DNA of 64,000 nucleotides from the NCBI RefSeq assembly GCF_040183065.1, contig NC_091120.1, positions 13,967,208 through 14,031,207 of the forward strand, in the 5' to 3' direction. Below the pieces are notes generated by a model that was given only the letters and a program-made list of their open reading frames with translations, made no database searches and was not told the origin of the DNA. This document shows, in pieces, positions 1 through 64,000 of this stretch. Every line of letters begins with the position of its first letter. The stretch's first letter is position 1. The position numbers were made by a program, and so were the translations under genes. Source of the DNA: Periplaneta americana. Lineage: Eukaryota > Arthropoda > Insecta > Blattodea > Blattidae.

Positions 1-427
1 CTATATAGGGCGAACAATGGGTCAAAGCGTGCTTAGTCCTTAGAAGCCGGAAGACTTATACCACTATTGCACGCAAATGTGTAACTCAACCAGGGGTTCA
101 TATACCTGCATAATCGAGTAAATTCGTGTTGGGTTCGTTAATCGAGCGGTTCAAGGCGCACAAGATATGTCCGGTCAGCATATAGTGCCTAAGATCGCAG
201 GTTCGCGTCCTGGCCACTGCAGTCAATTGAGCCTGATGGTAAATGATGGGGAGGGCCCATGTAAAACAATCGGCGTAGTGGTACGCATGGAAGGTTACGG
301 AGTTTCAGTTGACTGCAGTTGAAATGATTTTGCTCCTTTTTTAAGGAGAAGAGAAACATTACAAAAAAATTGTTTTTATCAGGTGCAATGTCCATATTGT
401 TATATAAAATTAAAGAATATCAACTTA
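1..427. other. Unassigned flank with a weak tRNA B-box-like sequence
   Basis: No gene is recognisable here. Around 196-215 there is a sequence resembling the pol III B box (GGTTCG followed by a CC-rich part), so a decayed SINE is possible. The rest is unremarkable AT-rich sequence up to the Helitron start. Confidence 0.3.
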
Positions 428-557
428 TCTATACTAATAATAAATCTGTAGCCGAAATTTTTCTGGTAATTTTCGATTTTCCAAAAATAATTGTTCCTAA
501 CATATATAATTAATCGCCCTGAAACCGAAAATCGCTTTTTTGAAATTTTTGTTTGTA

Positions 558-590
<33 letters not shown>

Positions 591-1428
591 GGACGTTTGT
601 TACCTTTTCACGCGATAATGGTTGAACCGACTTATATTGAAATTGGAATATAAATTAAGTTCGTTGTAACTTAGAATTTAGGCTATATGGCATTCAAAAT
701 ATTTTATTTAAAAGGGGGGTTATAAGGGGGCTTGAATTAAATAAATCGAAATATCTCCATTATTATTAATTTTCATGAAAAATATTAGACAACAAACGTT
801 TCTTTAACAATAATTTCCGATAACTTTTATTCTATGCAAAATTTTGATAGGACCGATATTTAATGAGATAAATGAGTTTCAAAATTACAATAACAACGCC
901 ATCTAAGGCGGTGTAATGAAATAAAAAAACAAATGACTTCGTCTGTAAAGGGCCTTGGACAACAACAATCGAAAGCTATGAAACAGCCTACAGAGAATGT
1001 TTTTGTGTTTGTATGAAGTAATGTCGGAAGCTAAATTAACCGATTTGTATAATTAATTATTATTTCACCATTGGAAAGTATAGTTTCTCTAGATGGACAT
1101 AATGCTATAATGTTATTACCGTAACTTCTGAGTGAATCGAGGACAGGTAAGATTAAAATAGCTTCTTATGCACAGAAAACTTGATAGGCTATTCTGTATA
1201 TTCGTTTCCTGTATTTTCTAAAATAATTTTTATGGGCGAATGAGTGGTCTCTGGATCAAAATGATCGCATTTTAATTTTTTTTAACACAATTTAAATTAA
1301 GTAACATATTAAACGATATATCCTCCTATCAAACACGAATATTGCCTGGATCAAATGTCCTATTTTAATTATGTAATTACTTTATATTTATTTCTAACGG
1401 GTGCAGCGGAGCGCACGGGTACGGCTAG
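428..1428 (+). mobile_element. Non-autonomous Helitron
   Basis: The element begins with TC (TCTATACTAATAATAAATC) directly after an A and ends with CTAG directly before a T, as expected for Helitron insertion between A and T. A short GTGC/GCAC hairpin lies just before the CTAG terminus (about 1400-1416). There is no target-site duplication and no Rep/helicase coding sequence, so it is non-autonomous. A (GTCT)n run sits at about 558-591. The terminal features are seen directly; the family assignment rests on known Helitron structure. Confidence 0.7.
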
Positions 1429-1985
1429 TTTTATATATAACATAATATATAACATATTATATCACGTCATGACCATAATATTAGCTGGCCACTACAATGG
1501 ACGCTCCTAAACGTTGACTCCTCCCTGGTCGTTAATAGACACACCTCACACTTAAGGAAACAGGTTCTGAGAATTATCACACTGACACGCGGCTTTGAAT
1601 TCTCACTATAAGTGTGACAGTATGGTTATGAACCTTGAACCTATTACATAATGTTAACTCTTGAATTAACTGTTTCACGGTTTGTAAAATCAAAACTAGC
1701 TGCAGTACTGTTAACTTTAACTTTCAAATTTCAATATTAAATGAGAGCGCAAGCTTTACAACACACCAAGGCTGAGATTTGAAAGTATTTGTAGTATCAA
1801 TACAATATTCAAATTTCTCTATCATTGTAAACCGGAAACTTAATAAAATTGAAAAATTGGTGGTAGCTTTCATCTAACTTTACATCACAACATCGAACTA
1901 GATGTTCATATTTTTTCATTCATCGCACACAAGAACATTACAGATCACACGCTTTTTAGTCGGTAATTTAACGATGCTGTATCAA
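1429..1985. other. Intergenic, nothing recognised
   Basis: AT-rich sequence without a convincing reading frame, tRNA-like block or terminal repeat. An alternating TA-rich stretch (1430-1462) directly follows the Helitron end. Confidence 0.3.
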
Positions 1986-2952
1986 TGTGCGTTTCCAATT
2001 CACTGTGGGCTAAAGCAAGGAGATGCACTATCACCTTTGCTTTTTAACTTTGCTCTAGAGTATGCCATTAGGAAAGTCCAGGATAACAGAGAGGGTTTGG
2101 AATTGAACGGGTTACATCAGCTGCTTGTCTATGCGGATGACGTGAATATGTTAAGAGAAATCCACAAACGAATAGGGAAAACACGGGAATTTTACTGGAA
2201 GCAAGTAAAGAGATAGGTTTGGAAGTAAATCCGGAAAAGACAAAGTATACGATTATGTCTCGTGACGAGAATATTTTACGAAATGGAAATATAAAAATTG
2301 GAAATTTATCTTTTGAAGAGGTGGAGAAATTCAAATATCCTGGAGCAACAGTAACAAATATAAATGATACTCGGGAGAAAATTAAACACAGAATAAATAT
2401 GGGAAATGCCTGTTATTATTAGGTTGAGAAGATTTTATCATCCAGTCTGCTGTCAAAAAATCTGAAAGTTAGAATTTATAAAACAGTTATATTACCGGTT
2501 GTTCTTTATGGTTGTGAAACTTGGACTCTCACTTTGAGAAAGGAACATAGGTTAAGGGTGTTTGAGAATAAGGTGCTTAGGAAAATATTTGGGGTTAAGA
2601 GGAATGAAGTTACAGGAGAATGGAGAAAGTTACACAACATTGAATTGCACGCATTGTATTCTTCACCTGACATAATTAGGAACATTAAATCCAGACGTTT
2701 AAGATGGGCAGGGCATGTAGTACGTATGGGGGAATCCAGAAATGCATATAGAGTGTTAGTTGGGAGGCCGGAGGGAAAAAGATCTTTAGGGAGGCCTAGA
2801 CGAAGATGGGAAGATAATATTAAAATGGATTTGAGGGAGGTGGGATATGATGATAGAGAATGGATTAATCTTGCTCAGGATAGGAACCAATGGCGGGCTT
2901 ATGTGAGGGCGGCAATGAACCTCCGGGTTCCTGCAAACCAGTAAGTAAGTAT
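1986..2952 (+). mobile_element. 5'-truncated non-LTR retrotransposon (LINE family A)
   Basis: Encodes the C-terminal half of a non-LTR reverse transcriptase. The motif [13 protein letters not shown] and the palm motif VYADD (about 2131-2145) are readable, followed by the C-terminal block with LRWAGHV and [11 protein letters not shown] frameshift near 2150-2215 and a TAG stop near 2420 break it into three reading frames (1902-2216, 2219-2422, 2534-2944). The 3' end carries a short TAAG repeat tail, shared with the copies at 21638, 27972, 37670 and 51313. The copy is dead. Confidence 0.85.
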
Positions 2953-3164
2953 CACCTATTAGCCTCGATGGAATTTGTGATAGTGAGGTGCTATTTGGCG
3001 AAATGAGGCGAGAATTCACCATGGATTACCTGACATTTGCCTCACGGTTGGGAAAAACTTCGGGAAAACCAGGTAATCAGTCAAAGCGAGAATCGAACCC
3101 ACGTCCAATCTCAGCTCCGGATCTGTAGGCAAACGCGCTTGCCATCTGAGCTACGCCGTTGGCT
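2953..3164 (-). mobile_element. tRNA-derived SINE
   Basis: Read on the minus strand from 3164, it starts with a tRNA-like head: an A-box-like GTAGCTCAGATGGCAAGCGC and a B box GGGTTCGATTC. A body follows, with the phrases ACCTGGTTTTCCC and GAGGCAAATGTCAGG. It abuts the tail of the preceding LINE copy. Confidence 0.7.
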
Positions 3165-4348
3165 CCAAATCTCTTTGTTTTGAACTTTTTTATTTTCCTG
3201 GGGCTAGGACGAACCCATTGCACTATGACCATCCCACGCGGGAACTGTTTATTTTGCTAACGTCCCTTAGTCAGGCTCATTCTCACCCACACCAGCTGAC
3301 TACACTGATTCGCTGCAAACCACATGCACCCTAAGTTAGCCTCCTCCATGCATCGCCAACTATAGAATGCGCCGTAAGCTCCCGCGTATATTTACATTTT
3401 AAAATAATACGCGTTAGTCAACTGAGCTAAACAGACACGATGATAAATTACTTTTTAATATTCCTCTTAAGTTTACAGAAGTAAAATGTGAAATCATTTT
3501 AATCACATTAGTCCCGTGAACACTTTTAAATAATCCCTGAAACTTCAAAAAGACGAAAATACACGTTTAAAGTAAAAAAATATATATATATTAAAGTTAT
3601 ATAATTAATTAGGCTATAATTTATTTATCCAACGCCTTAGATACCATTCTTCACTAATCATGGCCTCCTACATCATGACCTACCTAGTATACATATCGAG
3701 TCTAAAATCCATGACATGATATGTGATTATATGAGGACTTATTTTCAATATATTTCCTTTTATAAAACATAATTTTTCGTTATGGTCATGGATAAAATTA
3801 CGTATGGTACTTGTGAGCGTGATCTTTCCACTCGCGCAATAAAGATGCACTTACCTCAGAACAGCGAATAGGGGTTATAAAGAATGGACACTTCGCGTCG
3901 GTACCTTTGATGTAGCCGGACTGATTTCAATGACCTTCAAGCTAGCTAAAGCGTGAGATTCTGCTTTCTCCCTAGAGTTGGCGCTGACATCACACCAGCT
4001 AGCAGTCGACACAGCGGAAATATAACACATATAATTAATACATCTAGGTACATTATGTACTCAAATAAAATAAATTGGATCCATAAAATAATAAATCCGT
4101 CATTAACTGTAATGTCTAGACTCTAGAGTTCCTTTATAATGAGAGTTGAGACGTTGACCCCAACAACAATTAAAATATGTAATGATTTGATAGCGCTGAA
4201 AATGGAAAAACAAAGCTCTTACGAGAAGTAAAACCATATACCTATATTATATTATATACAAATATTAAACGAATTCGATACTTAATTTTATAATGTATTA
4301 TAATATGATTTATTATATCTGAAATATAAAATATTATTATTACGACTG
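3165..4348. other. Intergenic; left arm of a distant inverted repeat
   Basis: No gene is seen. About 3797-3890 (ACGTATGGTACTT, then AGCGAATAGGGGTTATAAAG) is matched in inverted orientation at about 7757-7828. The Harbinger-like element therefore appears to lie inside, or to have been captured by, another inverted-repeat unit. Confidence 0.4.
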
Positions 4349-7300
4349 GGGCCTGTTTCATAAACACAGTAATAATATTAAGTAATAGCATTACAGTCAT
4401 GAAAATAATTTTATTAACCGACTAAATTCTGTTTCATAAACGTTTTGCACGAGTCATAAAATACGTACAGTAATATTATTAATTTCTTAATGAGCGCATT
4501 CTATCAGACTTTGGTTGCGAATGGTCATGCATGGTAAACAGTGGTTATAGTGTGTTTGTATCGTTTGCAGCCAGGTGATTTGAGGTTAAGGCTGACAAAC
4601 ATAACCTATAATCTTTTCGCTGTAAGAAAAATCCTAATGTAAACAATAGCACGTGATTGAAGTGAGGCTTCATTGGCCACCGTTTGGCGCCATAGATTCT
4701 CAGTACGTGTTCCCGCCTACTGCTGTACATTCTGTTTCATGTTAAACATTTCCCGTTACTCATCAAGTAGGCCTAACCTCACTACTACGCATTCGTTTGC
4801 TGAGGAAACATTTACTTTATAATTACTACAATTAAATTATTTTCAAGTCTTATGTCTTCACAATGGACAGTTGAGGATACAGAAGCCATACTTCGGTACT
4901 ACGTGCTTACGTCAGCATCTACGAGCTCAAGTGACGCCAGCTTGTTACAAGAACAGACTACCTCGGTATTACTGTTGGTATTCTTCCGCGTTCATAGTAC
5001 ATAACAAAATATAAAAGTAGCTTTTCTTTTACACAGCGTTTTACACATGAGTGAAGTTAAATGTTTCATCATATTTAACAAGTAGAATTCAATTTTTTTA
5101 TTTCCAAATAATACAAGATTATGGTTTCCAAATACGAACTATATTTTCCTGCGTCATGTAAGTGTTTCGACTGGGAACCAATCACGGGTATGACAGCAAC
5201 GTGCTTATGTTTACATTAGGATTTTTCTTACAGCGAAAACAGTATAGTTGGTCTGCACTCTACAACTATTTATATTATCCTCTCTGTTAACAGTTGTTGA
5301 ATGAAATAAGTTTTGAAGTGCTATGTTTAATAGCAACAACAGAGTAAATCGTACTATGTGTAAAAGTTTGGGAGACATTTATTTCAGATAAGATTGTAAA
5401 TCATTGCAACTCGAAGTTATTGTTTGTTATTTGATTCAGTTGATTTACGAGTAAAAGAAACAATTTGATAAATCTAAAATATTGTGAACAGATATTTATC
5501 ATTCCTAATTGTTCACGTCTCTGCTGTTGTAAAGTTTGCAACTCCAAAAACAGTGTATCAGTGACAGAAGCGTGTGTGTGTGTGTGTGTGTAAAACTTGC
5601 ACCTCGTTGTCTAAAGAAGTACCGTATGAAAATATTAAGCAGTGAAAACTTTTGATGATAATATTGGAGCAGCCTTACGGACAGTGTTAACGACAGGGTT
5701 AGTGGACCCTATAAAGCGTCTTATGCAAGATATTTCAAGTTCCGTTATAGTTCGGAATACTGCGCAAGTAGGCCTATTTACATAAAAAAGCTAAAAAAAT
5801 TATTGGTGCAAGAGTAAATAAATACAAATGCAAATGCGGTGAAGTCGTTCCTAGAAAATATCGTATTTGAGTTTGAATGTGTGGATGTTGTAGAAGATTA
5901 ATGTTATGACGAAATTAATAAAAATATTGAAATTGTCTTAATGGGCTTTTATTGCTGATTATGTTGTAAGTAGTATTTTCAAGAATTTACCTGACTATAC
6001 AAAATATAAATATGTTCTAATTATTAGAGATTGTGATGTGGAATTGTAGATACGGTACCTATAAATCTCGTAAGTAAATTTTAGTTTATCAATAGGGATG
6101 GTTAAAGTAGTCCATATGTTTTGTAATACATCCACTTGTTGATATATGTCTGCACAAGATCTTGGCTCACCAAGATCTTCACAATGTTAATTAGTCAAGA
6201 GTACCTATATAGATTCAGGTTGTCACAAGTATACATTGAAAAAACATTTCAATAGGTACAGCAGAAGTTAATATTACTGTATTTTGTGATGTAAATGTCC
6301 CATAGACATATATTTCTGAACAATTATTATAATTTTAAAAATGACAAGAAAGGAGGGGAAAAACGTTAAGTTCATTCATTCAAATAACATAAAAAAATGA
6401 AAAATATATAGTAATTACTTTCTAACAGTTCTATACTGTAATTTAATTTAGGTTTGACCCTTTCCAATTGTTCCTCTTTTTCAATTAGATAAGATAGCTT
6501 TCAATTTCAGTATGGTCCATCTACATTGGCGTCTATGACAATTTGTAAGAATGGAGAGGGACTTGGTCAGTCATTCATTTTGTCTCTGATGCTTTTTAAA
6601 ATGGGGAAAAGACGTGAAAATAACTTGAAGAAACAGAGTTTTTTTTTTTTTTTTTTTTTTTTTGCGAAAAGTTCACGAATTGAAAGGTCAACTATTTGAG
6701 GGTTTTCACCAACAGTAACAAAAAAAAAAAACTCTAAGAAAGAAGCTTGGATGGAATTGCGGGATTTTGCTGTATCAATTGGCTTGGTAACGAGTGATAA
6801 AGATTATATTTTGGCTTGGTAACGAGTGATAAAGATTATATTTATGTACGTAACGCAACATGGCCAAACATGAGAACCAGAACTGTGTTAAGTACGTAAT
6901 ATTTTTCTTTGTCTGCAATTGTATTTTAGTCTGTTTTAATTTAATTCCATGCATGTCTGATACACAATGATATTGTCCACCACTACCCAACCAATGCAGA
7001 GCAATTTGTAGCTGTTTCTGAGAAGTTAACGATTTATTCCTTTCTGTGGGATGTTCTAACAAGTTATCAATTCTTTGAAGGACATATCCAAATGTTTCAA
7101 AATTTAAGCGAAACCTTTCATTATTCATTATATTCGTAACTTTCTTGCATGGTTGTAGGATATTCGTTGTCTAAAATTTCTTGGACATCTGACAAACACT
7201 CCCTCTTCATCACTATTTGAGTCAGAATTATCTATTTCAAATGTTTTCACGGTTTTATCTTCAAAATCTAACCCTATATTGGCATTTAATTTTTACAAAT

Positions 7301-7547
7301 TATTAAACTATTACTTAAAATACAGTCATGGAACAAACGTTCATATTATTAATAAATTTAATTATCTTTGCTGCTTTATGAAACACTTTAGTAATTTTAT
7401 TATTTATTTTAGTAATATTATGAGCGTTTACAGTAATAAATAATATTATTAACTATTACTTTTATGAAACAGAACAGTAATAATATTACTTAATGCTATT
7501 ACCATTTTAGTAATGGTATTAAATTATTACCTTTATGAAATAGGGCC
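4349..7547 (-). mobile_element. PIF/Harbinger-like DNA transposon, degenerate
   Basis: Ends are inverted: GGGCCTGTTTCATAAA on the left and TTTATGAAATAGGGCC on the right, each followed inward by AT-rich blocks built from AGTAATA-like repeats. A CTG trinucleotide flanks both ends (4346-4348 and 7548-7550), compatible with the 3-bp duplications of this superfamily. The only coding remnant is a Harbinger-type N-terminal segment at 6775-7128. A 26-base T run lies at about 6638-6663 and a TG run at about 5574-5590. Confidence 0.6.
6775..7128 (-). pseudogene. Harbinger-type transposase N-terminal fragment
   Basis: The 117-residue frame opens with NNERFRLNFETFGYVLQRI and continues with a QLQIALHWLGSGGQYHCVSD segment. 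This resembles the helix-turn-helix region of HARBI1-like transposases, whose usual pattern is 'qlliaLrflatGs.y..vgd'. No DDE catalytic domain follows; the frame runs into unrelated sequence after about residue 70. The fragment lies near the right inverted end of the enclosing element. Family assignment is by pattern only. Confidence 0.5.
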
Positions 7548-7974
7548 CTGGTTTGTCGCTGAGAAATAAGGAAAAGCTGTTAACTTGAATTTATTTGAAG
7601 CAAAGCGTTACTGGATTATGCAATAAGGTAGGCGATGTTTGGATCCTGTGTCTTAAGTCTATTTTCAATTATAATCTTAGTCTCTGCTCGATTACACTAA
7701 CCTCTAGCGCTTGAAAGTGGAATTAAACGCTGCGCACAAAGAAACAAAACACGGGAAAATTCGCTCAGTGACCATTCTTTATAATCCCTATTCGCTCCTC
7801 AGAAGTACCATACATAACTATTTTATTTCATAATGAGTATAAACCTATTGTCCAAAGCAGTGTATGTCTGCATTCCCAACATCTGTTCCATTTCCGTAAT
7901 ATTTGCAATTTCTCTCATAATTATTGTCTCTAAGTTCGACTGTAATGTGGGAGTTATTTCTATATACACCATTT
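7548..7974. other. Intergenic; right arm of the outer inverted repeat
   Basis: No gene is recognised. 7757-7828 is the reverse complement (diverged) of about 3797-3890. Confidence 0.35.
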
Positions 7975-8757
7975 TTTAAGTTTTTTTAACGATGTGAATA
8001 ACCAAATTTTCTGTCTAACAAATTCGGCATTTAAAAATAATGAAAATGTTAAAACACATAATCAAAATTTGTTTGAAAAGGCGACTGGATTATCCAACAA
8101 ATTTGATCCATTCCGAATTGAATGTTTTTAGAAGTGACCAAATTTATAAATACTCTTTAATGAAATTCTATCATAAAAATAGAATGAATTTTGTAGCTCA
8201 GCCACATGATCATAATACAAGACGAAATGAAATTCTTAAATTAGTTAAACCTAAATTTTTCACATCTGCTGCTTTATTACACAGTACAAATTATGGTCCC
8301 GATTATAAAATTTCATCTAGAATTGACTACTTTAAGCAATGAAATTTACAGATCCAGAATTAAAAAATTTATGTGACAGACTTCCCTGTGTGTATATTAT
8401 GTACCATGTATTGTAAAACAATTTTATTTCTATCCTAAGTATATTGTTTCTATCTTATCTTGGCTACTATATCAACATGGCCTGTACTAATTATACTACT
8501 AATAATAATTTAATATTAATCCACCAATCTCAACATCGTCTCTTTTTTCACTCAGTTATTACTAGTATTATTATTTACTAATTTTATTATCATCTTTATG
8601 TGACCTTTTTTCTTAAGTATTTTGTCTACAAAGTATGTATATTTATGTGACGGAACTGTCCCCGAACACGAACTTTGTTCTTTCGGGGTATTTTAATGTA
8701 ACGTTTTTATGTATATGTTATTATTAAATAAATCTAAATCTAAATCTAAATCTAAAA
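7975..8757 (+). mobile_element. LINE 3' end with AAATCT tail (LINE family B)
   Basis: The reading frame 8040-8342 (100 residues) resembles the extreme C-terminus of Jockey/CR1-type reverse transcriptases: HNTRRNEILKLVKP followed by a LLHSTNYGPDYKI segment, where the usual pattern is 'TR....f...lyrGpklyN'. After a roughly 400-base 3' UTR the copy ends in four AAATCT-like repeats at 8731-8757, a typical simple-repeat tail. It is 5' truncated. Confidence 0.65.
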
Positions 8758-9090
8758 AAACTAAATATTAGATCTTTCTTCATTTATATTATTCATGCAG
8801 AATTAATGCGTTTACGGCCAAGAATTATTGTTCTTGTTTGTTTGTTTGTTTTTATAGCAATGAGGCACTCATCGTTTTCCTCTTAGCTATTCTGATGTAT
8901 TCCGTCGGGTTTTGAAACAGTGTATGGTGGAATATTCAGAAGCCTGCTTCTGGGTATATAAACAAGTTGTTCATCTATAAAAACTACATATTTTTGTGTT
9001 AAGCAGCAAATTACTTTGTAAAAATACTCGTAACATTTATTTTGTGAATATGTGACGCTGTATTTTAGTTGGAAACTTTTTATCTTTTAG
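8758..9090. other. Sequence upstream of the first recognised transferrin exon
   Basis: Contains TTTG repeats near 8836-8850 and no certain exon. The missing signal-peptide exon of the transferrin gene should lie here or further upstream. Confidence 0.3.
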
Positions 9091-9196
9091 ATCGTGTGTG
9101 CGTGACAGAAAAATCGAACCACAAAATATACACGAAGTACTGTCCACTGCTTGACAAGCCTGGCAGCAAAGTAACGTGCGTATTTGGACACAGCAG
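9091..9196 (+). CDS. Transferrin, N-lobe exon (first recognised)
   Basis: Encodes RVCVTEKSNHKIYTKYCPLL and on to CVFGHS, the start of the N-lobe with its first cysteines. The acceptor is TTTTAG at 9085-9090 and the donor is GTAAGA at 9197. It needs one base from an upstream exon and leaves two bases (AG), which combine with the first base of the next exon to give Arg before LDCLRK. Confidence 0.85.
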
Positions 9197-9313
9197 GTAA
9201 GACTGTAAAGCTTGAACATGTTTAAATCATTGATACAAGTTAGTCCCAAAGTACATCTGATTAACCTCATAAAATGTCTTCTGATTAGTAGGTATTGCTG
9301 TGTATTCATTGTA

Positions 9314-10640
9314 TGAGGGTGGATCGGAAAGTAACGCACAATAATTTTTTTCTGCGTTGGTATTGCGTCTGGGATGTTGACATTTCACCGAGATATAGTT
9401 TGAAGTTTTCACTACAGACACAATTTGTTTTGCATGTGCAGCTCTAGCGAGAGAAGCGTGAACTAAGCAACGAAGATGGTATGCATGATAGTTTCGTCAA
9501 CTATTGAAGAGCAGCGAAGTGCTGTGCGATTTTTGTGGGCTAAAGAACATAACTCGAGTGAAATTCACAGGGACATGTATGGCGTGTATGGAGAAGACTG
9601 TATGGACCGTAGCAACATCTCCAGGCGGTGCGCATTCTTCGCAGACGGCTGTGAGAACCTTTGTGATTCGCCAAATTCCTGGTGGCCAGTAACAGCTGCA
9701 AACCAGCGGAATGTCACAGGCATTGAGGCGGAAATTTTTAACTACCGGCGGATCCAACTGCGAACCTTATCTCAGCAGTTCAACATTTCATACAGTGCGG
9801 TGTACGATATCGTGCATGACACATTGAATTTTCATAAAGTTAGTGCCCGCTGGCTGCCTAAGAACCTGACAGACGACCACAAGTGCCAGCGAATGATGAC
9901 ATGCTTGGTCCACTTAAGTGTTACGCTGCAGAATGGCATGACTTTCTGAAAGGAATTGTAACTGGTAATGAGTTCTGCCTGGGCATACCACTACACGCCC
10001 GAAACAAATCAGGCTTCTGTGGAGTGGAAACATGCTGCTTCCCCAGTAAAGAAAAAATTCACAAAGTTACGCAATCTGCTAAGAAAGTGCTTGACAGTGT
10101 TCTGGGATATGCATGGTGTTTTGTTGGTGGACTGTGCTAAACACGAGACCACTATGAATGCTGCAGCCTACATTCAAACGTTGGTAAAGATGCGTCGTGT
10201 CCTTCGTGACAAACTCCGTAACATTAATGCTGATGATGTCAAACTTCTTCATGGCAAATGTTCGCCCCCATGTTGCGGCTTCTGTTCGTGAGAAAATCAA
10301 CACATTTGGTTGGGAAGTGCTCTAGCATCTACCATACAGTCCAGATTTTGCACCGTCGTACTTTCATCTGTTTGATCCCATGAAGAAATTCCTGGCCGGC
10401 TATCGCTTTCCAACCAATGCAGAAGTGCAATCACTGTCCGCAGATGGCTGTACTTCAATCAAACGGACTTCCGTGAACAGGGTATACTGAAACTGGTACC
10501 ACAATGGGAGAAATGTGTTGAGAAAATTGGCACTTATGTAGAAAAGTAGCTAAAAATGCGAGTTCATTTGTGTATTTTTTATTTTTGTTTACCTATTCAA
10601 CTTTTTTTAAAACTATTGTGCATTACTTTCCGATCCATTC
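9314..10640 (+). mobile_element. mariner-like element, decayed
   Basis: Terminal inverted repeats of about 28 bp contain GGATCGGAAAGTAACGCACA on the left and TGTGCATTACTTTCCGATCC on the right. Both are flanked by TA (9312-9313, 10641-10642). The 1.33-kb length is typical of mariner. It lies in a transferrin intron in sense orientation. Confidence 0.88.
9476..10547 (+). pseudogene. mariner transposase, multiply broken
   Basis: The N-terminal part is readable from 9476 (IEEQRSAVRFLWAKEHNSSE, then a second helix-turn-helix around LRTLSQQFNISYSAVYDIVH and ARWLPKNLT). Frameshifts near 9900, 9960 and 10260 and a stop near 10323 break the catalytic part. The first catalytic motif reads TGNE instead of TGDE and the second (LLHGKCSPPC) has lost its Asp. 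Non-functional. Confidence 0.85.
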
Positions 10641-10769
10641 TAGTACACACGTTCCAAGACTCTAAGTTACTCGCCATTACTTACAACAATGATAAATAGT
10701 GGCTACTTTCCCTTTTTTTTTTATAGGAAATCACCTCTTATGGAGAACTCATTATAATATAGGTGTCTT

Positions 10770-11433
10770 AATAGTACATTATGCAACGAGCCTATTATGG
10801 TAGTAATTAAGACGGGAGCATGTTTATGAAACGAGCACAAGCGAGTTTCATAATTTTCATACGAGCCTCTTAATTACCATTATAGGCAAGTTTCATACGA
10901 CTTTTTATGCTCGACCATATTTCTAACTTGAAATTATTCATAAGTATTCATGTTATTCTTATCTGACTGGGGAGCGGAACTGACCTTGTGCAATATCTCG
11001 TAAATTGTGAGATGAGCGCAGACGCGAAAGTATTGATTTTTTTCGAGAAACAAATGTCATGGACCTTGATATAATGTAGAGAGTAAAATAAACATTAATC
11101 TTGATATAACCTTGAAATTGATTTCGACATTGAAAAACGAGATGACAAATTGAATTTATTTGAATATTATTTACAATTAACGCTAATTATTATAGTAACA
11201 GAACATAACCTTCTGCGACAGTATTGGATTTCCAGCCTCGGTGACGTTTCGCTAGTTGTCTTTCGATTGCATATCCGAGAATAATCGATACTTGCGCTTG
11301 CATATTGCTACAATGGTGTTTTCTGATTGGTGGAACACCTGAACTTTAATGAATAGGTGTACTTTAATGAGGTCCATTAAAGGGCTGCTACCAGGTGTAT
11401 AATTACTACATTTCGGCATGGTCGAGCATAAAA
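10770..11433 (+). repeat. 664-bp interspersed repeat, family R1, copy 1
   Basis: The same sequence occurs in inverted orientation at 32210-32871. One end has ATAGTACATTATGCAACGAG; the other ends GCATGGTCGAGCATAAAA. Internal sub-repeats include ATTAAGACG and GTTTCATA blocks near the first end. No coding capacity was seen. It is probably a non-autonomous DNA element; the superfamily is unknown. Confidence 0.65.
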
Positions 11434-11932
11434 ACACATACCTGTTTGTTTAAAATACAGGAGTAGAGAAGACCCACCATTAGCACTTCAGAGGCCCTCT
11501 ACAAAGCAATGCCGCGTAACTCAACTCATTAAAGTTTTTGGAAGAAACAGAAGTTACCTTAACATCTTTCAAAAGCACTTTTCTGGGCGTTTTAAAAAGG
11601 TCTGTCCTAGACAAGTTATTTCCACACCCTTACTAATGTCATCCAGCCGTCTTTTCCTTGGTTTGCCTGGTTTTCTTTAGAACTCATAGTCATAGTCATA
11701 TAGAAAATCCTAACAAGAATAAAACAAGCAGCATTACAGAGAACTGGATTGTTATGAAACTCATAACATGAGGAAGTGTCACGTCTTTATGATTCTACTT
11801 GTTTATGAAGATCATATGGAAAGTCCGCTACGTTATTTAATCAATGACGTAGCATTTCTTAAGCTTGTTTCCATTAGATTCTTCTTTTTCGCATTACACG
11901 GAAGTTGTTTTTTGATTTTCAATTTGTTTCAG

Positions 11933-12063
11933 ACTGGACTGTCTTAGAAAAGTTTTGGACGGTAAAGCAGATTTTGGAGTTTTTGAGGCAGAAGATATAG
12001 TTGTTGCTTCTAATTACAAGAACCCAGATGTATTAATAGTAAACGAAATCAGAGCTTTAAATA
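11933..12063 (+). CDS. Transferrin N-lobe exon
   Basis: Encodes LDCLRKVLDGKADFGVFEAE and on to IVNEIRALN. The segment ADFGVFEAED aligns with the human segment carrying iron ligand Asp63 (pattern 'A.TLDAG'), so that position reads Glu. The acceptor is TTTCAG before 11933 and the donor GTGAGT at 12064. Confidence 0.92.
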
Positions 12064-12129
12064 GTGAGTAGTTATTACTTTCTAAATATAACTATTACTT
12101 AACTTGAATGTTAACGGTAAGCCTACTAT

Positions 12130-12192
12130 TATATTGTGTGTGTGTTTTTTGTGTGTTGTGTGAATGCGCGCGCGCGTGTGTGTGCGCACGCG
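12130..12192. repeat. GT/GC-rich simple repeat
   Basis: Alternating purine-pyrimidine tract (GTGTGT, GCGCGC, GTGTGT) just downstream of an exon; it could adopt Z-DNA but is otherwise an ordinary microsatellite. Confidence 0.8.
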
Positions 12193-12236
12193 TGAGAACA
12201 CACCTAAATCCATATTGATATAAATACAGTGAGTGA

Positions 12237-12693
12237 ACAAAGTCTTCATACACCAAAATATTTTAACTAAATAGACATATGCTGAGTTTAATTACATAGT
12301 AAAAAAACAATTATTTTTTCTTATATACCTAATAACATAACTAACAGATTTATGTACACCTGATTAATCAAGACCAATTCTGTTAAGACAAAATAATTGT
12401 TTTCTCTAAAAACAAACTAAAAACAGTAAACAAAAGTGTTCATACAGTCACAAATTAATGTCCAATTCTTCATCAAATTAACAGAAATTAATACTACTTG
12501 GTGGGATTTCCTTTTGCTTCCACAACTCTTGTGAAATGTCTTGATATTGATTCCACAAAATTATTTCTAGTCTTGGAAGGCGGAATTTTATTCCATTCCT
12601 TTAAGAGGGCATCCTTCAGATTCTGTTTGTTCTTCAGTTGCCCTTCTCTGAATTTGATGTCGAGTTAGCTCCACAGATGCTCTATGGGATATA
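12237..12693 (-). mobile_element. Tc1-like element, 3' half (transposase C-terminus)
   Basis: Read on the minus strand, 12690 to about 12497 gives PIEHLWS, one stop, then an LDIKFREG...LLKEWNKIP segment and a final FTRVVEAKGNPTKY. This is the standard C-terminal pattern of Tc1 transposases ('NPIEHLW ... GG.TKY'). The terminal repeat begins CAGTGAGTGAACAAAGT at 12237 after TA. The coding sequence is cut exactly where the DD41D element begins at 12694. The N-terminal half reappears at about 14440-14822. Confidence 0.75.
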
Positions 12694-14119
12694 CAGGGTG
12701 TTTCAAAAATATGGGGCATAATTTCAGGTATGTATTTCCCACATGTAGACAGTCAAAATAGTTTATTACAACATGTGTCCGGAAATGCTTCATTTCCGAG
12801 TTATGGCCTTCACAACATTGAAATTCACCAGAACGTTTTTCTTTCCGCAGGTCGTTGTCATTACAGAAGATGTTCAAAATGTCCACCTCCTGCTTGAATA
12901 CAGACCTCACATCGATGTCTCATTGACCTGCGAACACGATCCCAAACTCCATGAGTATTGAGTATGTCCTCAGAACATGCCACAATTCGATTCCGAAGGG
13001 ATTCCAAATCAGGCACTGGAGACGAATAAACCAATGATTTTAAATGGCCCCACAAGTAGAAATCGAGAGGGTTCAGATCAGGTGAGCATGGAGGCCAAGC
13101 AATTGGGCCACTTCTACCTATCCATCGATCAGGAAACCTTCGATCCAAGTACCGGCGAGCCGTACGACTGAAGTGTGCAGGAGCGCCATCATGCAAGAAG
13201 TGAATGTGTTGACGATTGATCAGTGGAGTCTCTTCTAAAACATGAGATATGGTGTTTTCCAGGAAGTTTGTGTACGCCTGCCCCGTAAGTCTGTTTACAA
13301 GTACATGGGGTCCAACTAATCGATCACCAATGATACCGGCCCACATGTTGAGGGAGAACCGCACCTGGTGATGAGATGGAACAGTTGCACGTGGGTTTTC
13401 ATACGCCCATACATGCTGATTGTGGAAAATTGTTATGCCATCTCGTGTGAACTGTGCTTCATCTGTAAATAATACTAAGGCAGGAAAGTTCGGATTTACA
13501 CCACACTGCTGCAAGAACCACTGACAGAACCTAACTCGTGCAGGGTTATCTGCTGGTGACAGGGCCTGTACACGTTGCAAATGATAAGGATACAATTGAT
13601 ACTCTTTCAACAGTCTCCAGACAGTCGTATGAGGAACATTGACTTGCAACGCTACCCTTCGTGTGCTGATAGAAGGAGTCATGTTCACAGCCTCCAGAAT
13701 CTCCTCCTGTACTTCTGGAGTTGTAGATCTTGGTCGTCCCCTTCCCAAACCAGGAGAGTTAAATTTTCCATACTCGCACAGACGGTAATGGAGATGTACA
13801 AATGTCTTCCGATCTGGACATTGTCGCTGTGGGTACCTCTCCTGGTACAAACGACTAGCCAGCGCAGCATTGCCGTCTGCCTTACCGTACATGAAATGTA
13901 TCTCTGCCAGCTCTTGATTTGAATAAATGTCGCACAGTCTAACGCCTACACAACACTGAATGTAACCTTCGCCTCAGAATGAACTGTCAGAGTGCCCTCT
14001 TAATGTCTCCTTTGACGGCAACGACCTGCGGAAAGAAAAACATTCCGGTGAATTTCAATGTTGTGAAGGCCATAACTCGGAAATAAAGCATTTCCGGACA
14101 CATGTTGTAATGAACTAGG
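12694..14119 (-). mobile_element. DD41D mariner-superfamily transposon, one end truncated
   Basis: Left end CAGGGTGTTTCAAAAATATG follows a TA. Long inverted repeats flank the gene: about 12754-12855 matches 14018-14119 in reverse complement, sharing TTCCGAGTTATGGCCTTCAC and a CTTTCCGCAGGTCGTTG block. The right end stops at 14119, about 60 bases short of the expected terminus, where a 5'-truncated SINE begins. It is inserted in the Tc1 element. Confidence 0.82.
12861..13892 (-). CDS. DD41D-type (Rosa-like) transposase, uninterrupted
   Basis: A 343-residue frame without stops. It has an N-terminal helix-turn-helix region (about residues 1-60), a GRGRPRSTTPEVQEEI linker of AT-hook-like character, and a second helix-turn-helix (SISTRRVALQVNVPHTTVWR, about 93-112). 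The RNase H-fold domain follows with LFTDEAQFTRDG (first Asp), FLHDGAPAH (second Asp) and WPPCSPDLNPLDFYLWG (third Asp). I count 41 residues between the second and third catalytic Asp, which fits DD41D families such as Rosa rather than DD34D mariner or DD34E Tc1. It lies antisense to transferrin, in an intron. Length and motifs are complete, so the protein may be functional, although one end of the element is truncated. Exact family placement needs a tree. Confidence 0.9.
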   Translation of the reverse strand: MYGKADGNAALASRLYQERYPQRQCPDRKTFVHLHYRLCEYGKFNSPGLGRGRPRSTTPEVQEEILEAVNMTPSISTRRVALQVNVPHTTVWRLLKEYQLYPYHLQRVQALSPADNPARVRFCQWFLQQCGVNPNFPALVLFTDEAQFTRDGITIFHNQHVWAYENPRATVPSHHQVRFSLNMWAGIIGDRLVGPHVLVNRLTGQAYTNFLENTISHVLEETPLINRQHIHFLHDGAPAHFSRTARRYLDRRFPDRWIGRSGPIAWPPCSPDLNPLDFYLWGHLKSLVYSSPVPDLESLRNRIVACSEDILNTHGVWDRVRRSMRHRCEVCIQAGGGHFEHLL

Positions 14120-14435
14120 CTACGAACTGGAAGGTCCGGGGTTCGATCTCGAGTGGTGACGGGATTTTTCTCGTTGCCAAACTTTCAGAATGGCCCCAAG
14201 GTTCACTCTCAGCCTCCTATAAAATTGAGTATCGGATCTTTCCCGGGGGTAAAAGGCGGTCAGACCACACCAACTCATTCTAGTGCCGAGGTCATGGAAA
14301 GCATGGGGCTCTACCTCCATGCCCCCCAAGTGCCTTCATGGCATGTGACGGGGATACCTTTTATGGGTTTCAGATTCTTTGTGTTTTTTCTCTCCATATC
14401 AGTGTCGTCCCATCTGACGAAAATGCAATAAACTC
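14120..14435 (+). mobile_element. tRNA-derived SINE (family S1), 5'-truncated
   Basis: Begins inside the tRNA-like head (GGCTACGAACTGGAAGGTCC, then B box GGGGTTCGATCTC). The body is shared with the full copy at 14828, including TTGCCAAACTTTCAGAA, GGTAAAAGGCGGTCAGA and GTCATGGAAAGCATGGGGCT. It joins directly to the truncated DD41D end. Confidence 0.82.
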
Positions 14436-14822
14436 GATAAATATGATTCTATCCCAAAACTTGTTTGTTATGTTTACATGCATTTTAACAAACAAGATTC
14501 TCTTTTTTCCATTTCTTTCATTGACATAACATTTTCTAGGTGCTACTCTACCGTGAAAATTGTTATTTCTTAGTCAGTTTCTTACTGTTGAGGGATTGAC
14601 GTTTAAGTGAATTTCATGATTTAACTGACTAGCTATTTTCGGAACAGTGATATGTGATTCACTTCATTTACTTACTTTTGTTGGATGGCTCGAGCTCCTT
14701 CGATTTTTGAAAGATTTTGACTTACCAACTCTGTCAATTATAATCTGAATGGCCTTCCTACACTTTTTGATATTTCGGAGAGAGACTTACATTGATTAAG
14801 CAAATTAATTATAATTCTTCTC
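14436..14822 (-). pseudogene. Tc1-like transposase N-terminal half
   Basis: Read on the minus strand, the region yields the Tc1 DNA-binding pattern with scattered stops and frameshifts. There is an NRRSSSHPTKVS segment (a GRP-like hook), then HITVPKIASQLN and PSTVRN (the second helix-turn-helix), then FHGRVA and KKRILFVKMHVNITNKFWDR. This is the counterpart of the C-terminal half at 12237-12693. The segment between them carrying the catalytic residues is missing. Confidence 0.65.
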
Positions 14823-14827
14823 TCCTC

Positions 14828-15125
14828 TGGGCGGCTGGGTAGCTCAGTTGGTAGAGCAGCTGGCTACAGACTGGAAGGTCCGGGGTTCGATCCCAGGTGG
14901 TGACAGGATTTTTTTCTCGTTGCCAAACTTTCAGAACAGCCCCAAGGTTCACTCAGCCTCCTATAAAATTGAGTACCGGGTCTTTCCCAGGGGTAAAAGG
15001 CGGTCAGAGCATGGTGCCAATCACACCACCTCATTCTAGTGCCAAGGTCATGGAAAGCATGGGGCTCTATCTCCATGCCACCCAAGTGCCTTCATGGCGT
15101 GTTACGGGGACACCTTTACCTTTTC
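14828..15125 (+). mobile_element. tRNA-derived SINE (family S1), full length
   Basis: The head has A box GGTAGCTCAGTTGGTAGAGC and B box GGGGTTCGATCCC with tRNA-like spacing. A roughly 220-base body follows, matching the copy at 14120. Short reading frames across it are incidental. Confidence 0.85.
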
Positions 15126-15271
15126 TTCTCTCCTCTTCAGTTGTTTCACGTCGTTTACACTTCATATTGCTGTATTACTTCAACACAGTACACAAATGCA
15201 GTCCGCACTAGTACTCTGGTGTATCTGAATGTACCATGAACTGAACAGACACTGAGGTTCATCTATTTCTC

Positions 15272-15512
15272 TCTTCTTTTTTTTTAGTAGGTTATTTTCC
15301 AACGCTGTATCAACATCTCAGGTTATTGAACATCTGAATGAGATGAAGGTGATAATGCCGGTGAAATGAGCCCAGGGTCCAACACCAATAGTTACCCAGC
15401 ATTTTCTCATATTGGGTTGAGGGAAAACCTCGTAAAAAACTTAATCAGATAATTTTCCCCGACCAGGATTCGAACCCAGGCCATCTGCCACCTGATTTGT
15501 AGTCATTAATGA
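15272..15512 (-). mobile_element. tRNA-derived SINE (family S2)
   Basis: Shares its body with the copy at 60273: ACGCTGTATCAACATCT, GAAGGTGATAATGCCGG, GAGGGAAAACC and the B box (plus strand GGATTCGAACCC). The tRNA head is at the right, so it is a minus-strand copy. Confidence 0.8.
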
Positions 15513-15844
15513 TTAAAAACAAGAGTTCTTTTAGTAGTTTTTGAACAAGGGCTGTGTTTTATCCTACATTAAACAAAACGACCATTGTGATGTCTGGTAC
15601 AAAACAGGTGATGGTCCCAGAAAATCATGACTTAGGCAATCATACTGTAACATCACTATTTCATAATCTCACTGAAGCTGAATAGGCTCCATAATTTACG
15701 TACTGTTATTTAAAAAGACAATTAAAATTAATTATACTTGGAATTGACTACATAATTTCTTACTTACTAATTACAAAATTTTTTTAGTAATTAGGACAAC
15801 GATTCACAGTTAGGTAATGAAGTCTGTGTTGTTTGTTACAAAAG

Positions 15845-15978
15845 CTACATATGAATACGAAGTACTGCCTATTGTGAGAAAGAGTGCCAACATCACAAGG
15901 ATATCACAGCTGAAAGGCAAGAACTTCTGTCATTCAGGCTATGGGTATGAACCTGATTGGACCACAGTTATATCTCAG
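15845..15978 (+). CDS. Transferrin N-lobe exon
   Basis: Encodes TYEYEVLPIVRK...QLKGKNFCHSGYGYEPDWTT. The YEYEVLPIV segment aligns with the human segment holding Tyr95, and Glu falls at the ligand position. In the anion-binding loop, CHSGYGYE replaces CHTGLGRS, so the carbonate-binding Arg is a Tyr. Acceptor AAAAG before 15845 (chosen for phase), donor GTGAGC at 15979. Confidence 0.9.
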
Positions 15979-17101
15979 GTGAGCTAATAGCAAGGTATAG
16001 TAGGCTAGCCATGGAACTAAAAATGACATCATCCTTACGCACTTGTCACAAACATTGTTACAAATCATACGACTTTAGGAACTTCATTCTTTACAATTTA
16101 ATTACGCAGCCTAATGTACAGTCTTAAAGAATTTACAAGAGTGGCGTGATTTGTAACAATTGTTGTGTTAAATGCGTAAGAAAATATAATTTTATACTTA
16201 AAAATCGGAAAAAAAAAAAATCTGTACGAAGCAACTATGGAATTCACAACACATTTTTAGCTTCAGAATACTAGCTAATTAAAGAAATGATACTCCTGAG
16301 TAGTTCATTCTTTATCTGTAATATTCTTTTACCCTTAAAACTAAAGAATAATGGTATTTTACAAACAGCTTCAAATTAGTGTAACTCTGAAAATATTGAG
16401 ATTAGGACAAATGTTTATATGGCATTTTTTGCTCAGAATGTCTTCCGAAATAAGCTCCGTAAGGGACGGTAAATCCTCGTGAATCACTCTGTATATTTTC
16501 TGTTGAAATCAAACAATATTAAAAAACACATAACAAAAAATACTTTGGATTTTAACATAATATATTTTAATGATTTATCTTCTGTCTCTGTAATTATTAC
16601 TTGAACATCTGCAATCATTTTCTTATATTCTAAAAGTGATTTTAGTTCGCGCATGATAGAAATAAGAGATGATTTGGCTAGCCTATGTCTGCTTGTTAAA
16701 AGTGAGCCATTGACTCTATGGGCCAAGCAAATAAAGCAATTGATAATACAAAGAAATATACAAGTATTTTTGTAAAACGTTATTGCATAGCATTCAGAAC
16801 AAAAAAAAAAAAAAAAAAAAGAAGGAAAAAGTAATTTAACCATAATGAAATTGAGTTAACCCATATTGGTACACAAGCTACACTTGAGTGTCATGCCTAA
16901 ATCTCTGGCTAGCATATTAACATTTGCTGTATTCTGCTTTATGACTACGGTGATATTTAAAGTCCCTCCTCTGTCATATTATTTATAAAGGATGTGATTA
17001 AACACAAATAGGATTAAGAATTCTAATACTGCGATTAAGAACAGAATCATATTCCATTTTGAATCTTGCGTACACTACTTTTAACACTAGAATATAATTA
17101 A

Positions 17102-17686
17102 TTGATTAACTTAACAAACCAAAAACACGCAAAACACAAGAAATACATCACACTAACATATGAAAACAAAAGCACACATAAGATCGCATCTTCATTCAGA
17201 AAGCAGAAATACAACATAACATACAGAACAGAAGACACACTACAAAGACATCTCAACACACAAAAAACACAAACAAATAAATACGACAACACAGGTGTAT
17301 ACAAACTCACATGTAATAGTTGCGCTAAGTTCTACATAGGACAGACAGGCACATCATTCCAAACACGCTACAAAGAACACATTAAAACAATAACCAGAGG
17401 AGACAATACATTTACATATGCCGATCACATAACCAATGCTAACCATACATACAATAACATAAATGCGGACATGGAAATCCTACACATACAACCCAAGAAC
17501 CAAAAACTCAACATACTAGATCAATACGAAATATACAAACACACTAAAACATTCCCCGATCAAATTCTCAACACACAGATCAATTTTAGTACACACACAC
17601 TATTTGACTCCATCCTTCAACACCTTTCAACACTCAAACACACCCACATAACAGGCAGAGAAGTTCGAGATGACGCCGAGATCTAG
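17102..17686 (+). pseudogene. Penelope-like GIY-YIG endonuclease domain, 5'-truncated
   Basis: A 194-residue open frame. The GIY-YIG core reads NTGVYKLTCNSCAKFYIGQT, followed by SFQTRYKEH with the conserved Arg, then ADHITNANHTYNN and LDQYEIYKHTK segments. In Penelope-like elements this nuclease is fused C-terminal to a reverse transcriptase; here the transcriptase is absent. The apparent start codon is probably not a real translation start. The His-rich and Asn-rich composition is typical of these elements. Confidence 0.85.
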
Positions 17687-17688
17687 TA

Positions 17689-17731
17689 GGCTCTGATGAT
17701 GGTGCGTGAAGCACTGAAACAGCTGTAAGCC
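17689..17731 (+). ncRNA. Hammerhead-ribozyme-like motif in Penelope-like 3' region
   Basis: Order of parts: GGCT (stem I, 5' strand), CTGATGA (core 1), one extra T, GGTGC-loop-GCACT (stem II), GAAA (core 2), C-AGCT-G (very short stem III), TA (cleavage position), AGCC (stem I, 3' strand). Stem I pairs perfectly. Penelope-like elements are known to carry minimal type I hammerheads. The extra T and weak stem II leave activity uncertain. Confidence 0.5.
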
Positions 17732-17901
17732 GCACAAATCTTACATAATTAACACGAGTAAGTCCGCCAGTTAATCAATTAATTAGAATCATATTCGGAA
17801 ATAATAAACTGAATGATGTTGTATTAATTCTTCCCGTTTGTTCGGAATTTAAGCATAGCTTTAATAAAGATAAGTGAACTAATAATTAGCTTATGTTTCA
17901 G

Positions 17902-18046
17902 TACTTCGAAGCCCAGGTAGTAACGCCAGTATGTGATCCAGACCTGAGTACTGTGGAGAACCTTCTGAAGTCATCATCTCAGTATTTTAAAGCTGCCTGC
18001 AAAGCAGGACCTTGGGTTCCAGATAATAAATTGGATACAAAGCTAA
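17902..18046 (+). CDS. Transferrin N-lobe exon
   Basis: Encodes YFEAQVVTPVCDPDLSTVEN and LLKSSSQYFKAACKAGPWVP, matching the transferrin region where a cysteine-bearing 'FF..sC.pGa' segment occurs. Acceptor TTTCAG, donor GTACGT at 18047. Confidence 0.93.
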
Positions 18047-18299
18047 GTACGTACATCATGAAGGACCAGTATCTTAAACCAACAATATGCAATTAAATTT
18101 CGGTACGGTATGTTAAATACTTTAATACAAAAATGTGGCTTCCAAAATGTAAAATAACAGAATTTTTTGCCAAGTTATCGCTGGAAAATTAATGTTAGTG
18201 CTTGTACAGAATGCACTCACTGTAGGAGATTAATTTTTAAATGATTTTTTTAATAAATCTAGCATTTTCACAGACAAAATCAATAAAAAGTTTATTCTA

Positions 18300-18690
18300 C
18301 AAATCTGGCTTTCAGGTAGTAGCTCCCTGTAAAGCAGGTTTTGAATAATTTCAAGGAAAAATTGTTCTGGAGCCGGATATCGATCCTGGGACCTTGAAAT
18401 TATTCAAAACCTGCTTTACAGGGAGCTACTACCTGAAAGCCAGATTTGTATAATACATTCGTTACTGGAGGTACGTTAACTGAAAGCCACAATTTAAGTC
18501 ACACAGAGTATTGTGTTGAGTTCTGGCATCTTGTCAGCTCATTTGAGTTGTGTGGATACAAAGGAAAAATTGTGACGGTGTCGTGTATGGTTCCTGGGGT
18601 AGCTCAGTCGGAAGAGCGTTCGCGCGCTAAGTGAAGGGTCCCGGGATCGATACCCAGCTCCGGAACAATTTTTCCTTGAAATTATTCAAA
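18300..18690 (+). mobile_element. SINE family S3 with a head-to-head inverted tail
   Basis: The tRNA-like head at about 18593-18663 has A box GGTAGCTCAGTCGGAAGAGC and B box GGGATCGATACCC. Upstream, 18300-18356 and 18393-18449 are near-perfect inverted copies of the family tail (TTTACAGGGAGCTACTACCT, GAAATTATTCAAAACCTGCT), so the tail can fold into a long hairpin. Related copies are at 19837-20415 and 61203-61527. Confidence 0.75.
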
Positions 18691-19836
18691 AAGTTTATTC
18701 GTATTGATTCTTTGCATGAAAAGAAATGACCGAATTCTGTGATAACAAATACAGGTAAATCTCACACAGGATAAAGGAGATTTATAAAAGGTGCCTTAGT
18801 GAACGAATTCAGATGTAGATGCATAAAGATAGCGTGTGATATGTTTTCCTAGATCACTTCTGTTCCTCAGTGTTCATGAGGTCCGCACAGGACGAAATTC
18901 TTAGGCTCAGCCCAGTCCGAACTGAACCAGACCCGAACCTGACCCGAAACCCGAGATTAGCTTATAATTACCAACCCAAGCCCGACCAGAAATCCGAAGA
19001 CCAGTAGATAAAGCAGAGGTCAGAGATATCACTCCAGCAGGAGCATGAGAAAGAGTAATCTCCCAGTCTGCCAGGTAAAATAAATAAACAGTGCTCTGTG
19101 TCTATGACAAAGCAGAGACGAGACAAATGATGTTGCGAAATAATATGAAGTCGAACTAAACAATAACTTACGATACCGATAGTCTATTGTTCTGGATGGG
19201 TACCAGGTGAACATTAATCATGCGTGCAATAAAATCTTCGTATTATTTTTTAATCAATATATAATTCGCGGCAAAAAAAAGATTTCGTTTCTTTAAGACC
19301 CAAACCTGGCCTGAACCTGACAAGCATAAGTGAATTTCAAGCCTAGACCTGCAGGCTTGACCTGAGCCTGTGCAGACTTCTAACTCTGAACACACTCTAG
19401 TTAAAAATTTTCTGTTAAACAAAATTATTTACATCCTTAGTGCACTTCCTGTCTACATATTAACAGTGGCGTAATATGAAATTTTGAGCAGAGAAAGCTA
19501 CCGGTAAATCAAGTTGTCTTTCATATATGAGAAAACGTATTGATAAAATATAGTCTTAAAATAAATAGTAGTCGATGTAAAGTCAGCAGTCCGAAGATTG
19601 GTTGGAACCTCATAAGTAATACCAATAAGGCATCACCTCAAATGGTAGTAAAATATGATTTCATGGTTTACACATATCTCTAAGAAATAGACACATACGT
19701 ATAATTTAACTCCCTGTCATATTTAGACAAATCACAATATTAACGGTCAATAGATACAGTGTTAGTATAATTACGTCAATCAATGTTAAAATATTTATCA
19801 GAAGATTATTTTTGACTACATAAATACCTGAAATCT

Positions 19837-20415
19837 TGATTTGCATAATACACGTCACTGTTCGTTAACAGAAAACCACAATTTAAGTCACACGGAGTTA
19901 GTGTGCACTCGAAGTTGGTTGCTTGACGGTTGTCAGCCCACTTTGAGGTCTGTGGATATAGAGGGAAAAATTGGATCGGTGTCGGTTAGAGTTCCCGGGT
20001 AGCTCAGTGGTAGAGCATTGGTACGTTAAACCGAAGGTCCCGGGTTCGATACCCGGCTCCAGAACAATTTTTCCCTCGAAATTATTCAAATCAACTTTAC
20101 AGGGAGTTATACCTGAAATCTTGATTTGCATAATACACGTCACTGTTCGTTAACAGAAAAAAACCACAATTTAAGTCACACGGAGTTAGTGTGCACTCGA
20201 AGTTGGTTGCTTGACGGTTGTCAGCCCACTTTTTCTGCGGATATAGAGGGAAAAATTGGATCGGTGTCGGTTAGAGTTCCCGGGTAGCTCAGTGGTAGAG
20301 CGTTGGTACGTTAAACCGAAGGTCCCGGGTTCGATACCCGGCTACGGAACAATTTTTCCCTCGAAATTATTCAAATCAACTTTACAGGGAGTTATACCTG
20401 AAATCTTGATTTGCA
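19837..20415 (+). mobile_element. SINE family S3, tandem dimer (285-bp period)
   Basis: Two head-to-tail units: the phrase TTGATTTGCATA recurs at 19836, 20121 and 20406, exactly 285 bases apart. Each unit has a tRNA-like block (about 19989-20066 and 20275-20350) with A box GGTAGCTCAGTGGTAGAGC, an anticodon arm whose 7-base loop contains GTT (Asn-like), and B box GGGTTCGATACCC. Acceptor-stem pairing is imperfect, so these are not called as functional tRNA genes. Confidence 0.8.
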
Positions 20416-20930
20416 TACATAAATTAGTGTCAGTATTTCACTCATTATTTATTATATCAGCCACACTGCACACTAACACTTCAGCTGAACACAACTCACG
20501 AAAGGAATAACTCGAAAGCTAAATTATTTCCAATGCCAAAGCTAGCTTCTTGCGAGCCTTGTGACTAGGGTAGTTTAGTTAGAAAGGGATGGAAAATCTG
20601 CGAGGTGGGTTACACAGAAAAAATCGTGAAAGAAACGCGTCTGCTTGTAGCCCAGTGGAGTGGATTGGAAGCTGGTGTGTGCAGGCTTCATGTTTACTGC
20701 TGCATCACAAATCATCCTGAGCTGCCGCATCACAACATTTAACGCGTACATATAAATTGTTGTACAGTATTAAAATTAATAAATAATTTTGTTCATAACT
20801 GTAGGTTTATTATGTAGTTATTAACTGGGGAAGCTGAGCTTTTTAGCTTACATTGACGCTACGCCATTGCATATTAATATGTCTGTTTCCCCACATGTAT
20901 GTTAAAAAATATCTTTTTTATTTTTTTCAG

Positions 20931-21222
20931 AACAAACATACTCAAATCTGTGTAAGTTGTGTGGCAACCCGTCAGACTGCTCAGTTAACGACAAGTACTG
21001 GGGATCAAGTGGACCATTGTATTGTCTGACAGATGGCGGTGGTGATGTTGCATGGGCAAAATTTGCGACTATTGAATACCACTTTGGAATCAATGGTGGG
21101 AATCCAGTGGCCCCACCAGATGAGTACAACTTTCTGTGTGCAGATAACAGGTTGACTCCTCTAGATAAGCCAGAGGACTGTGCTTGGTTGGCTCGTCCTT
21201 GGGCAACTGTGCTCTCAAGAAG
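20931..21222 (+). CDS. Transferrin N-lobe exon (largest)
   Basis: Encodes YSNLCKLCG, the CLTDGGGDVAWAKFATIEYH core and a CADNRLTPLDKPEDCAWLAR segment. At the human Tyr188 motif 'YFGYSGAF' the sequence is KYWGSSGPL, so Tyr becomes Ser. At the human His249 motif 'PSHTVV' it is RPWATVL. Acceptor TTTTTCAG before 20931. Donor GTACCT at 21223 was chosen over a GT at 21267 because only it keeps the reading frame into the next exon. Confidence 0.93.
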
Positions 21223-21637
21223 GTACCTGTACCGCATATTACAACAGAATGCGTATAATAATGAGGGTAGGCTACTGTGTTATTGTGTGTCTTGAGATTT
21301 CTTTCGAGCCTTCCTTATAGAAAGCATCGAAGTTCTTGTCTTTCTGCAGGGTTTTCGCGAGATCCTTACAGTAAGATTATCAGATGTCCCCAAATTTTGC
21401 TTATATGAATGACTCCAGCTTAAACATCTTAGTTCCGAAATTGCTTCTATATGCACATGCATCATGTAACATCATTATTATCCGAAGTGGACTTCATGAG
21501 TGCAGCCACTTTTTTTTTTTTTTTACAGCTGTACATGTGTGACTTCCTCATAGGGAACTAACTACTGATGTTTTTTGGAAAGTTACTTATTTCCATTAAT
21601 TTAACAAGTTCCCTTGCTCTTTCATATTTTCATTGCA

Positions 21638-23085
21638 ATTTAACATAGGTAGTAAGTACTTGCAATTTGGGAAAAGGAAATTGTACCAGAATAATGGAAG
21701 GAGTCCATAATCGTACCTATTTTTAAGAAGGGGGACAAGACTAACTGTAGTAACTTTCGAGGAATCTCACTTTTGTTGACATGGTATAAAAGTTTGTCGA
21801 ATATCCTTTTGAGAAGATTAACTCCATATATAGATGAAATTATTGGGGATCATCAATGTGGTTTTAGGCGTAATAGATCGACTATTGATCAGATTTTTTG
21901 TATTCGACAGATATTGGAGAAAAAATGGGAGTATAAGGGTACAGTACATCAGTTATTCATAGATTTCAAAAAGGCATATGACTCGGTTAAGAGAGAAGTT
22001 TTATATGATATTCTTATTGAATTTGGTATTCCCAAGAAACTAGTTCGATTAATTAAAATGTGTCTTAATGAAACTTACAGCAGAGTCCGTATAGGTCAGT
22101 TTCTATCTGATGCTTTTCCAATTCACTGCGGGCTAAAGCAGGGAAATGCATTGTCACCTCTACTTTTTAACTTTGCTCTGGAATATGCCATTAGGAAAGT
22201 TCAGGATAACACAGAGGGTTTGGAATTGAACAGGTTACATCAGCTTCTTGTCTATGCAGATGACCTGAATATGTTAGGACAAAATCCACAAACGATTAGG
22301 GAAAACACGAAAATTCTACTTGAAGCAAGTAAAGCGATAGGATTGGAAGTAAATCTCGAGAAGACTAAGTATATGATTATGTCTCGTGACCAGAATACTG
22401 TACGAAATGGAAATATAAAAATTGGAGATTTATCCTTCGAAGCGGTGGAAAAATTCAAATATCTTGGAGCAACAGTAACAAATATAAATGACACTCAGGA
22501 GGAAATTAAACGCAGAATAAATATGGGTAATGCGTGTTATTATTTAGATGAGAAGCTTTTGTCATCTAGTCTGCTGTAAAAAAAATCTTAAAGTTAGAAT
22601 TTATAAAACAGTTATATTACCGGTTGTTCTGTATGGTTGTGAAGCTTGGACTCTCACTCTGAGAGAGGAACAGAGATTAAGGGTGTTTGAGAATAAGGTT
22701 CTTAGGAAAATATTTGGGGCTAAGAGGGATGAAGTTACAGGAGAATGGAGAAAGTTTCACAACGCAGAGCTGCACGCATTGTATTCTTCACCTGACGTAA
22801 TTAGGAACACTAATAATCCAGACGCTTGAGATGGGCAGGGCATGTAGCATGTATGGGCGAATCCAGAAATGCATATAGAGTGTTAGTTGGGAGGCCGGAG
22901 GGAAAAAGACCTTTGGGGAGGCCGAGACGTAGATGGGAAGATAATATTAAAATGGATTTGAGGGAGGTGGGATATGATACAGACTGGATTAATCTTTCTC
23001 AGGATAGGGACCAATGGCGGGCTTATGTGAGGGCAGCAATGAACCTCCGGGTTCTTTAAAAGTCAATAAGTAAGTAAGTAAGTAT
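21638..23085 (+). mobile_element. LINE family A, longest copy
   Basis: Holds most of the reverse-transcriptase domain. About 21665-21780 is a decayed [15 protein letters not shown]-type start. 21773-22579 reads through [44 protein letters not shown] and VYADDLNML. 22548-22829 and 22826-23059 hold the C-terminal block in shifted frames. It ends with TAAG repeats. Imperfect direct repeats flank it (TTCATATTTTCATTGCA at 21621 and TTCAAATTTTAATTGAA at about 23086). Confidence 0.88.
21773..22579 (+). pseudogene. Non-LTR reverse transcriptase, palm and fingers
   Basis: A 268-residue frame with the catalytic DFKKAYD (first Asp) and YADD motifs intact and the [17 protein letters not shown] segment of non-LTR enzymes. 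Frameshifts before about 21770 and after 22560 make it non-functional as a whole. It belongs to the same family as the fragments at 1986, 27972, 37670 and 51313. Confidence 0.85.
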
Positions 23086-23204
23086 TTCAAATTTTAATTG
23101 AATAATATATCAATGCTAAATTTTAAATATACTTGTACTACGAAAGTTAAAAAGAAAAACTCTGAAGTTTATAGAGATATATACTAATTAATATAAATGT
23201 CCAC

Positions 23205-23365
23205 AAGTTTGAAGATCGGGGGTTCGATTCCCGATGGTGTCATGAATTTTATCCGTTGATTTAATCCTTCCAGCGGCACTATGGTCCTGGAGTTCACTGT
23301 CTCTACAAAAATCAGTTCCTGGGAGTTTTCCTTCTGCTATATTATGGTCTGTAAAAGGGTTAACC
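23205..23365 (+). mobile_element. SINE-like fragment
   Basis: A B-box-like GGGGGTTCGATTCCCGATGG at about 23218-23237 is followed by a body with TTTAATCCTTCCAGCGGCAC. There is no clear A box. It is probably a truncated SINE of another family. Confidence 0.45.
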
Positions 23366-23940
23366 TTGCTTACTTCTTTACTTCGATAAATGTAAGCAAT
23401 AATTAATATAAATTGTAAAGCAAATACACTTTATCTTTGTTTCGTAGATCTGGTAAATTTTTATTACTATACCCACTTGTTAAGACCTTGTTAGTATAGT
23501 ATAGTATAGTATAGTAGTATTTATTAGCTGTTGTTAGCTGTTCTATTGTTGAGTCAGTTATTTACTCCTACATTCTAATAAAATGCCTGAGTTCATCATT
23601 GTAGCCCTCTACTTTATTTTAGTTATAGTATACCGTATTTAATTTGAGTTAATGTGAAAAATTCTGATTAACAATATGCAGCATAACATGGGTTAGCATA
23701 TCATAAATGCATAAAATGAAATGTACTTTTCAATAACATTAAGTTAGAAGTTACACATGAAATGTGTTCGTTATTATTAAAAGCGTAATATAGAAATTTT
23801 GTTCAGACTCTATAAGAAAAAGAGAGAAACTAATGTATTAATCTTAACAACCTAATAATGTAATAATAATAAGAATGTACACATTGCTATGAATATTGAT
23901 TGGAATCATCATGAATGCATGAAATAATTTCCTTCCTCAG

Positions 23941-24095
23941 GAAAACTGCTGAAGGTGTGCAGAAAATAATGTCATTTCTGAAAGATGTCGAATACTTATC
24001 ATGGAAATGGGCTTTGGAGGAATTACTGGAAATACACACCCAAACCATAGTAGCGTTAAATCAAATGATGGTGCCTGAGGATTATCTTAGAAAAG
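23941..24095 (+). CDS. Transferrin inter-lobe exon
   Basis: Encodes KTAEGVQKIMSFLKDVEYLS, WKWALEELLE and QMMVPEDYLRK, the end of the N-lobe and the bridge. Acceptor CCTCAG before 23941, donor GTAAGA at 24096. Confidence 0.93.
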
Positions 24096-24288
24096 GTAAG
24101 ATGTTAACTGAAAAGTATGGTAAGAAATATTAATCTAAATTTATTGATTTCGAGAAACTAAAGATTGAAAGATTTTAAATTCAAGTAATAGTTGAAGTAA
24201 TCTTCAACAATTCATTCTTGTTTATACAAGCAGTTAAATTTAAGCAGTTTCATAGTATAATAAGGTAATACTGGCATTACAATATAAC

Positions 24289-24704
24289 TATAGTCGCGAC
24301 GCTGTTATTTCCGGCGTGACTCCTCCTCTTTGCTTACGTCTTAGGAACTGAAGGCTCTATAAAGTCTAGGTAGGTAGTATCGTTCGCCATTTTTGTTCTT
24401 TCGTTGCCGAGCTACCAGACGAGGAATCTATTTGCCACACCGTTAAACATTATCATGTCGTAGCTCCTATGATAATAAATCAAACGCACTGTAATTCAGC
24501 AAATAATTGAGCGGCAAATAACGTATTCGTGTGCTTTCTGCGAACGCCAACGAAAGAGCCAAAATGGCGGGCGATTATGTCAAGTATTTATCGAGCCTTA
24601 AGAAATTAATAACGTCTTCATGAGCGAATCACAAGACGCACACGTTTAAATGTAGCCGACCTGCAACGCGATTGGCTGCCGGAAATTAGAGTGACGGGAC
24701 TATA
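24289..24704. mobile_element. MITE family M1, copy 1
   Basis: 416 bp with inverted ends TATAGTCGCG and GGGACTATA. A second copy of 405 bp lies at 54468-54872 with ends TATAGTCCCG and GGGACTATA. The two match along the whole length (for example AAGTCTAGGTAGGTAGTATC and TGCCGGAAATTAGAG). No coding capacity. Confidence 0.75.
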
Positions 24705-25782
24705 ACTATGCAGCTGCACACTTTCCTTTTACTCTCGCCACGACCACGACTATGCGATAACAAAACAATATCCGTCTTCCACAAGGTGTTCAAGAACAAA
24801 CTTCAGAAAAGATTTACCAACAAGTGTTTTAAAACAAATTTGACTGTAAAATAAAAATGAAAAAAAAAAGAGAGAGAAAAAATAAGAAAGAGTAAGAGAG
24901 AGATAAATTGCCGCGCCTCTGGAAATTGCCGCCCTAGGCAGTTGCCTAGGTTGCCTAGGCCTAAATCCGGCACTGAATACATCGCCACATTAAGTTGCTT
25001 CGAAAATCACACAGAAGTTGTAGATCTGTACCTTATTAATTGACGTCTGAACAGGCTGAACACAAAGTGGATTTGTGTGTTCAGCTTATCGATAACTCAA
25101 TGAATGATAGATTTATCAGAACCATTGTCATGTGTGATGAAAAATGGGTATAGCTATTACCGCAACCCTGACACCTCAGAACAGTGGCTCAACCCCATTC
25201 AGGCTGCCAAAATCGGTTCGGCCTGAAAGTAATGTTACGTGTCTGGTTGTTAATCTTCACTTGTTTCTTCATATAATTAGTTCTTGAATGACTGTATTTG
25301 CCGGCATATAAGACACTTTCCCTTTTTTGTACACATTTTCGAGGGAAAAACTTACCGCTGAATATTTATTATAATGCAGTTATAGTATTTCAAATATAAA
25401 GTAACAGGTAGATCTAGTTTCATCAACTATCTACTCTAACTAGGTAAGAATACCTCTTAAATTATCTTCATGTCCAGAATTGAAGAGTCACTCGAAACCT
25501 CTTCTCAATCAGAATCTGAGTCCTCATACAACAAATTGTCCTCTGTACCATCCAGTGCATTACTAATACCACACTTCTTAAATGATTGTCTCAGTTTTCA
25601 TAGCATCCCATGAAGCTTGGACCCATTCACAAACCCGTATCGGCATATGAAACACACCCTATTTTTCAAACCAATTTTCAGCTAGGCCAGCTATCGTACG
25701 AATTTTGTAAAAGTTGTTCAAGTAATGTGGCTTGCATACGTTATGCTCACAATTTGTGTAATGTCCAGGAATTACTAATTTA

Positions 25783-27115
25783 CGAGGCTCATCTATAAAG
25801 TAAGTTTCCCGATCTTTTCCCCTTGAAAGTAAACGTAATTAGCCGTGTCAATTGCGCATGCGTAACAGATCTATGACATATCAATCATATGCCAGCCGGA
25901 CAGGTCCCACCTGGTGCCAGTAGCGTGGCAGCAGTGGTCCGAAATGGAAGCTCTTATTCTTTCTCCCACCGCCTGCGAGGTTCGGTCGGTGATAAAGTTC
26001 TTTAATGCACAAAGCATTGCGCCAATTGAAATTCATCGGCAGCTCTGTCAGGTCTATGGGCCAAACATCATGAGTAAGCAGATGGTGCGTCGCTGATGTA
26101 GGCAGTTTTCCGAAGGTCGTCAAAGTGTCCATGATGAAGAGCGCAATGAGCGACCATCACTCAACAGTGATGATCGTGTTGAGCTGGTGCGGCAGTGCAT
26201 CATGGAGAACCGTCGCTTCACGATTACGGAGCTGAGCAGCCATTTTCCGCAGATATCGCGATCCTTGTTGCATGAGATTGTCACTAAGCACCTGCTGTTC
26301 AAAAAAGTGTGTGCCAGGTGGGTGCCGAAAAACCTGACACCCGAACACAAAATGCAACATTTAGGAGCAGCACTGACATTTCTGCAATGGTATCACGATG
26401 ACTGCGACAAGTTTCTCGACAGGATCGTCACGGGCGATGAGACTTTGATTTCGCACTTCACCCTGGAAACCAAGCAGCAGTCAATGCATTGGCAGCATAG
26501 TGGATCTCCGGTCAGGACGAAATTCAAACAGATGCTGTCGGTACGGAAAGTGATGTGCACGGTGTTCTGGGACAGGAAGGGCATTCTGCTCATTGACTTC
26601 CTTCCAAGAGGTGAAACAGTGAACGCTGACCATTACTGTGAAACACTGCGAAAATTGCGACGTGCCATTCAAAACAAGAGGCGTGGAATGCTTACTGCAG
26701 GTGTTGTGCTCCTCCTTGACAATGCTCGTCCACATACAGCTCGGCGCACAGCATCTGTTTTGACGGAATTTGGCTGGGAGTTGTTTGATCATTTACCCTA
26801 CAGTCCTGATCTTACTCCCAGCGATTTTCACGTTTTCTTGTACCTCAAGAAATTCCTGTCCTCTGGTGAGCGTTTTGGCAACGACGAAGAGCTGAAGACG
26901 TCTGTCACACGCTGGTTCCATTCTCAGGCGGCAGAGTTCTATGACAGAGGGATACAAAAGTTGATCCCACGATACGACAAGTGTCTCAATTCTGATGGTG
27001 GCTATGTTGAAAAATAGCTGAAACATTGTTGTACCTGTTGCTAATAAATGTTTTCCTGAAAGTGTGTGTTCTTTTTTTTTTTAAATAGGGAAACTTACTT
27101 TCTGGATGCGCCTCG
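25783..27115 (+). mobile_element. mariner element, nearly intact
   Basis: 1,333 bp between TA dinucleotides (25781-25782 and 27116-27117). The inverted ends are CGAGGCTCATCTATAAAGTA on the left and TTACTTTCTGGATGCGCCTCG (reverse) on the right. The right end is only 66 bases upstream of a transferrin splice acceptor. Confidence 0.93.
25944..27017 (+). pseudogene. mariner DD34D transposase with one premature stop
   Basis: A start codon at 25944 opens a frame whose only defect is a TGA at 26094-26096; the frame then runs open to 27017. The N-terminal helix-turn-helix lies in residues 1-110. The catalytic motifs VTGDET, LLLDNARPH and YSPDLTPSDFH are intact, with 34 residues between the second and third Asp. 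At the stop, mariner proteins usually have an aromatic residue within 'vrrW...F', so a single Trp-to-stop change is likely. Confidence 0.9.
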
Positions 27116-27181
27116 TACATTTAACGTAACTTACGAGAAAGTAATATTTGTAATTCTATATTCTTTTATAACATATTTCAG

Positions 27182-27428
27182 CTCCGGGATTTTTAAGTGC
27201 CAATACTGTAACAAATTGTAAACCTTCTGGTAACGTCCGCATCTGCACCAGAACAAGTGCTGAGATGAATAAATGCGACTTGTTACAAAAAGCAGCGTCT
27301 GCATACGGCATAAAGCCACAACTGGAGTGTCTTCTGGGCCAGACCTCGGAATCCTGCATGAAAGCAGTGCAGACAGATATTGCAGACGTGGTCATCACTC
27401 AGCCAGACGATCTCCACGCTGGTCGCAA
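27182..27428 (+). CDS. Transferrin C-lobe exon
   Basis: Encodes PGFLSANTVTNCKPSGNVRI, CTRTSAEMNKC and QTDIADVVITQPDDLHAGR. The last segment corresponds to the human segment with Asp392 ('AMSLDGG'), and no Asp is at the aligned position. Acceptor TTTCAG before 27182, donor GTAGGT at 27429. Confidence 0.93.
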
Positions 27429-27445
27429 GTAGGTAGATTATTTAT

Positions 27446-27640
27446 GTGTCAGAAACATAATTTTTTTATCTTCATCTTACGATGTTTGGTGACGTATACA
27501 CGTCCGTTGATGTGACATATTAATGAATTTAAATACTATTATAGTCACAATCATGCCATGGTATGAAAAAAAATTGTACAACCTCGAGCGGGAATCGAAC
27601 CTGCGACTTCTGTTCAATAATTTTTTTATCTTTATCCAAT
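27446..27640 (-). mobile_element. SINE family S4 fragment spanning a unit junction
   Basis: Same sequence as the array at 33733-34583: a unit tail (ATCTTACGATGTTTG, GACGTATACACGTCCG) is joined to a unit head (CAATCATGCCATGG, then the reversed B box GGGAATCGAACCTGCGA). So it is a fragment of a tandem multimer. Confidence 0.7.
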
Positions 27641-27914
27641 TTATTTCATGCAGGATGTTAAAAAAAACTTCTTAATATTTTGAGAGGTGGTAGTACAGTG
27701 ACACTGTTTTGTTCAGGCGCTCGATTTTCATTTTCCCGTTGCTTGGCGCAGGGTGGAGGGGTAAGACATGATGATCTCCCTCCCCTTGCTCATTCAATGT
27801 TGAGCAGTTTGGGTTCCTCTCCCTCCTACTGTTCCTTTACTGTGTATTGCAGGCTGCATTTTATATGATGTAATCTTTGCCAACCACTGCTGTAAAGTGT
27901 GGTTTAAATTTCTG

Positions 27915-27915
<1 letters not shown>

Positions 27916-27972
<57 letters not shown>

Positions 27973-28114
27973 TAAAATGGATTTGAGGGAGGTGGGGTAT
28001 GGTGATAGAGACTGGATTAATCTTGCACAGGATAGGGACCGCTGGCGGGCTTATGTGAGGGCGGCAATGAACCTTCGGGTTCCTTAAAAGCCATTTGTAA
28101 GTAAGTAAGTATTA

Positions 28115-28151
<37 letters not shown>

Positions 28152-28184
28152 TACTATTATTATTATTACTATTATTATTATTAC

Positions 28185-28226
<42 letters not shown>

Positions 28227-28252
28227 TACTACTTTTACTATTACTATTATTA

Positions 28253-28304
<52 letters not shown>

Positions 28305-28395
28305 TATTACTATTACTACTACTACTATTACTACTATTACTATTACTACTATTACTATTATTATTATTTTTATTATTATTATTATTATTTTGCTT
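27916..28395. repeat. (ATT)n microsatellite interrupted by a LINE fragment
   Basis: ATT repeats run from 27916 to 27971 and from 28112 to 28395, with ACT variant units in the second block. Long open frames of Leu or Asn here are artefacts of the repeat. Confidence 0.95.
27972..28111 (+). mobile_element. LINE family A, extreme 3' end
   Basis: About 140 bases matching the last 45 codons of the family ([22 protein letters not shown]) plus the TAAG repeat tail, embedded in an ATT microsatellite. Confidence 0.88.
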
Positions 28396-29148
28396 GATGT
28401 TTAAAGACAGTTGATGATACATAGGGAATTCTCTTGTTCCTGGTCTGAACCTCTTGGGGTATCATGGTGAGTTAAAACTTACCTCTTTATCGGTCATATC
28501 AAAGAATCAATATGTAAATAAAAAATATACATAATAGGATTGGAGAATTTTGTACCCCTTATCTGCTTTACGCTCGCTTATATCATACCCGGTTTCTTAA
28601 ATATGACTTGAAAAATGACGTCTTACAAATACTCGTACATAATACTGTATATTAACTATGCCATTTTTATTTCATATCTTTAACAGAAAAAGGAAATGTT
28701 ATACTGGTAATACTAAATCTGTAAATAAGGATCCTTTTGTTTCGTAATATAAATTACCTAATCCATTTGTAATGGAAGTAATTATCGAACGGAATAAAAG
28801 AAATTCGTGGTAGTCAAATTAAAATCGAGTTAAAGAATATCTTCTTCATCAGAAAGCTTTATATTATAACCCTGAAGAATTATAGAATTAAGAAAGAATT
28901 GATGTCAGACCTAAGTATGTACAGTGCCAGTAGCTTGTATGTGAAAACTGTATCTGTCTCCTTCTTTTGTGTAGGCTAGGTACCTTTACCTTGCCAGAAA
29001 CTTGTACCGGTAACCAAAGTATTATTGGTAATAATAAAGAAAAATAATAGTAATAAAGTACCGGTAGTTGTTGTTAAAGCAGCAGTTAAGAGATATATGA
29101 AGCATTTTCTTCTAGCAGACTAAAGACGTTAGACTATTTTTTTTCCAG
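28396..29148. other. Intron sequence, nothing recognised
   Basis: AT-rich intron between transferrin exons; a few ACCGGTA motifs and no terminal repeats or reading frames of interest. Confidence 0.3.
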
Positions 29149-29300
29149 AGAGTTTGCTTTGAAGCCATTATTATATGAATACACAAAGAATATCAATAGA
29201 ATTCAGAGAGTTGCAGCAGTAGTGCCAATAAATTCACCAATCAAACGTATAAATGACTTGAGAGGAAAGAAAGCTTGTTTTCCAGTTTATGATGGCATTG
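29149..29300 (+). CDS. Transferrin C-lobe exon
   Basis: Encodes EFALKPLLYEYTKNINRIQR, VAAVVPINSP and NDLRGKKACFPVYDGI. In human transferrin the corresponding segment has Tyr426 ('GYFAVAVVKK') and the anion loop 'CHTAVGRTAGW'. Here the tyrosine is lost and CFPVYDGIGW lacks the Thr and Arg. Acceptor TTTCCAG, donor GTAAGT at 29301. Confidence 0.93.
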
Positions 29301-31225
29301 GTAAGTTAAACCCATTATTTCAATTGCAAAGTATTCATATTATTATTTGAAACTTTCGATTTATTTTTTTACAAAATACATTTTTAAAGCAACAATTTTG
29401 CTAATTTGACTTGTATCACACAAAGAATATAAGACCTAAACGGAATGTTTAATGCTTTTGTGTAACTTTCTGTGCAGAATTTTTACTACAGCTTCATTAT
29501 TTTCAATAATTGCACGCATTATATAGTTTTACCACCTGACCATCAGTGAAAACGTTACTCATTCACTCATATCAGATTTTCCATCCCTGAAGTGACAACA
29601 TACTGCATATTTTGAAAAGTAAAATACACACAAAGTATCTGTCTGTCTGTGTGTCTGACTTTTCAATTTTGAGCTGTCATTGAAAACAAAATACATCATA
29701 GAAAATACAGTAGAAGAACAGAAATAACAAAATTGAAATAAAACGTAGAAAATTTTCAATAATTGATTAATAAAAACATAAAGCGTCAACAAAAGATGAT
29801 ATAAAAATGTTTAGAACATGTACCGGTAACAAAAGTTGTTAAGAGGAATGTTTAAGAGTGACAAAGCAAGATGTAAAAATAATTGCCCATTATGAATTCC
29901 TTTAAGGGGGGTGGTGGTGGTGAAATTTCTATTTTCTACGTTTTCCAAGCTGCGTCCTTGATGTTTGTGTGATAGATAATGATGTGGTGAAGTTTTGTTA
30001 CTGTGAGTCAATTAGTTTGAGTTATTAACAAAAACATTTTGAAAAATTTGCACACTTCAAAATGAAATGTGTTGCTCAATTTTTCAGTAAAATGTTTGGA
30101 ATTTTTTTTTTTTTGCAAGACCAGTGGCATATTTATAAAAATATCACACATTAGTTTTCCTATATCTTTACCACAAAAGGGGGAAAAATTTTATAACCAC
30201 CGCATACCTAAAAATATAAATTTTCCATTGCTATTATAAACATTTCATTTCAAAAAGTATCAATTTAAGCATAAAACCCATGTGCTGTTTTGTTAACGAC
30301 AATGTATAGAACATGCAGTAAAATTTTCATATTCCTAGCATCAAAATTGTAAGAGCTTTTACATTTGGAATGTGACGAAATGTGCTGAAAAAAGAGTGAG
30401 AAAAGAGCTTGTAAAATTAGCATGGAATTGAAGTTCAAGGGTGCAGCCATTTATATATTGCGTAATTTTTATGCTTTTGAGTGCCGCAGAGCATTGAAAC
30501 TTGCTCAACATATGAATAAGAGATCGCTGATTCATTTTTACAAGAAAACAAAAATGCTATTTTTGACTGAAAATGACCAGAATTTCACCCATCACCCCCT
30601 CCCCCTCAACAAAATTACTATAAATTTTTGTATTGATCCTCTAGCACCAATCATAAGTCCCACCACTACAGTTTAATCACTGTAGCCTCAAGGTGATGAG
30701 AGATGGGAGGACTGAGTTCAAATAAAAAAATTATTACATAAGATTAATTTTTTGGTCCTACATATGTCGAACATGGAGTAAGGCCACTAAGGGAAAATAC
30801 CAAAAGAGAAAGATTTGATCCCATGCTATAGATTGAGCCTCGGCATAGCTCAGTGGTTAAAGCGCCCAGTGCATAGAACTGGGGGTCCTGGGTTCGATCC
30901 GCGTCGCCAGAGCGAATTTTTCTCCATTAATAACCAATGGTAACCATAACAAAAACTATTATTTTAAGCATGTTGTGAATACAACGTTGGAGCTTCACAC
31001 AATTGTAGACGTGTGAAGCCATTCTTTTGCTGACTGTACATTTGAGAAAATTAACTTTACAACTTCACATTGCTCAGTAAAATTTTGACAGTGACTCCTT
31101 TTTCATTTTAATAATCAAAATTTCTGTGTTTAAGTTTTTTTTTTTTTTTCAGAGAATGTTTTTTTTATTATTATTTCATGTATTATGGACTGATTATCTC
31201 CAATTATATGAACATATTGTTACAG
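29301..31225. other. Intron sequence with one SINE head
   Basis: Mostly unrecognised AT-rich sequence. A SINE lies at 30838-30915. Runs GGGGGGTGGTGG (29907) and CACCCCCTCCCCC (30593) could be the ends of a decayed inverted-repeat element, but the match is weak. Confidence 0.3.
30838..30915 (+). mobile_element. tRNA-derived SINE head
   Basis: A box CATAGCTCAGTGGTTAAAGC and B box GGGTTCGATCC with correct spacing. The tRNA cloverleaf is imperfect and a non-tRNA body follows, so it is a SINE rather than a tRNA gene. Confidence 0.65.
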
Positions 31226-31384
31226 GTTGGAATTCCATATTCACTGCGTTGAAAGACAAAGGCTTACTCCCCTCTTCTTGCTCCAGTGTAGAAGCACTTG
31301 GTGAATTTTTTTCAGAAAGCTGTGTACCAGGCATCAATAAGACGCACAATTTTCGTGAAAGTTTACAAACATTGTGCGATGGAG
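31226..31384 (+). CDS. Transferrin C-lobe exon with a GC donor
   Basis: Encodes WNSIFTALKDKGLLPSSC and ESCVPGINKTHNFRESLQTL, then CDG. The acceptor is TTACAG before 31226. To keep frame with the next exon and restore the conserved DRYSG start, the exon must end at 31384, making the donor GCATGT instead of GT. The in-frame alternative (GT at 31389 with an acceptor at 31954) would delete the conserved RYSG segment. Confidence 0.85.
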
Positions 31385-31883
31385 GCATGTAATACACTAC
31401 CATTATTTTAAAGCAAAATATTGTATTAAGTTAAGGAATTTCAAACATTTAAAATATAAGTAAATCATAGAAATAAAGTTAATGATGTATTCTCTATTGG
31501 AAAACAAACGGAACTTCAATAAAAATGTGCATGTGTTTGTGTGTTCAAATATTGGTAACAGTTCTCTGAATAATACCTGTTGAGTTCGTAATTGGTTTTA
31601 TGAAATTTGAAACAAAAACCTAAGTTAACTGCAGTAAAAGAAAATGGAGAGTGTGATTTCTCTGAATGCTATTAATGATATTTGTATAGCTACATCTCAA
31701 AATCAGTCTTCGTCCAGCTCTTTGATAATTCTAATTCTTCAAGTATTTTCCCTTCAACCCTGATATAATAAACTTCTGAACTATCTGTTGATACCGATTA
31801 TTTACATTAAATTGATCTGTTAATATGACTTGTTTCTGCAGTGAATGTAAGCTACGTCTACATCAATGCAGATCATACATTAG

Positions 31884-32147
<264 letters not shown>

Positions 32148-32209
32148 TAGGCATTGGAGCAGAGCATAAGCTTGTGCTCGGGCGCAGTTCAGTTTAGTTA
32201 TACAAAATA

Positions 32210-32871
32210 TTTTATGCTCGACCATGCCGAAATGTAGTTATTATACACCTGGTAGCAGCCCTTTAATGGACCTTATTAAAGTACACCTATTCATTAAAGT
32301 TCACTTCTTCAACCAATCAGAATACGCCATTGTAGCAATATGAAAGCGCAAGTATCGATTATTCTCGGATATGCAATCGAAAAACAACTAGTGAAACATC
32401 ACGGAGGCTGGAAATCCAATACTGTCGCAGAAGGTTATGCTCTGTTACTATAATAATTAGCGTTAATTGTAAATAATATTCAAATAAATTCAATTTGTCA
32501 TCTCGTTTTTCAATGTCTAAATCAATTTCAAGGTTATATCAAGATTAATGTTCATTTTACTCTCTAGATTATATCAAGGTCAATGACATTTGTTCCTCGG
32601 AAAAAATCAATACTTTCGCGTCTGCGCACATCTCACAATTGACGAGATGGCACAAAGTCAGTTCCGCTCCCCAGTCACATAAGAATAACATGAATACTTA
32701 TGAATAATTTCAAGTTAGAAATATGGTCGATCATAAAAAGTCGTATGAAACTTGCCTGTAATGGTAATTAAGACGCTCATATGAAAATTATGAAACTCGC
32801 TTGCGCTCGTTTCATAAACATACTCGCGTCTTAATTACTACCATTATAGGCTCGTTGCATAATGTACTATT
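32210..32871 (-). repeat. Interspersed repeat, family R1, copy 2
   Basis: Inverted copy of 10770-11433, ending GGCTCGTTGCATAATGTACT at the right. High similarity along the whole length is visible by eye. Confidence 0.65.
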
Positions 32872-33275
32872 ACAAAATTGAAGTGTTCATTGAGCACAAC
32901 AACATTAATATACAAAGCGTTCATTTCAAAACTTCCCAGTCTAAATAAGTATAAGTTTAAATTGAATTTAATTAAAGAAAGAACACATCAATTTAGATAT
33001 TAAGGGGGAAGTTTAAAACCAGTCTTAACTGATTATTAAGTTTCACCCCTTCACTCTCAGCCACCAAACATTTAAGTCAGGATCTGGAAAAGAGAAAGTA
33101 AAATTTTTTAAGTAAGGCGTTCTTTTTCTATTCAGTTACGGTGATGGTAATCTTAACTTACTTCAAAAGTCTTAGTAGGTAGTAGGCCTATATATTATTA
33201 ATCAGTGCCATGTAACTCATTTCAATATTTTAAGCAATGTAATTTTAAATTTAAGTGGTACTTGTATATTTGCAG

Positions 33276-33382
33276 ACAATGATAACACATCGCATGTAAA
33301 TCTGCAATCTAAAAACTTCAGGCCTATTTGTCTTGAAGATCAGGCTGAAGAATGCTACTTAACCTGGGCTACTCCTGGACAA
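33276..33382 (+). CDS. Transferrin C-lobe exon
   Basis: Encodes NDNTSHVNLQSKNFRPICLE and DQAEECYLTWATPGQ, the region of human His585 ('C.LA.APNHAVV'). No His is at the aligned position. Acceptor TTTGCAG before 33276, donor GTAAGA at 33383. Confidence 0.93.
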
Positions 33383-33732
33383 GTAAGAAATGGATTCTGA
33401 ATTTATGTTTCTCAGTAGACTACACAAAATATTTATTACGAGAATGATAAAAAATCATACTGGTGTATGTAGAGTAATCAGGTCTTTTTTAACATTTAAG
33501 AATTACCTAAAACTAACAGTTTATATGTATTATAAATGGAGAACAAATGCATGGTTCGTCCATTATGTAATTTTTCATATATACTTCAGTATGTACCAGT
33601 ACCTTTCGTTCATTTCGTAGACAGAACAATGTAAGTATATAACATACGTTATGAGAATTAGTGGGCGTTATTTTCCAAAAGTCAGTATGGTAGAGAACTT
33701 GATACAGTAGCAGTCAAGAGTGGAAAAATGAA

Positions 33733-34583
33733 TTAAATACTATTATAGTCACAATCATGCCATGGTATGAAAGAAAAATTTCACAACCTCGAGCGGGAAT
33801 CGAACCTGCGACTTCCTGGTCTCCGGTCAGGCGCTCTACCACTCACGCCAAAGGCTCGGAATTATCCTTTCATACTGGCGACTCTGTTATAGAGTACTGT
33901 CCATAGCGTCTGATCTAGTCAGCACTGCTTATGGCTTGAAAGAAACTTTACAAATGTAATCTTCATCTTACGATGTTTGGGTGACGTATATACGTCCGTT
34001 GATGTGACATATTAATGAATTAAATACTATTATAGTCACAATCATGCCATGGTATGAAAGAAAAATTTCACAACCTCGAGCGGGAATCGAACCTGCGACT
34101 TCCTGGTCTCTGGTTTGGCGCTCTACCACTGAGCTATCAAGTTCGTCTCACGCAAAAGGCTCGGAATTATCCTTTCATACTGGCGACTCTGTTATAGAGT
34201 AATAGTATTTAATTCATTAATATGTCACATCAACGGACGTATATACGTCACCCAAACATCGTAAGATGAAGATTACATTGTAAAGTTTCTTTCCACCCAT
34301 AAGCAGTGCTGACTAAGATCAGACGCTATGGACAGTACTCTATAACAGAGTCGCCAGTATGAAAGGATAATTCCGAGCCTTTGGCGTGAGACGAACTCGA
34401 TAGCTCAGTGGTAGAGCGCCTGACCGGAGACCAGGAAGTCGCAGGTTCGATTCCCGCTCGAGGTTGTGAAATTTTTCTTTCATACCATGGCATGATTGTG
34501 ACTATAATAGTATTTAATTCATTAATATGTCACATCAACGGACGTATATACGTCACCCAAACATCGTAAGATGAAGATTACAG
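33733..34583. mobile_element. SINE family S4: tandem and inverted array
   Basis: Four units of one family. Unit 1 (33733-34018) is minus-oriented and complete. Unit 2 (34019-34199) is minus-oriented and cut after the CTGTTATAGAGTA phrase. Unit 3 (34200-34512) is plus-oriented with the tRNA-like block at 34393-34466 (A box GATAGCTCAGTGGTAGAGCG, B box GCAGGTTCGATTCCCGC). Unit 4 (34513-34583) is a partial plus-oriented tail. Units join precisely at ACTATTATAGT-like ends, giving a large palindrome centred near 34199. Confidence 0.82.
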
Positions 34584-34918
34584 TGGAAAAATGTTATAGG
34601 CAAATATTAGGAACCAACTGTTCGACTTACTTTAATAAAAGCTTAAAAGTATTGTTCAGAGATCATGCAAACGTATATATTTCGGTCACACATTTTAAAA
34701 GAACTATTCATTATTTCTAATGTTACGCTAAAGATTTATATAATTATAAAAGACCCTGGAAAGTTGACTGTATTGTAAGTATACCACAGAAAATTATTTT
34801 GAAGAAATATTTGGAAATCTGAATAAACTGATTAGTGTTATTTAGTTCACATATTAATTGTTACTTTAATAAGTTACCTACATTTCTTTCGTTAATGCAA
34901 GAATTGGTGTGGTTTTAG

Positions 34919-35074
34919 GTTTTAATAAGAAGCAATACACCTGCTGTGAAGCAGAGGGAAATCGCTATAGCTCTAATGGAATTAGGACATTTGTTCGGCA
35001 AATATCATAATGCACCAACAGCAGAATATCAGATGTTTGCACCTTTTGATAATGAGTCCAACGTATTATTTCAG
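34919..35074 (+). CDS. Transferrin C-lobe exon
   Basis: Encodes VLIRSNTPAVKQREIAIALM, GHLFGKYHN and APFDNESNVLFQ. It follows CAA of the previous exon to read PGQVLIRS, matching 'avvtR' of transferrins. Acceptor TTTTAG before 34919, donor GTAAGA at 35075. Confidence 0.93.
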
Positions 35075-35538
35075 GTAAGAAATTAACAATTAATTGCTTT
35101 CAGATTTTACAGAATTACTCAGCTCCTTTCTAGGAGATGAGAGTTAACAGGCTATTTACTTTATATTACAATTGAAATGTAAATAATTCCTATTTTTAAT
35201 TTGTCATTGTGAAAAATAGAGAGGAGAAATTTTGTTTCTGAAAAGAAGATATCATTTTCAATATTTGTGAAGAAATGTACATTTTACATTTTCTACATGT
35301 CTGTTCCTAAAAAAAAGTGGTTTTAAGGTATACCGGTAGTTAATGTTTCTATTGTCTTTCCTTCATGACGTATTAGACAGAGTGTCAATATGTAGAATAT
35401 ACTGGTCAACTTACTCGTAAAGTAAGCTTATGCATATGAATTTTCCATTTTGAATCTTGTATACACTACTTTTAACACTTGAATATAAGTAATTGATTAA
35501 TTAGCAGACTAACTCGTGTTAATTATGTAAGTTTGTGC

Positions 35539-35582
35539 GGCTTACAGCTGTTTCGGTGCTTCATCACACCATCCTCAGAGCC
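35539..35582 (-). ncRNA. Hammerhead-ribozyme-like motif
   Basis: On the minus strand: GGCT, CTGAGGA, T, GGTG-loop-CACC (a full 4-bp stem II), GAAAC, AGCT, GTA, AGCC. This is the best-preserved of the three motifs; variable core position 7 is G. Confidence 0.5.
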
Positions 35583-36123
35583 TACTAGATCTCGGCGTCA
35601 TCTCGAACTTCTCTGCCTGTTATGTGGGTGCGTTTGATTGTTGAAAGGTGTTGAAAAGTGGAGTCAAATAGTGTGTGTGTACTGAAATTGATCTGTGTGT
35701 TGAGAATTTGATCGGAGTGTGTTTTAGTGTGTTTGTATATTTCGTATTGTTCTAGTGTGTTGAGTTTTTGGTTCTTGGGTTGTATGTGTAGGATTTCCAT
35801 GTCCGCATTTATGTTACTGTATGTATGGTTAGCATTGGTTATGTGATCGGCGTATGTAGATGTATTGTGTGCTAACCGTACATACAATAACATAAATGCG
35901 GACATGGAAATCCTACACATACAACCCAAGAACCAAAAACTCAACATACTAGAACAATACGAAATATACAAACACACTAAAACACACTCCGATCAAATTC
36001 TCAACACACAGATCAATTTCAGTACACACACACACTATTTGACTCCACTTTTCAACACCTTTCAACAATCAAACGCACCCACATAACAGGCAGAGAAGTT
36101 CGAGATGACGCTGAGATCTAGTA

Positions 36124-36167
36124 GGCTCTGAGGATGGTGTGATGAAGCACTGAAACAGCTGTAAGCC
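36124..36167 (+). ncRNA. Hammerhead-ribozyme-like motif
   Basis: Mirror copy of 35539-35582 on the plus strand, with GCACT instead of GCACC, which shortens stem II by one pair. Confidence 0.45.
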
Positions 36168-36231
36168 GCACAAACTTACATAATTAACACGAGTAAGTCC
36201 GCTAGTTAATCAATTACTTATATAAATTTTC

Positions 36232-36882
36232 TTAATTTTGTAAGAAGAATTATACATTAATTAAAAATGCATATTAAAGTATATCTGTATATTTCCAAAT
36301 GTGTCAAATTTAAGTACAAAAAAAATACCTCAACTCCAGTTCAGATCTTTGGATGAATTTACTATCTGGTACAAATTAACATACAATTTAATCCATTTAC
36401 GAGCTAAGTCGAGCCACTCTTTGGAAGTTACCTGTAATGAATTTTTGTAACACGTCACTTACCTAGATAATACTTCGTAAAGACATTGGTTGGTTAGTAA
36501 CACCTTCAGTTGTGATCCACTTCTGGACTGATAATGAAAAAAATAATGAATTTCTGAGACCAGGGCATACACAGAGCAACCTTCTTTGCTCCACATGATA
36601 GAGTGGTGGAATATGTCAAGATGTCGACTAGCAAAATTGTTTTAACATTGCTGGTAAATTTTTCCTGGAGCTCTTTATTCAGAGGAAGTGTTCTTTAATA
36701 TACCACAAATCCACAAAAGGACACTTTTCATTTGTAGGTGTAGCTGGAATGATTATTTTGACACAAATTAAATCTTCATAGTTAAGACTTTCAAACATAC
36801 AGAAAAGTTTTCCATGCATTTCGATATAATCTAAATTATGTTATTTTCGTGCAATTTAGTTTTATAATATTGTATTGGTCCA
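36232..36882. other. Intron sequence, nothing recognised
   Basis: Last transferrin intron; no reading frame, terminal repeat or tRNA-like block seen here. Confidence 0.3.
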
Positions 36883-37070
36883 CCACTTTGGAGTTGTGGT
36901 TAGCGTGTCTGACTACGAAACTAGCAGGCCCGGGATGGAATACTAGTTGAGGTTTTTTCCAGGGTTTTCCCTCAACCCATTAAGAGCAAATGTGGGTAAC
37001 TTTCAGTGCTGGGTTTCGGGTTTATTTCGCCGTCAGTATCATCTTCATCTTCATCTACCCTGCGTACTTC
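36883..37070 (+). mobile_element. SINE, diverged
   Basis: A-box-like GTTGTGGTTAGCGTGTCTGA is followed by a B-box-like GCCCGGGATGGAATACTAG. The body GTTTTTTCCAGGGTTTTCCC ... CGTCAGTATCATCTTCATC resembles family S2 read in the opposite direction. Confidence 0.6.
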
Positions 37071-37407
37071 CACACTCATATGTATTTGATAGAACTCAGA
37101 AATATTATTTTCTTGTTGTCATATCGTCAGTTAACGGAAAGTAAGTGTCATCGTTATAAATGTAGCACTCACACATTGGCTTAGTGCATTACACGGGTAT
37201 ATCAGATGGCATGTAGCAGTTGTAAAGGGACTGTGTTCTATCACTGGAAAGTACTACAGTAGAATCCCTCTTATCAGGCACCAATTTTGCCAGATAATTG
37301 AATAAATACCGGTATATGCAAAAAAAAAAAGTTCGTATTTTATGGTGTCAAATGTTGAAACTGCAGCCATGTGAAGTTTATTTCTTCATCACGTGCTCAT
37401 AACTGAA

Positions 37408-38380
37408 TAAACATAAAAATTGTGTCGATTTTTCTCATTAAAACACATCACACAACACAAACAGTACACTAATTTTAGGTTCGAATATTCACTGAATATT
37501 AAAGTTCGTGCGAACTTCCTAATGTGACAACACTGATGGCTCGAACATAACTAAAGAAACATAAAAACTGTGTGGATTTTCTTTATTAAAACACATCACA
37601 CAACACAAATAATACACTAAGTTTAGGTTCGAATATTCACTGAAAATTAAAGTTCGTGCGAACTTCCTACTTACTTACTTACTGGCTTTTAAGGAAGCAG
37701 GAGGTTCATTGCCACCCTCACATAAGCCCGCCATTGATCCCTATCCTGAGCAAGATTAATCCATTCTCTATCATCATATCCCACCTCCCTCAAATCCATT
37801 TTAATATTATCTTCCCATCTATGTCTCGGCCTCCCTAAAGGTTTTTTTCCCTCCGGCCTCCCAACTAACACTCTATATGCATTTCTGGATTCGCCCATAT
37901 GTGCTACATGCCCTGCCCATCTCAAACATCTGGATTTAATGTTCCTAATTATGTCAGGTGAAGAATACAATGCGTGACAGTTCTGCATTGTGTAACTTTC
38001 TCCATTCTTTTGTCACTTCATCCCTCTTAGCCCCAAATATTTTCCTAAGCACCTTATTCTCAAATACCCTTAACCTATGTTCCTCTCTCAAAGTGAGAGT
38101 CCAAGTTTCACAACCATACAGAACAACCGGTAATATAACTGTTTTATAAATTCTAACTTTCAGATTTTTTGACAGCAGACTGGATGATAAAAGCTTCTTA
38201 ACCGAATAATAATAGCCATTTCCCATATTTATTCTGTGTTTAATTTCCTCCCGAGTATCATTTATATTTGTTACTGTTACTCCAAGATATTTGAACTTCT
38301 CCACCTCTTCAAAAGATAAATTTCCAACGTGCGAACTTCCTAATGTGGCAAAACTGACGGCCCAGACTGTGGCAATGTGA
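37408..38380. repeat. About 150-bp tandem repeat split by a LINE
   Basis: Two units share ACACATCACACAACACAAA, TAGGTTCGAATATTCACTGA and TTCGTGCGAACTTCCTA (37408-37550 and 37558-37669). The second unit is interrupted by the LINE at 37670-38328 and resumes at 38329. Each unit contains the short palindrome GTTCGTGCGAAC. Confidence 0.65.
37670..38328 (-). mobile_element. LINE family A copy with perfect target-site duplication
   Basis: Minus-strand 3' part of LINE family A (FKYLGVTVTNIND through GRPRHRWEDN and WRAYVRVAMN), tail TAAG repeats at 37670-37682. It is flanked by the 14-bp direct repeat GTGCGAACTTCCTA at 37656-37669 and 38329-38342, the signature of target-primed reverse transcription. 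Reading frames 38304-37954 and 37988-37689 overlap because of a frameshift near 37980. Confidence 0.93.
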
Positions 38381-38679
38381 CAGATTTAAACTTTTTTTTT
38401 TTGACTAGCCTAAAGTGCCATTGTTTTGGTATTGCCGGTTATTTTGGTGCCAATTCCGAGGGATTTTACTGTATCTCTTACGAATGTTGAACCTATTCTA
38501 CTTCTAACGCTAGAAAACTCGGATCATATTAGTCATCAACTTATAGTTGTATTAATGAATAGTAAATTATAATTTTAATATTACTTTGGATTAATATGAA
38601 GCATTTAAGTAGTCAGTTAAAAATGCCGTAGTTATTTCATTTATTGAAAGACTGGAATGTATTTTGCGCTTTCTTTCAG

Positions 38680-38847
38680 GATGTAACTTATCATTTTGAA
38701 GAATACACTTCACTTCAACAATTTGATCGCAGTTACGACAAGCTGATTGAAGAACTTCCACAGTGCTCTTCGGCACATAGGCCTACTTTCATGACATCAT
38801 ATCTTACTGCCATGGCTATTCTGCTTCTACTACTGATGTCATTCTAA
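38680..38847 (+). CDS. Transferrin last exon with GPI-anchor-like tail
   Basis: Encodes DVTYHFEEYTSLQQFDRSYD, LPQCSSAHRP and a terminal hydrophobic segment LTAMAILLLLLMSF followed by TAA. The order of small residues (CSSA), spacer and hydrophobic end without charged residues is typical of a GPI-anchor signal, as in melanotransferrin-type proteins. Acceptor TTTCAG before 38680. No AATAAA was seen in the next 150 bases. Confidence 0.92.
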   Translation, partial: DVTYHFEEYTSLQQFDRSYDKLIEELPQCSSAHRPTFMTSYLTAMAILLLLLMSF

Positions 38848-38984
38848 TCATGTAGATATGGTATAACACAAACTCAGGGATTTTAAATTATGTATATTGA
38901 AGTCTGTACAGTGTTTTTTTAATATAGTTCGATAGTGCAATGAATAGTGTATATTATAATAATTCTGTTTATATAGGATGTGGC

Positions 38985-40570
38985 AGTGGGATACGGTATG
39001 ACGACTTTTATAGCCCTGTTGTGGGACACTCAGGACGAATTAAAAGAAAACACATATACTGGAAGTAATCTAGTACAATGCAATTTATTAATCTCTGATT
39101 ACTTTTTAAAAACTACATTTCGTAAGTAGCTTCCACGGAAATGAAAATATTTTTGCAGTCTGCTATGGAAGTTCTACATAACTCTCCCCAACAAAACAGT
39201 TTTGTTTCAGCTGGATGATGGTGCGAGGCTTGTTGCGATACATTCTGCTTTTGAGATAACCTCATAGGAAGTAATCTGCTGCAGCCAGGTCAGGAGATCT
39301 TGGTGGCCACGCAATGTCTCCAAATCGTGAAATTATTCGTCCTGGAAACATGTTAAGGCTGGTTCACAATAAACCGGGAATGAGAACCAGAACGAAAACG
39401 AGAAGCAGAGGACGTGAATATGAAAATTTTTGATTCACAATAAACCGAGAACATAGTCGACTATGCATATCAATATGCATGTCAATAACGATATGTAAAG
39501 TCGATATTACGCATTCTGATGTTATTTGTGTATAATTGACCAATGGCGTTCTCTCATGAGTACAAGGCAGCCAACATAAACACAGGTTAACCAACTTCGA
39601 AATTCCAACTGAAACATTTCATTAGGTACAGTACTATCACAACCTATTTTAAGCCTACCATAATGTAAAATAATTAGAGAAGAAATATTTGTAACAGAAC
39701 AAAAATGAACACAACAGTAGTTCTTGAATTGAAGCATGAATATGTAGTGTGTAATACAACCAATACAGTAATAAAATATGATTCACTTACGATCGGTGTT
39801 CAAAGATGCAGCTATTGAAAGCCACGTATTCTCCTTCATTTTCTCATCTTTATACGAGGCGCGCCACTTATCGTAAACGTGAGGATTTTCCTCAACACTC
39901 AATATTAGAATCTTATCAAATAAAACTTTCTCCATGATACACAGCACAGAACAAAATAATGCATAGGTTATGTCACGGTCTTCTTGCTACAAAATATATG
40001 ACGACAAAATAGCTTTTAGATGGCAATAGAATGAATCTAGTGGGCTGTGATCGGAAAAGTGAACGCCAAAGTTAAAACTTGGCCAACTCTCCGTTCCCGA
40101 TCCTGGGCTCCGGCACGCTTTTCGTTAATTGTGAATGCTTACATTTTAACAATTTTACTGTTTTCGTTTTCGTTCCGATTCTCATTTCCGGTATTGTGAA
40201 CCAGCCTTTACGCAGAAACAGTTCATTTAACCAGAAGCAGTGTGCGGTAATTACTTTCTATGGAGTTATCTCAAAAGTAGGGTGTATCACAACAAGCCTC
40301 GCACCATCATCCAAGTGAAACAAAACATAAGGAACAAAATTAGTGCCATCAAACCTGTTTTGTTGGGATGAGTTATGCAGAACTTTCATTACAGATTGCA
40401 GGAATGTTTTCGTTTCCGTGGAGTCTACTTACGAAATGTAGTTTTTAAAAAATAATCAGACATTAATAAATTGCATTGTACTCGATTGCTTCTAGTATAT
40501 CCGTTTTCTTTTAATTCGTCCTGAGTGTCCCACAACAGGGCTATAAAAACAGTCATATTCCATATGATAA
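38985..40570. repeat. Inverted duplication around a Harbinger-like MITE
   Basis: Left arm 38985-39260 and right arm about 40260-40570 are inverted copies, sharing TTTATAGCCCTGTTGTGGGA, CTACATTTCGTAAGTAG and GATGGTGCGAGGCTTGTTG. Each arm contains a frame reading FIALLWDTQDELKEN ... CNLL.SDYFLKTTFRK; I do not recognise it. The arm continues to 39355 on the left with the phrase GGTCAGGAGATCTTGGTGG, common in Tc1/mariner-derived ends. Confidence 0.7.
39356..40207. mobile_element. Harbinger-like MITE
   Basis: 852 bp with inverted ends AGGCTGGTTCACAATA and TATTGTGAACCAGCCT, flanked by TTA on both sides (39353-39355, 40208-40210), as expected for PIF/Harbinger. It continues inward with GAATGAGAACCAGAACGAAA on the left and its counterpart on the right. 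No transposase. Confidence 0.85.
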
Positions 40571-41877
40571 TAGGAGAAAGTAATGTAGTAACAGCTACAG
40601 AATGTACTTGAATCACTGTTGAACATTTCGAAAAGTCTCATGATGTAGTAAATTAAAAATACGGAATTAAATTTATAGAATAAATGATGAGGGAGTTGCT
40701 CACGTGACCTCTGGATGCTTCACGCCCATTTGCCTATACATAGAAACAAACTTAACCATTACCAATTAAAATCCAAACAACATAACAATTTGTAGTAGAT
40801 GTTGCTTACCATGAGGAATGCATGATGAGTGTTTCTTTGTTGGAGTTTTGAAACTGCACACAAGGAAAATAGTGGATAGAATACGGTTTTAGCCACCAGC
40901 ATAGCTCAGGCAGTAGCACATTTGCCTGCTGATTCAGAGCTGTGCTGTTCAGTGTCTGATAGCCTGTGCGAAAATTGGTGTTTACAATTACCCCCCTCTC
41001 AAAGGGGTAAATGTAAACATGTGTGGTAAATGTAAACTAGCAATTAAAAGAAGAAAAAAAAGTAAACCTTATTATTTTAAACCCATTTTCAGGGAAAAGA
41101 AAGATCTAAAAATAACACAATGTTTCTTTGTCAGGCTTACCGTTACTGAGGGTTGTGTAATGTTGAAATATATTTGAAACCAGTGAAAAGTGTTTACAAT
41201 TACTCTGGTCTACCCTATCAGATGATAGACAACATTAAGGTAATATATGGATTGTATGCAGGGACTAAGAGGAAGGCAGAAAAGAGGGAAGATTGGAGAA
41301 TGCTGGGTTTGCAGTGAAAGATCTGCCTTGAGCAGAAAACTATAAATGAATTATGTAAATTCCAAAGAACATATGTGCCATCAATCTTCAGTTTCTACAT
41401 AATAAAAGTATTGGTAACAGTGTTGCTAAATTTTAATGTACTTCGGGTTGAAAAACACATTTGATCTTTTAATTTGATATTTTATTTACCATTTGTCTGC
41501 GTTGCAATTTAATTGAAATATTTATTATTTTAACTTGTAAGGATGTGACCAACAAGATGATAACACACTTAAACTGTATTTAACATGCGTCTTTGGAAGG
41601 TACATGTGTAAGGGTAAATGTTCCGAAGATAAATCTGTACTGAGAAAGACATGCCATTTGTTTTTACATTATTTGTATTTATCTCTGTATAAATTCATAA
41701 ACAATCACTTTGGCTCTAACTTAGAGTAACATACTTGAATATGGAAACATTTCTGTTAACAAGTAAATACTGTACATATAACATTCTTTTATATTTTACA
41801 AAAATATATGTTCAATACATATGTATATAACTACGAAAACGTAAAAATGAATTAAGAAAATATTTATCTATACAAAA
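40571..41877. other. Intergenic between transferrin and FAHD1 genes
   Basis: No gene seen. A weak tRNA-like A box (GCATAGCTCAGGCAGTAGCA, 40897-40916) suggests a decayed SINE. The 3' ends of the two convergent genes face this region. Confidence 0.35.
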
Positions 41878-42219
41878 TCATGCAGTTTTTACTGGAAATA
41901 CCATCGATACATCTTCTCCCATTCCTGCTTCTATAGTATCACCTGGTACAATGGGACCTACACCAGAAGGTGATCCAGTGAGAATGAGATCACCAGGTTC
42001 TAGGGTCATATACTTAGATATGTAACTGATAAGGGATGGAATTGGAAAAACCATATCTGAAGTGTTTTCATTTTGACGTAATTTACCATTAACTTTGCAC
42101 CAAATTTGAACATCACTGGGGTCCTTTATTTCTCCAGTATGAATAAATCGACTGACTGGACATGCTGTGTCAAAACCCTTTCCAAAAGTCCATGGAAGAC
42201 CTTTAGCTTTTATTTCTTT
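41878..42219 (-). CDS. FAHD1-like paralogue A, exon 4 (C-terminal)
   Basis: Encodes KEIKAKGLPWTFGKGFDTAC and PVSRFIHTG, then WCKVNGKLRQNENTSDMVF, LEPGDLILTGSPSGVGP and IEAGMGEDVSMVFPVKTA, stop TGA at 41878-41880. These are the standard blocks of the FAH-fold C-terminal domain: 'GKsFDt.cPvs', 'v NG.lrQ..nTs.MiF', 'l.pGDliltGTP.GVG'. The acceptor TTTCAG (minus strand) precedes 42219. Family members hydrolyse acylpyruvates or decarboxylate oxaloacetate with Mg2+. Human FAHD1 is about 224 residues; exons 1-4 here total about 218. Confidence 0.93.
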   Translation of the reverse strand, partial: KEIKAKGLPWTFGKGFDTACPVSRFIHTGEIKDPSDVQIWCKVNGKLRQNENTSDMVFPIPSLISYISKYMTLEPGDLILTGSPSGVGPIVPGDTIEAGMGEDVSMVFPVKTA

Positions 42220-43314
42220 CTGAAAAAAAAGGAAAAACAATTTTCATGACAACAGATAGAATACAAAGGTAACATGCAGAGAAAGAAAGTTTAATTTTGA
42301 AACTATTGGAAATCACACGCATCTTCTCATGTGAATGTATAGAGAAAGTGTTATAAATATGAAATAGTGTGATATACGACTTGAGTTCTGTTGTATTTTA
42401 GTGGAAACCTTCCAAATTACTACACAATGATACTCGCGGGAATGTGTTAGTTTGCAGTTGGAAGCTGAACTGTTGAAACATTGATCATTATTACGTTTTC
42501 GAGAAAAGTGAAAATTCTGGCGGTAAGTTCTTTTCTTGAATATACATTGTTATTCCTCAATGTTAGAAATATTGATATAACCTATATTCTTATAGAAAAA
42601 TAATCTACATTTATAGCAATGTATGTTTAATTGATTTCGTTTTTAAATTATTGTTATTACTATATAGACTAAATGTTAGTTTTTATAAACTAAACTCTAG
42701 AGATATCCCCTGCTCCTAAAATTTAAGTCCCTATTGGGTTCAAGTACATATCTGTTTCATATGAGAAGAAGTCATTGATGTGTATTATCAAATATGTCCA
42801 CGTAATCATTTATATTGCAGGATAAAATAACCACTACGACAATAGAAAATACGTGTAAAAATGTCTTATGAACGGCTTATAGCAATAAATCAAATTACAA
42901 ATAAGAAAATCGAAAATATGCTCTTATTCTCTCCTGTTAAAAACATTGATGTTAGCACTCACGTGGATTATATTTGTAATCCATTCTAAAAACATATCTA
43001 CTGCTACACAGAAAAAAGTCACAATTACAACCAAACACTCCAGACATCATAGCTAAACTATAACAGGAAGGTACTGAAAATTTCACGCTATTAGCATTGC
43101 AAACAGAGATGTGATGACGTAATAAATAGCAGTGGATTACAAATGTATGCCACGCGAGTACTGAAGGATTAAAATTTCTTGTCTGCAACCAGATTTAAAC
43201 TCTCTAATCTTAGGAAGGAGAGTGTGGTTACCACTCTGTTATTTTAGTAATTGAATCAACTTAGCATGGAACTCTATTGTAATGAGTAATGATTAGGCCT
43301 ACTGTCATAATTAC

Positions 43315-43458
43315 CATTAATCTGACTTCAGTTAAATCAAGAGCTAAACAGTAACCTCCAATACATTTCAGACCCTCTGATTCTGGAACATTTTTGCATC
43401 TTCGTCCTATGATTACTCCTAATTCAACTTCTTCATGTACTTCAAAATCCTTTGGAAT
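43315..43458 (-). CDS. FAHD1-like paralogue A, exon 3
   Basis: Encodes IPKDFEVHEEVELGVIIGRR, CKNVPESEGLKCIGGYCLAL and DLTEVRLM. EVELG supplies two of the acidic metal ligands and ALD the third. Where human FAHD1 continues 'MTARDVQ', with Gln109, this reads LTEVRLM. Exon length (144 bp) and phase match paralogue B. Acceptor TTTACAG, donor GTAATT on the minus strand. Confidence 0.92.
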
Positions 43459-43938
43459 CTGTAAACATATCAATTTTTTTATTTTCATTTCATTTCTGTT
43501 AGTGTAACATAATTCTGACAAAATTAATTGAAATGGCAAATAGCTATATGAAACACATGGATTAGACACACAAGTTACTTGTAAAATATACAGTATTACG
43601 AGTTGAATTTAAGGTAAACTATTGAAATTACTTTGCTAACGATGTACTTACTTAAATAACTAAATTACATCTAAAGAGTGAGGATAGTAAGAAATTGTGT
43701 GTTTAGGTGATAAATAGTATAGAACACTGCTTGTAGTTTTCCTATTTTTAATGTTATGAAGAAACTCTATGTACAAAAGTTACAGAGGATGAAAAAAAGG
43801 AATACCTATTTTGAATATGTTTCTAAAAACTATGTTTTCATTAATTAGTTATAGTGTATGTGCCAAGGAGTCCTTTTCTTTTTTTTAATGACACCATTTA
43901 CTCAATTTTCCATTTTTGGATTCTCAGGTCTCAAAATG

Positions 43939-43971
43939 TACAATATATATATATATATATATATATATTTT
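43939..43971. repeat. (AT)n microsatellite
   Basis: About 14 AT units followed by T-rich sequence, in an intron of FAHD1-like paralogue A. Confidence 0.9.
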
Positions 43972-43995
43972 TTTGTTTACCATTTACAAACTATT

Positions 43996-44182
43996 AGCGC
44001 AGTCTAGTATACATAGTCACGAAGCTTGAGTTGATGAGGGTACTAGGAACAACAGACTGTGCCGGTACTGTTTCACATTGTATGTGATGAGGCGATAGTA
44101 GCGATCCTAGTGGTTAGCAACTATCTATGGATGCATATTCCCTACGTATTGAGCTTCGTGACTGTATATATTAGACTGTGCT
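43996..44182. mobile_element. Short MITE (187 bp)
   Basis: Inverted ends of about 30 bp: AGCGCAGTCTAGTATACATA and GTCACGAAGC on the left, GCTTCGTGACTGTATATATT and AGACTGTGCT on the right, with ATTA-type sequence on both sides. No coding capacity. Confidence 0.82.
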
Positions 44183-44944
44183 ATTAGTGTGTAAAAAATA
44201 CACATTGTGCACTATTCCTCTTTCATTCAAAACTGTCTCTAATTTATGATCCTAATGTATATGTACTTAATAAAGAGAAATGTTTCAGTATATCACTTCG
44301 TCATTATAGAGAATAAGGTCATGAACTAATGAGTTACATAATTCTGAACAAAAGCTTTAATTCGTGGTCCCCTTGTTCTCCATAGTGATGAATATTAGAC
44401 CTACTGAAGCATTTCTCTTTGTTATGTAGACCTACACATACGTTGGGATGATAAACTTAAGATCATTTTTACAGAATAATAGTTTATAAATTACGAGGGT
44501 TGTAAATACAGTAGTGGCAACATAGACTACGGAGATATTATTAAACTTACATGGAAAATACATTGGTGACTAGTTGCAGGAAATGGGACATAAAGTCGGA
44601 TTTTTAATTTTTTTTGTTTTTTTGTGATTTCAAAAAGAGGATGAAATACTGAGCATTTAAAAAAAAATTCATGGTTCTAGGTGCTATATTTTTTAATATA
44701 TTACTTATTGAATATTGATATTACATTATGTACTTTTCGAGAAAAATACAAATTAAAGATTTCATTTGTTTTCTTAGCAACTATAAGAAAGATTTAGGTA
44801 TTTAAGAAGCACTGTGTAAAACTTGTCCTAGTTTAGTATGTAAAAATGCCTACATGTAGCACAAGATGTCAGAACATAGAAATGCAGTTTTTACATCACA
44901 AATTCGTTATTTTGTTCTCCTGTAAAATTTAATTTCACAACTAC

Positions 44945-45538
44945 TGGGTGTTCAGTTCAGAGTGTATCATGGCTCGCTGTATGCCGTCACATGGCTAGTC
45001 GATGAGCCTATAGAATTCAACCTTCCTACAATTCCGCAGAGGTGTATTACTTATCTGCCAGAGAAGTTGCCTAGCAAGTACGACATTCATTCAGAAGAGT
45101 ACTTACCCATACGTACGGTAACGCCGGTAGTGGCAGGAATGTGAACTGTTTCGAAACATGTACTGAGGTGAGTTTTTTCTTACTGTCGGAATATGGGAAG
45201 AGGGTTAAGACGATTACTTACGCATTTGTTGACATTAACTTGGATGGTCAACATGGACACGGAGCATTTGATCTGTATTGTGCAATGTTACCGTACGCAA
45301 CCGATGATAACAAATACCCTGCATACGACTTGGCCGCGCAAAACACAGTTCAAAAACGGTTATGGTAGCACACAGACCGTACAGACCGCCATCTGTTGCT
45401 ACGACGTTCAAGTTATACCGTACACGTCCTCAAGTTCAGATTGAATGTCTTGATTAATAGGCAACTTCTCTGACACAAAAGCTGAAACTCGCTGACTCAT
45501 CAACAGTGACGTCATGACACACTTTGAAATGAACACCA
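44945..45538. mobile_element. MITE-like element (594 bp)
   Basis: Inverted ends of about 26 bp: TGGGTGTTCAGTTCAGAGTG on the left and CACTTTGAAATGAACACCA on the right. It has higher GC content than its surroundings and no recognisable transposase; the short open frames inside are not protein-like. It lies directly beside the mariner relic. Confidence 0.72.
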
Positions 45539-45571
45539 AGTATATGTCCCTTTTTGCGCAACGAGTCACAT

Positions 45572-46604
45572 TTACATCCCTTCAATATAACCACCAGCAT
45601 GTTCCTGTATCTTTTGCCAAATCCGTGGTAACCGTTGAATGCTGTTAGCGAGGTTGTTTCTGTTGATCTCTCTGATGGACTGCCCTACTGCATGAAGCAC
45701 TGATATAATATCTGGTAACCTCTTGCCTCTAAGTGGTTCTTTCAACCGTGGAAACAAGTTGTAGTCACAAGAACTCTTTTCAGGGGAATACGGAGGATGT
45801 TCCAATACTTTCCAATCCCATCTCTGTAGCAATTCAGCCACTGCTCCTGCGACATGACAATGAGCATTATCATGCAAGATGAAAGGTGGATTGTCTCTCA
45901 GGAAATGTGGACATTTGTGCCACATAGCTGGACGTAGATTGTGTTCGAGAAAATGTTGGTAGTACGCTGCAATGACATTTTGATCTTGAGATACGGCATG
46001 GCTAATGATAACACCTTCACTGTCGTATGCCACTATCAGCATGACTTTCACCCTAGAGGGTTCATATCGCACTTTTTTTTGGACCTGGTGATCCTTTGTG
46101 GTGTCATTCATTAGACTGACGCTTTAGTTCAGGCTCATATGCCCGTGCCCGCGTCTCGTCAATGGTAATAATACGTTGCAGGAATACATCTCCTTCGTTG
46201 TGGTATCTCTGTAGGTGGAATTGAGTATCGGTGCCACTTCTGTGCTTCTGTCAGGTTATAAGGAACCCTGGGTGCTGTAATTTTTCTCATGTGGAGATTT
46301 TTCTTCAGGATGTGCCACACAGTTTGATGACTGAGTCCAACCTCGTGTGCAGTCCAGCAATGGTCAACAAGGAGACCTCGCACTAACTCCACTTGTTCAT
46401 CACAAATGGACGGACGACCTGTGCAAGCCACATGTGCCTTCTCATTCTGACTTCTATGAATGCAGAGACCAATCTTGCAACCGTCCGATATAGTAGTGCA
46501 TTGTTGTCACAAGCTTCAAGTAACTTTTGATGACATTGGCGTGCATTTCTACCACGGGCTACCTCGAATTTTATCCATGATCGCTGCTCAAGTTTAGTAA
46601 ACAT
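45572..46604 (-). pseudogene. DD34D mariner-like transposase, frameshifted
   Basis: The minus strand has three frames in order. 46604-46450 reads LEQRSWIKFEVARGRNARQC (first helix-turn-helix). 46431-46210 reads GRPSICDEQVELVRGLLVDH, GLSHQTVWHIL and PRVPYNLT (second). 46111-45572 is the catalytic part with PPFILHDNAHCHVAG and PYSPEKSSCDYNLF. I count 34 residues between these two Asp. The first catalytic motif lies near the junction at 46111-46180 and is disrupted. At least two frameshifts make it non-functional. Confidence 0.8.
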
Positions 46605-47084
46605 GCTTTAGAGCGGATAAAATTAGTGCTCTACATTTAACCACACACAATAACATCATCTGTTGTCATAGCAACCGGTTTTATCATTGAATAAATTGAC
46701 AATATCTCCAACTACGATCATCAGTTGTCTCATATCACATGTGACGGTATGACCCATTCCTGGCAGTGTTGTCACTACTTTGTTTACAACCCATATATAA
46801 ATAAAAAGATTTTGTACGTTTTTAGGCCCAAAGGAACAACAATGGGAAGTCAAGCACAAAGTGCCATTAAATAAAAAACTCAAACTCCTTGGCACACCCT
46901 TTATAAAATGGAAAATGTTCGAAATAATTATTCCTTTTTTTTTTTTTTTTTTCCGCCACCTGTAACTTTTGTATATAGAGTTTCTTCATAAAATTGTTCC
47001 ATTCTTTACCGATAGTCACTTGATAGAGACACATAATATGAACATGAACCATGCTGAATCAATAAAATGAATATTTCTACTTAC

Positions 47085-47181
47085 TTCGATACACTGGCCC
47101 TCAATTATGTATGATGAAGTTGGTTTCAAGAAAATTACAGGAACTTTAGGTAGAGGTAAATTTCTTTCAGCGAGAAGTGAC
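47085..47181 (-). CDS. FAHD1-like paralogue A, exon 2
   Basis: Encodes SLLAERNLPLPKVPVIFLKP and TSSYIIEGQCIE; human counterpart 'P..FlKP.taya.eG..I'. The first codon completes AA|G = Lys, giving GLNYKSLLAE. The human sequence here is GRNYADHVREM, so the lid His30 aligns with Leu while Glu33 is kept. 97 bp, phase identical to paralogue B. Acceptor TTGCAG, donor GTAAGT. Confidence 0.92.
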
Positions 47182-47992
47182 CTGCAACATTAACCATTCT
47201 GAAATACCTGTAGGCTACAATAACATTAGGTTATATTACAATATTATAGGAACACTCAGTAACAAATGTCACTTTTTTATTGTTTTAAAAATTATTAACT
47301 GCCACATGTCTTATTTGCGGAAGAAAACATTTTGAATTCTGTACCAAAGCATACAAAAAAATTTGAAACGTTAATGTTGTTAATTTATGTCTATCCAAAT
47401 TACATAAGTAAATTATTATCATATTGATGTAAAGTTGTGATTCTTGATTTCGCAGTTAATAACTTGATAATTTGGATGAACATTTTAAAGGATGTACATA
47501 ATACATTTAGTTAAAGAATCACAGTTTCCAAGAAATGAAATTAGAATTTGAGGTTATGTTACCATACTGAAAAACACCTTAGTTAACTTCCAAAATCCAC
47601 ATATTTTGAAAACACTCTTTAGCTTAGAAGTTCGTTAAGTATATAGACTCTTATTTTGTTTAAATTAAAATTTTACATTTATTTTATTATGATCAGTTAG
47701 TGTCGTATTATTTTCACATAATTTCATATTTTAGTACTTTTGTTCAGCATTCAGAAATGATTTCAAAAGTTCTAATTTTATTGCCTGTATTTTTATCAGG
47801 TAATTGGTACCTGTAGGTAGTTTATATCTTTTGCCTTTACATAGGCCTAATTATGAAAAGAACTTGAAAAGTGACAGAATAATATAAAATTGTTTGCAGT
47901 AATAAAATATTTATACAGGCAGCTATTCAGGTGTGTGTATTTGGTTCATATTGAGACTACCGGTACTTCATGGCACACAACATAAAACATAC
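47182..47992. other. FAHD1-like paralogue A, intron 1
   Basis: AT-rich intron without recognisable elements. Confidence 0.4.
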
Positions 47993-48063
47993 TTGTAATT
48001 TAGTCCTGCACCAGCTATTTTCTTCCCAAATTGAATAAAATTAGCTATCTCTTTTGCTGCCAT
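47993..48063 (-). CDS. FAHD1-like paralogue A, exon 1
   Basis: Starting at the ATG at 48063, it encodes MAAKEIANFIQFGKKIAGAG and LNY, ending AA before donor GTATGT. Length and pattern match the human N-terminus (MAASRPLSRFWEWGKNIVCV). The frame stays open upstream to 48204 with further Met codons and basic-hydrophobic residues, so a longer, possibly mitochondrial leader cannot be excluded. Confidence 0.82.
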
Positions 48064-48204
48064 ATTCAGTTTACGAAATGAGTAATACAACTGAACTTCT
48101 TTATGAAACTGGAAAATTGCCAGAAAAACACAAAAATATTTAAAAATAATTCGATAAACATTAACTAACTTTGACATATCCATTACAGCAATAATAAGGT
48201 GCAT

Positions 48205-48723
48205 AATATTGGGAATTTATTACATCTCCATAATTTGTACAAGAATACAGCAGTGATCACAGGCGCCAACTTATAAAGATAAGAATTGTCCAATCTATCT
48301 GTTCAAAGAGGATGAATAACTAAAGAATGGCATTGGTTTCATCTGTTTCATGACAGATAGAGCCTAGCCTACATTAGAACTAAAGAAACTGAAATATAAG
48401 CAAATGATTTGTCTAGGACCTAGGTTAATGAACAGAAAGATTGAGGTACAGTGGGTAAATTGTTAGAGAGAGAGAAAATGTTGCAAATTTCAAGAATTTC
48501 TTTTATATGAAAATACAAAAATAGTCACACCATGCCACTTAATTTAAACGCACTAACAAAACTACAAAGAAATATTCAGACTATTGATGGAAACAGTTTT
48601 CTAAGTAAATATGCATTGATACAATTTACAAAAACTTAACTATGATGGAACTGTTATTTACAAACATTTAATATTCTTAAGATACCGATCCATTTTGAAA
48701 GCTACATTTTGTTGTAAGATAGG
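48205..48723. other. Region upstream of paralogue A
   Basis: Putative 5' flank of the FAHD1-like gene; no TATA box or other promoter element can be pointed to with confidence. Confidence 0.3.
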
Positions 48724-49682
48724 CAGTGGCGGCTCGTGCCTTTCTTGGATGGGTGTTCACAAAAAAAAATATGAGTAATGAACACACTGATATATTCTCG
48801 TATAGCTGAGTCACACATCAGAGACAAACGAGATCTAATATACATGCACCAAATCTACGCATATAAACCAAAATTAATACCATTAAACAAGAGTAGAGTC
48901 AAATTAATTCATAGGACCCCACCTTCACTGCTGTTGCAGATGGTGTTGAAGATCTAGATTTATTTGTAGAGAAACTCCATGTGCCTAGTTTTGAGAGATG
49001 CAAACTTATCAATAACTTTATTATTGAAGTCTCTAATCTTGTTAACAAGTTTTTTTTCCACTGCCAACATAGCCAATGTACTTAATCGGTCTTCTGTCCT
49101 GGTGTTACGGAGGAATGTTTTAATCCTCTTTTAATTTAACACACCCACAATTTCACACACGTCTGTCTCCAAACTTGAAATGTTACTGTTTCAACTTTCA
49201 GTACACGCCAATGCAGCTTGTATTTGCCTTACTTTGCTGAACAAAAGACAACAGAATCAGCTCCCATGCGTAACGGTATTTTGAAAAGAAAGAGTAAAGA
49301 GAGAAAACGAGGAAAGAGGGAGAAAGGAACAGGATGCCAGACCCAAGGGAGATAGAGTATCTCTCTTTCTCTGTCATTAGCACGTTAAGACCTGTGCGAG
49401 CCAGAACTATTGTAACCATTGTACCAAACCAGAAAATATTCTCGCCTCAGGCTATTCCACCCTGCTAGAGAAAAATTGTGCGAGCTGCTGTCAACCACTC
49501 CAATGGAGATTTAAAGACACACGATATACGAACGGAACATTCTCTCGACAAAACGTCATTGCACATTGGAAAGTAATAGATTAGATGTACTGGTAATAAT
49601 ATTAATATAGTAATACGTATGATTATTGTTGGTTTTTAAGGTGTTCACGTGCTTCTGTGCTCATATAGAGGAACCGCCGCTG
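48724..49682. mobile_element. Non-autonomous hAT element with perfect 8-bp duplication
   Basis: 959 bp. Ends CAGTGGCGGCTCGTG on the left and GAACCGCCGCTG on the right are inverted. The 8-bp direct repeat AAGATAGG lies immediately outside (48716-48723 and 49683-49690), diagnostic for hAT-type insertion. No transposase domain is visible. Confidence 0.88.
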
Positions 49683-49690
49683 AAGATAGG

Positions 49691-50218
49691 CACTGTTTCC
49701 AGAACAAGACTGAAATAACATTATCAGTGATGAGACAAATTATCTACTAAAATTAATCATAATGCTGTTAAACCTTAAATACATAATGTTTCATTCAGAA
49801 GTTTGAAAGAATAAAAAAAAAAAAACACTGTCCTATCTTACTCATACACTCCTTGACATAGGTGAACAGCATTTGGCTGGACTGAAATATATCCCAAATT
49901 TATACAGGCTACTTTCAGTTTGAATATGCGGAAACTGTATGACTTTGATGTTGTGATTTTCAAGAATTTAAGGAGGCTGTTTCAATGCAGTGGTGAAAGA
50001 AATTACGAAATGAAGAAATAGTGGATTTGATGTAGCAGGATCTGCTGAGAATCAATCACAGGTTTCTAGCATGGGCTGAAACTAACTCACCTGTATTTTG
50101 TGTTAAAGCAATATCGAAGTAGACATAGGATAAAGAAGTTATTTTCGTCCACAACACATTTACTTAGTTCCTAAATACCCTCTGTTTGTACATACTCGGG
50201 CATTCGAAAATTAATACA
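49691..50218. other. Intergenic, nothing recognised
   Basis: No supported frame, terminal repeat or tRNA-like block. Confidence 0.3.
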
Positions 50219-51207
50219 ATATTTATTTATTCTGGTGTAGTTAAAGCCATCACGGCTTCTCTTCCACATCACCAGGAATACAAATACAATAATAGAAATA
50301 AAAAGAAAAATTATAAACAAAGTAGAGCCACACAAACTTTAGATGAGTGATTAAGTATAATAATTAATTATATCCTAACTAATTAACGAATATAAACAAG
50401 AAACTTGCAATTTTAATCGAGAGTAAAAAAAAACACGAATCAATAGTTCTAGCAACACCTAAAAACCATGAAGACAAAATTTTCCAATTTAATTTTGAAT
50501 TGTGATAAAGTTTGACAGTCCCTGACATCATTAGGTAACGAATTTTAGAGGCGAGGTATTTCTACAGTATAGGAGGATGAGTATAAATATGTTGTGATGA
50601 GGGATAGAAGTGCTTGATGCCAGTTTCGAAGAGTTGTAATTTTTAAGAGATTTAAGAAGATTTTAACATTTGAGATTTTAGGCATATACTGTTAAATTCA
50701 CAGAAGACGATGTAAACCATCAGCCTTATCACTTGTGGTAGTTCTCAGACTGTTCTAAGACAGTATTTCATCTCTTCTCTGAAAGTGGTTGTCTAGCAGT
50801 GATTCTTTAATTATTGAGAACATGTGATCTCATGGGCTTATATTTTGTGGATATTCGATAATTTCCCAATTCCACTTTGTCAACATAACATTAACACGAA
50901 GGAAGGGTTGCTGGGATGGAGGAATTGGATGATGTTGTTTTCTAATGCCAGGCGTTTGACAATAAATTCATTTGACCTCTTGCACTCCAATATTTTTCAA
51001 AGATATTATCATGGCCAGCCACCGAAGCACAGATTTTGAGGTGTTCCGAATCCATTTCTTGGTTTGAGTTGCACAATGGGCAGTTAGGGGACTGACATAT
51101 TCCAATTCTATGCAGGTGCTTGGCCAAACAATCATGGTGATCAACAAGATCTGCCAGCTAGGTCCAATGGACCCGTCGACCAACAGCAGGTGTGGTCCTC
51201 CAGACAT
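50219..51207 (-). mobile_element. LINE family C, RNase H tail and 3' UTR
   Basis: Minus strand 51127-50942 reads AKHLHRIGICQSPNCPLC and then EMDSEHLKICASVAG, the Cys/His block found after the RNase H domain in Jockey/I-type LINEs. A second frame (51207-50968) overlaps through a frameshift. About 700 bases of 3' UTR follow, ending at 50219 in an AATA-repeat tail preceded by TAACTACACCAGAATAAATA. Confidence 0.7.
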
Positions 51208-51312
51208 TCTGGGGGTGGTGTGTGAATGAAGTAGCCACCAAAACGTTAAAATATGGTGTTCACTTAAGTCGGCTACAACTTGCCATTTTCACTCCAATAT
51301 GAAATGAGTACC

Positions 51313-52330
51313 TTACTTACAAATGGCTTTTAAGGAACCCGAAGGTTCATTGCCGCCCTCACATAAGCCCGCCAGCGGTCCCTATCCTGTGCAAGATTAA
51401 TCCAGTCTCTATCATCATACCCCACTTCCCTCAAATCCAATTTAATATTATCCTCCCATCTACGTCTCGGCCTCCCTAAAGGTCTTTTTCCCTCCGGTCT
51501 CCCAACTAACACTCTATATGCATTTCTGGATTCGCCCATATGTGCTACATGCCCTGCCCATCTCAAACGTCTGGATTTAATGTTCCTAATTATGTCAGGT
51601 GAAGAATACAATGCGTGCAGTTCTGTGTTGTGTAACTTTCTCCATTCTGTAACTTCATCCCGCTTAGCCCAAAATATTTTCCTAAGCACCTTATTCTCAA
51701 ACACCCTGAACCTATGTTCCTCTCTCAGAGTGAGAGTCCAAGTTTCACAACCATACAGAAGAACCGGTAATATAACTGTTTTATAAATTCTAACTTTCAG
51801 ATTTTTGGACAGCAGACTGGATGATAAGAGCCTCTCAACCGAATAATAACACGCATTTCCCATATTTATTCTGCGTTTAATTTCCTCCCGAGTGTCATTT
51901 ATATTTGTTACTGTTGCTCCAAGATATTTGAATTTTTCCACCTCTTCGAAGAATAAATCTCCAATTTTTATATTTCCATTTCGTACAATATTCTGGTCAC
52001 GAGACATAATCATATACTTTGTCTTTTCAGGATTTACTTCCAAACCGATCGCTCTACTTGCTTCAAGTAAAATTTCCGTGTTTTCCCTAATCGTTTGTGT
52101 ATTTTCTCCTAACATATTCACGTCATCCGCATAGACAAGAAGCTGATGTAACCCGTTCAATTCCAAACCCTGCCTGTTATCCTGAACTTTCCTAATGGCA
52201 TATTCTAGAGCGAAGTTAAAAAGTAAAGGTGATAGTGCATCTCCCTGCTTTAGCCTGCAGTGAATTGGAAAAGCATCAGATAGAAACTGACCTATACGGA
52301 CTCTGCTGTATGTTTCACTGAGACACCATT
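51313..52330 (-). mobile_element. LINE family A copy
   Basis: Minus-strand copy beginning at about 52330 within [20 protein letters not shown] and including a palm motif [11 protein letters not shown]. It runs to LRVP at 51330, followed by the 3' tail with TAAG repeats. The 278-residue frame 52166-51330 is open; a stop lies upstream near 52167. Confidence 0.9.
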
Positions 52331-53292
52331 AAGGTAAAATTATCCGGAGGTAAAATAGGAATTGGATGTTTAAATTAACAAAAGTGTTGTTTTATTTCAA
52401 TTTATTCATTCTTTTATTTTTGCTTTATGAATAGAATGTTGTATAACAAAAGAAAAGAAGTCGCATTTTAAGCAATAAAGTTTATTATCAAAATAGAAAT
52501 GTTAACAGTAATACTGTACAAAATTGATCTGAATATGGCTAATCCCTTAGAAATTGTATCACTTATTCCACATAAACATCAAAATAAAATTATGTATAAT
52601 CCCAACAAGATAATAAAGATATAAAAATTATAACAATATGTTACATAAATAATCCAACTTTAATAGTTTAACAAAATGCAAGAAAACATTACCATATTTG
52701 TTGGTGTATAAGACAGTTCTCCTTTGTATACGATGAAACCCAAAAATTAAAGCAAATTTCTTAGGGGAGGGAGGGGAACTAAAATTGAAAGGATAATATG
52801 ATGATGATAATTCACTAACCTTTCAAAACTCTGAAAATCCACCCACAAAGACACAGGAAGGGAACAAAGGGAGTGTGCATGGTTTCACTTTCGTTGTATA
52901 CTATACCTAATTTAAGGCCTATTTTTAAAGTCTTACACCGACAAATACTGTACCCTGCTTTCTCAAATAAAAATTTAATATACTTCATATCATCAATAAC
53001 GAGGTTGTATGCTTCTGCTTTGGCCTCAGAGCACAACATCCACTATGACATCTATTAGTTAATGACTTAATGTAATAATCACCTTTTACTAGATGCCAAA
53101 TTTGTCAATCAAATAGGACAAGTACAGTATGATTATATGATAAATCTCTTAGCTTCAATTAACAGTAAAGGACACAGTAAATACAGTAATTTTGTTCGGT
53201 TTATATAATGTGTCATGATAACAAATTTCTGGGTTGTACTTCACAGAAAAATTATCACAGAATAATAATTACAGCACATTTATTCATATATA
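52331..53292. other. Intergenic, nothing recognised
   Basis: A 74-codon minus frame at 52815-53039 resembles no family I know and is not supported as a gene. Confidence 0.3.
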
Positions 53293-53496
53293 CCGGGTGT
53301 GTACAAAGTTATGCCTCATTTCTATCCATGCAAGCATACCTGTGTACAAGGATTAGTATAATTAGTATTGTTATTATTTTGTGAAACTGTTTTTATTGTG
53401 AGTAGAATTACTCTGTCATGGTTATGGTTCATTTCAACTAACAAATAAATAATACTTCTTACATTCAAAATCGGGCGTAACTTTCTACACACTCAG
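53293..53496. mobile_element. Short TA-flanked MITE (204 bp)
   Basis: Inverted ends CCGGGTGTGTACAAAGTTAT and CGTAACTTTCTACACACTCAG between TA dinucleotides (53291-53292, 53497-53498), consistent with a mariner/Tc1-type non-autonomous element. Confidence 0.72.
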
Positions 53497-53498
53497 TA

Positions 53499-54467
53499 CA
53501 TAAAATACTATAGTATATATAGAATTATTTGTTGTCATATACCTTAGTCCTTAACTGTAGCAAGAATATTAAATTTGAATGTGCAATTTTTGTTTAAATT
53601 ACAGAAGTTATTCACAGTCGGTAATTTTAAACAAATAATAATTCTAGTACTATCAAATTCATAAAAATTCAAGTAAAGAGAATATAAATTTTTCACATAC
53701 CTGACCTCTAAAAACTGACGAGGTTACTGATTTCTGTTATCGAAGGTCAGGATTTCTAAAGAAATTTTTATTATTTAAAAAAACGTCAGCAGATGTTTGA
53801 TCAATTTTTATATCTTTCTCACTAAAATATTTTATGTTACATTCCATGCTCCAGGAAAAGTACAAATAATGTTGTTTGACAAACTTTTCTTAGTCGGGAA
53901 CTGTTAATGAGCTCATACTGAAAACTCCCCATCCTTCCTTCAAACTGTACACATTCTTAGATCTTGACAGCAGTTACAAATAAAGAATAACTGCCTATAC
54001 CAATTATAGTAAAACTTCATTTGTACGTTTTTATGGACATCTGAAGAAAACAACGCATATATCAGAAAAAACATACAAGTGAAATGACATTTAATAACTT
54101 CTGAATTAGCACTTGACTATATGGGAAGAACGAATTAAGTCAATTTATTACAATTTTCACAACAAAAATTTTGAACTTCAGTTAAGCCAGCTTTGATTCT
54201 ATAATGTAATACTTAAATTTATAACATGCACTGTTGACTGTGAGTTCATAGTGCTCATTCAGCCTGGTACATAGAGAGCATATGCATTCAAAGAGGATGA
54301 ATGGATAGCTAATTTTTTATATCTGCTGTGGAAATCTGTTTGTGCAGTTTGAGAAGAGATTTTGATATGAGCTCATATCAGTTCCGTTGTTAGTATGATT
54401 GTTATCATGAACTACAACTTATACTGTTCGTCATGTTTCATTTAAGGGAATGAAATCAATAAATATT
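53499..54467. other. Intergenic, nothing recognised
   Basis: AT-rich sequence; no repeat pairs or frames of note. Confidence 0.3.
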
Positions 54468-54872
54468 TATAGTCCCGATGCTGTTATTTCCAGCGTGATT
54501 CTGCTTCTTTGCTTACGTCTTAGGAAGTGAAGGCTCTATAAAGTCTAGGTAGGTAGTATCGTTCGCCATTTTTGTTCTTACGTTGCCGAGCTACCATACA
54601 AGGAATCTATTTGCCACACCGTTAAACATTATCATGTCGTGGCTCCTATGATAATAAATCAAACACAACGTAATTCAGCAAATAATTGAGCGGCAAATAA
54701 CGTCTTCATGTGCTTTCTGCAAACGCCAACGAAGGAGCTAAAATGGTGGACGATTATATTAACTATTTATCGAGCCTTAAGAAATGAATCAGCAAATCAC
54801 AAGACGCACACGTTTAAATGTAACCGACCTGCAATGCGATTGGCTGCCGGAAATTAGAGCGACGGGACTATA
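54468..54872. mobile_element. MITE family M1, copy 2
   Basis: Second copy of 24289-24704, in the same orientation, with a cleaner terminal pair (TATAGTCCCG and CGGGACTATA). Confidence 0.78.
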
Positions 54873-55203
54873 ACTGTTGTTTGTTGTTTTCGAAAAATAT
54901 CAGACTTGTAGTTTCAGATTATTTGCATTCTAGCAGCCCAACATAAAATTTTCGAGAAATTTCCCACCATTTGATTAATGTTCAGAGTTTTGTATTTCAT
55001 TCTTGAAATTTGTTTGCTTTTGTACAGAGTACAAACTGCATGTAGAAAATTTTCAAATTCCTATTTTATATAAATATTTTGCAAGACAGTTATGTTCCAT
55101 TTCTGATTTGTGATGCTCTTGTTTTTCTTTGCTTGTATAAATATGCTTTCCACAATTCCTGTGCTGCGGACTATCTTTCCTTTGTCAGATAAAAATGTAT
55201 ATA

Positions 55204-55839
55204 AGAACTCCAAAAGGAAAATTTCAATGGATACCTAGTCATTGTGGTATACCTGGAAACGAGAAAGTCGATAATATTGCAAAACAGGCAACATATTTGC
55301 AACCAAGACCTCTTCAAGTGATATCTCTATCCAGTGCTTTTGTTTCAGTAAAGTCTCATTTTACAAACCTATGGATCAACAATTGGCTCTCTTCTGACAA
55401 AGGAAAAATTTTACAGTCTGTAAAAAAGAAACCAAATGACCTGAAAATGTACAAAAACTTGCCCAGACATGTTCAAACATTTTTAACAAGAGCCAGAACA
55501 GGTCACATTGTCACTCAATTGTACCTACACCAATTTCACATTTCTGATAATCCTACTTGTCTGTGGTGTAATAATCATGATGAAGATCTGGAACACATTC
55601 TTCTATACTGTCCATCCATAAACCACAAAAGAAGTAAATTAAAATCATCAGTACCAGTTGCAGAAGACACAGCCCTGCAGTATATACTGACTACACCCCA
55701 ACTCTGGCTACTAGCAACAGGCATCTATAATGAACACCGATCAAAATACCCCTCATTTCTCGTGAAAAACAACAACTGAATAGACTACAGTGGACTTTAT
55801 GTTGTCGGCAAACAGCTGGATACATTAAGAAGATTGACT
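55204..55839 (+). mobile_element. LINE family D, 5'-truncated, 16-bp target-site duplication
   Basis: Encodes the end of an RNase H domain (FQWIPSHCGIPGNEKVDNIA) and a C-terminal CLWCNNHDEDLEHILLYC block of Jockey/I-type LINEs, in one open frame from 55195 to 55779. It is bounded by perfect 16-bp repeats GATAAAAATGTATATA (55188-55203 and 55840-55855). The apparent start codon lies inside the duplicated target and is not native. Being intact over about 190 codons, it is a young insertion. Confidence 0.88.
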
Positions 55840-56084
55840 GATAAAAATGTATATATTTTATAAAATATATTAATGGCTCCAACTTTGAAATAATGCACAT
55901 TTCTGTAAATATTTTCAAGTATACGTATAAACACGATCACAACCTTGAGTTTGGCCCCACGTTTATAAATATGGCATAAAAGATGAAGATATTTAGAGTA
56001 AAGCTTAGCAATATCGTGACAGAGGTCTATCACAGTCATACATACATGAGCAAATGTACACGCTTCAAGAAAAAATGGAAGTGT

Positions 56085-56192
56085 AGTAAAATTAGGTGAG
56101 CGAACAGCCCAAACAGGAATCGAACCCATGCCTGAGTGCAACTCTGGATCAGAAGGCAAGTGCCTCTGTCGACTGAGCTACGCTGGTGGTAA
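56085..56192 (-). mobile_element. tRNA-derived SINE head
   Basis: Minus-strand A box CGTAGCTCAGTCGACAGAGG and B box TGGGTTCGATTCC with tRNA-like spacing, followed by a GGGCTGTTCGCTCACC body. Confidence 0.65.
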
Positions 56193-56305
56193 GTTATATT
56201 ATTAAATTTCGTTGTGAAGAATATTGCGTTTTATTATAAGTTATCACAATATTGCCAACCTTTACCCTATAAGGAATGTATAAAATACCCACTGCTATTT
56301 GCAGA

Positions 56306-56656
56306 TTAGTCTTGCTGTTTGCCAGTCACAGAAAATTTAACAGTAAGGATATCTCCTAAACCTGCCTCAATTACGTCACCATCAACAACAGGGCACATTC
56401 CTGGTGGAGAGCCAGTTATAATGAGGTCACCTGGTTCTAAAGTCATAAACTGGGATATATAACTAACTAGATAAGTAACACCAAACATCATGTCTGAGGT
56501 GTTGGAATCCTGTCGCAGTTTTCCATTTACTTTAGACCAAATTCGGATGTTGTTAGGATCTGGAATCTTCTCCAGAGGTACAAATGCGCTCACAGGGCAA
56601 GCAGTGTCAAAACCTTTTGCTAAGCACCATGGCAGACCTTGGGATTGTGATTCTTT
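56306..56656 (-). CDS. FAHD1-like paralogue B, exon 4 (C-terminal)
   Basis: Encodes KESQSQGLPWCLAKGFDTAC and PVSAFVPLEKIPDPNNIRIW, then KVNGKLRQDSNTSDMMF, LEPGDLIITGSPPG and IEAGLGDILTVKFSVTGKQQ, stop TAA at 56306-56308. The segment VPLEKIPDP is very close to the human one. All C-terminal FAH-fold blocks are present and open. Acceptor TTTCAG precedes 56656 on the minus strand. It lies about 4.4 kb from exon 3 because of inserted transposons. Confidence 0.94.
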   Translation of the reverse strand, partial: KESQSQGLPWCLAKGFDTACPVSAFVPLEKIPDPNNIRIWSKVNGKLRQDSNTSDMMFGVTYLVSYISQFMTLEPGDLIITGSPPGMCPVVDGDVIEAGLGDILTVKFSVTGKQQD

Positions 56657-56774
56657 CTGAAATTGTAGAGAAAAAAACAATGAAGATTTAACTGATATTC
56701 ACTATTTAAAAATAGAAAATGTACCTAATATCTGAAATTGAAGAATAGTAATGAGCCCTTCTAATTTATATTAA

Positions 56775-57105
56775 TCCATGGCACTACAGCCCTTTGAAGG
56801 GCCAAGACTGACCGGCTGCTGGTCCACATGCCGAAGCAGAGGTGGACGATCATCCAACCAGAATGGAGGTATCGTGTGGTTAGCACGATGATTCCTCCAG
56901 CTATTACAGCTGGTTTGCGAAACCAGATTTTCGCTATCCATCGCAGCTCCCCAAATGCATCACGATGCTGGGTGGGCACCGGTCCCATACACTGGCCGAA
57001 ATTTCATGAGAAAATTTCTTCCCCCATGAGGACTCGAACCAGCGCGCATTCCGTAACGCGAGTCCTAGGCGGGATGCCTTAGACCGCGACGCCACAGTGT
57101 GGGAC
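56775..57105 (-). mobile_element. Full-length SINE (family S5) with 12-bp duplication
   Basis: 331 bp flanked by AATTTATATTAA on both sides (56763-56774, 57106-57117). The tRNA-like head on the minus strand near 57000-57100 includes GGCGTCGCGGTCTAAGGCAT and a CTGGTTCGAGTCC B box, resembling a tRNA-Leu type head. Confidence 0.9.
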
Positions 57106-57332
57106 AATTTATATTAACAGTAAAAGTAAAATTATCCCCATGACAAACCATGAAGGTTAAGTATTCCACCTTTACAGACAATCAACATTAGCAACAATAT
57201 CCCTGGTACACATTTCTGTTAGAGGCTGAGTAAACCTGATGGCTGTAGTGCGGCTGGAAGGATTAGATCATTGGAAAAAATCTCTTAACTGTGACACTAC
57301 CATCCCAAATTTATATTAATATACTGTAACTA

Positions 57333-58227
57333 TTAGGTTGATATGTAAGTTTGTAGCGTTTTTGTCATCACAACAATGCGTTGCTAGGAGATTGTTTATC
57401 ATTTGTCATTTGTTTTTAGTATTTTGTGCTCGTAAATACGTCTTGAATTTTGAGGATTTGAAGAAAGTTTGTGCTATTTGTGGCTGAAGAAGATGGAGTG
57501 CCAAGTGAAAAAAAAAAAAAAAAACAAACACTTCCGATCAAGGTATTCATCTATTTAAATTTAATAGAGGAGCAAAGGCAGCTCGAAACATTTGTGTTGT
57601 GTACAGGGAGAATGCCATCAGAGAAAGCACTGCAAGAAAATGGTTCTGTCACTTCAACACACAATACCATGTACAAAAGTTGGAGCCATTCACAGAAAAT
57701 GATATTATGCATCTGGTGAGAAAACAAAATATTGTGTACTACAAATTACTTTCCAGGAATGTAACTGTAACTGCTGAGATTTATTGCCAACAACTCAGAT
57801 GTCTTACGGCCAAGAAAAATGACCGAGAAGAAGACTTTATCAAGTGCTACTACAACACGATAATGTACGCCCGTATTCTGCTAACATGACAAAAGCAGTT
57901 ATCCAGGAGCTTGGTTGGGAGGTGATTCCACATTCCTCATATCCTCCTGATCTTGTGTCCTCAGATTTCCACCTTTTCTGTTCTCTATTCAACAATCTTC
58001 AATGCAACTCCTTTGATAACGAACATACTTTACAAACTTAGCTTGACGACTTCTTTAATTCCAAACCAGTAGATTTCTTCAGATGCGAAATCAAAAAACT
58101 ACCCTAGTGTTGGCAGAGAGTCATAGATAACACAGGCAAATATATTACTAGTTAATTTCTTCTATTCATCTCAAATAAAAGCCTTGTCACAGCGAAAAAA
58201 ACGCTATGAACTTATGCATCAACCCAA
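57333..58227 (+). mobile_element. mariner element, internally deleted
   Basis: 895 bp between TA dinucleotides, with inverted ends TTAGGTTGATATGTAAGTTT and GCTATGAACTTATGCATCAA (reverse). The remaining coding parts are about 57560-57720 (N-terminal, frameshifted) and 57844-58041, with HDNVRPYSANMTKAVIQELG and PPDLVSSDFHLF. The pattern is close to the mellifera-type mariner subfamily. The first catalytic motif is deleted. Confidence 0.85.
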
Positions 58228-58419
58228 TACAAAATCAATACACAGTAGGCTATTTTTAAATTGGTTAGTTCATGATGCTGCATCAACTTTGAAGTTATCT
58301 AGAATGAAGGAATTAATAATAATAATTAGTGATAGCAAGATGATATTTTGACGAAATGAATTCAAGTATTCACCATTGAATTATGTAATATTCACAATAC
58401 AGTGACTGAAAATGTCAGG

Positions 58420-58535
58420 GCAGGGAAGGGGGGACAACACAACCAGGTAAATCAGTCCAAGCAAGTTCGAACCCATAATATGTTGCTTCAGAGTGTTAGT
58501 ACAGCTTGTTAACTCCTCGGCCACACCAGTGGCTT
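58420..58535 (-). mobile_element. SINE-like fragment
   Basis: Reversed B-box-like GCAAGTTCGAACCC with flanking AACCAGGTAAATCAGTCC, similar to the body of the SINE at 2953. Confidence 0.45.
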
Positions 58536-58726
58536 CATATACCAATAAATTAATCGAAACATCAATTTCAACTTCTTGAATTAGTCCATCTGTTCCGTTC
58601 TGTCTTCAGATTTTCAAGCCTATCTCATTTTTCCAGTTTTTGGGTGGACCCAAATTTCATTTGTCAATACACATGTAAAGATATTGTACACATCTTGATT
58701 ACACAACTTTTAACACTGTATCACTT

Positions 58727-59523
58727 CGGAATATGTATGATAAGAACTTTCTTGTATTAAATTTTAACGTACCTTGTTAACATGTTTCGACCTATTTTCA
58801 GTCATCTTCGGAACTGGTCGTTGTTGGTCTTGGCGCCTCTTGTTTCCTGTGTGGGCGCATTCGTAGTGTAGAGTCAAAAGTGTGTGTGTTTTGAAATTGA
58901 GTTGTGTGTTGAGAATATCATTGGGGTGTGTTTTCGTGTGTCTGTATATTTCATATTGTTCTAGTGTGTTGAGTTTCTGGCTTTTTGGTTGGATGTGCAT
59001 CACATACAGAACAAATAACACCCTACAAAAACATCTCAACACAAACAAATACAACCACACAGGTGTACACAAACTCAAATGTAACACTTGCAACAACTTC
59101 TACATAGGACAGACAGGCAAATCATTTCAAACACGTTACAAAGAACACATCACAGCCATAACAAAATTACAAAACACCTCCACATATGCAGAACACATCA
59201 CAAATGTCAACCACACCTACAGAGACATCAACACAGACATGGAAATACTGCACATCCAACCAAAAAGCCAGAAACTCAACACACTAGAACAATATGAAAT
59301 ATACAGACACACGAAAACACACCCCAACGATATTCTCAACACACAACTCAATTTCAAAACACACACACTCTTTGACTCTACAATACGAACGCACCCACAC
59401 AGGAAACAAGAGGCACCAAGACCAACAACGACCAGTTCCGAAGATGACCGAAAATAGGTCGAAACATGTTAACAAGGTACGTTAAAATTTAACACAAGAA
59501 AGTTCTTATCATACATATTCCGA
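58727..59523. mobile_element. Penelope-like element copy 3, with inverted 3' end
   Basis: Left arm 58727-59000 is the reverse complement of right arm about 59247-59523, sharing CGGAATATGTATGATAAGAA and ACCTTGTTAACATGTTTCGA. The middle carries the GIY-YIG core. This is a different family from copies 1 and 2: its 3' end reads GAAGATGACCGAAAATAGGT instead of the hammerhead-like block. Confidence 0.85.
58990..59457 (+). pseudogene. Penelope-like GIY-YIG endonuclease domain, truncated
   Basis: The frame 58882-59457 enters true coding sequence at about 58999 (TYRTNNTLQKHLNTNKYNHT), then GVHKLKCNTCNNFYIGQTGK and SFQTRYKEH. The GIY motif reads GVH-YIG. It ends EDDRK. The first part of the frame is antisense to the left inverted arm and is spurious. 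No reverse transcriptase is attached. Confidence 0.8.
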
Positions 59524-59865
59524 TATTGTATACACTTAATCTTGTATGGCACTGGTCTAGAATAGGCTTTAAAATTGAATTAATTCCTGTGACTGGTTCT
59601 GAAATTTATATTTTCTTCTTGTTCATATGAGATACAGAGCTATTATTATCATACGTCCCAGAAAAGAATGGTCAGCCGCACCCTGCATGGTTTCCGCTGA
59701 GCACATAACCATTTCTCTGGTGCTTCTCCAATATATAACAGTACTAACAATAAATGTTCAATAATTTGAACTTATCTGCTCACAGTCGTTACTGAAATGG
59801 CCCCCGTTTGCTGCCACAAGTGACATTTTCTGATAAACGAATAAACAACACTCTGAAGTTCCACA

Positions 59866-60240
59866 TCATTGATAGCTTGGATTTATTCTCATATAACAGT
59901 CTTTTAATTCATTTATAGAATGAGAATTTTTCCTATAAACCCTACCTTTTAGTGTTCCCCATAAATAAAAGTCACTGGGTGCTATATCTGGGCTTCGTGG
60001 AGACCACAAATTATTACTGATTAGTCTCATACTCAAAATACGCCTCAATTCCCTCATTGACACGGCAGCTGTATGAGCAGTGGCGGAATCTTGTTGAAAA
60101 TGAACTGACAATCGTTAACTACTTTTCTGCTTGATTTTCGATTCTTCACTGAGCCTGTTTCTTTAAATCTTTTAGGAAATCGTCTAATTGTTTTGGCAGA
60201 AGACACAGGTCTGTTTGGTAACTTTATTCGAAATTTTCGT
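59866..60240 (-). pseudogene. DDE transposase relic
   Basis: Minus strand 60111-59866 reads VHFQQDSATAHTA and then RSPDIAPSDFYLWGTLKGRV, the second and third catalytic motifs of a mariner-superfamily transposase of the DDE_3 type. Only degraded sequence lies further N-terminal, and a SINE is inserted at 60273. Confidence 0.72.
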
Positions 60241-60272
60241 CTTGTTTCCGCACATGATCTTCTTCCTTTTAT

Positions 60273-60534
60273 TTTTTTTTTTATTTTATTGGGTTATTTT
60301 ACGACGCTGTATCAACATCTAGGTTATTTAGCATCCGAATGAAATGAAGGTGATAATGCCGGAGAAATGAGTCCGGGGTCCAGCACCGAAAGTTACCTTG
60401 CATTTGCTCGTATTGGGTAGAGGGAAAACCCCAGAAAAAACCTCAACCAGGTAACTTGCCCCGACCGGGATTCGAATCCGGGCCACCTGGTTTCACGGCC
60501 AGACGCGCTGACCGTTACTCCACAGGTGTGGACT
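60273..60534 (-). mobile_element. SINE family S2 with 11-bp duplication
   Basis: Same body as 15272-15512, with a complete tRNA-like head on the minus strand (A box ACGGTCAGCGCGTCTGGCCG, B box GGATTCGAATCCC region). Flanked by CTTCCTTTTAT at 60262-60272 and 60535-60545. Confidence 0.9.
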
Positions 60535-61027
60535 CTTCCTTTTATGTATGTATTGTACATACACACGTTCATACAGTGAGAATTTGTTGCTAGACATTAC
60601 ATAAATACACAATAATCACTAAACTTTATACACTAACATTGTACACTTGAAGAATCGAGAGTTTCATTACACGACTTTTAAGCACACTGAATGCCATACG
60701 GCTACTGGAGCTCGATTGCGCGGGAGAAATGGTTAGCGCGCGGCAGAAACCACACAGGGTGTGGCTGGCTGCTCTTTTCTGGTACGTATGATAATATTAG
60801 CTCTGTATTACAGTTTAAGTATTTAAATCTGTTAACTTGTTCTAAAACTTTAGCATCAATGAAAATTTTGCTTCGTACAGGATATTTGCCATGAAATGCT
60901 ATTATTTTGCATTTTCCACAGAAATTTCCATATTGAAATCTTTTGCAATAATATTTTTAAATTGTACTTCTTGATATCTGAAGCTGCCATAGCTTTGCAA
61001 AACTATAGCAAAAATTAAAAGACTTAC

Positions 61028-61171
61028 CATTACTGTACCATTTGTCATATCTAAAGCCAAACAGTAGCCTGCAATATACTCCATAGCTTCATGCTCGGAA
61101 ACCTTCTTACAATGTTTACCAATCACCACACCTAATTCCACTTCTTGAATTATTTCGAAGTCTTCAGGCAC
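61028..61171 (-). CDS. FAHD1-like paralogue B, exon 3
   Basis: Encodes VPEDFEIIQEVELGVVIGKH, CKKVSEHEAMEYIAGYCLAL and DMTNGTVM. EVELG and ALDMT hold the metal-binding acids. Human 'TARDVQ' is replaced by TNGTVM, so the Gln109 position is Met. Acceptor TTTTAG, donor GTAAGT. 144 bp, as in paralogue A. Confidence 0.93.
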
Positions 61172-61202
61172 CTAAAACATTTAAGCATAATACATTTAAC
61201 AT

Positions 61203-61527
61203 TTTTTCAAGGGAAAAATTGTTTCGGGGCCGGGTATTGATCCCGGGACCCTTCGCTTAGCGTACGATTGCTCTACCGACTGAGCTACCCAGGAACTACA
61301 CTCGACACCGTACCATTTTTCCCTTTATATATACACAACTCAAGTGAGCTAACAAGGTGCCAGAAACTCAACTTTGAGGGCACACAAACTCTGTGTGATT
61401 AGAATTGTGATTTTCTGTTAACGTACCTACGGTGACGTATATATTATGCAAATCTGACTTTCAGGTAAAGCTCCCTGTGAAGCAGACTTGAATAATTTCA
61501 AGGGAAAAATTGTTCCGGGGCCGAGAC
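61203..61527 (-). mobile_element. SINE family S3 copy
   Basis: Minus-strand copy with the tRNA-like head at about 61228-61296 (A box GGGTAGCTCAGTCGGTAGAG) and the family tail at its right end (AGCTCCCTGTGAAGCAG). The phrase TTTCAAGGGAAAAATTGTT occurs at both ends. It abuts the duplicated exon 2 remnant. Confidence 0.75.
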
Positions 61528-61535
61528 TTATCCAT

Positions 61536-61617
61536 GATTCTGACCCAGTACGATGTAGGTTTCAAGGAAATTGTTGGTTTCTCTGAGTTTAGAAGCCCTT
61601 TCTCTGAGAGTAACGAT
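61536..61617 (-). pseudogene. Decayed tandem duplicate of paralogue B exon 2
   Basis: The minus strand keeps an acceptor (TTTTTAG) and reads SLLSEKGLLNSEKPTISLKP, then diverges with a 9-base loss and no donor. The flanking 61618-61683 also matches the intron beside the true exon 2. So a segment of about 160 bp was duplicated and later truncated. Confidence 0.8.
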
Positions 61618-61684
61618 CTAAAAATTAAACACATTATCTAAAAGTAACGATAAAAGCTCAAATTAAATTCATGAAACAACTTAC

Positions 61685-61781
61685 TTCAATATTCTGACCC
61701 TGTACGATGTAAGACGATGTAGGCTTCAAGAAAATTGTTGGTTTCTCTGGGTTTAGAAGCCCTTTCTCCGATAGCAACGAT
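61685..61781 (-). CDS. FAHD1-like paralogue B, exon 2
   Basis: Encodes SLLSEKGLLNPEKPTIFLKP and TSSYIVQGQNIE, 97 bp. The first base completes AA|A = Lys. Acceptor TTCTAG, donor GTAAGT. As in paralogue A, the lid motif reads NYKSLLSE rather than NYADHVRE. Confidence 0.93.
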
Positions 61782-61871
61782 CTAGAAATTAAACACGTTG
61801 TCAAATAGTAACGATAAAAATTGAAATTAAGTTCATGACAAATACTCGTGGATATTTTTCTAATTACTTAC

Positions 61872-61927
61872 TTATAATTTAATCCAGCTCCAAGTATTTT
61901 CTTACCGAATACCTTGAAGTCTGACAT
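61872..61927 (-). CDS. FAHD1-like paralogue B, exon 1
   Basis: From the ATG at 61927 it encodes MSDFKVFGKKILGAGLNY, ending AA before donor GTAAGT. The frame is open upstream to 62086 with several Met codons (MFSKYN at 61945, MVERGASMM further up) and a basic, Ser/Thr-containing stretch that could be a mitochondrial leader. The start choice is therefore uncertain. Confidence 0.8.
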
Positions 61928-62346
61928 ATTATATTTCGAAAACATAGGTTTAGCATCTGTCATCATACTTGCTCCACGTTCTACCATTATTATTTTCGCG
62001 AGATCCGTCGTCTTTTGTCTTCCAATACTACCAACTACTAGTAACTTTACAGAATATGAAGTTTTATTTCGGCACATGCATAACATTACATAATACTCAT
62101 GTTAAATGATACTTTTAGGTGCATATAAACTGTAAAAGTGCTGTTAAGCGTGGAAAAATAACGATGTATATAAAAAGTTTACATGAAATAATATCAATGT
62201 TGGCACACCTGTCTTCCGTTCTCGTAGCGCTATCTATACAGGTCAATGACGTCACATCACAAATTAAGGTATTGACTTCCTGTGAATGCGAGTGTTAGTG
62301 AGTGTCTTCTATTTAGTACATATTTTAGCTAGTGTGCACAAAAGCA
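61928..62346. promoter_or_regulatory. Possible bidirectional promoter region
   Basis: About 420 bases between the minimal start of paralogue B (-) and a possible + strand first exon. It is less AT-rich than the neighbouring intergenic DNA and contains TGACGTCA at about 62247-62254, a CRE-like palindrome. No TATA box was found. Inferred from gene orientation. Confidence 0.4.
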
Positions 62347-62400
62347 ATGATTAGTATGGAAACGGATAAAATTATTGAAGACACGAACACCAATTCACAG
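62347..62400 (+). CDS. Possible first coding exon of a divergent gene
   Basis: ATG at 62347 opens 18 codons (MISMETDKIIEDTNTNSQ) ending precisely at CAG before a good donor GTGAGA. A TAG lies in frame 21 bases upstream. The acidic, hydrophilic peptide matches no family I can name, and the rest of the gene would be beyond 64000. Supported only by signal quality and position. Confidence 0.4.
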
Positions 62401-63209
62401 GTGAGAGCATTACAGAATACTTGTTTTGTTTCAAGAAAAACTACATGAGTAGTTGAAGCCGTGGAACAACGCCATCTTGCAATTTGTTCCTATTGGAAGT
62501 TAACTATTTGGCCTTTTATTTTAGTAATGAGAAGATTATGAGAATGCGTGCTAGAGGAACATGTAAACCTTTTTAAATGATGAAGTGTAACGTTTCGTCC
62601 AGGGTCTGAAATTTTGAACAATGTTTAAATTTTTCAGCAGTGTTAGAGTTTGGCAGCATGCGAGATGTCTGCTACTGCCAAATGTCAGCTGTTCACAAAT
62701 CTTTGTCTAGGTCTCTTATTTCCCATAGAATTCGGTTGTTTTCCTTTGCCATTGATTAATATTTTACGGTAATACTACTTCAATGCAGAACGTGCATCAA
62801 ATATTTAGGAATTAAAACGTTTTGCAGATTTGAACAAGTGTTTTTTTTTTGTTTTTGTTTTTAAGGTTAGTGTTGTTCTATGAGATTGCAAAATTGAAAT
62901 CGGGGGAATTTATTCGAATGTGTGTGGTTTTCGTATAATGTATGTTATTCAAACTTATCTTGTTAAAAAATTAAAACAGATTTCAATTTATACTAGAATT
63001 TATCTGTGTATACTGTGTTGATAATTCAGAATGAAGGCCAATGAGATTTAATGAAAATTTAACTTTATTAGCTTTGCTAAAGTTGCGTTTATTCCATTAA
63101 GGCTATTGAATGTTAATCAGACGACAGTTCTTTTGAAGGAAGTATTAAAGTAATGATATAGATTTGAGAAGTCGGTTCAGGGAGTTCAAGTTTTCAATAA
63201 GATAACAAT
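62401..63209. other. Possible first intron, nothing recognised
   Basis: No repeats or frames of interest; a short T-rich stretch at 62841-62860. Confidence 0.3.
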
Positions 63210-63446
63210 ATGTTTACTAAGAGTAACTTTTTTAAAGTCTTCACAAAACTCCTCGACACCAGACTTATACGTGAAACAGACCACGTAATCCCAGAGGAAC
63301 AGTTTAGCTTTCGTCAAGGGCGAAGCACCATTCATGCAATAACAAACCTATTAAGAGACATAGAAGACGCACTGCGAAGACCAAAAGCTAAACTGCTGTG
63401 TTTTCGTGGACTAGTTCAAACCTTCGTTATGTTCAACAGGGAATAG
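63210..63446 (+). pseudogene. Reverse-transcriptase fragment (LINE family E)
   Basis: Reads FKVFTKLLDTRL, then DHVIPEEQFSFRQGRSTIHA and NLLRDIEDALRRPKAKLL, the N-terminal fingers part of a non-LTR reverse transcriptase ('eeQfGFR.grST..ai..l'). It breaks down after about 63405, and 63446-63560 shows only scattered similarity in other frames. Confidence 0.75.
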
Positions 63447-64000
63447 CTCGTCGCAAAACTTGAAAACATCACACAACGCTCAAACCTAATGACCAGGACA
63501 GTAACCTACGCAGTATTCTAGCCTACGACACTTTCTCAGAACTTGAAAGTATCACACAGACTAAGGGTGGGTAATTTTATAGAAACGGTACTAAATACCA
63601 ACTGCTGTGGATAAGAGTATAAACGAGTGATTTTGTGTGGGAGGACACGTCTTAAATTGCTATCATAATAATATGCAGTAGACATGGAAATATAGGCCTA
63701 TATTACATTTTTCATATCCCAGGAGAAGGATAAGCGAAACTAGCACAAGGAAAGTAAAACCCAGGTGATACCTTTGACAGTCGAGAAGTGATCAAACAAT
63801 CCTAACAAAGTAATGAATGTATTAAGCTTAGTTATATTTCAATCTAATTGGGATGTAATTTTGTATTTATTGGGGGAGCTACCGCCCTCCAATTGTACAC
63901 TGTCGCTCCCAAATCCCCACGACACTTAGAAAAAAAAAACCTATGATGAAACTAGCGCTGAGGTAGTTCCGGTGATTTCGAAAGTGAAAATCGTTGAATT
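63447..64000. other. Intergenic or intronic end of window
   Basis: Degraded continuation of the reverse-transcriptase fragment, then unrecognised sequence. Confidence 0.3.

Follow-up and report, generated by a model that had tools for sequence, protein, structure and literature searches.

Insect transferrin-1 (Tsf1) coordinates Fe3+ through two tyrosines and two carbonates. The transferrin fold has also been put to other uses, as in the vertebrate proteins inhibitor of carbonic anhydrase and saxiphilin, and insect Tsf4 is a paralogue without an accepted iron role. A survey by Najera et al. reportedly concludes, going by its title, that iron homeostasis is served by insect transferrin-1 only. 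Non-iron transferrin relatives have previously been reported in insects. Tsf3 is little characterised, as far as the excerpted sources go (PMC10117857; PMC3708341). Knockdown of Drosophila Tsf3 relieved a frataxin-deficiency phenotype, which its authors, in the excerpt available, regard as indirect evidence for an iron role (PMC4951068).

Human melanotransferrin is described, in the available part of the source, as carrying a complete DYYH tetrad in its N-lobe, and the absence of iron binding in its C-lobe is blamed on loss of both carbonate ligands (PMC7804310). The same excerpt reports iron loss in double mutants of serum transferrin (PMC7804310). Tsf2 reportedly has to bind iron for its junctional role, according to the part of the source available (PMC3708341).

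A thirteen-exon transferrin gene

The window analysed here, a 64,000-nucleotide stretch of Periplaneta americana contig NC_091120.1, harbors a transferrin gene. Splice modelling of the window yields 13 exons on the + strand (9091..38847; all exons below lie on this strand) in a single open frame, as the original prediction had proposed. The spliced product is 699 aa rather than the 681 residues first given, with the start codon and signal-peptide exon outside the model. Pfam Transferrin (PF00405) matches the product at 218.6 bits (cutoff 20.3; E 1.6e-64) in two stretches, one per half. The earlier impression that most cysteines persist is borne out: with the preferred splice, 25/26 of the cysteine cells invariant in canonical iron lobes are kept.

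The N-lobe begins with an exon reading RVCVTEKS... (9091..9196), placed by splice borders, phase, and tblastn with the joined protein. Exon 17902..18046 carries an N-lobe inserted segment like that of Tsf1 (splice model, phmmer), and the N-lobe ends in exon 23941..24095, where the splice model finds a second in-phase donor at 24119. In the C-lobe, exon 34919..35074 is the top-scoring exon with the required phase within 33380-38660; a candidate at 34571-34672 was rejected in its place on a lower splice score. Upstream, a weakly supported candidate exon at 1355..1418 (+ strand; MSYFNYVITLYLFLTGAAERT) may encode the start and the signal peptide. Its phase matches that of the exon at 9091, and simple filters on hydropathy, donor, and phase, its sole support, passed no other candidate 5' of 9091.

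The introns are GT-AG in 11/12 cases, and the remaining one (31385-31890) is modelled as GC-AG, following C-lobe exon 31226..31384 of the splice model. Alternative GT donors upstream (exon end 31354 or 31360), joined to the same acceptor, preserve the frame at a cost of about 10 residues. The shorter exon 10 (31226..31354 or 31226..31360) would lose one conserved cysteine, which would leave 24 of the invariant cells, and no ligand falls in the affected stretch. The product contains 27 cysteines, an odd number, under the GC-donor model and 26 under the shorter one. The GC donor is favoured, with the exact 3' end of the exon uncertain.

A second transferrin in the window was considered and rejected: tblastn with the joined protein recovers the 13 exons, and all other matches have E of at least 2.2. 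A stretch at 43780-43836, whose 19 residues resemble the end of the human C-lobe (22.3 bits, E 2.8) and again gave the best downstream hit in a further search, is unmatched by the window protein and lies in a short open stretch.

Iron and anion sites of the two lobes

In a MAFFT alignment of eight lobes, the N-lobe metal ligands Asp63, Tyr95, Tyr188, and His249 read E, Y, S, and A, and the anion residues Thr120 and Arg124 read S and Y. The Asp63 position lies in exon 11933..12063 (tblastn with human transferrin, splice model, MAFFT), the Tyr95, Thr120, and Arg124 positions in exon 15845..15978 (tblastn, splice model, phmmer, MAFFT), and the Tyr188 and His249 positions in exon 20931..21222 (tblastn, splice model, MAFFT). 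An earlier reading of this lobe as E/E/S/W-A was correct in its Glu at Asp63, Ser at Tyr188, and Ala at His249, but its Glu at Tyr95 came from an alignment that was off by one. Human Tyr95 is the first tyrosine of FYYAVAVVKK and its counterpart here is YEYEVLPIVRK, so the tyrosine is kept, and it faces Tyr90 of Manduca transferrin-1. Comparison with human transferrin (tblastn), comparison with Manduca Tsf1 (phmmer), and the eight-lobe MAFFT alignment agree on its retention.

The likeness to insect transferrin-1 extends to an inserted segment and an ARPW motif common to both, together with Tyr in the Tyr90 column, but the Tyr204, Arg120, and Asn121 columns of Manduca Tsf1 hold Ser, Tyr, and Glu in the window protein. 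In Tsf1, Tyr90 and Tyr204 are iron ligands and Asn121 serves the second carbonate. Insect Tsf1 itself has Gln in the His249 column (MAFFT). Because Tyr95 is kept and Asp63 is swapped for another acid, some metal binding by the N-lobe may be possible.

The C-lobe ligands Asp392, Tyr426, Tyr517, and His585 read Q, Q, E, and G, where the Gln at Tyr426 rests on a gapless count, MAFFT placing a gap at that position. Asp392 maps to the exon that opens the lobe (27182..27428; tblastn, splice model, MAFFT), Tyr517 to 31891..32040 (tblastn, splice model, MAFFT), and His585 to 33276..33382 (splice model, MAFFT). Exon 29149..29300 (splice model, MAFFT) holds the Tyr426 position and both anion residues, of which Thr452 is replaced by Pro and Arg456 is lost, with Asp in its place adjoining a one-residue deletion.

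Summed over both lobes, 7/8 metal ligands and 4/4 anion residues are changed. The original prediction that every iron ligand had gone is therefore right for seven and wrong for one, Tyr95. Its Glu at Tyr517 is confirmed by tblastn and MAFFT, and its altered Thr/Arg anion loop is found in both lobes (S, Y in the N-lobe; P, D in the C-lobe). The conserved Asp/Tyr/Tyr/His set was looked for in either cleft and is absent from both. The broader view of an intact-looking gene that does not encode a classical iron carrier also stands: ligands and anion residues are changed in a gene whose frame, splice borders, and cysteines are maintained.

Among 109 columns invariant across three canonical iron lobes, scored in the two window lobes, 1/12 ligand and anion cells are kept versus 99/206 other cells (one-sided Fisher p 0.006). 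The C-lobe drives this signal, with 0/6 ligand and anion cells kept against 58/103 others (p 0.009); the N-lobe alone is non-significant (1/6 against 41/103, p 0.25). Since loss of the anion Thr and Arg alone is blamed for the lack of iron binding in the melanotransferrin C-lobe, classical iron binding appears very unlikely in either lobe here.

Affinities within the family and the C-terminal tail

The two lobes have different nearest neighbors. Among the solved relatives compared by MAFFT, the N-lobe is closest to insect transferrin-1 (Manduca sexta, PDB 6WB6; 31.8% identity, versus 23.5% for human melanotransferrin), and the C-lobe is closest to the human melanotransferrin C-lobe (31.7%). 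In trees, the N-lobe and Tsf1 join at 95-97% bootstrap on long branches, which calls for caution; a six-row tree retains this split at 97/95, and its midpoint root lands between those two rows. For the whole protein, the best PDB match by phmmer is human melanotransferrin (1.2e-64). Inhibitor of carbonic anhydrase and saxiphilin also appear among the PDB matches but are weaker (3mc2, 1.4e-31; 6o0d, 5.8e-29), and these vertebrate proteins have different functions. A search with 675/699 residues of the protein found no relatives in collections of genome contigs and viral contigs, where 19 and 4 pattern matches, respectively, yielded none that was confirmed.

The last exon (38680..38847; splice model) encodes the C-terminal helix, the final cysteine, a GPI-type hydrophobic tail, and the stop. 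The tail lies beyond the last cysteine, and its 15-residue hydropathy maxima start at residues 679-685. Melanotransferrin and Drosophila Tsf2 are likewise bilobal and end in a GPI-type tail, of the kind that the hydrophobic tail here may represent. In Rhodnius, the available part of the source describes intron-rich paralogues with predicted GPI anchors beside Trf1, which is extracellular and, in that account, without a predicted GPI anchor (PMC5801409), whereas the window protein has a GPI-type tail. The protein is probably tethered to the membrane by a putative GPI anchor, and such a tail would fit a candidate role at the cell surface or at junctions.

A transferrin fold probably without transferrin iron chemistry

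Judged from sequence, the best reading is a living gene that would encode a transferrin-shaped protein stripped of nearly all its iron-holding residues. We consider it reasonably likely that the protein is a bilobal insect transferrin paralogue without transferrin-type Fe3+ binding, probably surface-tethered, and most likely a Tsf3 or Tsf4. These paralogues lack an accepted iron role. Orthology to Tsf2 or melanotransferrin would account for the GPI-type tail, the best whole-protein match (1.2e-64), and the nearest C-lobe (31.7%), and the melanotransferrin C-lobe is likewise inactive with its anion residues gone, in the excerpted description (PMC7804310). It is nonetheless improbable: melanotransferrin has a functional N-lobe iron site, with the full DYYH set according to that excerpt (PMC7804310), where the window protein has E, Y, S, and A, and the N-lobe lies nearer Tsf1 both in identity (31.8% vs 23.5%) and in the 95-97% bootstrap grouping, long branches aside.

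Loss of ligands might instead reflect drift in a recent pseudogene, as long branches, one non-GT-AG intron (or an otherwise shortened exon 10), and the want of a firm start exon could suggest. That origin is quite improbable given 0 stops in 699 codons, where about 5 would be expected at 5% neutral divergence, and the retention of 25/26 cysteine cells though the ligands are lost. A functional iron carrier with a relaxed ligand set would fit the kept Tyr95, the mild replacements of Asp63 by Glu and of Thr120 by Ser, and the Tsf3 outcome in the frataxin model, as far as the excerpt describes it (PMC4951068). The Arg124 to Tyr, Tyr188 to Ser, and His249 to Ala changes of the N-lobe, along with 0/6 ligand and anion residues in the C-lobe, make such a carrier highly improbable. 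The N-lobe cleft might also have been rebuilt, with Glu (Asp63), Tyr (Tyr95), Tyr (Arg124), and Glu (Ser125) holding another metal or ligand without carbonate. All four residues sit at or adjoining former metal and anion positions, and Tsf1 with its Gln in the His249 column is itself unorthodox, but the second tyrosine ligand is Ser and the idea is speculation on sequence, which leaves it unlikely. More doubtful still is the fuller version, in which a carbonate-independent E/Y/Y/E pocket on a membrane-tethered protein would accept a metal other than iron, or else a small cationic ligand.

If the protein is a non-iron paralogue as favoured here, a signal peptide encoded by a putative further exon would route it into the secretory path, where the hydrophobic tail would be swapped for a GPI anchor. 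Neither cleft would be able to close around Fe3+ and carbonate. The lobes, locked by disulfides, might offer epithelial cells a surface for binding or adhesion. Such a role would be comparable to that of the junctional, GPI-linked Drosophila Tsf2, minus the iron cycle; the parallel is partial, since Tsf2 reportedly needs iron binding for its role (PMC3708341).

Because the title of the Najera et al. survey reportedly limits iron homeostasis to insect transferrin-1, the window protein would join an already known group. It offers a clean case of a transferrin that retains the disulfide-locked bilobal fold and has apparently abandoned iron chemistry, with the ligand tally corrected to leave one tyrosine ligand, Tyr95. 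If orthologues share this tyrosine and its unusual Glu and Tyr neighbors, non-iron insect transferrins would gain a testable alternative ligand; if they do not, these proteins would suit study of the iron-free transferrin fold on the cell surface.

A 13-exon transferrin gene

Translation in six frames, together with a tblastn search using human serotransferrin, locates plus-strand transferrin pieces between 11.9 and 32.0 kb of the window. The exon chain, set by matching splice borders and phases, comprises 9091-9196, 11933-12063, 15845-15978, 17902-18046, 20931-21222, 23941-24095, 27182-27428, 29149-29300, 31226-31384, 31891-32040, 33276-33382, 34919-35074 and 38680-38847, the last ending in a stop. 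These 13 exons form a single frame of 699 residues, consistent with the coordinates and open frame of the original prediction, which had given 681 residues. GT-AG borders flank 11 of 12 introns; the exception, 506 bases long and directly downstream of 31384, is modelled with GC-AG borders (AG|GCATGT). With an unchanged acceptor, ending the exon at either of two GT donors further upstream (31354 or 31360) also preserves the frame, but the GC donor is preferred because either alternative loses a segment with a conserved cysteine; no iron or anion ligand is affected by the choice. The model lacks a start codon and signal exon, for which 1355-1418 is a weak candidate.

The spliced protein matches the Pfam Transferrin family in two stretches (hmmscan; 218.6 bits, E 1.6e-64). 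Among the best 60 of 94 distinct PDB-chain sequences matched by phmmer, human melanotransferrin (1.2e-64) leads, followed by Manduca sexta transferrin-1 (2.8e-63). The gene is real and probably living, an insect paralogue that belongs with the non-iron transferrins already known. At 5% neutral divergence about five stops are expected in 699 codons (5.2% of single-base changes create one); none is observed, which argues against an old pseudogene and says nothing against a very recent one. Two collections scanned, of genome contigs and viral contigs, yielded no orthologue.

Transposon remains occupy transferrin introns at 26097-27017 (+), 12861-13973 (-) and 21695-22579 (+), comprising mariner-type transposase (PF01359), DDE_3 transposase and reverse transcriptase (PF00078). 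A 285-base unit at 19824-20417 (2.1 copies, 96% matches) carries a tRNA-like stretch in each copy (19993-20064 and 20278-20349; Rfam RF00005) and is probably a tandem tRNA-derived SINE within an intron. Another intron holds oppositely oriented tRNA-like stretches, 34072-34143 (-) and 34394-34465 (+), about 250 bases apart (RF00005). A LINE-end peptide, presumably the one familiar from cockroach annotation, recurs at 22817-23059, 37689-38012 (-), 51330-52328 (-) and 2423-2944, and a 280-base TAT/TTA-type microsatellite (28110-28389) leaves several reading frames open over long distances without coding significance. Exons at 41878-43608 (-) and 56306-56698 (-) seem to belong to two fumarylacetoacetate-hydrolase-family genes (Pfam PF01557 in three open stretches; E 4.1e-31, 3.6e-11 and 1.7e-31), possibly a tandem pair downstream of the transferrin gene. 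Nineteen residues at 43780-43836 resemble the end of the C-lobe in human transferrin (22.3 bits, E 2.8); the window protein gives no match, and the likeness is probably chance.

Ligand and anion residues

Both window lobes were aligned with the N- and C-lobes of human transferrin (PDB chain 28mr_A, on which ligand numbers were verified) and human melanotransferrin, and with the N-lobe and part of the C-lobe of Manduca Tsf1. Seven of eight metal ligands and all four anion residues are changed, only two of the 11 changes being mild (D to E, T to S). The original prediction that every iron ligand is lost therefore overreaches by one: its Glu at Tyr95 was an off-by-one reading, and the tyrosine of YEVLPIV aligns with human Tyr95, the first of two tyrosines, and with Tyr90 of the Manduca chain, a residue that together with a second tyrosine coordinates iron there. 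As predicted, N-lobe Asp63, Tyr188 and His249 read E, S and A, C-lobe Tyr517 reads E, and the anion pair is altered in both lobes (Thr120 to S and Arg124 to Y; Thr452 to P and Arg456 to D, the last next to a one-residue deletion). C-lobe Asp392 and His585 read Q and G, and counting without gaps from the following cysteine puts Q at Tyr426, where MAFFT has a gap. Relative to Manduca Tsf1, the N-lobe has Ser for Tyr204, Tyr for Arg120 and Glu for Asn121.

Over both lobes together the loss is selective. Three canonical iron-binding lobes agree at 109 columns, six of which hold ligand or anion residues; in the window's two lobes 1/12 ligand/anion cells survive versus 99/206 others (one-sided Fisher p 0.006). 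The C-lobe is significant by itself (0/6 versus 58/103, p 0.009) and the N-lobe is not (1/6 versus 41/103, p 0.25); on the same six columns, the Manduca Tsf1 N-lobe keeps five and the non-iron melanotransferrin C-lobe three. Most cysteines remain, as anticipated (25 of 26 cells); the missing one, in the C-lobe (SLQTLC versus human SLCKLC), leaves an odd total of 27.

The absent iron binding of the melanotransferrin C-lobe has been attributed most likely to loss of both carbonate ligands, and serum transferrin double mutants at these sites lose iron (PMC7804310). The window C-lobe lacks both carbonate ligands; the N-lobe lacks the anion Arg (with Ser for Thr), one Tyr ligand and the His. Judged from these changes, classical iron binding is very unlikely in either lobe, in line with the prediction of a protein that is not a classical iron carrier. 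The N-lobe might still harbor a weaker or different site, and the boldest reading, an E/Y/Y/E cleft remodelled to take some other ligand, has a low probability. Pulling the other way, Drosophila Tsf3 knockdown eased a frataxin-deficiency phenotype, which the authors of that study considered indirect evidence for an iron role (PMC4951068).

Kinship, tail and putative role

The window N-lobe is 31.8% identical to Manduca Tsf1, 26.2% to human N and 23.5% to melanotransferrin N, and the C-lobe is about equidistant from all compared C-lobes (29.6 to 31.7%). Three trees split window N and Tsf1 N from vertebrate lobes (95-97% bootstrap), a grouping that serves as a lead because branches are very long. 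Tsf3 or Tsf4 is the likeliest label, by inference rather than direct sequence comparison to either; the survey of Najera et al., whose title confines the iron-homeostasis role among insect transferrins to transferrin-1, reportedly also defines Tsf4.

The chain ends in CSSAHRPTFMTSYLTAMAILLLLLMSF, which includes its most hydrophobic stretch and looks like a GPI signal. In Rhodnius, a GPI anchor is predicted for two paralogues with many introns but not for the extracellular Trf1 (PMC5801409). Drosophila Tsf2 is a junctional protein held by a GPI link (PMC13213057), its junctional role reportedly requires iron (PMC3708341), and Tsf3 is poorly characterised, with negative hemolymph detection (PMC10117857). 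For the cockroach protein, we lean toward secretion followed by anchoring through the tail, in which case the anchored, iron-free lobes would offer a surface for binding or adhesion.
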